A program made the translations under genes and the position numbers. This document shows, piece by piece, positions 1-58,700 of a stretch of DNA of 58,700 nt. The notes beneath the pieces were generated by a model. It saw nothing but the letters and a program-made list of their open reading frames with translations, searched no databases and had not been told where the DNA came from. The stretch's first letter is position 1; each line of letters opens with the position of its first letter. The stretch spans positions 1 through 58,700 of the forward strand of contig JAOEQC010000003.1 in assembly GCA_028388995.1 (NCBI GenBank). Direction: 5' to 3'. Source of the DNA: Ascidiaceihabitans sp. (GTDB lineage Bacteria; Pseudomonadota; Alphaproteobacteria; Rhodobacterales; Rhodobacteraceae).

Positions 1-25
1 GGGGCCTTCCCGCAGGAATAGTGAG

Positions 26-433
26 ATGCGTCTGACACTTGTTGACACCCTCTCGACGATCTTCTTCTTCACCGTTCTGGCCGCGTTGACCGAACTTTAT
101 GTCGCGGGAATGGAGCCTGCCGCAGTTTTAAAGACAAGGCTGGTTATGATCCCGATGATGGTCCTCACGGGGCGGCCATACGGTGCTTGGCGCGATTGGT
201 TTTTCGCGACAACCAAGCCAACTGTCTCATGGAGCAAGTCCCTCATCGACGGGATAGCGTTCCTGAGCTTTCAACTGCCGGTCTACGGGCTGACACTTTG
301 GATCACCGGGGCGGCTCTTACCGAGATCGGAACCCTGCTTGCCACGACCGCTGTGTTAATGCTGATTATCAGTCGACCTTTTGGCTTGTTTCTTCAAACC
401 ATGCGCAGACTGGCTGGCGTGGGCTTAGAGTAA
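26..433 (+). CDS. alaE: AlaE-family L-alanine exporter
   Basis: 135 aa; DTLS..ELYVAGM...RLVMIPMMV..GRPYGAWRDWFF...DGIAFLSFQLPVY matches the AlaE pattern. Confidence 0.8.
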   Translation: MRLTLVDTLSTIFFFTVLAALTELYVAGMEPAAVLKTRLVMIPMMVLTGRPYGAWRDWFFATTKPTVSWSKSLIDGIAFLSFQLPVYGLTLWITGAALTEIGTLLATTAVLMLIISRPFGLFLQTMRRLAGVGLE

Positions 434-525
434 TGCATCAGCCGCAACGAAATCGCTCCAAAGCTGCCTTTGGTGAAAGTGCAGCGAATTCACACTTTGT
501 CCGCATAGCAGCCGTTAGAGCTTGG

Positions 526-690
526 ATAGGGCAATGTCTGCTTCCTCAGTTGGCGGCGAAAAACTAAATTACCTCCGAATGAATTTACAACGTTAGTACT
601 AGTGGCCCGTGGTCCGAGGTGCGGGGTGCCACTGGAGTTAATTGCATCTGAGTACAAGAAGTTGGCTGCAGTAACCCCCAGATACAACTC
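526..690 (+). repeat. Partial copy A of the IS6-derived chimeric repeat family (core fragment plus alternative left module)
   Basis: Shares 'ggcaatgtctgcttcNNcagttggcggc' with 32575-32605 and 'aatgaatttacaacgttagtactagtggcccgtggtccgaggtgcgggg...cagtaaccccc' with copies C, D and E. Confidence 0.65.
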
Positions 691-906
691 AAGCATCCGG
701 CCAAATCAAATAGTGGATGCTCCAATGGAGGTGGCGTAATTTATATAATCGATATCAATGATTTATTAAGTAATATTTGAGGTGGGCTTAATAGTGTGTT
801 TTTGATGTCATTTCGCGAATGGGATGGAATCGCTGTGTTGAACACAACACAAGTGAAATTCTTCCTAAGGCCTCGGCACAAACCAACCGAACGGAACAAT
901 AGATGG

Positions 907-2037
907 TTAAATTTCTGCAGCATCTAATGCTCTAAGCACTCTATTTGTGGTCGCCGTTACATCGTAGAGCTTGTCGAGTCCAAACAGTCCCAAGCGAAAT
1001 GTCCTGAAGTCATCTGGTTCATCACATTGTAGTGGCACACCGGCTGCAATTTGAACACCTTGAGCGGCAAATCTTTTCCCGTTCTGCACTTCTGGATCAT
1101 CAGTATAGGAAACAACAACACCAGGCGCGCCAAACCCTTCTGCTGCAACTGATCTGATACCACGCGCAACTAATAACTCACGAACTGAATTGCCTAATTC
1201 CCATTGAGCAGCTTTCAGTTTTTGAAAGCCGTACTTACGTGTCTCAAGCATCGTGTCCCGAAACACTTTGAGAGCATCTGTTGGCATAGTTGCATGATAA
1301 GAATGGCCACCATTTTCATAACTTTTCATAACTTGATGCCATTTACTCAAATCGATTGCAAAACTGTCAGATTGAGTCTCGTCTAAGCGTAATACCGCTC
1401 GTTCCGACAGCATCACGAGGCCTGCCGCTGGTGAGGCGCTCCAACCTTTTTGTGGTGCAGAAATGAGAACGTCAACGCCGAGCTCTTTCATATCAACCCA
1501 AACACAACCCGAGGCAATACAGTCTAAAACCATTAAAGCACCAACTTCGTGAGCGGCGTCGGCCATTTGCGCGATGTAGTTATCAGGAAGAATAATGCCA
1601 GCGCTGGTCTCCACGTGTGGAGCAAACACAACGTCCGGCACTTGCGCATGGATAGCTTCAACTACTTCATTAATCGGTGCTGGCGCAAAGGGGGACTGAA
1701 TAATGTTACCAGTTCTGCACGCTTTCAAAACAGTAGTTTCACTTGTCATGCCACCACTCTCGAGAATTTGACTCCATCGGTAACTAAACCAGCCGTTCCT
1801 CACAACCAGCGCCTGCGCGTTTCTGGCAAACTGTCTGGCGACAGCTTCCATGCCGAAAGTTCCCCCGCCAGGGATCAGTACTACCGCGTCAGCATTATAG
1901 ACCTCTTTAAGCATTGAAGAAATGTCATTCATGACATCCTGGAATGTGGTGCTCATATGGTTGAGTGATCGATCCGTAAATACGACAGAAAACTCTTCAA
2001 GGCCTGTGGGGTCGACGTTATCAAGTAATGCTGACAT
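907..2037 (-). CDS. Class V PLP-dependent aminotransferase (alanine/serine-glyoxylate type)
   Basis: ORF 907..2082; likely start MSALLDNVDP at 2037; LIPGGGTFGMEAVARQF and APQKGWSASPAAG lysine region. Confidence 0.8.
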   Translation of the reverse strand: MSALLDNVDPTGLEEFSVVFTDRSLNHMSTTFQDVMNDISSMLKEVYNADAVVLIPGGGTFGMEAVARQFARNAQALVVRNGWFSYRWSQILESGGMTSETTVLKACRTGNIIQSPFAPAPINEVVEAIHAQVPDVVFAPHVETSAGIILPDNYIAQMADAAHEVGALMVLDCIASGCVWVDMKELGVDVLISAPQKGWSASPAAGLVMLSERAVLRLDETQSDSFAIDLSKWHQVMKSYENGGHSYHATMPTDALKVFRDTMLETRKYGFQKLKAAQWELGNSVRELLVARGIRSVAAEGFGAPGVVVSYTDDPEVQNGKRFAAQGVQIAAGVPLQCDEPDDFRTFRLGLFGLDKLYDVTATTNRVLRALDAAEI

Positions 2038-2185
2038 TGGGCTCTCCAGTTCATGCTGAGATAATTGGTATCTGCACAACAATAGGCAGACAAACCCTAA
2101 TTATACATATTTGCATCGCGCATGCCTCCTTTATGTTATTGGAGGAACACGCGTCGCTTTTAAGAGACCTTTATAACCTATAGGA

Positions 2186-2320
2186 GGGCGCAGTCAAACT
2201 AATGAGAACTCGCATCAGATAGATGGAGCAATTGGAATCTATGCGCTCAATAATTGACGCCACTCGGCGAGAGCAGCGTCACGGTTTAGCTTGAAATTAG
2301 TGCGTGAGTAGAGATGGTGT
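2186..2320 (-). mobile_element. IS6-family transposase C-terminal remnant (copy B)
   Basis: Minus-strand translation HHLYSRTNFKLNRDAALAEWRQLLSA* is an IS6-type C-terminus; outer end gggcgcagtcaaactaatgagaac resembles the left ends of copies D and E. Confidence 0.7.
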
Positions 2321-2472
2321 TCCTGCAACCCCTCACAGCCGACATAACCGGTTCGAGCTCTAATCCCTAAATAATATGAACCTAAACTCACGTCGCCTAA
2401 AATGCAGTCGACGACTATTTGATAGAAATCTGCAGATTGTGGTCGCATTATTCTGCCGTTTTATCGCATCAA

Positions 2473-3723
2473 TCAAAACCGGTTTGGGTCAAAATCGTTG
2501 ATGTTACAATCGGGTGTCCGCTTTTGTGCAAGGTCATTAACGATCTTGCCCGTGACGCCGCCTAAAGTTAGACCGATATGTTGATGCCCAAAAGCAAATA
2601 TAATGCGTTTTGAATTTGCGGAATGCCCAATGACAGGAAGTGAATCGGGCATGGTTGGACGGTGCCCCAACCAAGTGTCATCAGGCGTACCAAGGTAACC
2701 GAACATTTCTGTAGATTTACGTGCTAAATAATCTGTGCAATTGATGTTAAACGCCGCATCGATGGCATTGATTTCCACCGTACCTGCAATCCGCAATCCA
2801 TGCGCCATTGGTGTAGCATAAAAGCCCGCCTCGGCCCATCCGACGGGGCGCGAAACAAGGTCCCCAGCGTCGCGGTAGAGGATATGGTATCCGCGTTCAG
2901 TTCCAAGTGGTAATTTTTCTGCACCGGTTCCCTTTATCTGGCTTGAACGTGCGCCTGCCGTCAGTGCAAGATGCCCACCACGAATTTCTGTCCCATCGCA
3001 CAGTTGCGCAGTCACACCTGTGTCATCTGCTTCGCAGGTTGCAACACTATTGGTTAGATGTATCCCACCCAGTGCCTCAAATCGTTTTTGCATTCGACTG
3101 ACAAGTTCCTGCGGATTGGTGATATGGCGCGCCCCTTTAAAGCGCAGCCCCCGATGGATCGGTTGCTGTAGATTAGGTTCCAATTGGCGCACCTCATCTG
3201 ACGTTAGCTCGTCAAAGTCCACACCTTGCGCCGCGCGCATTGCGTTACCATCAGACGCGCTTTCATAACCAGCCCGACTGGACCAGACATAAAGGCAATC
3301 ATTGCTAACGATAAGGTCTTGCGCCTGTGCCTCGGCGATCAGCGGATCAAGGCCGTCGGCTGAATGGGTCAAAAATTGCCCCAGCGACTGACTAATGTGT
3401 TTCACTCGCGACGGGCGACAATTGTTCAGAAACGAAAGCATCCAGCGCGGGTTTTTCAACCCGTATCCAAAATTGAAGCTGAGCGGGCTGTCGCGACTGG
3501 TCAACAATTGCGGAAGTGAGGCAAAGATCGACGGGCTATTGACCGGGATGCAAGCATAGGTGGCCACAGTACAGGCCGAGCCATAGGTGGCACCCGACCC
3601 GGCTGGATTTGGATCACATATAAGCGTCTTCAGACCCTCTTTTTGCGCCCATAGCGCCGTTGACATGCCGACGATGCCAGCGCCAACGACAATCATATCG
3701 AAATCATTATGTGCCATTAGCAT
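2473..3723 (-). CDS. FAD-dependent D-amino acid dehydrogenase / glycine oxidase-like (DadA/DAO family)
   Basis: GAGIVGMSTALWAQKEG dinucleotide fold; GHRPTMPDSLPVIG and FGHQHIGLTLGGVTG C-terminal motifs. Confidence 0.82.
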   Translation of the reverse strand: MLMAHNDFDMIVVGAGIVGMSTALWAQKEGLKTLICDPNPAGSGATYGSACTVATYACIPVNSPSIFASLPQLLTSRDSPLSFNFGYGLKNPRWMLSFLNNCRPSRVKHISQSLGQFLTHSADGLDPLIAEAQAQDLIVSNDCLYVWSSRAGYESASDGNAMRAAQGVDFDELTSDEVRQLEPNLQQPIHRGLRFKGARHITNPQELVSRMQKRFEALGGIHLTNSVATCEADDTGVTAQLCDGTEIRGGHLALTAGARSSQIKGTGAEKLPLGTERGYHILYRDAGDLVSRPVGWAEAGFYATPMAHGLRIAGTVEINAIDAAFNINCTDYLARKSTEMFGYLGTPDDTWLGHRPTMPDSLPVIGHSANSKRIIFAFGHQHIGLTLGGVTGKIVNDLAQKRTPDCNINDFDPNRF

Positions 3724-3822
3724 CCTTACTGCTCATGCGTTTTAGGTACTAAAAACACAGCCATTATAAGATCGGCTAACACCGGTCTATCCGTCAATAA
3801 AGCTTAGTGTCGGACATAAGAA

Positions 3823-4968
3823 TTAGACTATCTCAAGCAATAGCTTTGTGGTGTTTTCTTTGGTCATTGTGATGGGGTTGCCGCCTGTACTGGGGTCAAT
3901 CAAAGCACCTGCCACAACACGGTCGATATCCACATTTTTAATTCCAAGGCCAGTAAGGTTTTTGGGGATGCCAAGGGACGCATTCAATTCATCTACATAG
4001 GCGCAGAACCCATCAAACCCTCCCGCAATGTTTAGGTAGCTGGCCGCTTTCGTAATCACTTCAGTAATGGCTGGCTTGTTGAATTGCAGCACCGCAGGCA
4101 TGCACACCGCATTCGTGGTGCCGTGGTGCGTGTGATAGATCGCACCTATGGGGTGTGACAAAGCGTGAATCGCGCCTAGCCCTTTTTGGAAGGCTGTCGC
4201 ACCCATGCTCGCGGCTGACATCATATGCGCGCGGGCCTCAAGATCGGTTCCATCGGCGTAGGCGCGTGGCAGGTAGTCTTTGACCAACCGCATACCTTCC
4301 AGCGCCATACCTTGCGACATAGGGTGGTAGTGCGACGAGCAGAAAGCTTCAACGCAATGGGCAAAGGCATCAAGGCCGGTGCCTGCCGTGATGAAATCGG
4401 GCATTCCAGCCGTCAGTTCTGGATCGCAGATTACAACTGCGGGCAGGAATTTTGGATGGAATATGATCTTTTTTTCTTCGGTCAGAGAGTTGGTAATGAC
4501 TGATGCGCGGCCCACTTCGGACCCTGTTCCAGCAGTTGTAGGGACGGCAACGATTGGCGCAATCGCGTCGGCGTCGGCGCGCGTCCACCAGTCATCGATA
4601 TCCTCAAAATCCCAAAGCGGACGCGTTTGCCCAGCAAGGAAAGCCACCAGCTTGCCCAGATCAAGGCCAGAGCCACCACCAAAGGCAACCACACCGTCGT
4701 GGCCACCATCGTTGTAGGCTTTCACACCCGCTGCAGCGTTCTTTTCATTGGGGTTTGGATCGACATCAGCAAACATCGCACGCCCAAGGCCCGCGGCCTC
4801 AAGGAGATCAAGCGTTTGAGTGGTAATAGCCATACTTGCAAGACCGCGATCCGTAACCAAAAGTGGTTTTGTGATGCCCGCTACAGCGCAAGCGTCAGCG
4901 ATTTCAGAAATACGGCCAGCGCCAAAACGGATAGACGTTGGGTAGGACCAGTTTGCTATTGGGCTCAT
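3823..4968 (-). CDS. Iron-containing alcohol dehydrogenase
   Basis: GGGSGLDLGKL, PTTAGTGSEVGRASVI, AHCVEAFCSSHYHPMSQG, GAIHALSHPIGAIYHTHHG. Confidence 0.88.
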   Translation of the reverse strand: MSPIANWSYPTSIRFGAGRISEIADACAVAGITKPLLVTDRGLASMAITTQTLDLLEAAGLGRAMFADVDPNPNEKNAAAGVKAYNDGGHDGVVAFGGGSGLDLGKLVAFLAGQTRPLWDFEDIDDWWTRADADAIAPIVAVPTTAGTGSEVGRASVITNSLTEEKKIIFHPKFLPAVVICDPELTAGMPDFITAGTGLDAFAHCVEAFCSSHYHPMSQGMALEGMRLVKDYLPRAYADGTDLEARAHMMSAASMGATAFQKGLGAIHALSHPIGAIYHTHHGTTNAVCMPAVLQFNKPAITEVITKAASYLNIAGGFDGFCAYVDELNASLGIPKNLTGLGIKNVDIDRVVAGALIDPSTGGNPITMTKENTTKLLLEIV

Positions 4969-4972
4969 ATTT

Positions 4973-6346
4973 TTATGCTTTCTTGAGATGGTATGATTTT
5001 GGGCGTGTCAGGTTATGGTAGCCAATCACAGATAGGCCCCCACCGCGTCCCGTGTCTTTGCACCCGGTCCAGCACAGAGCGGGATCAAGGTAGTCAGCGC
5101 GGTTCAGGAACACGGTCCCTGTCTCGATTTGATCTGCGATTAATTCGGCGCGGATAGCGTCTTGGGTCCAAAGGGAAGCGGTCAGGCCAAAGTTACTATC
5201 ATTCATCAGGCGGATCGCTTCAGCGTCATCTTTGACGGACATGATACCAACGACGGGGCCAAAGCTTTCCTCGCGCATCACACGCATGTCGTGGGTGACG
5301 TTTGTCAGGATTTGCGGCATCAAATATGCGCCACCATTTTCGGGGAAATGCGCGGGATCGATATGTGCCGTTGCACCTGCCGCAATGGCGTCCTTTGTTT
5401 GGCCACGGACTTCGTCGGCGAAGCGGACATGCGCCATTGGACCAAGCGTTGTTTCAGCGTTTAGTGGGTTGCCTAAAATGTAACCATTCACAATTGCCAC
5501 AGCCTTTTGCACGAACGCATCAAACAGGCTTTCGTGGACATAAATCCGTTCAATCCCACAACAGCACTGACCAGAATTGAACATCGCGCCATCAATCAGC
5601 GTATTGACAGCCGCGTCAAGGTTGGCGTCTTCCATAACATAGCCAGGGTCTTTGCCGCCGAGCTCCAAACCGATGCCAGTAAAGTTAGCGCTTGCTGCCG
5701 CTTGCATCGCTTTGCCGCCACCAACTGAACCGGTGAAGTTCACAAAACCAAACGCGCGATCCGCGATCAAAGCAGATGTTGTCTGGTGATCCAGAAATAC
5801 GTTTTGGAAAACGTCCTCGGAGATACCAACTGAATGAAATGCGGCCGCCATTCGTTCGCCCACCAATGGGGTTTGGGACGCGTGTTTTAACATCACTGCG
5901 TTGCCTGCGATCAAGGCGGGCGCGACGGTGTTGATCGCCGTCATGTAAGGGTAATTCCAAGGGGCCACGACTAAGACCAAACCGTGGGGCACACGTTTGA
6001 TCACGCGGCGGAATGCATCACTGTCCTCAACCTCAATAGGGGCCAGTGCGTGTTCCGCAATCTCCGCCATATAAGAGGCGCGTTCATTGAATCCGCCAAA
6101 CTCACCACCGTAGCGGACAGGACGACCCATTTGGTGTGCTATCTCAAGCACGATCTCATTATTCATCTCACCGATGGCTGCAACACCTGCTTGCACCAGT
6201 TTGATACGCTCCGCGAGGGGGCGTGCAGCCCATGCGACTTGGGCGCTCTTTGCACGCGCGACCGCGGCCTCAGCTTCCGTGCGTGAAAGCGTGTCGCGTG
6301 TCGCGTAAACCGATCCGTCAATTGGAGAGATGCATTGGATAGTCAT
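4973..6346 (-). CDS. NAD(P)-dependent aldehyde dehydrogenase
   Basis: APWNYPYMTAINTVAPALIAGN, FTGSVGGGKA, LELGGKDPGYV, FNSGQCCCGIERIYVH; start near MTIQCISP. Confidence 0.88.
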   Translation of the reverse strand: MTIQCISPIDGSVYATRDTLSRTEAEAAVARAKSAQVAWAARPLAERIKLVQAGVAAIGEMNNEIVLEIAHQMGRPVRYGGEFGGFNERASYMAEIAEHALAPIEVEDSDAFRRVIKRVPHGLVLVVAPWNYPYMTAINTVAPALIAGNAVMLKHASQTPLVGERMAAAFHSVGISEDVFQNVFLDHQTTSALIADRAFGFVNFTGSVGGGKAMQAAASANFTGIGLELGGKDPGYVMEDANLDAAVNTLIDGAMFNSGQCCCGIERIYVHESLFDAFVQKAVAIVNGYILGNPLNAETTLGPMAHVRFADEVRGQTKDAIAAGATAHIDPAHFPENGGAYLMPQILTNVTHDMRVMREESFGPVVGIMSVKDDAEAIRLMNDSNFGLTASLWTQDAIRAELIADQIETGTVFLNRADYLDPALCWTGCKDTGRGGGLSVIGYHNLTRPKSYHLKKA

Positions 6347-6350
6347 AGCT

Positions 6351-7712
6351 TTAAGCCCTTTCAAAACCGCGTGAGATTTCCCAATCGGTCACTGTGCGGT
6401 CAAATTCTTCTTGTTCCCATTCGGCAGCGCGGGTGTAGTGATCAACAACATCATCGCCCATGGCCGCACGTAGCATATCAGATCCGTGCAGCGCGTCTTT
6501 TGCGTCGCGCAAGTTTTGGGGGATATGCGCAGAGGTTGTATCTTCATATGCATCACCCGAGAAAGCCGCAGGGAGTGTCAGCTTTTCTTCTATCCCTTTG
6601 ATACCCGCGGCAAGCATTGCAGCTTGCGCAAGATAGGGGTTCATATCAGACCCTGGTATGCGACATTCGACCCTTATCGCTTTGCTGTCAGCACCACACA
6701 GGCGATAAGCGGCAGTGCGATTATCTACCGACCAAATAACTTTTGTCGGCGCAAATGAACCTTTGGCAAAGCGTTTGTAGCTATTGATATAGGGGGCCAT
6801 GAAATAAGTGTAATCGGCAGCGTATTTGATCAGACCAGCCATATAGTGATCCATCAATTCTGATTTACTATTGGGCCGATCAGCATCGAAAAACGCTGGC
6901 TTACCGTCTTTCCACAAGGATTGGTGTACATGGCTGGACGATCCAACGCGATCTTGGCTCCACTTGGGTAAAAATGTTGCGGCGTGGCCATGTTGCCATG
7001 CGATTTCTTTCACAGCATGTTTGGCAATGCTATGGTGATCGGCACAGGCAAGCGCCTCGTCATATTTGATGTTCAGCTCTTCTTGGCCGGCTTCGGCTTC
7101 TCCTTTAGACCCCTCAATAGGGATGCCCATGGCATAAAGGTGGTTGCGCAATGGGCGCATCACAACCTCTTCCTTGGTAGTTTGTAGGATGTTGTAATCT
7201 TCGTTATATCCGCTGATGGGGTTAAGATCGCGAAAACCGCCTTTACGGATATCATCAAAGCTTTTCTCAAACAGGAAGAATTCCAATTCGGTCGCCATTG
7301 TGGCGCTAAATCCCATTTCCGTTAGGCGCGCGATCTGGGTTTTCAACATTGCGCGCGGGGAATGTGCAATCGATTTTTGATGGTGATCCAAGACGTCGCA
7401 AAGCACCATCGCAGTGCCTTCAAGCCATGGGACAAGGCGCAATGTGTCCAGATCGGGCTTCATGGTATAATCGCCGTACCCTTGCTCCCAACTGGTCGCA
7501 GCATAGCCACCAGGCGTTGCCATTTCGAGGTCGGTGGCAAGCAAATAGGTGCAGCAATGCGTTTCCGCATGACCACTTTCGACAAAGGCTTGTGCATGAA
7601 AACGCTTGCCCATCAAACGGCCCTGCATATCAACAATACACACCAGGACAGTATCAACCGACCCGTCACTGACGTGCGTTTTTAGATCATCAAAGTTCAA
7701 AGTACCGGACAT
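6351..7712 (-). CDS. Glutamine synthetase family protein (gamma-glutamyl-amine ligase type)
   Basis: TELEFFLFEKSF, GSSSHVHQSLW, NRTAAYRLCG, RVECRIPGSDMNPY; likely start MSGTLNFDDL. Confidence 0.85.
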   Translation of the reverse strand: MSGTLNFDDLKTHVSDGSVDTVLVCIVDMQGRLMGKRFHAQAFVESGHAETHCCTYLLATDLEMATPGGYAATSWEQGYGDYTMKPDLDTLRLVPWLEGTAMVLCDVLDHHQKSIAHSPRAMLKTQIARLTEMGFSATMATELEFFLFEKSFDDIRKGGFRDLNPISGYNEDYNILQTTKEEVVMRPLRNHLYAMGIPIEGSKGEAEAGQEELNIKYDEALACADHHSIAKHAVKEIAWQHGHAATFLPKWSQDRVGSSSHVHQSLWKDGKPAFFDADRPNSKSELMDHYMAGLIKYAADYTYFMAPYINSYKRFAKGSFAPTKVIWSVDNRTAAYRLCGADSKAIRVECRIPGSDMNPYLAQAAMLAAGIKGIEEKLTLPAAFSGDAYEDTTSAHIPQNLRDAKDALHGSDMLRAAMGDDVVDHYTRAAEWEQEEFDRTVTDWEISRGFERA

Positions 7713-7740
7713 TAGGTTTCCATTCTTAACAGAGAGGTGA

Positions 7741-7760
7741 GGGCCGACAAGTCGCGGCCC
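7741..7760 (-). promoter_or_regulatory. Stem-loop between the TRAP SBP gene and the GS-like gene
   Basis: gggccg-acaagtcg-cggccc, 6-bp GC stem directly downstream of the SBP stop. Confidence 0.5.
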
Positions 7761-7772
7761 CCAGAGCACAAA

Positions 7773-8804
7773 TTAGCCGTAACGGTATGGGCGTCCAGCT
7801 TTGACCATATCGGCGTTGTACTTCTTAAAGATATCAACAACGCGACGCTTGACGTCAGACTCGGCTGCGATTTCTTCCCAGAACACCTGTGCAGCATCTT
7901 CGACTGTTGCCCATTCTTCGTCTGGAATTGAAGTCAGTTCCATTTTTGGACCATTGACACGCAAGTTGGCTTCTCCACCCCAATACCACCACTGACGATA
8001 GTAGTGTGATTGGTCACAGCAGACGCGGAACAGCGTTTGCAGATCTTCTGGCAGTTCATTCCAGCGGTCCATGTTGGCAAAGAATGACCCAGCCCATGCA
8101 CCAGAGATATTGTTGGTGAGGAAGTAGTTTGTCACATCAGCCCAACCAACGGTGTAGTCTTCAGTGATGCCTGACCAAGCGACGCCATCAAGTTCGCCAG
8201 TTTGCAAGGCAACTTCAATATCTTCCCAAGGCAAGTTCACTGGAACTACGCCGAACTGTGTCAAGAAACGACCAGCGGTTGGGAAGGTAAAGATCTTCTT
8301 GCCCTTGAGGTCTTCAAGGCTACGGATGGGGTCTTTGGTTGCGAAGTGGCAAGGATCCCAAGCACCAGCAGAGATGTGTTTTACGCCGACTTTTGAGTAT
8401 TCTTCGTCCCAAATCTCGTTCAAGCCATATTGGTTGAACAGCACTGGAACATCGAGCGAGTAGCGTGAGCCAAACGGAAAGTAGCCGCCAAAAACTGTGA
8501 CGTCCGTAGGTGATGCCATTGAATCGTCGTCTGATTGTACGGCATCAATCGTGCCGCGTTGCATGGCCTGAAACAGCTCGCCCGTTGGGACCAGTTGGTC
8601 CGCAAAGAACAATTCGATTTGCATGCGGTCGCCGGCAATTTTGTTGAACATTTCGATCGCAGGAACGATCACTTCTGCGGCTAGAGATGCGCCCGCATAG
8701 GTCTGCATCCGCCATTTGATCGTACTTTGGGCCAGCGCCGGTGTGGCTAGGGCTGCGGGTGCGGCAATAGCTGCACCTTGGATAAATTTGCGTCTTGAAG
8801 TCAT
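7773..8804 (-). CDS. TRAP transporter substrate-binding protein DctP, Tat-type signal
   Basis: MTSRRKFIQGAAIAAPAALATPALAQ signal; KKIFTFPTAGRFLTQFGVVPVNLPWEDIEVALQTGELDGVAWSG. Confidence 0.88.
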   Translation of the reverse strand: MTSRRKFIQGAAIAAPAALATPALAQSTIKWRMQTYAGASLAAEVIVPAIEMFNKIAGDRMQIELFFADQLVPTGELFQAMQRGTIDAVQSDDDSMASPTDVTVFGGYFPFGSRYSLDVPVLFNQYGLNEIWDEEYSKVGVKHISAGAWDPCHFATKDPIRSLEDLKGKKIFTFPTAGRFLTQFGVVPVNLPWEDIEVALQTGELDGVAWSGITEDYTVGWADVTNYFLTNNISGAWAGSFFANMDRWNELPEDLQTLFRVCCDQSHYYRQWWYWGGEANLRVNGPKMELTSIPDEEWATVEDAAQVFWEEIAAESDVKRRVVDIFKKYNADMVKAGRPYRYG

Positions 8805-8849
8805 GTCTTCTCTCCTTGGTTGGGTCTCGATCGATTTGAGACGGCTCTT

Positions 8850-10178
8850 TTATGGTTTGTTGTAAACATAATCTGGAAGCCACGTGGCGATGCCGGGGAA
8901 GACCATGACCAGCACAAGGGCAAAGACCATGATCAACACGAAGGGTGTAATCGACGAATAAATATCGCGTAGCGAGATTTCGGGAGGGGCCATGGCCCGC
9001 ATCAAGAACAGGTTGTAACCAAAGGGCGGCGTCATATAGGCGATCTGTGTTGTGATCGTATAAAGGATACCGTACCAGATTAGATCAAAGCCCAGCTCGC
9101 CTACCAGTGGCACATAAAGCGGCGCGACGATCACCAACATGGCCGTGTCATCAAGGAACGTACCCATCAAGATAAAGCTAAGCTGCATCAGGATCAAGAT
9201 TGTCCAAGGGTTAAGATCAAGGCGTTCGGTAAAGACGCTTTCGATTGCTTTGACAGCACCCAGCCCATCAAACACCGCGCCAAAGGCGAGGGCTGCGAGA
9301 ATAATCCACATGAACATACAAGTAATACCCAGCGTGTTGCGCACCGAATTCTCGAACACCTCACGTGTCATCCGGCCCTTTAAGACGGCGGCGGCAAAGG
9401 CTGCGAGCGCACCAATGGCCGAACTTTCGACAAGCGACGTCCAACCTTTGACAAATGGTACCATCATCACCGCAAAGATCATGATTGGCAGCAATCCAGC
9501 ACGAAGAAGGCGCATCTTTTCAGCACGCGGAATATTGCGTTCGCTTTCGTCTAAAATTGGCCCAAGGACAGGATTAATGCGGCAACGCATGATGATGTAG
9601 GCGATGAACAAACCAGCCATCATCAAACCCGGTACAACGCCTGCCAACCACAGCTGGCCTACTGGCTGCCGTGCGATCATTGCGTAAAGGACTAGCACAA
9701 CAGAAGGCGGAACAAGGATGCCCAAACTCGACCCCGCTTGGATCACGCCAGTCACCATGCGTTTGTCATAACCGCGCTTTAACAGCTCAGGCAGCGCGAT
9801 GGTTGATCCAATCGCCATGCCTGCAACACTAAGACCGTTCATTGCTGAGATCAGGACCATCAGACCAATCGTACCAATAGCAAGACCACCGCGTAGGCCG
9901 CCCATCCAAACATGGAACATCTTATATAGGTCGTCTGCGATTTTACTTTCGGACAGTACGTAGCCCATGAAAATAAACATTGGCAGGGTGAGCAGTGGGT
10001 ACCACTTCATCAGTTTCATCGCTGCTGAAAAGCCGATGTCAAAACCGCCTGTGTCGCCCCACAATAGCAATGCCGCGACCACGGCGATAAATCCGATAGC
10101 CCCAAAGACGCGCTGTCCCGTGAGCAACATCAGCATCATGGACGAAAACATGAGGGTTGCTATTAATTCATACGACAT
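8850..10178 (-). CDS. dctM: TRAP transporter large permease (DctM)
   Basis: GQRVFGAIGFIAV; PLLTLPMFIFMGYVLSES; MNGLSVAGMAIGSTIALPELLKRGYDKRM; GSSLGILVPPSV. Confidence 0.9.
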   Translation of the reverse strand: MSYELIATLMFSSMMLMLLTGQRVFGAIGFIAVVAALLLWGDTGGFDIGFSAAMKLMKWYPLLTLPMFIFMGYVLSESKIADDLYKMFHVWMGGLRGGLAIGTIGLMVLISAMNGLSVAGMAIGSTIALPELLKRGYDKRMVTGVIQAGSSLGILVPPSVVLVLYAMIARQPVGQLWLAGVVPGLMMAGLFIAYIIMRCRINPVLGPILDESERNIPRAEKMRLLRAGLLPIMIFAVMMVPFVKGWTSLVESSAIGALAAFAAAVLKGRMTREVFENSVRNTLGITCMFMWIILAALAFGAVFDGLGAVKAIESVFTERLDLNPWTILILMQLSFILMGTFLDDTAMLVIVAPLYVPLVGELGFDLIWYGILYTITTQIAYMTPPFGYNLFLMRAMAPPEISLRDIYSSITPFVLIMVFALVLVMVFPGIATWLPDYVYNKP

Positions 10179-10747
10179 CAGATCGCTTTGCCTTTAATAC
10201 GTAGAACATCTTTTAGAAGCTCTGAAATGCATTGGAGTAGCATGAGGAACATTCCCAAGATCATGATGGTCTTGATCGGCCACATGTATGGACGCCACGC
10301 CGTTGATGAACGTTCGACACGACCAATTTCTTCTGATCCAGTCAGTAGCCCACCAAAGAAGGAAAATGGCTCAGTTCCCCAGTATCCCAGTGAATAGGCC
10401 GTCGAACTTACGGCACCGTATAGCAAGACGCAGAGATAGAAGATTAGGAACAACACGGTAAACAGATCCCACCACGCCTTTTTGCGCAGAGACCATTCGC
10501 CATATAGCAAATCCATCCGCACGTTTGATCCAAGTTGGATGGAATAGGGCCCGCCAAGGATATAATATGCAACCATCGCGAATTGCGCCATTTCGAGAGT
10601 CCACAAGGACGGCACGAAAAACGTCTTGCTTATTGAAGACCAAAGCAAAATCGCCATCAAAACGAAGATGCCATACATCGCAATACGCCCGACACGTAAG
10701 TTAACCGCATCAATGGCACGGACATAAGCGCGCATCATGCCTGACAT
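10178..10747 (-). CDS. dctQ: TRAP transporter small permease (DctQ)
   Basis: WTLEMAQFAMVAYYILGGPYSIQLGSNVRMDLLY; 4-TM-like; overlaps dctM. Confidence 0.85.
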   Translation of the reverse strand: MSGMMRAYVRAIDAVNLRVGRIAMYGIFVLMAILLWSSISKTFFVPSLWTLEMAQFAMVAYYILGGPYSIQLGSNVRMDLLYGEWSLRKKAWWDLFTVLFLIFYLCVLLYGAVSSTAYSLGYWGTEPFSFFGGLLTGSEEIGRVERSSTAWRPYMWPIKTIMILGMFLMLLQCISELLKDVLRIKGKAI

Positions 10748-11514
10748 TGCACGACCCCCGCTACGTTCATTTGTGCGAATGCATCAACAATCCATCCCGC
10801 GAGCAGCGCAGCCATTACTTCTTGTTGCTGTGCTCTCTCGATCAGATCATTGCGGATTTCTAACATCACATTCAAATGTCCATCTTTGATCGCATGTTCT
10901 TTTAGCGTGTGGGTGACACCGTGTTCTGGCCCATAAGGTTCGTTACGCTGAACATTGGCAGTTGTGTGCGCATGAGCGGTTTGCAACATCGCGTCGGCGA
11001 ATCTTGTGTCTGTATCATGCAAAATACCAATTTCGACGGACCTCATTTGACCATGATATATGGGTGTGAAGCTGTGAACTGTGACGACGATCGGGTTAGC
11101 GACTTGTTTAACCATGCTGGAAAGTGCCGATTGAAACGGCCAATAGTACACCTCAGCGCGCATGTTCCGTTTCGACTGCGTTAGGATCTTGTTGCCTGGA
11201 ACATCAATAAGCTCGCTACGTGACGGCATCGCGTCAGGTGCGTTTGGCGGCCGGTTACAGTCATAAACCAAGCGCGATACTTCGCTCGCGACAAGAATCG
11301 CATCAAGACTTTTGGACAATTGGTTTGCGACGGCCATAGCCCCTGGGTCCCAGGCTGCATGGCTTTCACGGGCATCTAGGGACAAACCTAACCCATTAAA
11401 CAGGTGAGGTATGTGATGAGAGGCATGTTCGCAAACAAGCACGACAGAAGACGATCCAGCAGCATTTACCACCAAGACGTTCTCGTTCATTGTATCTATG
11501 TCAACTTGCGTCAT
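10735..11514 (-). CDS. N-formylglutamate amidohydrolase family protein
   Basis: VVLVCEHASHHIPHLFNGLGL...HAAWDPGA..VSRLVYDCNRPPNAPDAMP; VTVHSFTPIYHG. Confidence 0.85.
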   Translation of the reverse strand: MTQVDIDTMNENVLVVNAAGSSSVVLVCEHASHHIPHLFNGLGLSLDARESHAAWDPGAMAVANQLSKSLDAILVASEVSRLVYDCNRPPNAPDAMPSRSELIDVPGNKILTQSKRNMRAEVYYWPFQSALSSMVKQVANPIVVTVHSFTPIYHGQMRSVEIGILHDTDTRFADAMLQTAHAHTTANVQRNEPYGPEHGVTHTLKEHAIKDGHLNVMLEIRNDLIERAQQQEVMAALLAGWIVDAFAQMNVAGVVQCQA

Positions 11515-11546
11515 GTATCCCCCGGCTAGATAAATGTGTTGCTAAA

Positions 11547-11562
11547 GTTGATATCTGTCAAC
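11547..11562. promoter_or_regulatory. Candidate operator in the divergent promoter region
   Basis: Imperfect inverted repeat GTTGATATCTGTCAAC between the divergent amidohydrolase and rpiR genes. Confidence 0.3.
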
Positions 11563-11632
11563 AGAATAATGAGAATTATATACCATTTGAAAATTAGTTG
11601 TTATTTTTTTCATCAAAACAGAGGCGAGATCA

Positions 11633-12505
11633 ATGTCCGAAATTCCACTCACCATCTCGGATCGTATTCAATCGCGGTTGGATGACTTGACTAGAGCTGA
11701 ACGGCAGTTAGCGCATTTGATCCTCGAAAACTATCCCGCTTCTGGCCTTGGCCCCCTAAGCGCGTTGGCCAAAGATGCAAAAGTGTCCATTCCGACAGTC
11801 TCGAGAATGGTCCAAAAGCTTGGTTACAAGGGATATCCTGAGTTTCAAGCTGAACTGCGTGAAGAGCTGAAAGCAAAGGCTAAGAACCCCATCGCAAAAC
11901 ACGACACTTGGGCCGAAGGCGCGCCATCAGAGCATCTTTTGAACAGATTTACAGACGCTGTTATCGACAATATCCGTTACACATTGGGCCAAATCGACCC
12001 AAAGGATTTTGATAGAGCATGCGAGATGATTGCCGACGCCGATCATCACCTTTACATCGTTGGCGGCCGTATCACACATACCTTGGCGGAGTATTTGTTC
12101 CTGCACATGCAGGTCATCCGACCGCAACTCACCCATATACAATCAACATCCAATGCATGGCCGCATTATTTGCTGGACATGAAAGAAGGCGATGTCTTCA
12201 TCATTTTCGACATGCGCCGATATGAGAATAACACGCTAAAATTAGCCGAAATGGCCCATGCCAAGGGTGCTAAGTTGATCTTGTTCACAGATCAATGGCG
12301 ATCGCCAATTCATCAGTTGGCCGAGATCAGCTTTAGCAGCCGCATTGTTGTACCATCCGCATGGGATTCTAACGCTATTCCACTGTTGCTGTTAGAGACC
12401 TTAATCTCCTCTATTCAAAACTTGAGCTGGGACGTCACCAAAGATCGGTTAGAAGAGTTAGAAACCATGTTCGATCAAACAAAGTTGTTCCGAAAGTTCA
12501 CTTAA
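11633..12505 (+). CDS. MurR/RpiR family transcriptional regulator (HTH + SIS)
   Basis: GLGPLSALAKDAKVSIPTVSRMVQKLGYKGYPEFQAEL then SIS-like domain; divergent from the catabolic operon. Confidence 0.88.
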   Translation: MSEIPLTISDRIQSRLDDLTRAERQLAHLILENYPASGLGPLSALAKDAKVSIPTVSRMVQKLGYKGYPEFQAELREELKAKAKNPIAKHDTWAEGAPSEHLLNRFTDAVIDNIRYTLGQIDPKDFDRACEMIADADHHLYIVGGRITHTLAEYLFLHMQVIRPQLTHIQSTSNAWPHYLLDMKEGDVFIIFDMRRYENNTLKLAEMAHAKGAKLILFTDQWRSPIHQLAEISFSSRIVVPSAWDSNAIPLLLLETLISSIQNLSWDVTKDRLEELETMFDQTKLFRKFT

Positions 12506-12529
12506 AGACTGCACTAATGTGGGGAAACA

Positions 12530-12771
12530 GGGCTTTGTTGCACAAATGGGCTTATTGAATTCACTGTATGAAACCAGCGTGATAGCTGGAGGCCATGAAC
12601 AGTTGGGCCCCTACTAAGTACAAGACAAAAAAGTGGTCGTCTTACAATGACAGTTTGAAGCGGCGCGGATTGTTGTCGATCTGGTGTGATCCGGAGATGG
12701 TTTGGATATCGCATACTTCCGCCCTGCAGAGATACGAAAAGCGGCATCAACACACACCAGATGCATCTTAG
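12530..12771 (+). mobile_element. IS5-family (IS903-like) transposase remnant
   Basis: GGGCTTTGTTGCACAAAT terminus at 12530; MNSWAPTKYKTKKWSSYNDSLKRRGLLSIWCDPEMVW from 12595 matches the IS5 N-terminus, then stop at 12769. Confidence 0.8.
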
Positions 12772-12799
12772 CCAAGCCGCAAACCTGTCCTAAAAAGCA

Positions 12800-12948
12800 G
12801 GACTACTTCAATAATGCTGTTGAACCCATTTTTTCAACGTCTAAATCTCAATACCCAAATTTGATGAAAGTTAGGGTCGCGTTAAGCCATTGGTCGTCGC
12901 CATGCGCACCGCATCACGCCGAAGCTCGTCTGTGTAATTCTTTGCCAT
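12800..12948 (-). pseudogene. IS3-family OrfA transposase remnant
   Basis: Minus strand from 12948: MAKNYTDELRRDAVRMATTNGLTRP* then frameshifted SNLGIEI*TLKKWVQQHY, matching IS3 OrfA YTDEFRRDAVR...LGIGLSTLNKWVQQH. Confidence 0.72.
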
Positions 12949-13009
12949 TCTCTATTTCATCCATAGCAAATATTGCTCGAAAGCGACCGGGAATAAACCG
13001 TGACAAGTC

Positions 13010-13314
13010 CAACGGCTTGAGCACCTGCTAAGCTTGTCAGAGGGCTGGCAAGACATAGGAAGCCAACGGTAAAAATGTCATTTTCCGCGATGTCTGTGCG
13101 GAGCCCTTGAACGAGGCTGAATTGGCTGAATTGATTTCAGGATTTGGGGGTTTCTTAGTGAATAGGAAATCTAATGACTTTAGAGACCTCAATGAGTGGT
13201 CGAAGACGTCATAAGTGGAAGCCCAAAGTGATGAATCGCCCAATGATACATGACCATAATCAGCTATATTTGGGCTGGGATGAAACAGTTCAAAAGACTT
13301 TACTCACGGGCTAG
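13010..13314 (+). pseudogene. ArsC/Spx-family (arsenate-reductase-like) pseudogene
   Basis: NGLSTC*ACQRAGKT*EANGKNVIFRDVCAEPLNEAELAELISGFGGFLVNRKSNDFRDLNEW... then frameshift to VMNRPMIHDHNQLYLGWDETVQKTLLTG*; LVNRKS and xMxRPxI...LxLGWD are ArsC-family signatures. Confidence 0.7.
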
Positions 13315-13491
13315 TCGTATGAAATTACAGATCAACTATTAGTAGCAAGCAGAGACGTTGCGCTTGTCACGAACGTCAGCAATGCAAAAGCTACGATGCG
13401 ACAATCAAGGTAGTAGTGAGCGACAGGTTTGGGCCGAGACTGTTTAAAACCTCATTTTTTGATATGGTGAACTGGTAGATTGGAGTTCGAC

Positions 13492-13672
13492 ATGTCAGGT
13501 TTTATTGAAGGCTCGGATTCAGACCAGCTTGCTTCCCGAACGTTTGGAAGATTGGGCTTGCGAAAACAATCCAGTTCGTGTCGTCGATATTTTCGGGGAT
13601 GTATTGGATCTGAGTGATCTCGTGCTTGATCGTACAAATTCAGCGAATACCCCAAACAGTCTGAGACGATAG
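13492..13672 (+). pseudogene. IS1182-family transposase N-terminal fragment, frameshifted
   Basis: MSGFIEGSDSDQ(fs)LLPERLEDWACENNPVRVVDIFGDVLDLSDL matches the IS1182 N-terminus (FIEG.DR.Q..LFPE.LDDWI.EDNPVRVVD). Confidence 0.78.
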
Positions 13673-13673
13673 C

Positions 13674-14513
13674 TCAAGCGTTCAACCCTAATACCGCTAT
13701 ACCAAAAACCATCAGAATGGCGGCCGAAAAGCGGCGCTTCCAATTCCCCTCTTTAAGAATAAAGAAGCCTATCATGGTTGCAAAAATGACCGATGTTTCG
13801 CGCAAGGCAGAAACCACTCCGAGATCCGCGAAGTTTTTAGCGTAAAGGACAAGACCGTATGCTGTCATAGAGACGATCCCCCCCGCGATCCCAATCACCC
13901 AAACTTTAAGAGGAAGTTGCTTAAACGTGTCGCGTTTACGCCAGCCTATGAAGCCCGCGATAAACAGGTGCAAAAACGCGCCCCAAGCCCAATAGCTAAG
14001 TGTATTTCCAGACAAGCGCACACCAACACCATCTGCCAGCGAGTAAAAAGAAATGCAAAAGCCAGTCGCCATTGACAGCAACAATGGTGACTTTTCAAGG
14101 CCTGATGAGAAGGCTTTCCAGCTGCTTAAAACAATACCAAAAATGATTAGACCAATGCCAAACCACACCAGTGCAGGCAACGTTTCGCCAAGCAAGAGCC
14201 ACGCCCAGAGTGAGACAAGAACAGGCACGATCCCGCGTGCGATTGGATAAACGACACTGAGATCACCCTGTTGATAAGCGCGCCCCAAAAAATAAAAATA
14301 CGCGAAATGGACCAATGTCGACAAAACTATGAAGATTACACTTTGAGCGTTTGGCAGTGGCAAAACTGTGACCATAATTACGCCTGGTATCACATGACCC
14401 AACGCGACAAGGCCAAGCGTTGTCGTGCGGTCAAAGGCCGTTTTGACGATGGCATTCCAAATAGCGTGCAGCAAAGCAGCTGACAAGATTATCACAATGA
14501 TCGAAAGTGACAT
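13674..14513 (-). CDS. EamA/DMT-family transporter
   Basis: About 10 TM; YFLGRAYQQGDLSVVYPIARGIVPVLVSLWAWLLLGE. Confidence 0.85.
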   Translation of the reverse strand: MSLSIIVIILSAALLHAIWNAIVKTAFDRTTTLGLVALGHVIPGVIMVTVLPLPNAQSVIFIVLSTLVHFAYFYFLGRAYQQGDLSVVYPIARGIVPVLVSLWAWLLLGETLPALVWFGIGLIIFGIVLSSWKAFSSGLEKSPLLLSMATGFCISFYSLADGVGVRLSGNTLSYWAWGAFLHLFIAGFIGWRKRDTFKQLPLKVWVIGIAGGIVSMTAYGLVLYAKNFADLGVVSALRETSVIFATMIGFFILKEGNWKRRFSAAILMVFGIAVLGLNA

Positions 14514-14604
14514 TACCTACCTCTAAAACTGTAGCCTCACAAATTCCTGTCTGCATGGCCGAGATGTACAAATACGCAACAGACCTCTTAAAGGCCCTAT
14601 TAGG

Positions 14605-16290
14605 CTAGTGATCGTCTTTGTGAATATTGAGAATTTCTTCAATCAACCGCGTTTCCAGAAGTTGACCATTTGCATATAAAATCGGCGTCGCGACGGCTGC
14701 TATATTGCTGTTGAAATCGCGGAATGCGCGCAGCGTTTCCAGATGAATATCGCTGCTGGCAAAGCTACTTGCCTCGCCGCCTTGCAAACGCTTGAAATGC
14801 TTTTTGCGGCTGTTGCGTTCTGCGCGTTTGAGTTCGGTCTTCTCCATGTTCAACAATCGTGCGCATTCTAAATCTTCTGAGATAAGAACGTTCGATGCCA
14901 TTTTCATATTGGCCAATATGGTCTCGTGCATTCCACGTAATTCAATCCACCCCTCTTCAGAAAACCGACCACCCGCTAACTTCAAATTCCGCGCCAACAC
15001 CGCCAAACGCTCTGCGACAACGTCGCCTGCAATTTCTAAGCGAACAGCATATTCCAGCATTTCTCGTGCTGCGCGTCCGTTTTCACGGCCCATCATTTCC
15101 ATGGGCAAACCCGCCGCGAATTCACGGATCCGGGTAAGGCAAGCGTTCACATCTTGGTCAAGGGCTTGGACCGCTCTGATGTGATCCTTCTCGCCCGAAC
15201 GGTACAAAGAAATGACAGGGCTGAACATGGCTTCAACCATCTCTATCATACGAAGTAACTCTAGCTTGAGAGAGGCCACCACTTGCGCGGGGGTGCCCAT
15301 GTTGGCGGGATCGAGAGCAGTTTCAGATTTTGAGGTCAAATTATAAGCCGCGATCTCTGTTGGCTTGGGCCAAGCCTTATCAAACACCACCTGCAATCGC
15401 GCGCAAAATGGTAGCGCAAGTATCAGCAACGACGAATTGAACACGATATGCGCGATCACCAACATCTGCCCGCCATCCCGCACGTCGCGCAAATTGATAT
15501 CAACGGCCAGATTAATGACAAACAAACAGATCACAGCCAACACTCCGCGCAGGATCAAGTTAGCGAACACGATCCTGCGTGGTGCCACATCCATCCCGCG
15601 CGTCAACCAAACAGGAATAAACGCACTTCCCAGATTGGCACCAAGGACAAGAGACAGACCCGCTGAAAAGGGAATGGCCCCAACTTGGACCAAGGTGACA
15701 CACATCAATATCGCAGCGACTGAACTGTGCATCAAAAACGCCAATGCGCCGCCAACTAAGAAAGCAGTTACATAGTCGCGTGCAAGGTAGCCCGAAATCG
15801 CAGGCAAAAACGGATTGATACGGATCGGCTCCATCGCCTCTCTCAGGAACTGAAGAGAAATCAAGATAAGCGCGAGACCCATCACGATGCGCCCTGCTTG
15901 GCGCAGCTTCTTTTGCTCGGCCTTAAGGAAGAGCCAGCCACCAATGGCGAGAAGCGCAGGAACAAGCCAGTCAAAATCGAAGGACAGCAGTTGAATAATC
16001 AAGGCTGAACCAAGATCACCACCAAGGACGATCGCAAGACCTGTGCTAAAAGCAATCAAACCGCTTGCTGCAAAACCAGAAGTCAAAAGAGCAACCGCCG
16101 CCGAGCTTTGCATCACAACGGCTAGTACAAACCCGACCCCGCTCGCTTGGATTGGCCCGCGTTGCTCTGTCATAATCCGCTGAAAAGACGCACCGTAGCT
16201 ACGCTCAATTCCAGTGCGTACCAGACGGACTGCGAACAGCAGCAACATCGTGGCCCCTGCAATCCTCACTAAAAAACTCACAATCAACAT
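14605..16290 (-). CDS. Na/Pi cotransporter family protein with PhoU-like C-terminal domain
   Basis: MQSSAAVALLTSGFAASGLI, LGGDLGSALIIQLL, LMHSSVAAILM, LGANLGSAFIPVWLT; helical C-terminus. Confidence 0.87.
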   Translation of the reverse strand: MLIVSFLVRIAGATMLLLFAVRLVRTGIERSYGASFQRIMTEQRGPIQASGVGFVLAVVMQSSAAVALLTSGFAASGLIAFSTGLAIVLGGDLGSALIIQLLSFDFDWLVPALLAIGGWLFLKAEQKKLRQAGRIVMGLALILISLQFLREAMEPIRINPFLPAISGYLARDYVTAFLVGGALAFLMHSSVAAILMCVTLVQVGAIPFSAGLSLVLGANLGSAFIPVWLTRGMDVAPRRIVFANLILRGVLAVICLFVINLAVDINLRDVRDGGQMLVIAHIVFNSSLLILALPFCARLQVVFDKAWPKPTEIAAYNLTSKSETALDPANMGTPAQVVASLKLELLRMIEMVEAMFSPVISLYRSGEKDHIRAVQALDQDVNACLTRIREFAAGLPMEMMGRENGRAAREMLEYAVRLEIAGDVVAERLAVLARNLKLAGGRFSEEGWIELRGMHETILANMKMASNVLISEDLECARLLNMEKTELKRAERNSRKKHFKRLQGGEASSFASSDIHLETLRAFRDFNSNIAAVATPILYANGQLLETRLIEEILNIHKDDH

Positions 16291-17063
16291 ATTCGGCTGT
16301 TTACCAAGTTCAAAAGCTGCGCATGCAGTTCAAGAGTTGCTGCCGACACAACGCGCCCATCTGATTTAAGAGTGAGCGGCATGCCGTCCCAATCTGTCAT
16401 AAGCCCACCCGCTTCTTGGACAACGACCGATAGCGGTAAATAATCATATGGTTGCAGATCGTAATCCACTACCGCATCCACATAGCCAGCTGCGAGCAGT
16501 GCATGGGGATAACAATCGTAAGAAAATCGGCGGGTTTGCCCGTTCTTTGTAAGGCGCTCAAAGACGTCTGGGTGATCCGCAAAGATTTTCTCACCCTCAT
16601 TTATGTACAAAATTCCATGATCGATGTTTCTCTGGCTAGAGCAGTGGATTGCAGCGCCATTTAGTGTAGCCCCCTCACCGACGACACCGAGAAATACCTC
16701 GCCCAAAGCGGGCATTGCAATTACTCCGATCTCAGGAATGCCATCCATCAAATGTCCAAGTAGAAATCCAAAGAGAGGGTGGCCTGACAAAAACGATCGT
16801 GTCCCATCAATTGGGTCAACAATCCACATTCTTTGATGATCTGCACCTTCAATTCCATACTCTTCACCGAAGATTCCATGATCCGGAAAATGTTCGCCTA
16901 GATAAGTCCGAACAAGCGTTTCTACCCCCCTGTCTGCTTGAGTGACGGGACTTTCATCTGCTTTGAAGTCGGCGTCTAATTGGCCTCGAAAATAACCCAT
17001 CGCAGTTTTGGAGGAAAAACCAGCAATTTCGAGAGCCGATGCTATGAATTCACGCTTGGGCAT
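16284..17063 (-). CDS. Inositol monophosphatase family protein
   Basis: FGEEYG, WIVDPIDGTRSFLSGHPLFGFLLG, QPYDYLPLSVVVQEAGGLMTDWDG; likely start MPKREF. Confidence 0.87.
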   Translation of the reverse strand: MPKREFIASALEIAGFSSKTAMGYFRGQLDADFKADESPVTQADRGVETLVRTYLGEHFPDHGIFGEEYGIEGADHQRMWIVDPIDGTRSFLSGHPLFGFLLGHLMDGIPEIGVIAMPALGEVFLGVVGEGATLNGAAIHCSSQRNIDHGILYINEGEKIFADHPDVFERLTKNGQTRRFSYDCYPHALLAAGYVDAVVDYDLQPYDYLPLSVVVQEAGGLMTDWDGMPLTLKSDGRVVSAATLELHAQLLNLVNSRIC

Positions 17064-17886
17064 TTTGACCCTCTCCAAGAGCGAGATGTAAATCAATGCC
17101 CCAAGCCTGAATTGCATTTGTCAAATTTTGCCCTGGCGTTTGATCGGTCACAATCACGTCCACATCCCATGTTTCAAGGCCGCAGTGAGGCGCTGTTTGC
17201 TCGAACTTGGTATGATCCAGCACCACCAAAACAGATCCAGCACACTTGGCTACAACCGCAGCGAGATTGGCTTCGGCTGCATTGAGATTAAGGAACCCAC
17301 GGTTTTCACAAAGCGCGTCGGTGCTAAGGATCGCGAGGTCATAGGCGAACCTGAGACATTGTTGTTCGGTTACAAAACCAAAGGTCCCACGCTCGTCGAT
17401 TTGCATTTCTCCGCCCAACAAATGCACGTGGTTGCCATTATGGTTGGCAAGTACCTGAGCTACGCCAACCGAATTTGTCGCAACGGTCAGACGAGAGTGA
17501 TCGCGCAGACTTTCCGCCACAAAGGCGGTCGTTGACCCGACATCCAAAAACAAAGTCATACCATCCTGCACGTGATCTATTACCGTGTTTGCGATGGCGC
17601 GTTTTTCAGTCGAATGCTTGGCGATACGGCTTAAAAAGCTGGGTGCCTCGGGGGGGCCTGTTAAATAAGCACCCCCGTACATCCGCTCTAGCAATCCAGA
17701 TTTCGAAAGCGTTTTAATCGTCCGCCTGACAGTTTCCTCGGAGACGCCTAGCGATTTTGCAAGTTCAGCGCTGCGCGCTGACCCTCCAAATCGATGGAGT
17801 GCATCAAGTAACTCACGCTCTCGATGGGACTGCTTTGGGAATTTATCGTTGCTCGCGATCTTGAAAACCCCACAATTTCTCCACAA
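17050..17886 (-). CDS. DeoR/GlpR family transcriptional regulator
   Basis: RSAELAKSLGVSEETVRRTIKTLSKSGLLERMYGGA; LFLDVGSTTAFVAESL. Confidence 0.85.
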   Translation of the reverse strand: MWRNCGVFKIASNDKFPKQSHRERELLDALHRFGGSARSAELAKSLGVSEETVRRTIKTLSKSGLLERMYGGAYLTGPPEAPSFLSRIAKHSTEKRAIANTVIDHVQDGMTLFLDVGSTTAFVAESLRDHSRLTVATNSVGVAQVLANHNGNHVHLLGGEMQIDERGTFGFVTEQQCLRFAYDLAILSTDALCENRGFLNLNAAEANLAAVVAKCAGSVLVVLDHTKFEQTAPHCGLETWDVDVIVTDQTPGQNLTNAIQAWGIDLHLALGEGQNAQA

Positions 17887-18035
17887 AATTTATTATAATT
17901 GACCGAAAACAAAATGCAATGGCGCAATATTTATCCAAATCTGCAAATTTTACGCTTACTCACACAGAAACAGCTTTTAAAAATGTATTTTTTACGCGTT
18001 ATTAAGACTCGATACAGTGGAGAGGATATTCCGCT

Positions 18036-19568
18036 ATGAGTAGCGCCAAAAATGTTCTGTTTATCGTGATCGATCAGCTTCGTGCCGATTGCATCTTTGG
18101 GGATCTGGCGCAACACTTAGACCTCCCCAACATCAGAGCTTTGAGCGCGGATGCGGTGAGTTTTCGGCATCATTATTCGGTCGTTACTCCATGCGGCCCT
18201 TCGCGGGCATCTCTTTTGACTGGAAAGTATTCGATGAACCACCGCTCTGTCAGAAACGGCACACCAATGCGCCATGATATTCCAAATATTGCGACAGAAA
18301 TGCGCAAGGCTGGTTATTCGCCAATGCTGTTTGGGTATACCGACACGCCACCCGATCCACGTGTCCATGATGTCAACGATCCAGCACTAAAAAATCATGA
18401 ATATCCGATGACTGGCTTTCAAGAAGTCGTCGAAATGCAATTTCAAAAGTCTTTGCCGTGGCGGTCGCATCTCATCAATCAAGGGTACACATTAGGTAGT
18501 CACAACGACGTTTACCGCCCTACTGCGCCGACAGATAGCGCTCCAAAGATAAATGATCCCGCCATATACCTTGCAAAAGACAGTGACACCGCATTTTTAA
18601 CTGACAGGTTTCTGGCAACGATGCCCGCTTACCAAAACGAGAACTGGTTTGCGCACCTAACCTACATTCGCCCGCACCCACCACTGGTGGCCCCTGCACC
18701 GTTCAACGACATGTATTCGCCTGATCAGATACCATTGCCTCGCCGCCGTGCTGACCCGTCAGACGAGATCGCAAACCATGCATTTTTCGAGCCAACGATT
18801 GCAAACAACCGCGTCTCGGACAATGTCATTGGTTTTCCAGACCTGGAACCCACGGATAAAAATATCCAAGCGCTGCGTTCGATCTATTTCGGACTAATTA
18901 CAGAGGTTGATCAGCATATTGGACGGATCATTAATTCCCTCAAAGGCACTAGACAATACGACGATACGTTGATTATCGTCACCTCAGATCACGGCGAAAT
19001 GCTGGGGGATCGACATATTTGGGGCAAGTTTACGGTCCACGACGCCGCGTTTCATACCCCCCTCATCATTCGCCATCCCGGCAATGCTGGACAGATCGTT
19101 TCGCAGCCTGTCGAGACAATCGATATAATGCCGACCATTCTTGATTGGGTCGGACAGCAGGTTCCAAATTCCGTGGACGGCAGATCATTGTTGCCCTTCC
19201 TGCGCGGTGAGGTTCCGACTGATTGGTGTACCTATTCCTTCTCGGAACTCGACTTTGCCCGACCAGAAAGTCCTACAATCTGGGAAACCTCACTTGGAAC
19301 AGGGCCCAGCAATTCTTCGTTGGCAATCCTACGTGAGGGACGTTTCACACTTGTAGAGTTTGCCGCCGACCTGCCCCCGATCCTCTATGATCACAGTGAA
19401 AACGGTGAGGCGTGCAACGTGGCGGACGACCCTAAATACCAAACAGAACTCAATAGGTTAACAAGGCTAATGCTCAAGCATCGCATGAAGAACATGGACC
19501 ATACATTGTCATTGAATACGATAACGGACGACGGCCCCCGCGTCAGGCTTCGCCACCCAACAGTCTAG
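18036..19568 (+). CDS. Sulfatase / phosphonate monoester hydrolase-like enzyme (alkaline phosphatase superfamily)
   Basis: Formylglycine motif CGPSRASLLTGKY; ITSDHGEMLGDRHIWGK; VIDQLRADC metal site. Confidence 0.85.
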   Translation: MSSAKNVLFIVIDQLRADCIFGDLAQHLDLPNIRALSADAVSFRHHYSVVTPCGPSRASLLTGKYSMNHRSVRNGTPMRHDIPNIATEMRKAGYSPMLFGYTDTPPDPRVHDVNDPALKNHEYPMTGFQEVVEMQFQKSLPWRSHLINQGYTLGSHNDVYRPTAPTDSAPKINDPAIYLAKDSDTAFLTDRFLATMPAYQNENWFAHLTYIRPHPPLVAPAPFNDMYSPDQIPLPRRRADPSDEIANHAFFEPTIANNRVSDNVIGFPDLEPTDKNIQALRSIYFGLITEVDQHIGRIINSLKGTRQYDDTLIIVTSDHGEMLGDRHIWGKFTVHDAAFHTPLIIRHPGNAGQIVSQPVETIDIMPTILDWVGQQVPNSVDGRSLLPFLRGEVPTDWCTYSFSELDFARPESPTIWETSLGTGPSNSSLAILREGRFTLVEFAADLPPILYDHSENGEACNVADDPKYQTELNRLTRLMLKHRMKNMDHTLSLNTITDDGPRVRLRHPTV

Positions 19569-21034
19569 TCCAAAGGAAAAATCGGGCGCGTGACATTTTT
19601 GTAGTTCAGTGACCCATAATCCAACGTACACAGTGCCCCACTGTCACAGACTATTATACGCCCAGCTAGAGGGGCGAAGGCCGCACGAAAATGCTGCATT
19701 GATTTTAATGCGATAATCGACTTTTCGGCTGGATTAATCCCAAAACTCTCGAACTGTTTCAAATCAAGGACTTGATGGGCGATACTAACAATAAGGATCT
19801 CGATCCCAGCGACCTCAAGCACTGCCGTTTGCCCAAAATCACGCTTTAATCCATCCATCATCGGTCCGCTTCCGACAACGTGACCCTCACCCGTCCATTT
19901 AACCCTGCCAGTCAAACGAAGTGGCGGCCCACCAAGCTGCGGTGCCGTTGCGCCGCCTATGTCCAACGTTACCTCTGAGCCAACTGGCTGAGCATTCAGC
20001 AATGCCGCAGCTTTAGGATCGATCAATGCACCAAAACAAGCGTCTTTAATGCCCGCATCCAAAAGTGCCGCCAATAGGTTCGTCGCATCACCGTAGGCAC
20101 CAGACCCTGGGTTGTCAGCGTAATCGGCGATGACCAATGGGCCTACACCCCCTTTCCATGCCTTGGCAGTATTTGCCGCTTCGGAGCAGCTGAGGTAAGT
20201 GTTCAATTCCTCAAACCGGCGATCCCAAATATCGTCTGCAAGGGTTTCAGCGATGGACTGATTGGCATCCGTATTCCCTTCACACGTGACAAGGACCGTT
20301 GGGCCAACCTCAGCAATATCTGCGCAAGGAAACGCGCCGTTTACGCTAATAGCATAGACCCCCTTGCGCGCCTCACATGCGCGAGCCATTGCATGGCGCT
20401 CGATCATGGGTCCAAGGTCAGTCCGCCCTGCATTTGCTTCTTCCAACATTGGCCTGTGCGCGCGGAGTGTTACCGGGTTGATCTCGCCCATCATCGTGCG
20501 TTGTAAGAGTTCAGCGCAACGCCGCCCAGTCGCGCGCAAATCTACGTGGGGGTAGGTCGTATAGGACACCAAAATTTGCGCCAGATCACACATTTTAGGT
20601 GTCACATTTGCATGTGGGTCAAGCGTTACAGCGATTGGAATATTTGCACCTGCACTAGCGCGAAGCCGCGCTAGTATTTCGCCCTCACCATCTTCGCAAA
20701 AATCAGTAACCATAGCGCCATGAAGCATCAAAAATATGCCGTCCCACTGTCCTTGCGCTGCAGCAATTAGAGGCGCGGTCAAGGTTTCAAACGCATCCCT
20801 TGTTACAGTCCCACCCGGGCCAGCAGCTGCACTAATAACGTGATCAATCTGCCAATTGTAATCCCCACCCACATCGAGCAATCCAGCAAGTTCTGTGTTC
20901 AAGTCGCCCCGAGTAGCAATCGCCAGCTCGCCATCCAAGAGGTAGCGATCTTCAAAGCTCTTTATCGTCGTAGGATGTATATTAAAAGTATTGGTCTCGT
21001 GTAAAATTTCGGCGGTTAATACTTTGAGTCTCAC
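19565..21034 (-). CDS. M81 family metallopeptidase (MlrC-like)
   Basis: LTAEILHETNTFN, MLHGAMVTDFCEDGEGEILARLR, VTLDPHANVTPKM, YTTYPHVDLRATGRR, IADYADNPGSGAYGD. Confidence 0.9.
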   Translation of the reverse strand: MRLKVLTAEILHETNTFNIHPTTIKSFEDRYLLDGELAIATRGDLNTELAGLLDVGGDYNWQIDHVISAAAGPGGTVTRDAFETLTAPLIAAAQGQWDGIFLMLHGAMVTDFCEDGEGEILARLRASAGANIPIAVTLDPHANVTPKMCDLAQILVSYTTYPHVDLRATGRRCAELLQRTMMGEINPVTLRAHRPMLEEANAGRTDLGPMIERHAMARACEARKGVYAISVNGAFPCADIAEVGPTVLVTCEGNTDANQSIAETLADDIWDRRFEELNTYLSCSEAANTAKAWKGGVGPLVIADYADNPGSGAYGDATNLLAALLDAGIKDACFGALIDPKAAALLNAQPVGSEVTLDIGGATAPQLGGPPLRLTGRVKWTGEGHVVGSGPMMDGLKRDFGQTAVLEVAGIEILIVSIAHQVLDLKQFESFGINPAEKSIIALKSMQHFRAAFAPLAGRIIVCDSGALCTLDYGSLNYKNVTRPIFPLD

Positions 21035-21173
21035 GATAGTATCCTTTGAAACCTATGCTTACTTGAACGGCTATTTTTTGGTTTTGTTTTAGGAAGTGCG
21101 TCCAACATGGCCTGTGAATTTGCCATAAAGGCTTACCATCTTGTTCATCCGGTTCTAGACCTCAAGTAATATT

Positions 21174-21440
21174 TCAATATAGACGCCGTTCACCAATAAG
21201 CCACGGTTGATCTCCAATATCGTTGCGCAGGTTCTTTTTAAGATCCTTGCAGCCATCGTAACCGATGCTTCGACAAAACCTGCCAACAGTTAGCTCACTT
21301 AAGCACACTTTGGTTGCCAAACTCGCCGCTTTTTTCAAATGAAAGGTTTTCAAGTTCTGCAAACATGAAAGCCGCCAACGCGGTCAGTCTTAGAGGATAA
21401 AGACAGGGCTACATTTAGCCGCTCACTTAGGGTTCTATTT
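21174..21440 (-). pseudogene. MurR/RpiR-family regulator remnant (N-terminal region only, frameshifted)
   Basis: ERLNVALSLSSKTDRVGGF(fs)LKTFHLKKAASLATKVCLSELTVGRFCRSIGYDGCKDLKKNLRNDIGDQPWLIGERRLY*; HTH recognisable, SIS domain absent. Confidence 0.65.
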
Positions 21441-21524
21441 ATCTTTCTAATCCCGAAAACGTATCGCGGGACGCCAAAGATTAAATCGATGAGAAAGCCA
21501 AAGCATGTGCCACGGAATGACCTG

Positions 21525-22643
21525 TTATTTCGCGAAGCTGTTAAAGCGTGCAGGCGAAAGAGCAACTGCAAATTCAGTCGAGATTTCACTGTTCGCCTTT
21601 GTGCAGAGATCAGCCGTTAGTTTGGCCAAGACGGGTGCCATCATAATCCCATATCCGCCCTGCCCTGCCAGCCAAAAGAAATTGGGCACGCCATGATCAA
21701 AACCGACAACCGGCGCTTCATCTGGCACAAAACTGCGCAGGCCCGCCCAACTGTGTTCAATCTTTGGGACTTTGATCAGCGTTTCGCTCTCGATCCAATC
21801 CGCGAGCACGGCAATATCCATATCATCCGCCCATGCATCCATCGGTCCACTCGGCGTGGCGTCTCCCGGTGACACCATTAACCTACCCGCATCGGGTTTC
21901 ATGTAAGCATCTGTCCCCGCAAAATCGATTGCGGGTAGTTTTGCGCAAACTATCTCGTTTGGCGCTTTAATAAGGATACCAGTCCGCCGTTTTGGCACCA
22001 AGCCGACCGAACGCGCCCCAACGAGCGCACCAATCTCGTCCGCCCAAGCCCCTGCTGCGTTAATAATATGCAAGGCACGAAAGCTGTTATTGGCCGTTTC
22101 GATCAACCATGCCCCCGCATCGCGCGAAATACGAAGGACGCCTTGCTTCACCAGCATTTCAGCGCCGCGCATTCGCGCACCTTTTATGTAACCTTGATGC
22201 AAACTTGCGACGTCAATATCGCTGACATTTGCTTCATAAACCGCGCCCTGAACGCGTTCGGGGCGCAAAAAAGGGACCCGTTCCAACGCTTCTTTTGGAT
22301 CAATTCGACAGACTATTTCTCCTGCCTGAGACATCGCGAGCAGTGGTTTGAGCTCTTCTTCAAAGCCAGCCGAAGCAACCGTGAGACAACCACGTGCGCT
22401 GAGCAAAGGCGAATCGCAGAACCCAGATGGTGGCTGGGCAAAGAAGCTAGCACTCGCATCATTGATCCTGCGCACAACTGGACCACCAAAATTACGGGTG
22501 AATAGCGCCGCAGATCTACCAGTGGCGTGATATCCCATTACATTTTCAGTTTCTAAAAGCAGCACACTGCCATGTTCGGCCAACTCATAAGCAGCCGAAA
22601 CACCTGCGATTCCACCGCCGACCACTCCGAAATCATATATCAT
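21525..22643 (-). CDS. FAD-dependent oxidoreductase (glycine/D-amino acid oxidase family)
   Basis: DFGVVGGGIAGVSAAYELAEHGSVLLLE; INAAGAWADEIGALVG; WAGLRSFVPDEAPVVGFD; WLAGQGGYGIMMAPVLAKL. Confidence 0.87.
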   Translation of the reverse strand: MIYDFGVVGGGIAGVSAAYELAEHGSVLLLETENVMGYHATGRSAALFTRNFGGPVVRRINDASASFFAQPPSGFCDSPLLSARGCLTVASAGFEEELKPLLAMSQAGEIVCRIDPKEALERVPFLRPERVQGAVYEANVSDIDVASLHQGYIKGARMRGAEMLVKQGVLRISRDAGAWLIETANNSFRALHIINAAGAWADEIGALVGARSVGLVPKRRTGILIKAPNEIVCAKLPAIDFAGTDAYMKPDAGRLMVSPGDATPSGPMDAWADDMDIAVLADWIESETLIKVPKIEHSWAGLRSFVPDEAPVVGFDHGVPNFFWLAGQGGYGIMMAPVLAKLTADLCTKANSEISTEFAVALSPARFNSFAK

Positions 22644-22962
22644 TAAAAGCTACCCATTTGGAAAACCTAAGCTCTCGGTACAAACCCAGATCAATGCAAG
22701 GCTCTTTTCGTACGCTCAGCACAAGTAAAACTAAAATCATTGACTCAATGAAAGTTATATTACTTAATTAACTCAGTTGAAGGAAAGTATTACAACACAA
22801 CTCTCAACAACGGCCATTGGGCGGCACCGCCATGGAACGTGGCTGCGCCTTAGAGCATCCAAACACCTACACGATGCGGGCACATAATTTTGAAAACGAC
22901 ATTGGCCTGTAGGCCCAAAGCTATTTAGCGGAACACGACAAAACCCAACAAGGAAAGACCTT

Positions 22963-25002
22963 ATGAAAAAGATATTCTTATCCAGCGTCGCACTCACAGC
23001 GTTTGCTGGCTCGGCGATGGCAGCCTGCCCTGCTGTAACCGTTTCAGACGCGATGGGCGTAGCCTTTGGCGCATTCCCTCAGCAATATGAATTGGCAGAG
23101 TTCCAAGGTCTTGCCAACTGCACGATGGAGATGTCGGAAAACCCAGATATTGGCGCGATGAATGCACGCATTCGCGGTAATCCTGATATGCCTGCTTTGG
23201 CGGACCGTCTCCCCTCTGAACCTCTTGTGGTTGCGCCCTATGACATGATCGGCAGCTACGGCGGCATGTTCAATGCACTCTCGAACGCGACTGAGGCTGG
23301 TACGTCTGACTTTATGTCCGTGCGCCACGTCAACCTTGTACGTTACTCCGATGACCTGACAACCATCGTACCTAATGTTGCCAAAAGCTGGTCGTGGAAT
23401 GATGACTTCACCCAACTGACATTCGTTCTACGCGAAGGCCACAAATGGTCCGACGGTCAACCTTTTGGCGCGGAGGATGTCGAATTCTGGTATGAGAACC
23501 TGCAACTTGATTCCAATGTGATCGAAAGCCCGAAAGACTATGTTCTGGCTGGCGGCCAGGCGATGACAGTAGATGTCATCGACGCGCTCACGGTACGTTT
23601 CAACATGCCCGTACCCAAGCCTGGATTCCTCGCGCATTTCGCCAACCACTATGCACAAGGCTTCCAGCCCAAGCATTTCCTTGGTCAATACCATCCCGAT
23701 GTGAATCCAGACGCGGATGCGCTTGCTCAATCGTTGGGCTTCGAGAACGGTTATGATCTGGTCAAGGCCTACTACGGTAGTTCTGACTGGATGGACACGC
23801 CGACACCTATGCTGGCGCACCCTGAAAAGGTTGCAGGCCTACCCCTTGATGCCGCACCAACCTTGGAAAGCCACATCGTCATTTCCGAAAGCACAGAAGG
23901 CCGTCAGTTCGTTGCTAATCCATATTTCTACATGGTCGACACAGCAGGTAATCAGCTGCCCTATATTAACGAGATGGACGAGATTTTTGTCGGCGAAAGC
24001 GAAGTACGTCTGTTAAAACTGGTAAACGGCGAAGTTGATTACAAAGCGCAGGCTTTGCAGATCGATTACGTTCCACTCTTGATGGAAAATCAAGAAAAAG
24101 CTGGCTTTATTGTCGATCTAAAGCCTGACATCACCATGCCAACCTTTGCATTCAACGTCACATCTGAGAACCTCGAAAAGCGTAAAGTCTTTGGCGATTT
24201 AAAGTTTCGCCAAGCGATGTCGGTTGCGATGAATCGCGACGAGATTAACGAAGTCGCCATGTTCGGACTTGGAACGCCTCAGCAATATGTGGGCTTCTCT
24301 CCAACTCCTGATTTCGTGACACCAGATTGGGAGCAGCATTTCGCACAGTTCGATCCGGAAATGGCGAAAAGTTTGCTTGACGAAATCGGCGTTGTCGATG
24401 CGGATGGTGACGGCATGCGCGATCTTCCAAATGGCGATCAGTTGATTCTGAACCTTCAAGTTGCGACGCAAGGTATCTCGATCAAGATCGTTGAATTGGT
24501 CGGTCAAAGCTGGCGCGATGTAGGCATCAACAACACGGTAAAAGAAGTAACGTCGGATGAGTATCGTTCGTCGCAGTCTTCAAACCAGTTGGATGTGACC
24601 CTTTGGGAAAAGTCTGTCCCCTTGGCGGTTGTCCTTGGAAACGGCGAAATTTTTATCCCGCCCTATGACAACTATTTCAACATGCGCACCGCGATGCTTT
24701 GGGGTGAGTATGTAGATTCCGATGGCGCATCCGGTGTTGAACCACCTGCCTATGCCAAGGAAATGATGGAAGACATCAAAGCGTTCCAAGCTGTCGCAGT
24801 CGGTACGCCTGAATCCGATGCATTAGGCCTCAAACTGGTCGCCAACATGACTAGTAGTCTGTTGTTCATCGGTACTGTGAAAGAGCAAAAGCCGATCTAT
24901 CACAACGCAGATTTGAAGAACTTCACACAGTTCCAGACAGCGTCTTATGCTTACTACCGGACATACCCCTACCGTCCATCCCAGTGGTTTCTTGACGAAT
25001 AA
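22963..25002 (+). CDS. ABC transporter substrate-binding protein, peptide/family 5 type
   Basis: Signal peptide MKKIFLSSVALTAFAGSAMA; VRYSDDLTTIVPNVAKSWSWNDDFTQLTFVLREGHKWSDGQPFGAEDVEFWYE. Confidence 0.87.
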   Translation: MKKIFLSSVALTAFAGSAMAACPAVTVSDAMGVAFGAFPQQYELAEFQGLANCTMEMSENPDIGAMNARIRGNPDMPALADRLPSEPLVVAPYDMIGSYGGMFNALSNATEAGTSDFMSVRHVNLVRYSDDLTTIVPNVAKSWSWNDDFTQLTFVLREGHKWSDGQPFGAEDVEFWYENLQLDSNVIESPKDYVLAGGQAMTVDVIDALTVRFNMPVPKPGFLAHFANHYAQGFQPKHFLGQYHPDVNPDADALAQSLGFENGYDLVKAYYGSSDWMDTPTPMLAHPEKVAGLPLDAAPTLESHIVISESTEGRQFVANPYFYMVDTAGNQLPYINEMDEIFVGESEVRLLKLVNGEVDYKAQALQIDYVPLLMENQEKAGFIVDLKPDITMPTFAFNVTSENLEKRKVFGDLKFRQAMSVAMNRDEINEVAMFGLGTPQQYVGFSPTPDFVTPDWEQHFAQFDPEMAKSLLDEIGVVDADGDGMRDLPNGDQLILNLQVATQGISIKIVELVGQSWRDVGINNTVKEVTSDEYRSSQSSNQLDVTLWEKSVPLAVVLGNGEIFIPPYDNYFNMRTAMLWGEYVDSDGASGVEPPAYAKEMMEDIKAFQAVAVGTPESDALGLKLVANMTSSLLFIGTVKEQKPIYHNADLKNFTQFQTASYAYYRTYPYRPSQWFLDE

Positions 25003-25028
25003 GTCAGGCCTTTACTAAATAAGACCAC

Positions 25029-25056
25029 GTTGCGGGCCATAGGTTCGGCCCGCAAC
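25029..25056 (+). promoter_or_regulatory. Perfect 10-bp stem-loop in SBP-permease intergenic region
   Basis: GTTGCGGGCC-ATAGGTTC-GGCCCGCAAC. Confidence 0.75.
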
Positions 25057-25114
25057 TCACACCAAAAGACGCGAGCCCAAATGGGTCGTATTCATCTTTG
25101 AGGCGGTAACACGG

Positions 25115-26119
25115 ATGATCCAGTTTCTACGTTTTGCGATGACCCGCGCGGTGCTGGCCTTTATCACGCTCTGTTTTGTCTCCTTCATCGTGTTTTCATT
25201 AATGGAATTGGTTCCAGGCGATTGCGCCGAACGTTATCTCGCTTTCAAAAACTCCCAAGGCGCGCAAATTTCGATTGCCGATATCGAAGCCGAACGTGTC
25301 CGACTTGGCTTAGACCGTCCCTTCTTCGAACGCTGGGTCAAATGGATCTTTGGTGCTTTTCAGGGAGAGTTTGGCGATAGCTGCATCCTTCGGCTCGATA
25401 TCTCTCAATTACTTGGTCAAAAGGTCTGGCTCAGCATAGGCATCTGTCTTGGCTCACTTGCGGTTGCCTACGCCATTGCAATTCCAGTCGGCATCATAGC
25501 CGCTACATCGCGCAACCCATTCTTGAACAATTCTCTACGCCTTGTCAGTTACCTTGGTCTTGCGCTGCCAAACTTCTTGCTCGCGCTGATGATCATGCTG
25601 TTTTCGACCGTTATGTTCGGCAACAGCCTTACGGGACTTTTTTCACCTGAATACCGTGATGCACCGTGGGATTGGGGGCGCATCAAAGATTTCCTGAGCC
25701 ACGTCTGGCTACCCGTATTCATCCTTGGCTGGTCTGCCACAGCATTCGCAATCCAAACAGTGCGCGCGCTGATGTCAGATGAAATCAGCAAGCTATATGT
25801 GACTGCAGCCGCCGCGCGCGGAGTGTCGGGACGTCGCTTGCTCATGCGCTACCCTGCGCGTCACGCGCTCAGCCCGATTATCAATTCGCTTGGCTTTGAT
25901 TTGAACCGTATCTTCAACGAATTGCCCATCGTCGCGCTGATCCTAACATTGACCGAAGCGGGATCACTGTTGATCGAAGCACTTGCGCGATCAAACGATC
26001 AGCAACTCGCGGGTGCGATCATCTTTTTCCTGACAGGGAGTATCGTCGCCATTAATTTCATTACTGATATCGTGCTGGCCATCGTGGACCCACGCATTCG
26101 TCGCAGCATATTGGGATAA
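25115..26119 (+). CDS. ABC transporter permease (DppB/OppB type)
   Basis: ELVPGDCAERYLA; YVTAAAARGVSGRRLLMRYPARHALSPIINSLG EAA-type loop. Confidence 0.88.
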   Translation: MIQFLRFAMTRAVLAFITLCFVSFIVFSLMELVPGDCAERYLAFKNSQGAQISIADIEAERVRLGLDRPFFERWVKWIFGAFQGEFGDSCILRLDISQLLGQKVWLSIGICLGSLAVAYAIAIPVGIIAATSRNPFLNNSLRLVSYLGLALPNFLLALMIMLFSTVMFGNSLTGLFSPEYRDAPWDWGRIKDFLSHVWLPVFILGWSATAFAIQTVRALMSDEISKLYVTAAAARGVSGRRLLMRYPARHALSPIINSLGFDLNRIFNELPIVALILTLTEAGSLLIEALARSNDQQLAGAIIFFLTGSIVAINFITDIVLAIVDPRIRRSILG

Positions 26120-26124
26120 CAGAC

Positions 26125-27267
26125 ATGACCGAAGCCAATATCTACGATAACACCGTCGATCAAAACGCGAAAGATGCTTATTTTACAGCCTCTCAGGGTC
26201 AGTTGATCTGGACCCGTTTCAAAAAGCAAAAGGCAGCAATGGTTGGCGCTTGGGTGCTGGTGTTTTTGATCTTGTCCGGCATCTTTGCGCCCTTCCTGAC
26301 CCCGTATGACCCGACGATCGCGGGGCGCGACAAGGATTACCTGAACGGCGCACCAACCATTCCGCAGTTCTGTGACGATAACGGCTGTTCGCTGCGTCCC
26401 TTTGTTTATGCGTTAGAGCGTTCACGTTCAGCCAAAACGAACTTTCGATGGGTCACGACGATCAACACTGACAAGCGTCAGTATCTTGAATTCTTTGTAG
26501 AAGGGTCGCATTTCAAATACTTTGGCATTACTTTCAACACCCATCTGTTCGGTCTTGATGAAGGGTTTGTTCATCTGTTCGGCACAGACTCAACCGGAAA
26601 AGACATCTTTTCGCGCACGTTTCATGCGATCAACACATCACTTGCCGTTGGGACAATTGGTGTCTTTATCGCCTTTGTGCTGGCCCTGATAATCGGGGGA
26701 ATTTCTGGCTATTACGGTGGTTGGGTAGACAGTTTCATCCAGATGGTAACCGACGCGGTGCGCACTATCCCTGCGATTCCGCTCTTCATGGCCCTAGCTG
26801 CATTTATCCCCGATACGTGGAGCGCGGAGGAGAGGTTTTTCTTCATCTCGATCATCCTCGGTCTCATTGGCTGGCCCACACTGGCACGGCGGGTGCGGAC
26901 CCACTTACTGACCGAACGCAATCAAGAATACGTGCTCGCTGCCCAGCTTTGCGGGGCCTCCTCTGGACACGTCATTCGCAAACATTTGCTGCCCAGCTTC
27001 ACCAGTTACATCATCGTTGATCTGGTGATCTCTTTCCCCTACATGGTGCTGTCAGAAACTGCACTTAGCTTTATCGGGCTTGGCCTCAAGGATCCAGTAA
27101 ATTCCCTTGGTGTCATGCTTCAAAACGTTACCAGCGCAGATGTATTGCTGAATTATCAGTGGTATTTTATTCCGGTGATATTCTTCATCGTACTTGTAAT
27201 GGCCTTCGTATTTGTCGGGGACGGACTACGTGACGCGGCAGATCCTTATGGAGATACAAAGAAATGA
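26125..27267 (+). CDS. ABC transporter permease (DppC/OppC type)
   Basis: LFGTDSTGKDIFSRTFHAINTSLAVG; EYVLAAQLCGASSGHVIRKHLLPSF. Confidence 0.88.
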   Translation: MTEANIYDNTVDQNAKDAYFTASQGQLIWTRFKKQKAAMVGAWVLVFLILSGIFAPFLTPYDPTIAGRDKDYLNGAPTIPQFCDDNGCSLRPFVYALERSRSAKTNFRWVTTINTDKRQYLEFFVEGSHFKYFGITFNTHLFGLDEGFVHLFGTDSTGKDIFSRTFHAINTSLAVGTIGVFIAFVLALIIGGISGYYGGWVDSFIQMVTDAVRTIPAIPLFMALAAFIPDTWSAEERFFFISIILGLIGWPTLARRVRTHLLTERNQEYVLAAQLCGASSGHVIRKHLLPSFTSYIIVDLVISFPYMVLSETALSFIGLGLKDPVNSLGVMLQNVTSADVLLNYQWYFIPVIFFIVLVMAFVFVGDGLRDAADPYGDTKK

Positions 27268-28265
27268 GCCGCCTGATTGATGTCGAAAACCTAACCCTGC
27301 AATTTGACACTGATGAAGGGCGCATCACTGCCATTGATAATGTGTCTTTCAACCTTGAGGCTGGCGAAATTATGGGGCTGGTTGGTGAAAGCGGATCGGG
27401 CAAATCCGTGACCGCGAAGTCCTTGATGAAGCTCAACCCGCGCAACGCGATTTATGGGACAGACACCAAGATAACTTTGCATCTCGACGATGGTCCAATC
27501 GATGTCATGTCGCTTCAAAACAACGCCGAGATGAAAGTCGTGCGGGGCGGTGCAATTTCACTGATCTTCCAAGAACCCATGGCGAGCTTTGCCCCTGCAA
27601 TCTCCATCGGTGATCAGATGGTCGAACAATTGATGATCCACACTGATTTCTCCAAAGCGCAATCCAAGGAACTTTCCATCGAGATGCTGGATCGCGTCGG
27701 TATTTCCGATCCCTCGACGCGGTTTGGGCAATATGCCTTTGAACTTTCCGGCGGTATGCGTCAGCGTGCGATGATTGCGATGGCATTGTCGACCAAGCCA
27801 AAGCTGTTGATTGCGGATGAACCGACCACTGCGCTTGATGTCACTATCCAAGCGCAAGTTATCGATCTAATGAAGGATTTGGTTAGCGAATTTGGCATGG
27901 GTATTATTTTTATCACTCACGACCTTGGCGTGATAGCACAGACAGCCGACAAAGTCGCAGTGATGTACCTAGGACGTTTGGTCGAACAAGGTACTGTGCG
28001 CGATGTAATCCGCCGGCCTGCTCACCCATACACGCGCGGGCTACTGGCGGCCCTGCCGAAGCTTGATGATATTGACGCTCCATTGACGCCAATTCCCGGT
28101 GATATCCCCTCGCCTTTGGAACGCCCTCCAGGCTGCGTTTACAACACGCGTTGCCAAGAGGTTGACGGCCCACAATGCGCTGTCAAAATTCCCGGATTTG
28201 CCCAAGTTAGAGAGGGCCATACCGCCGCTTGCCACCTCTATGGTCCAACGGAGGGCAAAACATGA
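27264..28265 (+). CDS. Oligopeptide-type ABC transporter ATP-binding protein
   Basis: GLVGESGSGKSVTAKSLM; ELSGGMRQRAMIAMALSTKPKLLIADEPTTALDV. Confidence 0.9.
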   Translation: MSRLIDVENLTLQFDTDEGRITAIDNVSFNLEAGEIMGLVGESGSGKSVTAKSLMKLNPRNAIYGTDTKITLHLDDGPIDVMSLQNNAEMKVVRGGAISLIFQEPMASFAPAISIGDQMVEQLMIHTDFSKAQSKELSIEMLDRVGISDPSTRFGQYAFELSGGMRQRAMIAMALSTKPKLLIADEPTTALDVTIQAQVIDLMKDLVSEFGMGIIFITHDLGVIAQTADKVAVMYLGRLVEQGTVRDVIRRPAHPYTRGLLAALPKLDDIDAPLTPIPGDIPSPLERPPGCVYNTRCQEVDGPQCAVKIPGFAQVREGHTAACHLYGPTEGKT

Positions 28266-29257
28266 ACGAGAGACCACTGATCAGCGCGCAAAACCTCTCT
28301 GTTCACTACGCGTTGCGCGGTAATTTGATTGGCCCGAAACCCTATGTTGCCGCAGTCGAAAACGTCAGTATTGAGATCGCTGCAGGCAGTTTCTTTGGTC
28401 TGGTGGGCGAGTCTGGTTCGGGCAAAACCACTTTGGGTCGCGCTATGCTTCGCGCTGCGCCGATCACCAAAGGTGATGTTTTGTTTGAAGATGGCGAAGT
28501 CTCTTATTCGCTCAAAAACCTCGGTAAGAAAGAACTAAAAGACTATCGCAAGCGCGCGCAACTCATCTTCCAAGATCCTTATGCCGCGCTTAGTCCACGT
28601 ATGACAGTGCGAGACATTATCGCAGAACCTCTAGAAGTCATGGGTCTGACAAAATCACGCACCGAAACCGATGAACGTGTACGCGAAATTGCGAGTAAAT
28701 GCCGTTTAAATGTCGAACACCTGCGCCGTTTTCCACACGCCTTTTCTGGCGGACAACGCCAGCGTATTTCTATTGCACGCGCACTGGTCTCTGGTCCAAA
28801 ATTCATCGTCGCGGATGAAAGCGTTGCGGCTTTAGACGTTTCCATTCAGGCAGATGTGCTTAATCTCCTTAAGGCGATCCAACAGGAAATGGGCCTAACA
28901 TTTTTATTTATCAGCCATGACCTAAGCGTCGTTGCCCACGTCTGCGATCATGTAGCTGTGATGTATCTAGGTCGCCTTGTGGAAACCGCGCCTACGCGCG
29001 CGCTCTTTTCTAATCCGCGCCATCCCTATACTAAAGCGCTGCTCTCCGCGATCCCCTCCCTTGACCCAGATGATCGCGGCAAAGCGCAAAAGCTGGAAGG
29101 TGAAATCCCATCGCCAACAAACCCGCCGCCGGGCTGCAAGTTCCAGACCCGTTGCCCTAAGGCAATCGATCGTTGTCGTGTTGAAGAACCGGTTCTAGAA
29201 AGTGCAGGTACAGAACATTTTGTGGCCTGTCATCGGTGGAAAGAACTCTCTGTTTAA
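28262..29257 (+). CDS. Oligopeptide-type ABC transporter ATP-binding protein
   Basis: GLVGESGSGKTTLGRAM; FSGGQRQRISIARALVSGPKFIVADESVAALDVS; start MNERPLISAQ. Confidence 0.9.
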   Translation: MNERPLISAQNLSVHYALRGNLIGPKPYVAAVENVSIEIAAGSFFGLVGESGSGKTTLGRAMLRAAPITKGDVLFEDGEVSYSLKNLGKKELKDYRKRAQLIFQDPYAALSPRMTVRDIIAEPLEVMGLTKSRTETDERVREIASKCRLNVEHLRRFPHAFSGGQRQRISIARALVSGPKFIVADESVAALDVSIQADVLNLLKAIQQEMGLTFLFISHDLSVVAHVCDHVAVMYLGRLVETAPTRALFSNPRHPYTKALLSAIPSLDPDDRGKAQKLEGEIPSPTNPPPGCKFQTRCPKAIDRCRVEEPVLESAGTEHFVACHRWKELSV

Positions 29258-29278
29258 ATCTAAGTGAGCAAACCCGAT

Positions 29279-30565
29279 ATGAGCAATCACGAGATCGAAG
29301 CAAGACGCGACAAGGCGGTGGCACGCGCAATTAGCTTTTCGTCAACCTTTGTTGCCGAGAGGGCAGAAAATGCCGAAGTCTGGGATGTCGAGGGCAAGCG
29401 CTACATCGATTTTTGCGGCGGAATAGGTTGCCAGAATGTTGGCCATCGTAATCCGCGGGTCGTAGCCGCGATTAAAGACCAGCTCGACCACCTCACCCAC
29501 ACCTGTTTTCAGGTCACCCCGTACAAATCATATATTGAACTGGCAGAGCGGTTGAACGCATTGCTACCCGGCCAATTTGCCAAAAAATCATTGTTCTTTT
29601 CCGCTGGTGGAGAAGCCGTCGAAAACGCGATTAAAATTGCACGATACTACACACGTCGCCCCGCGTTAATCACCTTCACAAACGGCTATCACGGACGGTC
29701 ATACATGGGCATGGGACTAAGCGCACGTATGGTACCATTCAAAGAGGGCTTTGGCCCCTTTCCCGGACAAATCTTCCGCATGCCGTTCCCAGATGACTTT
29801 CACAACGTCACGTTTGAGGACACCAAACGGGCCTTCGAGACTTTGTTTCGCAGCGATTGCCCGCCCAATCAGATTGCGGCGATGTTTTTTGAGCCTGTGC
29901 AAGGCGAAGGTGGTTATAACATCGCCAGCAGCGACTTTCTTGAATACCTGCGCGCGCTTTGTGATGAGCACGGGATTGTTCTTGTTGCTGACGAAATACA
30001 AACTGGGATGGGGCGCACCGGAAAAATGTTCGCAATGGAACACTATGGAATCCATCCGGACCTTACCTGTATCGGCAAGAGTATTGGCGGCGGGCTCCCG
30101 ATATCCGGTATCTTGGGCAAAGCAGATGTAATAGATTCAGTTCCGCTCGGCGGTCTTGGGGGGACATTCGGTGGCAATCCGATGTCGTGCGCTGCGGCCC
30201 TTGCAGTGCTGGATGCGATCGAACAGGAAAACCTTTTGCAACGCGGCCTCGAAATGGGACTTCAAATTGACGCAAGATTGCGCAAGATGGGCCAACGAAA
30301 CTCCTTTAATTGCATCGGTGATGTGCGTGCGCTTGGATGCATGAATGCCTTTGAAATTGTTAAGGACCGCGACAGTCGCGAGCCTGATAGTGAATTCACC
30401 GCGAAAATTGTGAGCATGGCCCTAAATAACGGCCTGATCCTTTTAACTGCAGGCCCTGCGCGCAACGTTATACGCCTGCTGGTCCCTCTTACGGCAACGC
30501 CAGAAATTGTCGATGAAGGTCTGGATATTTTGCAGGCCTCACTCGAAGAAGCGCTGATCTCTTAA
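29279..30565 (+). CDS. Class III aminotransferase (4-aminobutyrate aminotransferase-like)
   Basis: FSAGGEAVENAIKIARYYTRRPALITFTNGYHGRS; LVADEIQTGMGRTGKMFAMEHYGIHPDLTCIGKSIGGGLPISG. Confidence 0.88.
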   Translation: MSNHEIEARRDKAVARAISFSSTFVAERAENAEVWDVEGKRYIDFCGGIGCQNVGHRNPRVVAAIKDQLDHLTHTCFQVTPYKSYIELAERLNALLPGQFAKKSLFFSAGGEAVENAIKIARYYTRRPALITFTNGYHGRSYMGMGLSARMVPFKEGFGPFPGQIFRMPFPDDFHNVTFEDTKRAFETLFRSDCPPNQIAAMFFEPVQGEGGYNIASSDFLEYLRALCDEHGIVLVADEIQTGMGRTGKMFAMEHYGIHPDLTCIGKSIGGGLPISGILGKADVIDSVPLGGLGGTFGGNPMSCAAALAVLDAIEQENLLQRGLEMGLQIDARLRKMGQRNSFNCIGDVRALGCMNAFEIVKDRDSREPDSEFTAKIVSMALNNGLILLTAGPARNVIRLLVPLTATPEIVDEGLDILQASLEEALIS

Positions 30566-30586
30566 GGCTTGCTCAGTAGGCAAGCC
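30566..30586 (+). terminator. Hairpin at operon end
   Basis: GGCTTGC-TCAGTAG-GCAAGCC directly after the aminotransferase stop; no long T-run. Confidence 0.5.
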
Positions 30587-31112
30587 AAAATCCACTCAAG
30601 GTTACTCCGCCCTAGGTGTTACGCCTAACGCATCTCAGTCCACGAAACAATCCTTGATCGATTGTGAGCAGCAGTGCGCATGAATGGCCGTTCTTGCCGC
30701 CGAATTGCAAAAGAGAGAATAATACGCTTGCAGCAATTTATGTGCTGCGAGCGCACGCAGCGCAAAAACTGAATTCACGGTGTGGGCTCACAGCCGACCT
30801 TCGCTGCTCGTTGAACTAAAGTCGGCTTTGGAGTTAAGCCACCTACAGTGAGATCGAGCAACCTATAAAACTCCCACCCTTTGTCCGTCTAAAATTTGCG
30901 TCCACGCCCTAATACCCCTGTGTCATCTGCAACACGGCTAATGCGGTGCTGCAGACGTTTAGGGTTGCTTAGGCGCAATGGCGTCAGGTCAGTCCCTGTG
31001 ATGCGCCTGTGAGATGGCGCAGGATGAATATGTGGCATTTGCTATGAGCAGTTGGTGCGAACCTCAGCGCCAACACGCAGCCACGCGCATGCGTGCGAGG
31101 GTCGCGTCTTAA

Positions 31113-31211
31113 CGGACCACGGCCCAAACAAAACTAACCAACACTGATTAGGCTCAGGCAACGCCGGTAAGAAGTCGAAGGTGCGTGGTCAAATGCCCAC
31201 GGCCCTTGGCT
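31113..31211 (+). repeat. Degenerate copy F of the chimeric repeat core
   Basis: 'cggaccacggcccaaacaaaactaaccaacactgattaggc...aagtcgaaggtgcgtg' aligns with 'cggacctcggtccgagcaattctaaccaacgctgatagtaggtcgacggtgcgtg' in copy E. Confidence 0.5.
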
Positions 31212-31373
31212 CCATGTCTCTACGTCTCGGCGTTAGATATTGGGCTAAAGCAGTCATTCATTCAAATTACAGGGAAAGGCTGCTTTGAGCCCATTGTGAC
31301 CAATGCTGCAAGATGGTTGAAGGTCTGCTATTCTTTAAATTTAATAACCGTTTAGATTTGTGAGACCAAAAAT

Positions 31374-32552
31374 TTGAAACCCCCAGTTTACAATATCAGC
31401 CCAAACGACTTCTGGCGGGACCCTTACCCGGATCTCAAGACGCTCCGTCATAATGCACCAATCGCGTTTGTGCCTCAGCTTGGAGCTACCTTGATCACAC
31501 GGCGCAACGATATTTTTGATGTTGAAAAAAAGATTGCATATTTTTCGTCACACCAACCCGATGGGCTGATGGTTCAGTTGATGGGCCAAAACATGATGCG
31601 CAAGGATGGCCCTGACCATATGACCGAGCGAAAGACTATCTTTCCGGCCGTCTCCCCGAAGACCGTGAAAAATGTCTGGAAGACGGAATTTGAAGAATTC
31701 ACAGATTCTATTCTGGCAAATGTCAAACCAGAGGGGCATGGGGATTTGGTGGATATCGCTAGGCAACTTTGTGGCGATGCTCTACGGGCGATAACGGGGC
31801 TGCGCAATATGACTTGGCAAGAAATTGACCGCACCAGCCAGGGTATGATCGATGGCTGTGCAAACTACGCGGGCGACAAACAAATTGAAGCGCGGTGTCA
31901 TGACTGTACCGCATTTATCGACCAGAATATTGACGAGATGGCTAACGTTTTACGCGATTGCCCTGATGCCTCACTCTTATCAGTACAGCTTGAGGCTGGA
32001 ATGACGATGGATCAGATCAAGGCGAATATCAAACTCGCTATCTCCGGTGGCCAAAATGAACCTCGCGATGTGATAGCGGGAATAGTCTGGGCGTTGCTCA
32101 CACATCCAGAACAATTGGCGCTGGTGTTGTCAGGCGAAGCGACATGGATGCAAGCGTTTGAGGAATATACGCGCTGGCAGTCCCCTATCGGGATGAGTCC
32201 ACGGCAGATGGCTCAGGACTATGATTTGCACGGTGCGACATTGAAAACAGGCGAACGCGTTTTCTTGATGTTTGGTTCTGGAAACCGCGATGAAACAAAC
32301 TTCGCCCGCCCAGAGTTTTTCGATCTGACACAAGATGCGTCCGCATCCATAGCTTTCGGGGCTGGTCCCCACTTTTGCGCAGGCGCAGGGGCGTCGCGAT
32401 GTCTTATCGCAGAGGTCGTATTGCCACGATTGTTCGAAGCTCTACCAAATTTACGCCTGAACGGCCTGACAGAAATCGGTGGTTGGGCATTCCGTGGGCC
32501 AACGACAACACCGGTCGCTTGGGATACCGAAGCTATGTCTGAAAGCATGTAG
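31374..32552 (+). CDS. Cytochrome P450
   Basis: Heme ligand loop FGAGPHFCAGAGASR; EYTRWQSPIGMSPRQ; FGSGNRDETNFARPEFFDLTQ; TTG start. Confidence 0.9.
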   Translation: MKPPVYNISPNDFWRDPYPDLKTLRHNAPIAFVPQLGATLITRRNDIFDVEKKIAYFSSHQPDGLMVQLMGQNMMRKDGPDHMTERKTIFPAVSPKTVKNVWKTEFEEFTDSILANVKPEGHGDLVDIARQLCGDALRAITGLRNMTWQEIDRTSQGMIDGCANYAGDKQIEARCHDCTAFIDQNIDEMANVLRDCPDASLLSVQLEAGMTMDQIKANIKLAISGGQNEPRDVIAGIVWALLTHPEQLALVLSGEATWMQAFEEYTRWQSPIGMSPRQMAQDYDLHGATLKTGERVFLMFGSGNRDETNFARPEFFDLTQDASASIAFGAGPHFCAGAGASRCLIAEVVLPRLFEALPNLRLNGLTEIGGWAFRGPTTTPVAWDTEAMSESM

Positions 32553-32559
32553 AGAAGCC

Positions 32560-32989
32560 AAAGCGGCTATTGGCGAAAGCAATGTCTGCTTCTGCAGTTG
32601 GCGGCAACAATCTAAACTCCCCCCAATGAATCTACAACTCTAACACTAAAGGCCCGTGGCCCGAGACGCGGGGCCCGTGATCCGGTGTCCCCGGGTGAGC
32701 CTGGCGCGTTTTATCTGTTTAGATTGGGCGCAGTAACCCCCTGCTATCGGTCCAGTGACCCAGATAAACCATCCAACTCCAACTGAGCCGCAGCAACGCT
32801 ATAAGCAAGACGTGGGTGCGTGCTCTATGGTTCGGGGCCGTGGCTCTTGGTTCCCGGTCCACCGGCCTAGGCAAGATGGTCCGGGAACCCCGGGCCAGGT
32901 TTTATGTAGCGAGATGCAGGGTGTTTTCTCATACGGCAAGGCTACGAAACCACCCTGCCCGTCTCAAGCTCGTTTTGTCTGACAGTGCG
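32560..32989 (+). repeat. Copy C of the chimeric repeat (alternative left module, GGNCC core, IS6 right end)
   Basis: Ends ...aagctcgttttgtctgacagtgc like copy E; minus-strand MRKHPASRYIKPG stub. Confidence 0.7.
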
Positions 32990-33089
32990 TCAACTACAAT
33001 TGACGAAAATGCATTTTGTATCTGATCTATTTGCATAATAAGGTGACGTAGGTAGTTGTTAAATTTATAGTAGTTAAGGAATATATATT

Positions 33090-34115
33090 ATGTATTTAGA
33101 AGACATTTTAAGCATCATTTTCCAGCCCGCTATTTGGTTGTTCATTCTAGTTGTAGTAATCTTGCGGCTATCGATCAAATTTGTGCCCCAGAATAGAACC
33201 TACCTAATTGAAAGATTTGGTAAATTTAACTCTGTACAGCATGCGGGGCTTAATTTTATTATCCCCTTCATCGACCGAGTCTCGGCGAACCGTTCACTTA
33301 AGGAGCAAGCTGTCGACGTCGATAGCCAAAGCGCGATCACAAAGGACAATATTTCCCTCAGTGTGGATGGGGTGCTCTATTTCCGGGTGCTCGATCCATA
33401 CAAAGCGACTTATGGTGTTGACGATTATGTATTTGCTGTGACCCAACTGGCGCAGACGACGATGCGCTCAGAGTTGGGTAAAATGGAGCTGGATAAAACT
33501 TTTGAAGAGCGTGATTTACTAAACACTAATATTGTTGCAGCCATCAATCAGGCCTCTGCGGCGTGGGGAGTTCAAGTTTTGCGTTATGAAATAAAAGACA
33601 TAGTCCCGCCACAATCAGTAATGCAGGCTATGGAGGCTCAGATGAAAGCAGAGCGCGTAAAGCGGGCGCAGATTTTGGAGTCCGAAGGTGACCGCCAAGC
33701 TGCGATCAACAGAGCCGAAGGCGAGAAGGCCTCAGTGGTGCTTGCTGCTGAAGCTGAAAAAGACGAGCAGGTTCTGCGGGCAGAGGGCGAGGCCAAAGCC
33801 CTTGTTGCGGTGGCCGATGCTCAAGCTAAAGCATTGGTTATGGTGGGGAAAGCCGCTGATACCCCTCCTGGACAAAAAGCAGTTCAGCTCGAGCTGGCGA
33901 CCAAGGCAATCCACGCTAAAGAAATGATAGCCAAACACTCATCGCTAGTTTTATTACCCGACGGAGCTACTGATGCCGCTACCGTCGTCACTCAGGCTAT
34001 GGCAATCATCCAGAAGATTTCTGGTACTGATGCATCGTCTGCTGTACTACAATCTTCAGATAGGCAAGCCGAACTATCCAATAGTCCTGGCACTTCCGGC
34101 CCTTGGGATAAGTAA
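33090..34115 (+). CDS. qmcA: SPFH/band 7 protein, QmcA-like
   Basis: VPQNRTYLIERFGKFNSVQHAGLNFIIPFIDRV; ALVMVGKAADTPPGQKAVQLELATKAIHAKEMI. Confidence 0.87.
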   Translation: MYLEDILSIIFQPAIWLFILVVVILRLSIKFVPQNRTYLIERFGKFNSVQHAGLNFIIPFIDRVSANRSLKEQAVDVDSQSAITKDNISLSVDGVLYFRVLDPYKATYGVDDYVFAVTQLAQTTMRSELGKMELDKTFEERDLLNTNIVAAINQASAAWGVQVLRYEIKDIVPPQSVMQAMEAQMKAERVKRAQILESEGDRQAAINRAEGEKASVVLAAEAEKDEQVLRAEGEAKALVAVADAQAKALVMVGKAADTPPGQKAVQLELATKAIHAKEMIAKHSSLVLLPDGATDAATVVTQAMAIIQKISGTDASSAVLQSSDRQAELSNSPGTSGPWDK

Positions 34116-34117
34116 AA

Positions 34118-34594
34118 ATGGACCCACAAAGCTTTCAACTACCGCTGGAGCATTGGCTTTTTATTCTGGGAATTGGCCTTTTGGTCATAGAGATTGTCTT
34201 TTTTGGCTTTGCTACCTTTGTTTTGTTTTTCGTCGGCATTGCGATGCTTATAGTGGGCGCGTTAATGGAATTCGGTGTGCTGCCGGCGGGGATCAATATT
34301 GCAATTGGTGGAGTATCCTTGCTGTCAATCTCGGGGGCGGTTCTGCTCTGGAAGCCACTTAAGAAGATCCAATCATCTAAAGAGGCGGCCAAGGTCGAAG
34401 TAGGCTTTGTTGGGCACCGATTTCAAGTGCAGACAGACATTGCGCCAGAATCGCCGGGCACCTACACTTATTCTGGCATCGAGTGGGCCGTAGTCAGTAA
34501 CACTACAATCCAACGTTTTACTCAGGTCCAAGTTATAAAAGCAGATGTTGGCCAACTCACCGTGACGCCGACAGAGGTTCTGTCAGACAAATGA
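34118..34594 (+). CDS. NfeD-family membrane protein
   Basis: Directly downstream of the SPFH gene; several TM helices then a C-terminal OB-like region; last codons lie in repeat D. Confidence 0.82.
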   Translation: MDPQSFQLPLEHWLFILGIGLLVIEIVFFGFATFVLFFVGIAMLIVGALMEFGVLPAGINIAIGGVSLLSISGAVLLWKPLKKIQSSKEAAKVEVGFVGHRFQVQTDIAPESPGTYTYSGIEWAVVSNTTIQRFTQVQVIKADVGQLTVTPTEVLSDK

Positions 34595-35111
34595 GAACAA
34601 GCATCAGATTGTTGGCACAGCCTAAATCTACGGACTCAATAATTGCCGTCATTCGGCTAGAGCAGCGGCACGGTTTAGCTTGAAATTGATGCGTGAATAG
34701 AAATGGCATCCAAACAAAACCCAGCCCAAATAAATCTACAACGCTAATACTAAAGGCCCGTGGTCCGAGGCGCGGGGCCCATGATCCGGGGTTCCCGGTC
34801 CATGGACCTGAGGCTCAATTGCATGGGTTGGACACAGTAACCCCTGCCGTTGGTCCACGAACCGCGGACCGAACAAAATCATCCAATGCCACCTGTTCAC
34901 AAGTAACACTGATAATAGGTCGACGGTGCGTGCTCTATTGTCCGCTAGAGCTCCTGTTCTTGGTCCCTGGTCCACGGGCCTGAGCAAGATGGTGCAGTAT
35001 TGCTCTGCGTTTTACACTGGTTTTAAAGCAGCTAAAAGGAGAACGTTTTGTCATCCAAAAATGCTACAAAGCAGCCATGTCCTATTCAAGCTAGTTTGCT
35101 CTGACAGTGCC
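34576..35111 (-). mobile_element. Copy D: IS6-derived chimeric mini-element with both transposase ends
   Basis: Left end HFYSRINFKLNRAAALAE*RQLLSP* (minus strand); right end minus strand MTKRSPFSCFKTSVKRRA; outer ends ggttctgtcagacaaa / ggcactgtcagagcaaa in inverted orientation. Confidence 0.78.
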
Positions 35112-35116
35112 ATTTG

Positions 35117-36334
35117 TTAGTCTTGCTTGCCGGGTTTCGCATTCTGGTCCATGGGCCGACTGATCAGAGGCTTTTGCGTCAGGGCGATGGCCGCGCCCAA
35201 AAGTAACAGTCCTGATGCGCCCAAAAGGCTTATACCAATGTCGCCAGCCAGATCCCCCAATAGCCCAGCGGCATAGGGCCCAAGAGTCTGCGCCACGGCG
35301 AAGACGACGGTGAAGAGGCTGATGGCCGCACCCCAGCTGCGCGCAGGCAGGTTTTGACGGGCAAAATTGGTCACGGCACTGGGGGCCATAAAAACCGAAA
35401 GACCAAAAATAACAGCCGCGAGCAACAAGGAGAAATCTCCAGGAAACAGCACAGGCAGCGCAGATCCCAAGGCGATGCAAGTTAAGATCATGGCCAATGG
35501 CAAACCTGAGGCGTGGCGCGCCAAGATGGGACGCCACGCCAAGGGTGAAACACAAATGCACAGGCCCAGCAATATCCAAACAGCCGCAATGAAGCTGGCG
35601 CTGGCAGCCTGCTGGGTCATCCAGGCTGATAAAAATGTCAGAAACACGATATAGCCCAATCCAAAGCCAGCATATCCGGCCAGTTGTGCCCAGATTTGAG
35701 CGATCGGGATAGGCGCTGGGGCGTCCGCTTGCTTCGGTGCTGGGCGCTTGAGCTTTGCAGCCGACCACAAGCAAAGCGGTAAAAATAGCGAGCAAATTGC
35801 CGCTATAATGATCCATGCTAAGGGCCAGTGATCCGCGCCGTAATACTCTAAAAACAGCGGCAGGCTCGCTCCGGATAAAACGATCGCCAAGCCGCCACCC
35901 GTTCCAAATAAAATGGCAATGGCTAGGGCATTGCGGCGCGGATCATTTGGAAACAGGCCAGCTGCTAAAACACCAGCGGTGGAAAAAGACATGGCCCCAA
36001 AAAAGCCGACCAAAGTGCGCCAAAGAGTTTGCCACCAAAGGTCCGAGATCAACCCAGTCGCCAGCAAAGCAAGGTTGGTTGTGATCAATCCAAAGGAAAA
36101 TAGAGATGTCGCCGAATATTGCCTGATCATGAGCATAGTCAACACAGCACCCGCGATATAGCCCAGAGCATTGGCCGTGTTGAGCCATCCAGCTTGAGCA
36201 TAGTTCCACCCCAAATCCGACTGCATCGCTGGCAATATCAACCCATAGGCGAATCGGGCGAAACCATTGGTCACTGTCACCCCCAGCGCCAGCCCCGCCA
36301 GCACCAACCACGGCCGTTTGTGTGCCTCTATCAC
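35117..36334 (-). CDS. YbfB/YjiJ-type MFS transporter
   Basis: GVTVTNGFARFAYGLILPAMQSDLGWNYAQAGWLNTANALGYIAG. Confidence 0.85.
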   Translation of the reverse strand: MIEAHKRPWLVLAGLALGVTVTNGFARFAYGLILPAMQSDLGWNYAQAGWLNTANALGYIAGAVLTMLMIRQYSATSLFSFGLITTNLALLATGLISDLWWQTLWRTLVGFFGAMSFSTAGVLAAGLFPNDPRRNALAIAILFGTGGGLAIVLSGASLPLFLEYYGADHWPLAWIIIAAICSLFLPLCLWSAAKLKRPAPKQADAPAPIPIAQIWAQLAGYAGFGLGYIVFLTFLSAWMTQQAASASFIAAVWILLGLCICVSPLAWRPILARHASGLPLAMILTCIALGSALPVLFPGDFSLLLAAVIFGLSVFMAPSAVTNFARQNLPARSWGAAISLFTVVFAVAQTLGPYAAGLLGDLAGDIGISLLGASGLLLLGAAIALTQKPLISRPMDQNAKPGKQD

Positions 36335-36473
36335 CCCGGCATTTTCCTATGTCTTGTCACGTGATGGGCCTCCGATGGGCGGAAAATTTTGCCGCTATCT
36401 AACGAGGTTAGGCGATTGAGCCTGCCGGGTCCAGCGGCACCCGCACAGAAACAAATTGCCAAGGCCAGTTAGA

Positions 36474-36996
36474 GGGTGCTGTCAGACTAATGATTGCAAG
36501 CATCAGATTGATGGGGCAATAAAAATATATGCGCTCCATAATTGACGCCACTCAGCGTGAAAAAAGGCACGTTTTGACTTGAAATTGGTGCTTGAATAGA
36601 GACGGCATTAACACCCCAAACAAAATCACCCCCCAATGAGTCCACCAACCCAACACTAAAGGCCCGTGGTCCGAGGCGCGGGGCCCATGATCCGGGGTTC
36701 CCGGTCCATGGTCCTGCGGCTCAACGGTGGCGAATGGGCCAAGTAACACCTGCTCTTGGTCCTTGATCCACGGACCTCGGTCCGAGCAATTCTAACCAAC
36801 GCTGATAGTAGGTCGACGGTGCGTGCTATGCAGCCCGATAGAGCCCCGGTTCTTGGTTCCCGGTCCACGGGCGTAAGCAAGATAGTCCAGGAACCCAGGG
36901 CCAGGTTTTATTTGGCGAAATGGGGAATGTTTTGTCATACGGCGAGGCTACGAAACCACCCTGCCCGTCTCAAGCTCGTTTTGTCTGACAGTGCCC
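36474..36996 (-). mobile_element. Copy E: IS6-derived chimeric mini-element
   Basis: Outer ends GGGTGCTGTCAGACTA / GGGCACTGTCAGACAA inverted; minus-strand stub MTKHSPFRQIKPG at right; C-terminal remnant at left aligned with copies B and D. Confidence 0.78.
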
Positions 36997-37197
36997 TTCC
37001 ATCGATTTGGGAACAGTCGGTAGCCACAATACTAATCATTCCTCCAATTGATGAATATCTTTTTGCCCAATAATTAGCACTGTACGACCAAAAGTTAGGC
37101 ATTTCGACGATAATTCACTTTTCTAATCTTCATCCTCATCCATCCCTTGCAACCCTTGACTGTTATCGCCACCGCTTGATCGTCTTGACTCAAAGAG

Positions 37198-38037
37198 GTG
37201 CCCTTGAATTCCTATCTTGCCACTCCACCAATGGCCAATCTTCAGCGCGCCCGCGGACAACTTGTAATAAGTACGCAGCGCGCTCGTGGGGATGTCACCA
37301 GACTTCGAAACTTGCGCCAGCAAGGATCATATCGTGTAATTTTTCCGCGGCCCATTGGTGGGAATGTCGAAGCGGTGATCATAAATACCGCTGGCGGCGT
37401 CACAGGTGGCGATAAGTTCATCACGCAAATGACTGCCCATGAACACGCACACCTCAGTGTCACAACTCAAGCTGCTGAACGGATCTATCGTGCGACAGCA
37501 TCTGCTACAGGTACTATAGAAACCATGCTGTGCGTTGAACAAAACGCACAGCTTTATTGGTTGCCGCAGGAAACAATTATGTTTGATGGTGCCAGATTGC
37601 GCCGCAGAATTGATATTGATCTGCATGGATCAGCCAAATTTCTGTTGGTTGAGCCATTGGTTTTCGGACGCAAAGCATCAGGCGAAACCTTGCATTCCGG
37701 CGCTCTTGATGACCGTGTCACAATCACCCGTGACGGACAGCCGATCTATCTCGACCGTTTCAAGCTGAAAGGTGATATCGCGGCTTCACTGGCACGCCCT
37801 GCTGTCGCAAACGGTGCGCGTGCCGTTGCAAACATCGTGCTAGTCGATCCAAATGCGAAGGTCACTCTGGAGAGCTTGCGTGATCTTTTGCCGCCGAACG
37901 CAGGCGCGAGCCTTTTGTCCGACACCGTCCTTGTGGCTCGCATCTTTGCTGACGACAGCTATGACCTGCGCTGTGCCCTATTCCCAATCCTGACCCAACT
38001 AACCAACAATGCCGTACCTAAAAATTGGAGACTTTGA
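37198..38037 (+). CDS. ureD: Urease accessory protein UreD
   Basis: GNVEAVIINTAGGVTGGDKF; TTQAAERIYRA; WLPQETIMFDGARLRR. Confidence 0.9.
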   Translation: MPLNSYLATPPMANLQRARGQLVISTQRARGDVTRLRNLRQQGSYRVIFPRPIGGNVEAVIINTAGGVTGGDKFITQMTAHEHAHLSVTTQAAERIYRATASATGTIETMLCVEQNAQLYWLPQETIMFDGARLRRRIDIDLHGSAKFLLVEPLVFGRKASGETLHSGALDDRVTITRDGQPIYLDRFKLKGDIAASLARPAVANGARAVANIVLVDPNAKVTLESLRDLLPPNAGASLLSDTVLVARIFADDSYDLRCALFPILTQLTNNAVPKNWRL

Positions 38038-38040
38038 CCG

Positions 38041-38343
38041 ATGCAACTGACGCCGCGAGAGAAAGACAAACTGCTAATCGCCATGGCCGCCGAAGTTGCG
38101 CGCAAGCGTTTGGCACGTGGAGTGAAGCTCAATTACCCAGAAGCAATTGCGCTTATCACAGATGCTGTGGTTGAGGGCGCACGCGATGGTCGCTCGGTTG
38201 CAGATATGATGCAGGCGGGTGCCCATGTTGTCACGCGCGACCAATGCATGGATAGCATTTCTGAAATGATCCACGACGTGCAAGTCGAAGCCACTTTTCC
38301 AGACGGCACCAAGCTCGTCACAGTTCACAACCCCATTCGCTAA
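38041..38343 (+). CDS. ureA: Urease subunit gamma
   Basis: [50 protein letters not shown]. Confidence 0.97.
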
Positions 38344-38355
38344 AGGACCCCTATC

Positions 38356-38514
38356 ATGAAAACCACTTGGTCTATTATGCTTACAGTGACCGCAGCCCCC
38401 GCATTTTCCCATCCGGGTGTGCAGTTTCATTCACATGCGCAGGCTGGTCAGCCGGTGCTTGCGGGTTTGGTTGCCATTGGGCTGGCTGTTTTGATTGCGC
38501 GGCGCTTATCATGA
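38356..38514 (+). CDS. Small His-containing membrane protein between ureA and ureB
   Basis: 52 aa [52 protein letters not shown]; stop overlaps the ureB start (ATGA); absent from the ORF track because it is under 60 aa. Confidence 0.7.
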
Positions 38515-38815
38515 TCCCAGGAGAGCTGTTTCCCGCCAAAGGCAACATTACTTTGAACGCCACCTCCAAACCGATTAAGTCGATGGTGGCCAACACTGGT
38601 GATCGCCCCATTCAGGTCGGCAGCCATTATCACTTTGGTGAGGCGAACCAAGCTCTGGATTTCGATCGTGACGCAGGACTTGGAATGCGTTTGGACATCG
38701 CCGCCGGCACTGCTGTTCGCTTCGAGCCAGGCCAGCGACGCGAGGTGCAATTGGTACCAATCTCTGGTGATCGCCGTGTCTTTGGGTTTAATCAACAGAT
38801 TATGGGAGATCTATA

Positions 38816-38816
<1 letters not shown>
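38511..38816 (+). CDS. ureB: Urease subunit beta
   Basis: [16 protein letters not shown]...[26 protein letters not shown]; the supplied ORF begins upstream at a false start. Confidence 0.95.
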
Positions 38817-40524
<1,708 letters not shown>

Positions 40525-40525
<1 letters not shown>

Positions 40526-40992
40526 TGGCTGATTTTATTTCACAAACCATCCGGAAGTCCGGCGACTGGACTGGGACGATCGACGCCTGCGTTCTAACCT
40601 ATGAAGATCGCTTTTTACGCCGCAAGGTACTTAAGACAATGCAAAATAAAACCTTGCTCGTCGACTTAGCACATACGACGTCGCTGGATCACGGAGACGC
40701 CTTTGAGCTCGGGGACGGACGGCTTATCGAAATAAGCGCCGCTGAAGAACCGTTGCTGCAAATCAACGGCGATCTGGTACAATTGGCTTGGCACATCGGC
40801 AATCGCCACACGCCCTGTCAGATCGAATCCGATCGGTTGTTGATACAAGACGACCCCGTAATTGGGCATATGTTGGAACACCTCGGCGCAACTGTGACGC
40901 AGATCAAAGAACCCTTCACCCCCGAAGGCGGCGCATATGGTCATGGTCGCACGCACAGCCACGAACATGGTCACACGGCGCATGACCACTGA
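40525..40992 (+). CDS. ureE: Urease accessory protein UreE
   Basis: AWHIGNRHTPCQ; His-rich tail [16 protein letters not shown]. Confidence 0.93.
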
Positions 40993-41611
40993 CATCCTAA
41001 CGCTGACGCAATTGCTATCTCCCAACTTTCCGGTGGGGGCATTCGCTTATTCACACGGGCTAGAAACTGCGATTCATGACGGCGCGATTTATGACGCGGC
41101 CAGCCTGCAAGATTGGTTACACGACCTCTTGCACTTTGGCAGCGCACAATCAGATGCGGTGCTTGTAAACATGACTTATGCGGGCGACACAAGCGAGACC
41201 GATTCAATCGCCCGCGCCTTTGCTGCATCCGCTGAAAGGTTGAAAGAAACTGACCTGCAGGGGGCCGCGTTTTGCGACACTGTGCGGGAGGTCTGGGACA
41301 TTGAGCTTGGGCGCTTGTGCTATCCCGTAGCAGTGGGGCAAGCGGTACGCACGATGGGTCTTGATCCAGAGCTTTGTACAGCTTTGTACTTGCAGGCTTT
41401 CATCGCCAACCTTGTTGCCGCCGCGATGCGCTTGGTCCCATTGGGGCAGGTAGACGGACAAAAAGTACAAGTCGCACTCAAACCCGATTGCGTCGCTATC
41501 GCCACGACTTGCATCGGGGCCACTGCCGATGATTTACACAGCTGCACATGGGGCTCTGACATAGCTGCCATGCGCCACGAAACCAAGTATTCCCGCGTCT
41601 TTCGGAGCTAG
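40982..41611 (+). CDS. ureF: Urease accessory protein UreF
   Basis: [31 protein letters not shown]; overlaps the ureE end. Confidence 0.93.
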
Positions 41612-41615
41612 ACAC

Positions 41616-42239
41616 ATGACATCACATAACGGACCCCTTCGCATTGGTATCGGCGGCCCTGTTGGCGCGGGTAAGACCACGTTGACGGCTGCGATTGCAC
41701 GCATTTTACACCCGAGAATTTCCATCGGGGTCATTACCAACGACATCTACACCCAAGAGGATGCAGAGGCGTTGATGCGTATGCAAATCCTGCCCCAAGA
41801 TCGCGTGATCGGTGTCGAAACCGGAGGTTGTCCGCATACCGCCATCCGCGAGGATGCGTCGATCAATCTTGCGGCTATTGAGCAAATGCGTGAACAGCAC
41901 GAAGACGTGGAAATAGTTTTGATCGAAAGCGGTGGGGACAATCTGTCGGCCACTTTCAGCCCTGAACTGGCCGATGTGACCGTCTATGTGATCGACGTGG
42001 CCGCAGGAGAAGAAATCCCGCGCAAGGGTGGCCCCGCGATCACAAAGTCGGATGTCTTGGTCATCAACAAAACCGATTTAGCTCCGCATGTGGGCGCGTC
42101 GCTTGATGTAATGGAACGCGATGCAAAACGTATGCGCGGCGACAAACCGTTTGTGTTCACAAGCTTGCGAAACGGTGATGGGGCGACAAAGGTGATCGAC
42201 CTATTGGCAAGCATCGGCGGCTTCACCCCTCCCGCCTAG
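41616..42239 (+). CDS. ureG: Urease accessory GTPase UreG
   Basis: [58 protein letters not shown]. Confidence 0.97.
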
Positions 42240-42931
42240 ACCATGACGGCGTCGAACAATGTTTGCCTGTCCAAATCATCGGCGCGACTTGCGAACGACA
42301 CTTCGCCGCGTTTCATCACTGTGAATTGGTCACCCAGATCAAAGGCGAAATCGAAGAACTGTTCGACCAGCACAATTGCCATATCGCCTTGGTCACATAG
42401 CGTACGGATAACATGGCCGATCTGTTGGATGATGTTGGGCTGAATACCTTCTGTCGGCTCGTCGAGCAGCAAAACTTTGGGCCGCGTGATCAGCGCGCGC
42501 GCGATGGCTAGCTGTTGTTGTTGCCCCCCAGACAGGTCGCCGCCGCGCCGGTCTGACATCTCTTTCAGGACAGGGAATAGATCATAGATATGGTCGGGTA
42601 CCACATGATCGGCCTTGTCCAAACACGCGAACCCGGTTTCCAGATTTTCAACGACGGTCATCATTGGAAAGACTTCCCTCCCCTGCGGGACATAAGCGAT
42701 GCCCGCCTTGGCTGCGCCAAAAGGCGTAAGGTGCGTTTGCGGTTTCCCTTCGAGAAGAACAGTCCCCTCAGCATAAGGATGACGGCCAGAAATAGCCTTA
42801 AGTAGACTGGTTTTTCCGACCCCGTTGGTACCCATCAACGCAGTGACCTCGCCCGCTTGCGCCTTCAGAGACACACCGTTCAGAATCTGGCTTTGCCCGT
42901 ATTTCAGGGTCAGGTTTTGAATGTTCAACAT
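42236..42931 (-). CDS. urtE: Urea ABC transporter ATP-binding protein UrtE
   Basis: [53 protein letters not shown]. Confidence 0.93.
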
Positions 42932-42934
42932 GGC

Positions 42935-43675
42935 TTAGCGTCCTAAATACACGTCAATGACGTCTTGGTTTTTGGTGACATGGTCGAGCGATCCTTCGGC
43001 CAGAACTGCCCCTTGGTGTAGTACAGTGACCTTGCAATTCAGTCGCTGGATAAAATCCATATCATGTTCGACTACAACCACGGCGCGGGTCTGGGCAGCA
43101 CGCACAAGAATATCCGTGGTTTGCTCACGCTCCACCGCCGACATACCTGCGGCAGGTTCATCGACAAGCAAAAGTCTAGGATCTTGGGCCAAAAGCATTC
43201 CAATTTCTAACCACTGTTTTTGCCCGTGACTTAGCGCGCCCGAGACCTGATCAAGCGCATCCGTCAACCCTATGTCGTCGCTGATTGCACGCACACGGTC
43301 TTCGGTGTCGGCGGCGGCTTTGTTGAACAACAGGTCAAGAGGACGGCGCGGGTTCTTCAATGCCATGGTGATATTCTCGCGCACGGTTTGCGCCTCGAAC
43401 ACGGTGGGTTTCTGAAACTTGCGCCCGATTCCCGCTTGGGCGATTTGACTTTCGGACATGCCCAATAAGGACACCGATTTTTCGCCCCAAATCACATAGC
43501 CTTCGTCAGGCCTCGTCTTGCCAGTCACAATGTCCATAAAAGTGGTTTTGCCCGCACCATTGGGTCCGATAATTGCGCGCAGTTCTGGCTCTGCGATTTT
43601 GATCGACAGATTGTTTATTGCTTTGAACCCGTCAAAACTGACCGAGATACCAGAGACTTCAAGAAGCGTGCTCAT
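42935..43675 (-). CDS. urtD: Urea ABC transporter ATP-binding protein UrtD
   Basis: GPNGAGKTTFMDIVTGKTRPDEG; ALSHGQKQWLEIGMLL; likely start MSTLLEVSGISV. Confidence 0.92.
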   Translation of the reverse strand: MSTLLEVSGISVSFDGFKAINNLSIKIAEPELRAIIGPNGAGKTTFMDIVTGKTRPDEGYVIWGEKSVSLLGMSESQIAQAGIGRKFQKPTVFEAQTVRENITMALKNPRRPLDLLFNKAAADTEDRVRAISDDIGLTDALDQVSGALSHGQKQWLEIGMLLAQDPRLLLVDEPAAGMSAVEREQTTDILVRAAQTRAVVVVEHDMDFIQRLNCKVTVLHQGAVLAEGSLDHVTKNQDVIDVYLGR

Positions 43676-44844
43676 GTCCGCTCTCCTTTGCGTGGTAGCA
43701 GGTCGAACAACCCACCGATCCCTTTGGGGAAGAACAGGGTGACGGCGACGAAGGTTAGACCAAGCAGCACCAACCACCAGTCCGTCCATTTGACAACATA
43801 GACCCCGAGGTTGATGTCCGGCGCGCTCCCGCCTGTGAACCATGACGACATCAGCGACACGACCGCCGCCCCGATCACCGCGCCATAAAGCCGCCCGCGC
43901 CCGCCGATGGCCACCCAAACCGCCAAATAGATCGACGCGATAGGTGCGATTTCTGCAGGATTGATAATGCCCGCTTGGGGGTAGTACAACGCGCCCGCCA
44001 CACCTGCGACCATGGCAGTGACGGTGAAGATGAACAACTTATAGCTTTCGACGTGATAGCCAAGGAACCGCACCCGCGCCTCGTTATCGCGAATGGCGCG
44101 GATGACCGACCCGAATTTGCCCGATGTCATCCATGCAAACAAAAGGTAACCCGCAGCAAGTGCTAAAGCCGACGCCCAGAAGAACCACAATGATAGGGTT
44201 GCTTGTGACACGGCCTCCAACCCTGGAATATTCTGCAAGCCCGACAGCCCGTTATTGCCGCGCAGTCCTGTGTCGTTTTGGAACAAATACAGCGAGAGGG
44301 CGAGAGTCATGGCTTGTGTCAAGATTGACAGATAGACACCCGCGACGCGGCTGCGAAATGCGAACCAACCAAAAACAAGCGCAAGCAATCCCGGCACCAG
44401 CACCACGGCCAAAAGTTGCAAGGTTAGTGAATGTGAAAACGCCCAAATGAGCGGGAAATCAGAGCTGCCTACAACGCCAAAAATTTGGCTGCCAATGGCA
44501 TCGGTGATTTCTTCCGGTGTCGCGGGTAAAATGTTGCTTTCCAGTGATGACACGACAATATTTTTGGTCCGGTCATACATCAACCACATACCGATGGCGT
44601 ATCCTCCAATGCCGAAAAAAGCGAAATGCCCGAGGCTGAGGATACCGCAATACCCCCAAGCTACGTCCATCGCAACGGCGACAAGACACAGGCATAACGT
44701 CTTGCCCAGTGTCTTTAGAAACGAAGTGGAGATCAGCGCGGTGCCTGCAGCTTCGCTACAAATCGACACGATCACGGTAAACAGCGACAGGCCCAACATG
44801 AACCACAATACGGACGGATTTTTGGCGATAAACGTATTTTTCAT
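43672..44844 (-). CDS. urtC: Urea ABC transporter permease UrtC
   Basis: GYCGILSLGHFAFFGIGGYAIGMWLMY; YPQAGIINPAEIAPIASIYLAVWVAIGGRG. Confidence 0.93.
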   Translation of the reverse strand: MKNTFIAKNPSVLWFMLGLSLFTVIVSICSEAAGTALISTSFLKTLGKTLCLCLVAVAMDVAWGYCGILSLGHFAFFGIGGYAIGMWLMYDRTKNIVVSSLESNILPATPEEITDAIGSQIFGVVGSSDFPLIWAFSHSLTLQLLAVVLVPGLLALVFGWFAFRSRVAGVYLSILTQAMTLALSLYLFQNDTGLRGNNGLSGLQNIPGLEAVSQATLSLWFFWASALALAAGYLLFAWMTSGKFGSVIRAIRDNEARVRFLGYHVESYKLFIFTVTAMVAGVAGALYYPQAGIINPAEIAPIASIYLAVWVAIGGRGRLYGAVIGAAVVSLMSSWFTGGSAPDINLGVYVVKWTDWWLVLLGLTFVAVTLFFPKGIGGLFDLLPRKGERT

Positions 44845-44846
44845 GA

Positions 44847-46772
44847 TTAATCTCCCGCTGCACGGCCCTTTTGGGCGACGATGCCCTTGGGACGAAATTG
44901 GATAAAAAGGATCACGAAGAAGATCATATAAGTCTGCGCGGCCAAGGTGTTAGACGGGTTCAACCATTCGATCCCTTTTTGACCAAAGCCGATCATCGCG
45001 GCCCCAGCAAGCGTGCCCCAAACGTTACCGACGCCGCCCACAACCACGGTCATGAAACTTTGCACGATGTAGTCTGACCCCATCTCGGACGTGACCTTAG
45101 CATAAAGCCCGATGGCCACACCCGCGATGCCTGCGATGCCGGAGCCAAGCCCAAAGGTCATCATGTTGATCCGGTCAGGATCGATCCCCATCGACGACGC
45201 CATGCCGGGGTTTTGCGTGACGGCGCGGACCTCTAATCCCAATCTTGTGCGTTTGAGGATGTAGATGATTAGCCCAAGAAACATCAGCGCCAGAACGAAG
45301 ATCGCGATGCGGATGTAACTGATTTGGATCACGTCATTGAACACCCAAGCGCCTGCCAACCAGTCGGGCGATGTGAGCGGACGGGCTTGGGTACCAAAGA
45401 TGTTTTTGGCGATCTGTTGCAACGCGATCGAAATCCCGAAAGTCGCCAACAGCGTTTCTAAGGGACGGTGATACAAGCGACGGATCACTAGCCGCTCCAT
45501 CACAACACCCGCGCCGAATGTGACCGCAAAGGCCAGCGGCAATGCAATAATTAAGGACACAGTGTAGTTGGGCACGAACAGCTGCACAACATAGCCCGTA
45601 TAAGCACCCATCATGATGAATTCACCATGCGCCATGTTGATCACACCCATCACGCCAAAGGTGATGGCGAGACCGATCGCCGCAAGGAAAAAGATGGAAG
45701 CAAGAGACAGCGCATCCAGCGTCAAATCCGCGACCTGTGCAGTCGCTACGCGTGAGGTCACAGTGCCCAACACCCTATGTGCGGCTGCTGTAATTTCCGC
45801 GTTGGGTTCATCGTAGAGGTCATAGAAAACGTGATTGTTGAGGGACGCATCGCGCAAGTCTTCGGTGATCAATACCGGCACCAAACCATCGGTAGCCAAA
45901 GCGGCATAGGCGGCTTTGCGGGTCTCTAGATCGTTCATTTGCGCCAAGGCGAACCCTGCGATGCGCCCATCGACAATGTTGGATTTCAACGTGCGCTTCA
46001 TGTCGGCAGTTGTCTGTTTGGCGGGCGCGAGGTCTTCGTTGATCAACGCCGTATAGTATGCGTCTGGTGCATCCATCGGATCATGAATGGCCGCGATATT
46101 GCCGTCTGGTTGGGTGCGCGCGACCCCTGGCTTCACCAACAAGATTTGGTTCAAAACGGCGCGGGACTCGACGGACGTATCCGTGGCCAAACTATTGATG
46201 GCGGCAATCCGGTCAGCTGGTTCATCAGCGAATCGCGCGGACAAGAAATTCGCCAGTTGGGTTTTGCGGACCTTTAAAGCGGGATCAGTCTCTGCAGCAA
46301 TTGACGCCAAGAGCGGGGCCAATTGCGCAGCCTCTGGACGGCGGGCAATCGAGGCCACAGCGGTTTCGCGGCGCGGCAAATCAGGGTCGATCAATTGGAA
46401 CTGTACCAACGCGGTCCCAATCAAACGACGGACCCCGCCATTGGGCTTGAGCTGTTTGTAGTTGGCCTTTGGCGCGGAAGACGTGGCTTGTGTATCAATA
46501 TCCGTCAACGCGAGGGTATTGCCATCCGCCACCCCAAGGAAGAACACGCCATCATCGCGTTGCCAGATATTTTTTTCTGACCATTGTTCCAGAAACGCGG
46601 TGGCTTGTGGCAAACTTGAGCGAGTGATCGCGTCAAGCGTTTCACCAACCGACCGGCGTGAGGGTTTAGAAATCTCGGCGGCATGGGTTTGTAAAATGGG
46701 TTGAAGGGTTTGGGCAATCGCAGCGGGTGCACTACAGATCATAAGCATCAAAACAATAAGTGCAGAACGCAT
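44847..46772 (-). CDS. urtB: Urea ABC transporter permease UrtB
   Basis: Long periplasmic N-terminus then GVMGVINMAHGEFIMMGAYTGYVVQ; RAVTQNPGMASSMGIDPDRIN. Confidence 0.93.
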   Translation of the reverse strand: MRSALIVLMLMICSAPAAIAQTLQPILQTHAAEISKPSRRSVGETLDAITRSSLPQATAFLEQWSEKNIWQRDDGVFFLGVADGNTLALTDIDTQATSSAPKANYKQLKPNGGVRRLIGTALVQFQLIDPDLPRRETAVASIARRPEAAQLAPLLASIAAETDPALKVRKTQLANFLSARFADEPADRIAAINSLATDTSVESRAVLNQILLVKPGVARTQPDGNIAAIHDPMDAPDAYYTALINEDLAPAKQTTADMKRTLKSNIVDGRIAGFALAQMNDLETRKAAYAALATDGLVPVLITEDLRDASLNNHVFYDLYDEPNAEITAAAHRVLGTVTSRVATAQVADLTLDALSLASIFFLAAIGLAITFGVMGVINMAHGEFIMMGAYTGYVVQLFVPNYTVSLIIALPLAFAVTFGAGVVMERLVIRRLYHRPLETLLATFGISIALQQIAKNIFGTQARPLTSPDWLAGAWVFNDVIQISYIRIAIFVLALMFLGLIIYILKRTRLGLEVRAVTQNPGMASSMGIDPDRINMMTFGLGSGIAGIAGVAIGLYAKVTSEMGSDYIVQSFMTVVVGGVGNVWGTLAGAAMIGFGQKGIEWLNPSNTLAAQTYMIFFVILFIQFRPKGIVAQKGRAAGD

Positions 46773-46847
46773 CAGCAAACTTTCTATGAAGGGATGGCAG
46801 GCGCACAGCAGGACCTTGAGGTAGAGCCGCGCGCCTGCCACATTGGC

Positions 46848-48137
46848 TTAGTAGTTAGATGTCAACTGAACACAGGTCTCTGTTTCAACGTTGTACATAC
46901 CGCAACCAAGGTCTTTCCAATCGGACTTCAACACTGCTGAGGCAGGCAAGAAATCAGTCCATGCGTCACCTGGCACTTCAGTAGTTTGGCTGATGATGTC
47001 GAACTGACCGTCCGCTTGGATTTCACCGATCAGAACCGGCTTGGCCAAGTGGTGGTTTGGCAACATCACGGCGGTGCCGCCTGTCAGGTTCGGGAACTCT
47101 TGGCCGTACATTGCGGTGCGGACCGCATCGACGTCTGTTGTGCCCGCTTCAGTCGCCGCATTCACCCACATGTTGAAGCCGATATAATGGGCCTCCATCG
47201 GGTCGTTGGTCACGCGCTCTTCACCAGCAAACGCTTTCCATGTGGCGATGAAATCGGTGTTGGCGTCGGATTCAGCCGATTGGAAATAGTTCCACGCCGC
47301 CAAGTGACCGACAAGGTTGGATGTGTCCAAACCGGACAGCTCTTCTTCACCAACAGAGAAGGCAACAACTGGGATGTCGTCCGCAGAAATGCCCCCAGCG
47401 GCTAGTTCTTTATAGAAGCCGATGTTAGCGTCACCATTGATTGTTGAAATCACACCGACCTGTTTGCCATCTTCACCAAGCGCCACAACATCCGCCACAA
47501 TAGTCGCCCAATCAGATTGGCCAAATGGGGTGTAGTTTACGAAGATGTCGTCAGCTGCAATGCCTTTTTCCTGCAAATAGGATTCGAGAATATTGTTGGT
47601 TGTACGCGGATAGACATAGTCTGTGCCAAGCAGGGCAAACTTTTCAACGCCCAGCTCTTCGAGGAAATAATCCGTGGCAGGGATCGCTTGCTGGTTTGGC
47701 GCAGCGCCTGTGTAGAACACGTTCTTGGACGATTCCTCGCCTTCGTATTGCACGGGGTAGAACAGCAGGCCGTTCAACTCTTCGATTACAGGCAACACGG
47801 ATTTGCGCGACACAGACGTCCAGTTACCAAAGATCACGTCGACCTCGTTCACTGTCAGTAATTCGCGGGCTTTTTCGGCGAACAGTGGCCAGTCGGATGC
47901 TGGGTCAACAACGACTGCTTCCAATTCACAGCCCAAAAGGCCACCCTTGGCGTTTTGCTGTTCGATCAACATCAACATCGCGTCTTTCAATGTGGTTTCA
48001 GAAATTGCCATGGAGCCGGACAAAGAATGCAGAACACCGACCTTAATCGGGTTAGCGCAGTCAGCAAATGCAGTGGAGCCAGCGACGCAAAGGACACTGG
48101 CGGACAGTGTGGAAAGCAGAGTGGAACGAAGTTTCAA
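46848..48137 (-). CDS. urtA: Urea ABC transporter substrate-binding protein UrtA
   Basis: IKVGVLHSLSGSMAISETTLKDAMLMLIEQQNAKGGLLG; NGLLFYPVQYEGEESSKNVFYTGAAPNQQAIPA. Confidence 0.96.
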   Translation of the reverse strand: MKLRSTLLSTLSASVLCVAGSTAFADCANPIKVGVLHSLSGSMAISETTLKDAMLMLIEQQNAKGGLLGCELEAVVVDPASDWPLFAEKARELLTVNEVDVIFGNWTSVSRKSVLPVIEELNGLLFYPVQYEGEESSKNVFYTGAAPNQQAIPATDYFLEELGVEKFALLGTDYVYPRTTNNILESYLQEKGIAADDIFVNYTPFGQSDWATIVADVVALGEDGKQVGVISTINGDANIGFYKELAAGGISADDIPVVAFSVGEEELSGLDTSNLVGHLAAWNYFQSAESDANTDFIATWKAFAGEERVTNDPMEAHYIGFNMWVNAATEAGTTDVDAVRTAMYGQEFPNLTGGTAVMLPNHHLAKPVLIGEIQADGQFDIISQTTEVPGDAWTDFLPASAVLKSDWKDLGCGMYNVETETCVQLTSNY

Positions 48138-48535
48138 AGGATAGACCCCCTAATTTTTCGCCACGTATCCACATGGACCTGCTAGGCAAGGCCAAGCGGG
48201 AATGCTATGCGGATTACGCAGCTTCATGTTGCAGCCATGCGAGGGTCGTTATCTGCCAGGATTGCACCCTCGCTTGGCATTTAATTGCCCGATTTGAGCA
48301 CTTAGACAATTGAATGAGTTGTTCCAGAATAAAAGTTAAGAGAGTGCTGAAAACCTCAACTTGGCACATAGTGCCCAAAATTCTTTCAATTGGCGGGAGT
48401 TTGCCTCTATTTTGGGCAGTGATTTGATGTCACCTGCATGTTCAAGTGAAGGCATTAGCTTTTGCGACTTGTCTGCCATAGCGCGTTCCCCGTTTGCTCC
48501 CTCTGCAAATTGCACCGACAGCGGATATCCGGTTT

Positions 48536-48551
48536 CCACCCCTACCCCAAT
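48536..48551. repeat. 16-bp direct repeat, copy 1 (CCACCCCTACCCCAAT)
   Basis: Identical 16-mer at 48764-48779. Confidence 0.8.
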
Positions 48552-48763
48552 TGCCAATGGATGGGCTGGCAGCTCAGCAAAAGAACTATCCAAACTGTGC
48601 ATCAGCGCAGAGGCTTAATTATAAACGAGAACGCATTAGCGCGTGCGCACGCACGCGTGAAGGCGCAGATTGCATGGCATCAATCGCAATCAGTTTTTTC
48701 CGTAAACACGCAAAATGTAAGTTACACACGCAGGTGCGCCAGTGCCCAGTTTAGAGTTTCGAC

Positions 48764-48779
48764 CCACCCCTACCCCAAT
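48764..48779. repeat. 16-bp direct repeat, copy 2 (CCACCCCTACCCCAAT)
   Basis: Identical 16-mer at 48536-48551. Confidence 0.8.
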
Positions 48780-48867
48780 GCACGTATCTGTATAAACGAT
48801 GCCTTTGGTGCGAGTTGATTCACAGATAATTCGCAGAGCACATGATGGTTCTGGAGAAATTTCAAAA

Positions 48868-48926
48868 GTGTAACGTCAAGTGTAACGTCAAGTGTAACGT
48901 CAAGTGTAACGTCAAGTGTAACGCAA
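48868..48926. repeat. 12-bp tandem repeat, five units of GTGTAACGTCAA (last truncated)
   Basis: Units begin at 48868, 48880, 48892, 48904 and 48916. Confidence 0.95.
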
Positions 48927-48981
48927 GAAAGAAATTTTATATATTATCAAGCGTTATCAGATAATTATTGTAAATATGTGG

Positions 48982-49054
48982 TGCCCCCACACGGACTCGA
49001 ACCGCGGACCTACTGATTACAAATCAGTTGCTCTACCAGCTGAGCTATAGGGGC
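48982..49054 (-). tRNA. tRNA-Thr (anticodon TGT)
   Basis: GCCCCTATAGCTCAGCTGGTAGAGCAACTGATTTGTAATCAGTAGGTCCGCGGTTCGAGTCCGTGTGGGGGCA; cloverleaf arms pair; no encoded CCA. Confidence 0.95.
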
Positions 49055-49178
49055 ATTGAGGCCCATGTAATGAGATTTTTCCGCTGGTGCAAGACGAAAA
49101 ATGATCCTTCATTAAGGTTTTCTTCTTTTGCTAAATTGGTATGTGGGAAAACCAAGTTTTTAAGGGAATAGAAGACAT

Positions 49179-50053
49179 GTGCAGCTCGTAATTCACACCG
49201 GCGCGCACTTCTCGGAAGGAGAACGGCTGATGAAATGTCTGCTGCGAAACAAAGATATCTTTTCCAAAAAAGGCATCGCAGTTACCGGACCTGGGAAGTA
49301 TCGCCCTTTGCTAAAGCAAACACTTGATGCGCTAAGAACTGCGCCCGCAGCTGACGGCGCTCGTGATGTACTTTTAGATGCGATTATGGACGAGGAAGAT
49401 GCGGATCGCTTGCTTCTTAGCAACGCGCATTTCTTTGGCGCTCCGCGTGCTGCTGTTCGTGGAGGGATTTTGTACCCCTCGGCAGCGGAGCATATGATCC
49501 AAATTCTGAAACTCTTTCCAGACGATGAGATTGAGATGTTCATGGCACTTCGCAATCCTGCGATCCTTTTACCTGCAATGTACGAACAATCTCTTAAGCC
49601 AAGCATGGCAAATTACTTGGGCGTTGCTGATCCTTGCGAAATTCGATGGTCAGACACACTTTATGCTGTGCGCGATGCAATTCCTGCCATTGCCATAACC
49701 GTATGGTGCAATGAAGATACCCAGCTGATTTGGCCGCAAGTCATTTGCGAAATTGCAGGCCTTAAATTAGGTGAAGAGATTGTTGGAGAATTTGATCTTC
49801 TGAATGACATCATGAGCAAAGAAGGAATGCAGCGATTTGCAGCATACCTAAAATTACATCCTGATATGACGGAAGTTCAAAAGCTCCTTATTATATCTGC
49901 ATTCTTAGACAAAATCGCACTAGAAGAAAAATTGAGGAAGAACTGGATCTCGCCGGCTGGACCGAAGATCTAATGGACGACATGACGGACGTCTATGACG
50001 AAGACATGTTGGAAGTTCAACGCATTCCAGGCGTCACCTTGATCGCGCCTTAA
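49179..50053 (+). CDS. Conserved hypothetical protein, apparent -1 frameshift near 49926-49932
   Basis: Frame 0 to 49973; the -1 frame continues IEEELDLAGWTEDLMDDMTDVYDEDMLEVQRIPGVTLIAP* to 50053. Confidence 0.65.
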
Positions 50054-50082
50054 TCCACGCCACCAAGGTTGAGATAACGAAG

Positions 50083-50343
50083 TTACATTCCGAGAGCTTC
50101 TTTATACATCTCCAAGACGGCTTCTTCTTCTGCAATGTCATTTTGATCACGTTTACGAAGCGCAATAACCTTGCGGATTACTTTGGTGTCATAGCCACGG
50201 CCTTTGGCCTCAGCCATAACTTCTTTTTGTTGCTCAGCTAGATCTTTCTTCTCGGCGTCTAGACGCTCGATCCGTTCGATGAACTGGCGCAATTCATCAG
50301 CAGTTACGCGGTAGCTTTCAGCATTTGTTGCAGTTTCGGTCAT
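50083..50343 (-). CDS. gapR: DUF2312 / GapR-family DNA-binding protein
   Basis: ELRQFIERIERLDAEKKDLAEQQKEVMAEAKGRGYDTKVIRKVIALRK. Confidence 0.93.
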   Translation of the reverse strand: MTETATNAESYRVTADELRQFIERIERLDAEKKDLAEQQKEVMAEAKGRGYDTKVIRKVIALRKRDQNDIAEEEAVLEMYKEALGM

Positions 50344-50449
50344 TTTAAAGCTCCTATCGAGATCAGCAAGGCCCCTCAGATACCTTCCGATCGTAAATGT
50401 CGCAATGCCCCATCTTGTCGAAATTTATAAATTAAGTTAGCTGATCTAT

Positions 50450-50689
50450 ATGGAACAGAAAACAACTTCGATATTTGATATGATAATCTGGGGCGGCGCA
50501 GTCATTTCCGTGATTGGCCTTATCGGCATAGTTTGGTGCATCATTCGTGTGTCCCGCTCAAAGCGAGCCAACCTGACAGATGATGAAATGAAAGACGTGC
50601 TAAAGACTGTATTATCGCTCAATTTAGGTGCATTGCTCATGTCTTTCCTTGGTTTGATGATCGTTGGGGTTGGCATCGCCTTTTCTTAA
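50450..50689 (+). CDS. Small two-TM membrane protein
   Basis: 79 aa; two hydrophobic segments flanking a basic/charged loop. Confidence 0.6.
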   Translation: MEQKTTSIFDMIIWGGAVISVIGLIGIVWCIIRVSRSKRANLTDDEMKDVLKTVLSLNLGALLMSFLGLMIVGVGIAFS

Positions 50690-50730
50690 TGAGAAACTGA
50701 CTGAGACACTGCTTTCAGGAGGATAATAGC

Positions 50731-51140
50731 ATGACCATTGAGTGGATTAATGGTTTCCTTGGCGGTCTATTGATAAGTATTGCAGGAGTGGTTTTACTGT
50801 TCAGAAATGGCGCATTTTAAATGCGAGTCGTATCCTAGGAAGTATCTTCGACCGCTCCTCAGATCAGGCTTGGCCAGAATGGCTGGCCTTTATTTTAGGC
50901 CTAGTTGCCGTACCGGCGATAATTCAGATCATGATACCCGTAGAGACAAATAGTACCCAAGGTGCAGGCTATCTAGTTGCAGCAGGCATTTTTGTAGGTA
51001 TTGGAACACGAATGGCAAAAGGCTGCACTTCTGGCCACGGTGTTTCTGGCCTTTCTGGGCTCTCATTGCGCGGCAGTGTCGCGATAGTTGTCTATATTGA
51101 GGCCAGCGTCTTAACTGTCTTTGCCATTAGCAACTTTTAG
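50731..51140 (+). pseudogene. YeeE/YedE (DUF395) sulfur-transport family protein, frameshifted
   Basis: RBS aggagg; MTIEWINGFLGGLLISIAGVVLLFRNGA then frame change to ILNASRILGSIFDRSSDQ...GIGTRMAKGCTSGHGVSGLS. Confidence 0.82.
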
Positions 51141-51149
51141 GGGGATATA

Positions 51150-51580
51150 ATGCGCATCAATTTATCATTGATTGCTCGGGTATTTTCGGCGCAGGCATCC
51201 ATATTTTGGGAATGTCAGACAAACAAATGATGATCGGTTTTCTTGACCTATTTGGTTCTTGGGATCCAACCTTGGCATTTGTATGCGCTGGAACTCTTCT
51301 ACCAATGACTATCGCTTTGAGATTTGTAACTGGCAGACAACCACTTACCGGTGATAGTTTTTTGCAAAAGCAGACCGAAGATTTCGACTACAAATTGATA
51401 ATTGGGGCCATTCTTTTTGGCATCGGATGGGGATTGAGTGGCTTCGTTCCAGGCACCGCATTCGCTTCACTTAGTTATGGCAGCTCAGCAAGTGTTATTT
51501 TTGTGATATCGATACTTGTCGGAATGCGTATAACTCCGCTCTTACAAGGACTACTGGACAGTTTCAAAACCACCGAATAA
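51150..51580 (+). pseudogene. Second YeeE/YedE family protein, frameshifted
   Basis: MRINLSLIAR then frame change near 51178 to GIFGAGIHILGMSDKQMMIGFLDLFGSWDPTLAFVCAGTLLPM. Confidence 0.82.
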
Positions 51581-51589
51581 ACAACCCAT

Positions 51590-52018
51590 ATGAATATACA
51601 CCAAATTACCACTAATTATTTCGTGGCCGCACAAATCAGTACCGGTGATGTACAAGAAATTGTGCAAGCTGGTTTTAAAGCAGTGATTTGCAATCGCCCA
51701 GATGCAGAGGTCCCGCCAAGTCATCAGTCCGCAGCGCTCGAAAATGCGGTACGTGCTTCTGGCCTTGAGTTTTATACTTTACCTTTGACACACCAAACTA
51801 TGACTACAGAAATTGTTTCGCAACAAATAGCCCTTTCACGCTTGGCTGGTCCTGTGTTGGCGTATTGCGCGACAGGTACACGTTGCACTGTTGCATGGGC
51901 TATTGGCTCAGCAAATGAAGGTGGAGACGTTGATGACATTTTGTCTGCTGCACAGGCTGCTGGCTACCAATTGGACGGCTTAAGACCAACTTTGGATGCG
52001 ATTGTGAACCAGCGTTAG
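51590..52018 (+). CDS. TIGR01244-type sulfur transferase / DSP-like protein
   Basis: FVAAQISTGDVQEIVQAGFKAVICNRPDAEVPPS; active loop YCATGTRCTVAWA. Confidence 0.82.
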   Translation: MNIHQITTNYFVAAQISTGDVQEIVQAGFKAVICNRPDAEVPPSHQSAALENAVRASGLEFYTLPLTHQTMTTEIVSQQIALSRLAGPVLAYCATGTRCTVAWAIGSANEGGDVDDILSAAQAAGYQLDGLRPTLDAIVNQR

Positions 52019-52041
52019 TTTTTTTCGGAAATGGCCATCCG

Positions 52042-53094
52042 TCAGGATATCTTTTTCTCAAGCTCTACAAGGTCGTTCAAATCGGGAAAGTCACTCAGTT
52101 CAGGCAGCGCCACATCTTCTGTATTATTTTAGCCCGATTGATGAAGATCTGTCTCATTGCTTCCTGAACTTGGCAATGGAACTGCTGTATTTGATGAGCG
52201 TACCACACCAAGGCTCGGGGCAACAGTTTGGTCCTCCCTCTCCCTATCTACTTTTTGTATGTTCGACTTGTTTCGTGGCAACGCATCCATAATTAGAAGA
52301 TCAAAATCAACTAAGTCAGCTTCTCGACATTTAGGGTGGCTTGAGTATATCGGTTGCCGATTTAGACGCTATGCGCGAATATCATCTGTCTGGTCCAAAG
52401 TCCCTGTTCTAATTTTTTCACCTGTTCGCGTCACGAAATCAGTCTCTGGAAAAGCATCGTTTGGAAGGGGCAGTGTTTGACCAGTCGAAAGTTGTTCGAA
52501 CTGCGAAAGCTCAAATGAACACTTACAAAGGATCATGTTCAACTCCGCTGACAAATCCAAAGTAAGGCGGGAAATCAAATACTCATTCTGATCCAATGCG
52601 ATCGACATCGCACGTGCATCGGCAAAACACGCTCTATATCGGAACCCTGAAATTGTTTGCTGATCGTTATCTTCTTCAAGCATCAGCGCGACCTGTTTAA
52701 ACAGGTCATCCACCAGTGGCGTGCACATGACTGGGTCGGTCTGTGTCAATTGTCTTTTGGTACCTTTAGGCAAACTTACAGTCCCAATGGTCTGTTGCTG
52801 GATCAAACCACTTACGACTTCTCCGGCTATCAGCGCTGCACCTACTCGCTCCTCATCACCTTCCAACAAACACAATAGTACATCTTCGATCACAAGCTCA
52901 GCCAACAAATCTGAGCTAGGCTTCTCAATAACAACACCAATTTTAGATATTAGCATGTCAAACAATTCTTTGCCCGTTTTCGGAATTGAAAGCCGTATAG
53001 CTTTTGCGACAGACATTATCAGCGCATCACGCTTCTGCCCACCGCGCGATACCATTCTTTGCAAGATTGATTTGTTGGTTTCGTTTGGAACCAT
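52042..53094 (-). pseudogene. FliM/FliN-family flagellar motor switch-like gene interrupted by in-frame stops
   Basis: SGLIQQQTIGTVSLPKG...LRLTLDLSAELN...LGQTLPLPND; same frame continues past TAG (52369-52371) and TAA (52129-52131) to LPELSDFPDLNDLVELEKKIS* at 52042. Confidence 0.68.
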
Positions 53095-53203
53095 TGTTGC
53101 AATACTTCCGATACACTATTCAAAAGATGTTTAGGGCCGCACCGGTTACCAATCGCTTTATATCTTCGGTTTTATACGAAACTTAAAATCTAGCAGTCTA
53201 ATT

Positions 53204-55870
53204 TCAGACAGGTAATCGCAAAACGAAGCGATTGCCTCTAGCAGCGGGAACATAATCAATTTCACCACCCAAACGGATCATAATTTCGCGACAAATCGCA
53301 AGCCCAAGCCCCGCACCGCTGCCATCTTGATCATTGATGCGAGAAAATTTTTCAAAAATCAAAGCATGGGTTTCCATTGGGATGGGTAGCCCATTGTCGG
53401 TAAGTAAAATGCAAACTTCATTGTCTGTTTTAGTTGCCCTGATGAACAACCTTGGTTCCGGCGACTTGCAATACTTTTGGGCATTGCTGATCAAATTGAT
53501 AAAGACTTGAGCAAGTCGATCCAAATCAGTGTGCAATTCAATTGATGTGTCTAAATCGCTCACATCAATCTTAATCTGCTTTATGGCTCCTGCCTGTGTA
53601 GTTGTGACCGCATGCCCGATCACGTCAGCTAAAGAACCAGTTTCAGTATTCAGACTAACCTGTCCGTTTTCTAGAACGCTCAGATCCAACAAGTCATCTA
53701 ACAGCCGAGTCAGGCGGATAGCTTCAACATGAATAATCGACGCGTACTTTGTTTGCTCCGATGCCTTCAATTCGTGCCCATCCCGTAGAATTTCGGAAAA
53801 AGAACGGATCGATGTCATAGGTGTCCGAAGCTCATGTGAAATTTGACTTAAGAATGCATCTTTCTGAACAGAAATTTGTGTAAGTTTTGCATTCACGTCA
53901 CGCAGCTGCCTTGCCGTATCCAAAAGTTCTGATGATTTTGCTTCCAACTGATTTGAATATTCCAACATTTGCGCGGACTCATCTGCAACCGCCATCAAAT
54001 CCTGAACCGAAACAGATGCACCACCCACAAGTTGGCTGATCATCGCATGCGCCGTTGCAGCACCAACAGATGCCGACATCTCACGCTCCACCCGTTGTAG
54101 GAAATCCGGAGTTGGTTCGGGTAAATACCGATCGTGGCCTTGAATTTGAGCCTCGCGTCGAAAAAGTTTTTGCGCCTCGGCGCCGCCTAGAATTCGCTGT
54201 GCCATCACCATCAAGTCTTCACTTTGTGCTGCTGATCCGCTCCATCCATGAGCGTGGCCAGAATTAGCAAAGACATTTACAAACTGCGCACCTTGCAAAC
54301 GTTCAAGCGGTTTAGGAAATGAAACTAATGATCCAAAAATAAAACCGCTCGTGTTTAACAGCAAAGACCACAAAACAGCATGAACGGTGGGATCGATGCC
54401 CTTAATCCCAAATAATGCCTGTGGGCGCAGCCATTCGACGCCAAATGGACCCTGTTCTAATAGAGGAGAACTCAAGACGACATCAGCGCCAAAGCTTGGC
54501 AACAACGAGGTGTAAGTCCAAATTGCAAACCCGACCAAAAGACCGGTCAAGGCACCTACCCGCGTTGCACCACGCCAGAAAATACCCCCAATCATTGCTG
54601 GTAAAAACTGAGCAACACCGATGAACGAAATCAAGCCAATCGCAGCTAGTGCACCGCTCCCCCCAGAGACACGATAATAGAGGTATCCCAATGCAATAAT
54701 GACCAGTATTGATACCCGCCGTGCAAAAATTACAACGTTTCTGACATCTCCAGACACTGTTGCACCCTGCCCCTGAAACGAAAGCCAGATCGGCATAACA
54801 ACATGGTTTGAAACCATCGTCGACAACGCTAAGGTCGCGACAATCACCATTGATGTTGCAGAGGAAAACCCACCTAGGAAACTTAGGATCGCTAGCCCCC
54901 CCTGACCTTGAGACAAAGGTACTGTCAAAACGAACAAATCTGGGTTTGAGTTTTCAGGCAGCAGATCAAGACCAACAACCGCAATCGGCACCACAAACAA
55001 GCTCATCATCATAAGGTAAATGGGAAATGCCCATGATGCGATGTGCAGATGCCGTTCATCATCGTTCTCAACGACAAGGACCTGAAACATACGCGGTAGG
55101 CAGAGAAATGCAGCACCCGACAATACAGTCAACGCTGTCCAGCGACTACTGTCCACCTGCCATTGACCGATATCAGAGTTGTCAATTCGCACCATCATTT
55201 CACTGATGCCACCCGCCACTCCCCAGACCACAAAAATGCCAACAGCCAAAAGAGCAACTAACTTCACGACTGCTTCTACTGCGATTGCGATTACTACGCC
55301 ATTGTGGCGCTCGTTAGCGTTAAGATTGCGCGTCCCGAACAAGACTGTGAACAGGGAAAGACCAAGCGCAACCCAAAAGCCTGCCGAAACTAGATTCATC
55401 CCACCGTCCGTAGTTCCCGTTGGGTCAGAAAAGATAGACAAAGACAGCGTCACCGATTGCAATTGAAGCGCGATGTAAGGGGTCACGCCAAGGACCGCCA
55501 TGATAGTTACAACGATAGCCAGCACATTAGACTTACCGTATCGCGATGAAATCAAATCCGCGACTGATGTTACACGCTGGGTGCGCCCAACGCGTACGAG
55601 CTTTCGCAAGAACCACCACCAACCAATCATAACGAGCGAAGGACCAAGGTAAATCGTTATAAATTCCATGCCCGAACGTGCGGCATACCCTACCGCACCA
55701 TAGAATGTCCAAGCAGTGCAATAAATTGACAATGAGAGAGTATAGACGAGCGGCGAACGTAGCCAGTTTCCACGCCCTCGCGCTGCGGCGCGTTCAGCAG
55801 CAAAAGCAACTAAGAAAAGGAAGGCTACATAGGTTAGGCAAACCGCAATTAACAGATTTATTGAGGCCAT
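53204..55870 (-). CDS. Sensor histidine kinase with N-terminal sodium/solute symporter (SSS) domain
   Basis: PutP-like membrane half (SIYCTAWTFYGAVGYAARSG; FLGGFSSATSMVIVATLALSTMVSNH); H-box SQISHELRTPMTSIRSFSEIL; GAGLGLAICREIM. Confidence 0.9.
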   Translation of the reverse strand: MASINLLIAVCLTYVAFLFLVAFAAERAAARGRGNWLRSPLVYTLSLSIYCTAWTFYGAVGYAARSGMEFITIYLGPSLVMIGWWWFLRKLVRVGRTQRVTSVADLISSRYGKSNVLAIVVTIMAVLGVTPYIALQLQSVTLSLSIFSDPTGTTDGGMNLVSAGFWVALGLSLFTVLFGTRNLNANERHNGVVIAIAVEAVVKLVALLAVGIFVVWGVAGGISEMMVRIDNSDIGQWQVDSSRWTALTVLSGAAFLCLPRMFQVLVVENDDERHLHIASWAFPIYLMMMSLFVVPIAVVGLDLLPENSNPDLFVLTVPLSQGQGGLAILSFLGGFSSATSMVIVATLALSTMVSNHVVMPIWLSFQGQGATVSGDVRNVVIFARRVSILVIIALGYLYYRVSGGSGALAAIGLISFIGVAQFLPAMIGGIFWRGATRVGALTGLLVGFAIWTYTSLLPSFGADVVLSSPLLEQGPFGVEWLRPQALFGIKGIDPTVHAVLWSLLLNTSGFIFGSLVSFPKPLERLQGAQFVNVFANSGHAHGWSGSAAQSEDLMVMAQRILGGAEAQKLFRREAQIQGHDRYLPEPTPDFLQRVEREMSASVGAATAHAMISQLVGGASVSVQDLMAVADESAQMLEYSNQLEAKSSELLDTARQLRDVNAKLTQISVQKDAFLSQISHELRTPMTSIRSFSEILRDGHELKASEQTKYASIIHVEAIRLTRLLDDLLDLSVLENGQVSLNTETGSLADVIGHAVTTTQAGAIKQIKIDVSDLDTSIELHTDLDRLAQVFINLISNAQKYCKSPEPRLFIRATKTDNEVCILLTDNGLPIPMETHALIFEKFSRINDQDGSGAGLGLAICREIMIRLGGEIDYVPAARGNRFVLRLPV

Positions 55871-56169
55871 TATTTTGGCTCCGTTTTCACACCAAATTCC
55901 ACATCAATCGCATCTTCGGAACTATTTCTAAGGTAATGCCATAACGAACCAGCACACAGGATCAAACAAACCCAAACACCGAAAACATAGACAATCGCTT
56001 GTGACATCCGAACTGGTTCAACTCCGTCACCATCTGATGTGGCCCAAAGAGTCGGCATCAACCAAAGCAACAACCCCACAAGCGGCAATAATCGGATCGC
56101 ATCCATCATCCGTCGCTGTCGGTAACTACGACGTTCTAAAAAGACAGGTGTTGCTGGAAGTCGTTGCAT
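55870..56169 (-). CDS. Small membrane protein co-cistronic with the SSS kinase
   Basis: Two hydrophobic segments; stop overlaps the kinase start. Confidence 0.65.
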   Translation of the reverse strand: MQRLPATPVFLERRSYRQRRMMDAIRLLPLVGLLLWLMPTLWATSDGDGVEPVRMSQAIVYVFGVWVCLILCAGSLWHYLRNSSEDAIDVEFGVKTEPK

Positions 56170-56172
56170 TCT

Positions 56173-56568
56173 CTAATTCCGCGTAAGATCGCGGACTGCA
56201 GCCAAGACTTCCGTATTAGAAAACGGTTTCGTCATAAAACGGCTAACACCTGCAGCCTCGGCCTCGACTCTATCACGCATTTGCCCACGCGCAGTAAGCA
56301 TTAAGATTGGTAAAGCTAAGAATTGATCATCGCTACGTAATTCAATCAAAATATCTAAACCACTTTTACCCGGCAACATGTGATCCAGCATCAACAAATC
56401 AGGCTGCAACTCCCGTACACGCTTTACAGCAGTCGCCCCGTCCGTTTGGATATCAACATGCCAACCTTCTCGACTTAATAGAAATGTAATCGCTTCGATA
56501 ATGTTTGGTTCGTCTTCAACCAATAGAACACGTTTTTTCATGTTCAATCGCCCCCCTTGTTTGGGCAT
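56173..56568 (-). CDS. Single-domain response regulator
   Basis: RVLLVEDEPNIIEAITFLLSREGW; LLMLDHMLPGKSGLDIL; MLTARG; RFMTKPF. Confidence 0.92.
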   Translation of the reverse strand: MPKQGGRLNMKKRVLLVEDEPNIIEAITFLLSREGWHVDIQTDGATAVKRVRELQPDLLMLDHMLPGKSGLDILIELRSDDQFLALPILMLTARGQMRDRVEAEAAGVSRFMTKPFSNTEVLAAVRDLTRN

Positions 56569-56656
56569 AACTCAGACGGTCGTCGTGCCACCTGTTTATT
56601 CACGTCCAAATTTCACCCGACTATCCACACTTTTGCCTGAGCTGTCAAAACTCTCA

Positions 56657-57958
56657 TTAGAAACCACTACTTAAAATGGAAGGTTGACGTCGTGCTGGGC
56701 AATGTTCTCTTGGGCAAACACGACAAGTTGCTCCGATTTCGATAGGTTTTGATAAATCAGACAGTTCGTTAGAGTTCAAAGGTACCACAAGCATTGTCGC
56801 CTGTACAAACGGAGCATTATTATATGAAAGCACTGAAACTGGCTCTGCCACGGCAAAAACCTCAAACTCCATTTCGGAACGACCAGCAACGGCAATCTTG
56901 TTACGTGAAATTTGCCCGACACTACTTAACCCATCAAACAGGGGCAACAATGCGCATGGCGCATCGAAGCGTGGAATGGTGAAGCCTTTGGTTGGCTTAC
57001 GAAACAAAAGGCTACCTGTGCGATCGCAAACCACTAAACCCGCATTCAGGCTTTTCAGCGAGCCCAAGCGCCGCAATATCGTTGAAACCGACACCGCAAA
57101 ATATTTTGCAAGCCTAATTGGATCCATGCCTAAGCTCTGAATTTGATCATGTAATTTCTGTAAACTTACTTCACCTGCATCCAAGGCAAGTTGTTGAAGA
57201 ATTCCTCGTGCGATATGCCGCGCAGACCCTGAAACTAGCCCTTCAGATTGCCCAACAAGCTCCTCAGCAGCAATTGTTCCACTTTCAATTTCTTCAAAGG
57301 TATAATCGTGTTCGGCAAGGAATGCATCGACCTCCTCTTGGGGCGAACCAATTGCATATCCTTCCTGATCGCCAGATTGATCGTCTAGATAATTGACCAA
57401 TGCCTTAGAGCTTTGAGCAAGGCGCCTACTGTCTTGATCAAGGTTACCATGAAACCGATCACGCCATTCAGTTGTAATTTTTTTGTCGTTCGCAAGGATA
57501 GAAGCTGTTGACCGGATGGCCGCAGCGGTAGACAACAGTTCATGCACAGAAGCCGCTAATTTGGGATCATTAGCGAGCCGATCAGATAAAGCTTCGACCG
57601 TCCGCTCCAGTGCCCCTACCCTGCGATACCCAGCAGCCAAAACCTCTGCCCAGCCAGGAAAACGACCCGCGAATTCATCTGCCGTATTAACATCTACTTT
57701 TGGCAACCTTGCAGCAGACGCAGCCTCTCGCAATTTGGCGATCAACGCAGCTTCGGCACCTTCTGTCAGCGCTGAGGCATCCACTCCCAGAGCGGAAGCG
57801 ATGTTGAGCAAAAGTTTACCGCCGATTCTACGGCGATTGTGTTCAATCAAGTTCAAGTAGGACGCAGAAATGCCAATTCGGCTTGCGAGCTCGGCTTGTT
57901 TCAGACTCGTCATTGCGCGTCGCTCCCGAATGCGACTGCCTGTTAGCCCTTCTCTCAT
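56657..57958 (-). CDS. XRE-family regulator with DUF2083 region (ScfR / short-chain acyl-CoA regulator-like)
   Basis: IRERRAMTSLKQAELASRIGISASYLNLIEHNRRRIGGKLL; C-terminal CRVCPREHCPARRQPSIL. Confidence 0.87.
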   Translation of the reverse strand: MREGLTGSRIRERRAMTSLKQAELASRIGISASYLNLIEHNRRRIGGKLLLNIASALGVDASALTEGAEAALIAKLREAASAARLPKVDVNTADEFAGRFPGWAEVLAAGYRRVGALERTVEALSDRLANDPKLAASVHELLSTAAAIRSTASILANDKKITTEWRDRFHGNLDQDSRRLAQSSKALVNYLDDQSGDQEGYAIGSPQEEVDAFLAEHDYTFEEIESGTIAAEELVGQSEGLVSGSARHIARGILQQLALDAGEVSLQKLHDQIQSLGMDPIRLAKYFAVSVSTILRRLGSLKSLNAGLVVCDRTGSLLFRKPTKGFTIPRFDAPCALLPLFDGLSSVGQISRNKIAVAGRSEMEFEVFAVAEPVSVLSYNNAPFVQATMLVVPLNSNELSDLSKPIEIGATCRVCPREHCPARRQPSILSSGF

Positions 57959-58202
57959 CGCTTCGGACCTCCCGATTCAATCCATAATCCACAGCGTTTT
58001 CAACGTTCTTTCCCAATAAGACATAAAAACTTTACAGATAGCTATTTTTTCTGTGTATTTATTTACAAAATAGTTGTGATTTTCAAGGGCGTTATTGCGC
58101 AATTTTCCAAAACAACGCGATACTAACTTTGCATGTAAATGCGTGGCGCGTCTGAGGCTGAGGAGACTCATTCGTGTTTTTAAACAATAAGGGAGGATAT
58201 TT

Positions 58203-58700
58203 ATGTCCACATCAAACCTGACACGTCGTGGGTTGATCAAGAACAGTGCCATCGCTGGCGCTGGCTTTGCTGCACCTACGATCTTCACTGCGTCTTCCGC
58301 GGCTGCGTACACAAACGAGCCAACTGGCGGTTCTGTAACGCTTGGCTTTAACGTTCCACAATCTGGCCCGTATGCTGACGAGGGTGCAGACGAACTGCGC
58401 GCTTATGAGCTTGCTGTTGAGCACCTCAACGGTGGCGGCGACAGCGGCATGATGAACACATTTTCGTCCAAAGAGTTGACCGGTAACGGCATCTTGGGCA
58501 AGAAAGTGGAATTCGTAACAGGCGACACGCAAACTAAATCTGACGCTGCGCGTGCTTCTGCGAAATCCATGATTGAAAAAGATGGCGCAGTGATGATCAC
58601 TGGTGGATCTTCTTCTGGTGTTGCGATTGCTGTTCAAGGTCTATGCCAAGAAGCTGGCGTTATCTTTATGGCTGGCCTTACGCACTCAAACGACACAACT
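58203..58700 (+). CDS. ABC transporter substrate-binding protein (branched-chain amino acid/urea type), Tat signal, truncated by window end
   Basis: MSTSNLTRRGLIKNSAIAGAGFAAPTIFTASSAAAYTNEPTGGSVTLGFNVPQSGPYADEGADELRAYELAVEHLNGGG; open to the window edge. Confidence 0.88.
   Translation, partial: MSTSNLTRRGLIKNSAIAGAGFAAPTIFTASSAAAYTNEPTGGSVTLGFNVPQSGPYADEGADELRAYELAVEHLNGGGDSGMMNTFSSKELTGNGILGKKVEFVTGDTQTKSDAARASAKSMIEKDGAVMITGGSSSGVAIAVQGLCQEAGVIFMAGLTHSNDTT

Follow-up and report, generated by a model that had tools for sequence, protein, structure and literature searches.

Elements D and E are probably non-autonomous derivatives of an IS6 insertion sequence that serve as the joints of gene cassettes, which would be recombined through an IS6 transposase acting in trans or through RecA. 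Both lie in the window, a stretch of 58,700 nucleotides of contig C3 from the Rhodobacteraceae genome G000 (1.9 Mb in 128 contigs, 54% complete). Other than in the shared blocks described below, the window is mostly 65-75% identical to other members of the genus. G000 and most of its relatives are fragmented, incomplete MAGs, from which an assembly or binning artefact might be suspected. That explanation is hardly credible, however, as the same elements and combinations are found in the isolate IMCC1909 and in the closed 3.29 Mb genome G080 (a single contig of 3,288,122 bp). These two genomes cover the MAG caveat for the anatomy and for a weaker form of the breakpoint test.

Anatomy of elements D and E

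Two complete copies flank an MFS gene in the window:

34576..35111, plus strand: copy D, complete, with IS6 left end L1 (34576-34708), left core half CL (34711-34845), right core half CR (34848-34998) and IS6 right end R1 (35017-35111)
35117..36334, minus strand: passenger MFS gene (YbfB-like, PF06779) between D and E
36474..36996, plus strand: copy E, complete, with L1 (36474-36608), CL (36617-36751), CR (36763-36894) and R1 (36897-36996)

The copies align end to end in self-comparison (72% identity over 544 aligned bases, E 1e-75) and have the same layout, an IS6 left end of about 133 bp, a non-coding core of about 286 bp and an IS6 right end of about 97 bp. The left end is the transposase C-terminus in antisense; in D its minus strand encodes transposase residues 211-234 and is 92% identical to the IS6 transposase of the same genome, which belongs to the IS6 family by its matches to NF033587 (187 bits) and PF13610 (139 bits). 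Complete transposase genes are present in G024 and G016, and the full-length IS copies in relatives measure about 812-815 bp, in keeping with the roughly 800 bp of IS6 elements. The left tips read GGTTCTGTCAGACAAA in D and GGTGCTGTCAGACTAA in E, and the right tips ...TTGCTCTGACAGTGCC and ...TTTGTCTGACAGTGCC, respectively; GGTGCTGTCAGACTAA and TTTGTCTGACAGTGCC are short terminal inverted repeats of the IS6 kind. Each core carries 11 GGNCC motifs, a density of 38-39 per kb that exceeds the 3.6 of the window 11-fold. An initial annotation had described D and E as complete copies with IS6-type ends, outer ends that are inverted repeats and a GGNCC-rich non-coding core in place of the transposase body, and all of this is borne out by the self-comparison, the transposase and profile matches, the tip sequences and the motif density.

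The left junction is constant, L1 breaking off at about transposase codon 206-213 across many copies and several interiors. Element D also supplies the stop codon of a neighboring NfeD-like ORF (34118-34594). With both IS ends, no transposase ORF and several copies, D, E, two elements on contig C37 and others have the features of an IS6 MITE. Under the preferred explanation, the transposase body from about codon 208 to the N-terminus would have been replaced by the two-part non-coding core CL+CR, and the family would then have multiplied and diverged to 70-80% identity.

The GC-rich palindromes of the core could instead point to a structured non-coding RNA or a regulatory element carried by IS6, a reading that we consider very improbable. 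Single copies do fold, with z scores of -0.4 to -2.8 that vary with copy and strand, but the 12-copy alignment does not: its consensus fold reaches only -14.6 kcal/mol with an unfavorable covariation term, no conserved covarying fold appears in it, and no Rfam match falls on the elements at the gathering threshold or at E 1.

Core halves, alternative ends and distribution

The remaining copies in the window are assembled differently, and a block shared with a relative adjoins E:

479..557, plus strand: copy A, left module L2 (non-IS6), by profile match
561..678, plus strand: copy A, diverged CL, followed by neither CR nor an IS6 end, by profile match
2188..2320, plus strand: copy B, IS6 left end L1 (transposase C-terminus in antisense)
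30741..30840, minus strand: solitary R2 module
31111..31301, plus strand: copy F, with CR (31111-31232) and an R2 end (31225-31301)
32569..32988, plus strand: copy C, with an L2 fragment (32569-32604), CL (32610-32740), CR (32748-32888) and IS6 R1 (32892-32988)
36996..48296, plus strand: urease-side block, 89.5% identical to G006:C21, beginning at the right tip of E

Accordingly, the view of A, B, C and F as partial copies of one chimera is only partly right. Copy B has the IS6 left end but no core, its interior (to about position 2349) being of a type other than the GGNCC core and 91% identical at C37:6047-6160. Core sequence is present in A and C, but their left end is the non-IS6 module L2; C retains an IS6 right end, and A has CL but lacks CR and any IS6 end. 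Copy F contributes the right core half, but ends in the non-IS6 module R2.

A profile search of G000 with the core recovered about 18 copies, far above chance, of which four are complete. Many of the matches cover only half of the model, stopping at position 134-136 or beginning at 140, and these halves are here called CL and CR; the sequences flanking the core are repeated modules in their own right. In G000 the left partner of CL is L1 (D, E, C37, C80, C31, C15) or L2 (A, C, C40), the right partner of CR is the IS6 end R1 or R2 (F, C40), and the fixed end of CL may be joined instead to R3 (C14, C31) or R4 (C81). Conversely, L1 is joined at the same junction to interiors other than the core, that of copy B among them. 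Among 114 public core loci the combinations include L1-R3 (21), L1-CL-CR-R1 (14), L2-CL-CR-R1 (9), L1-R2 (6), L2-R3 (5) and L3-CR-R1 (4). As these loci form 82 distinct right-flank clusters, they are not a single locus counted repeatedly. The modules swap in a fixed order, L1/L2-CL-CR/R3/R4/R5 and CR-R1/R2, as in elements of the BOX type. The alternative end modules may have been gained through recombination within elements.

In IMCC1909 (L247:14979-15786), CL and CR flank an antisense gene for a 113-aa HGGxSTG-domain protein (NF041373, 55.5 bits). The same layout is found in L153, and HGGxSTG genes adjoin CR at C40 and C72 in G000. What D and E carry as their core is thus a pair of flanks whose gene is missing. 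R3 is the sequence that follows the 3' end of tRNA-Ser genes, among which three isoacceptors are represented, or of short stubs comprising just a tRNA-Ser 3' end, and R5 runs into a tRNA-Met-like gene, identified by reading the sequence; these tRNA 3' flanks at the core resemble attachment sites. Linkage to an integrase was considered and discarded, DUF6538 tyrosine recombinases lying at C72 and C85 of G000 but not consistently beside CL. Within the core, linkage disequilibrium falls to background within about 15 bp, four gametes are common, and the columns of CL show almost no association with the left partner. This decay was set aside as proof of recombination, since a star-like burst followed by independent decay predicts nearly the same.

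The 136-bp module has IS6 or other ends on its left and IS6 ends, the HGGxSTG gene or tRNA flanks on its right. On a tentative and rather doubtful reading, the CL/CR core would serve pelagic Rhodobacteraceae as an all-purpose joint for combining cassettes, with genes shuffled across positions and species.

The complete chimera L1-CL-CR-R1 is represented in G000 by D, E and two copies on C37, and about 15 more occur in other genomes. Within the genus, element E has matches in G001-G003 and G005-G008 and none in G004 and G009-G011, while the core by itself is present in six of the 11 relatives. More widely, six of 301 sampled genomes of the family have matches, and at least 120 stretches of marine metagenomes contain the core. 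Named carriers include the isolates IMCC1909, SB2 and Planktotalea frisia SH6-1, Planktomarina MAGs and Ascidiaceihabitans AH-578-E10; the closed chromosome of G080 alone has 14 CL matches, with every main combination represented. No match to the core was found in plasmid and phage collections, the sole plasmid match being an IS6 end without core, and viral contigs gave no match to the core, R3 or R4.

Copies thus extend beyond those of the window with the same interior, and the core does occur with IS6 ends, the opposite of the two outcomes that the initial annotation named as fatal to a mobile chimera. Its proposal that the chimera was mobilized or duplicated as a unit stands insofar as a multiplied family is found at unrelated loci in several genera. 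A single insertion into one MITE does not cover this variety, as the same core occurs with other ends, the same IS6 end with other interiors, and the core itself consists of two halves, which elsewhere flank the HGGxSTG gene.

Direct repeats, cassettes and the edges of gene blocks

Neighboring elements are in direct orientation in 78 of 84 pairs, the ratio of same to opposite orientation being 19:1 in G000, 38:2 in G080 and 21:3 in IMCC1909. Between them lie one or two intact genes each, among them an alpha/beta hydrolase, a DUF6880 protein, an old-yellow-enzyme homologue and, named from sequence only, an htpG-like gene and a pair of selD-like and rhodanese/selenouridine-synthase-like genes. 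At D-MFS-E the passenger lies between direct repeats, as in a pseudo-compound transposon, with derivatives and not intact IS as the flanking copies. Single genes or small operons enclosed by direct-repeat elements would make up the cassettes.

The edges of blocks shared between genomes coincide with elements. The MFS block (35034-36478) is 92% identical to G003 C30:26225-27668, where its neighborhood is different; the ureD of G003, adjacent to this block, is only 67-70% identical. On the other side of E, the urease-side match to G006 (89.5% over 11.3 kb) begins at the right tip, beyond which the G006 DNA is unrelated. Contigs of G003 and G005 that are rich in the repeats are mosaics, in which successive blocks match different G000 contigs at 89-97% identity. 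For example, G003:C30 has one after another blocks matching C3, C15, C37 and C85, and in G003:C47 the segment C37:335-4500 is fused to C37:9070-10436 at an element common to both, the outcome expected of a deletion between direct repeats.

On contigs picked for carrying elements, with a null conditional on those contigs and few independent blocks, 15 of 25 internal block ends lay within 60 bp of an element (1.7 expected; 0 of 20,000 null draws). In the replicate comparison of IMCC1909 with G080, an element lay within 100 bp of 7/45 and 7/49 ends, where the null values were 2.3 and 1.1; these counts supersede one of 36/87 that was inflated by intact IS copies. The enrichment in this pair is weaker than in the first test, the majority of its block ends lying away from elements. 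Taken together, shared gene blocks start and stop at elements well beyond chance, which suggests that the elements are joints for gene swapping.

One alternative is an ordinary IS6 MITE, in which L1-core-R1 hops as a 0.5-kb unit with transposase supplied in trans and the association with blocks is a by-product of variable regions. Many copies retain both IS6 tips, IS6 transposase genes are present, and MITEs of the IS6 family have been described at 227 and 336 bp (PMC7986276). We nevertheless consider it unlikely. Of about 30 two-ended copies, some of them intact IS, none had an 8-bp target duplication, the best matches being 3-6 of 8 over several offsets and short of what is expected of IS6, and a clean empty site did not turn up either; simple hopping is therefore unsupported. 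IS6 copies that have undergone recombination would be without target duplications. Moreover, block ends closely match elements, element ends travel with genes, and the core also carries other end modules. The evidence thus favors recombination at elements over simple MITE-style hopping.

Pseudo-compound transposons with directly repeated ends are known from IS6 elements (PMC7986276). For IS26, the targeted conservative reaction has been proposed to begin at the tip of an IS and to proceed through a Holliday junction, which moves inward until mismatches stall it (PMC7885326). A tip start and a migrating junction predict crossovers shortly inside element ends, in agreement with what is observed. 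A 13-kb block, 98.7% identical between IMCC1909 and G080, is bordered by elements with differing outer modules, L2 and CR-R2 in one case and L1 and R4 in the other. In identity profiles of shared blocks, high identity extends about 75-100 bp into R1 and about 12 bp into L1 and then drops to the paralogue level, so that the fall typically lies in the terminal 100 bp or so of the element. The match to G003 at the edge of E differs in ending at the element tip, not within it. Ectopic recombination between elements may excise, delete or insert the intervening gene, probably starting at the IS6 tips by an IS26-like targeted conservative reaction of an IS6 transposase in trans with branch migration, or driven simply by RecA. 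Cassette genes would in this way have moved within and between species. The anatomy, the family and its modularity, the direct orientation, the block edges at elements and the fall of identity within element ends are observed, whereas the acting enzyme, ongoing activity and the route of DNA between cells are inferred.

Several observations count against recombination at the joints as proposed, among them the lack of 8-bp target duplications at every two-ended copy. An identity of 70-80% between copies is low for RecA. It is also low for the conservative reaction of IS26, in which the reacting ends have to be identical and each partner has to contribute the same transposase (PMC7885326). L2-type copies are without an IS6 left end, so that an IS6 transposase cannot act on both sides. 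Lastly, not every block end is at an element, and the E-edge match stops at the tip.

The main rival makes the RecA branch of the preferred explanation the entire story, with the elements as inert relics recombined by RecA alone and IS6 transposase having no current part. It is quite possible, if short of probable. Crossovers within elements, the direct-repeat deletion in G003:C47 and the shuffling of L2 and R3 types that have no IS6 tip are all in line with it, but identity of 70-80% makes a poor RecA substrate and the few mapped crossovers lie near IS6 tips, not mid-core.

Comparison with known systems

IS6-type gene swapping is known chiefly from resistance regions of clinical bacteria. The chimeras described here, which lack a transposase, appear to border household genes (htpG-like and selD-like genes, transporters, hydrolases) exchanged among bacteria that are abundant in the ocean. 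In that case, gene exchange in the Roseobacter group would have a directly testable route in short repeats without a transposase. Descriptions of these elements were not found in the open-access literature, an absence that proves little.

The closest likeness is to IS6/IS26 pseudo-compound transposons and translocatable units (PMC7986276, PMC7885326), with which the elements have in common the IS6 transposase, tips and intact-copy size, direct repeats around passengers and recombination at IS ends. Here, however, the joints are mostly strongly diverged, transposase-less chimeras with non-coding cores, and the passengers are household metabolic genes of free-living marine bacteria. IS6-family MITEs (227 and 336 bp; PMC7986276) likewise have both IS ends and no transposase ORF, whereas the present elements are about 520 bp, show no target duplication and contain a foreign core common to elements with other ends. 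TIMEs (PMC4133298) are also transposase-less miniatures with mosaic cores that flank and mobilize gene segments, but they depend on another transposase family, have 5-6 bp duplications and have been caught moving. The streptococcal BOX elements (PMC3049150) are similar in layout as repeats of interchangeable modules; the likeness is one of architecture, as the elements here have IS6 ends, modules of 100-200 bp and positions at gene-block borders. Finally, a system of joints would be somewhat like an integron in its gene shuffling, though without an integron integrase.

Interiors and spacers behind the IS6 left end

Behind the same IS6 left end that begins copies D and E, copy B (2188-2320) carries a second type of interior, and copies related to this interior were found on contigs C16, C37, C80, C85 and C102 of the same genome. 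The spacer between the left end (L1) and the core (CL) consists of a few bases that differ between copies as short alternative words: GCGTTAC, CAGTTAC, TACAGC, GCATC and ACATAGGCATC.

2321-2349: second interior type, copy B, CCTGCAACCCCTCACAGCCGACATAACC
34705-34712: L1-CL spacer, example
36605-36618: L1-CL spacer, example

Contig C37 (16.8 kb) holds IS6-derived elements in a row, all on the minus strand, with one gene or gene pair between successive elements. Blocks of this contig are present apart from one another in two relatives of the same genus (G003:C30, G003:C47 and G005:C27).

Urease region and strand bias

Antisense within the urease region, an Rfam 5_ureB_sRNA match (38972-39257, 104.5 bits) probably reflects the conserved ureB coding sequence.

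In the closed chromosome G080, all module matches in a 640 kb stretch (66/66; C1:2400001-3040000; L288-L313, L322-L327) lie on the + strand and the GC skew of the stretch is negative (-0.047); therefore, the elements there may be polarised relative to replication.

Module R3 and tRNA-Ser genes

R3, an alternative right-hand module joined to CL, follows tRNA-Ser genes (gga, tga, cga) at their 3' end; in other cases its neighbour is a tRNA-Ser 3' stub of 8-14 nt.

R3 at a tRNA-Ser 3' end or stub:
L105:2092-2200
L098:7409-7515
L239:13353-13457
C14:41432-41540 (window's genome)

The module contains a direct repeat, GTGGGTAG-CGTT-GTGGGTAG. In this repeat and its tRNA-Ser 3' position, R3 resembles the attachment region of an integrative element.
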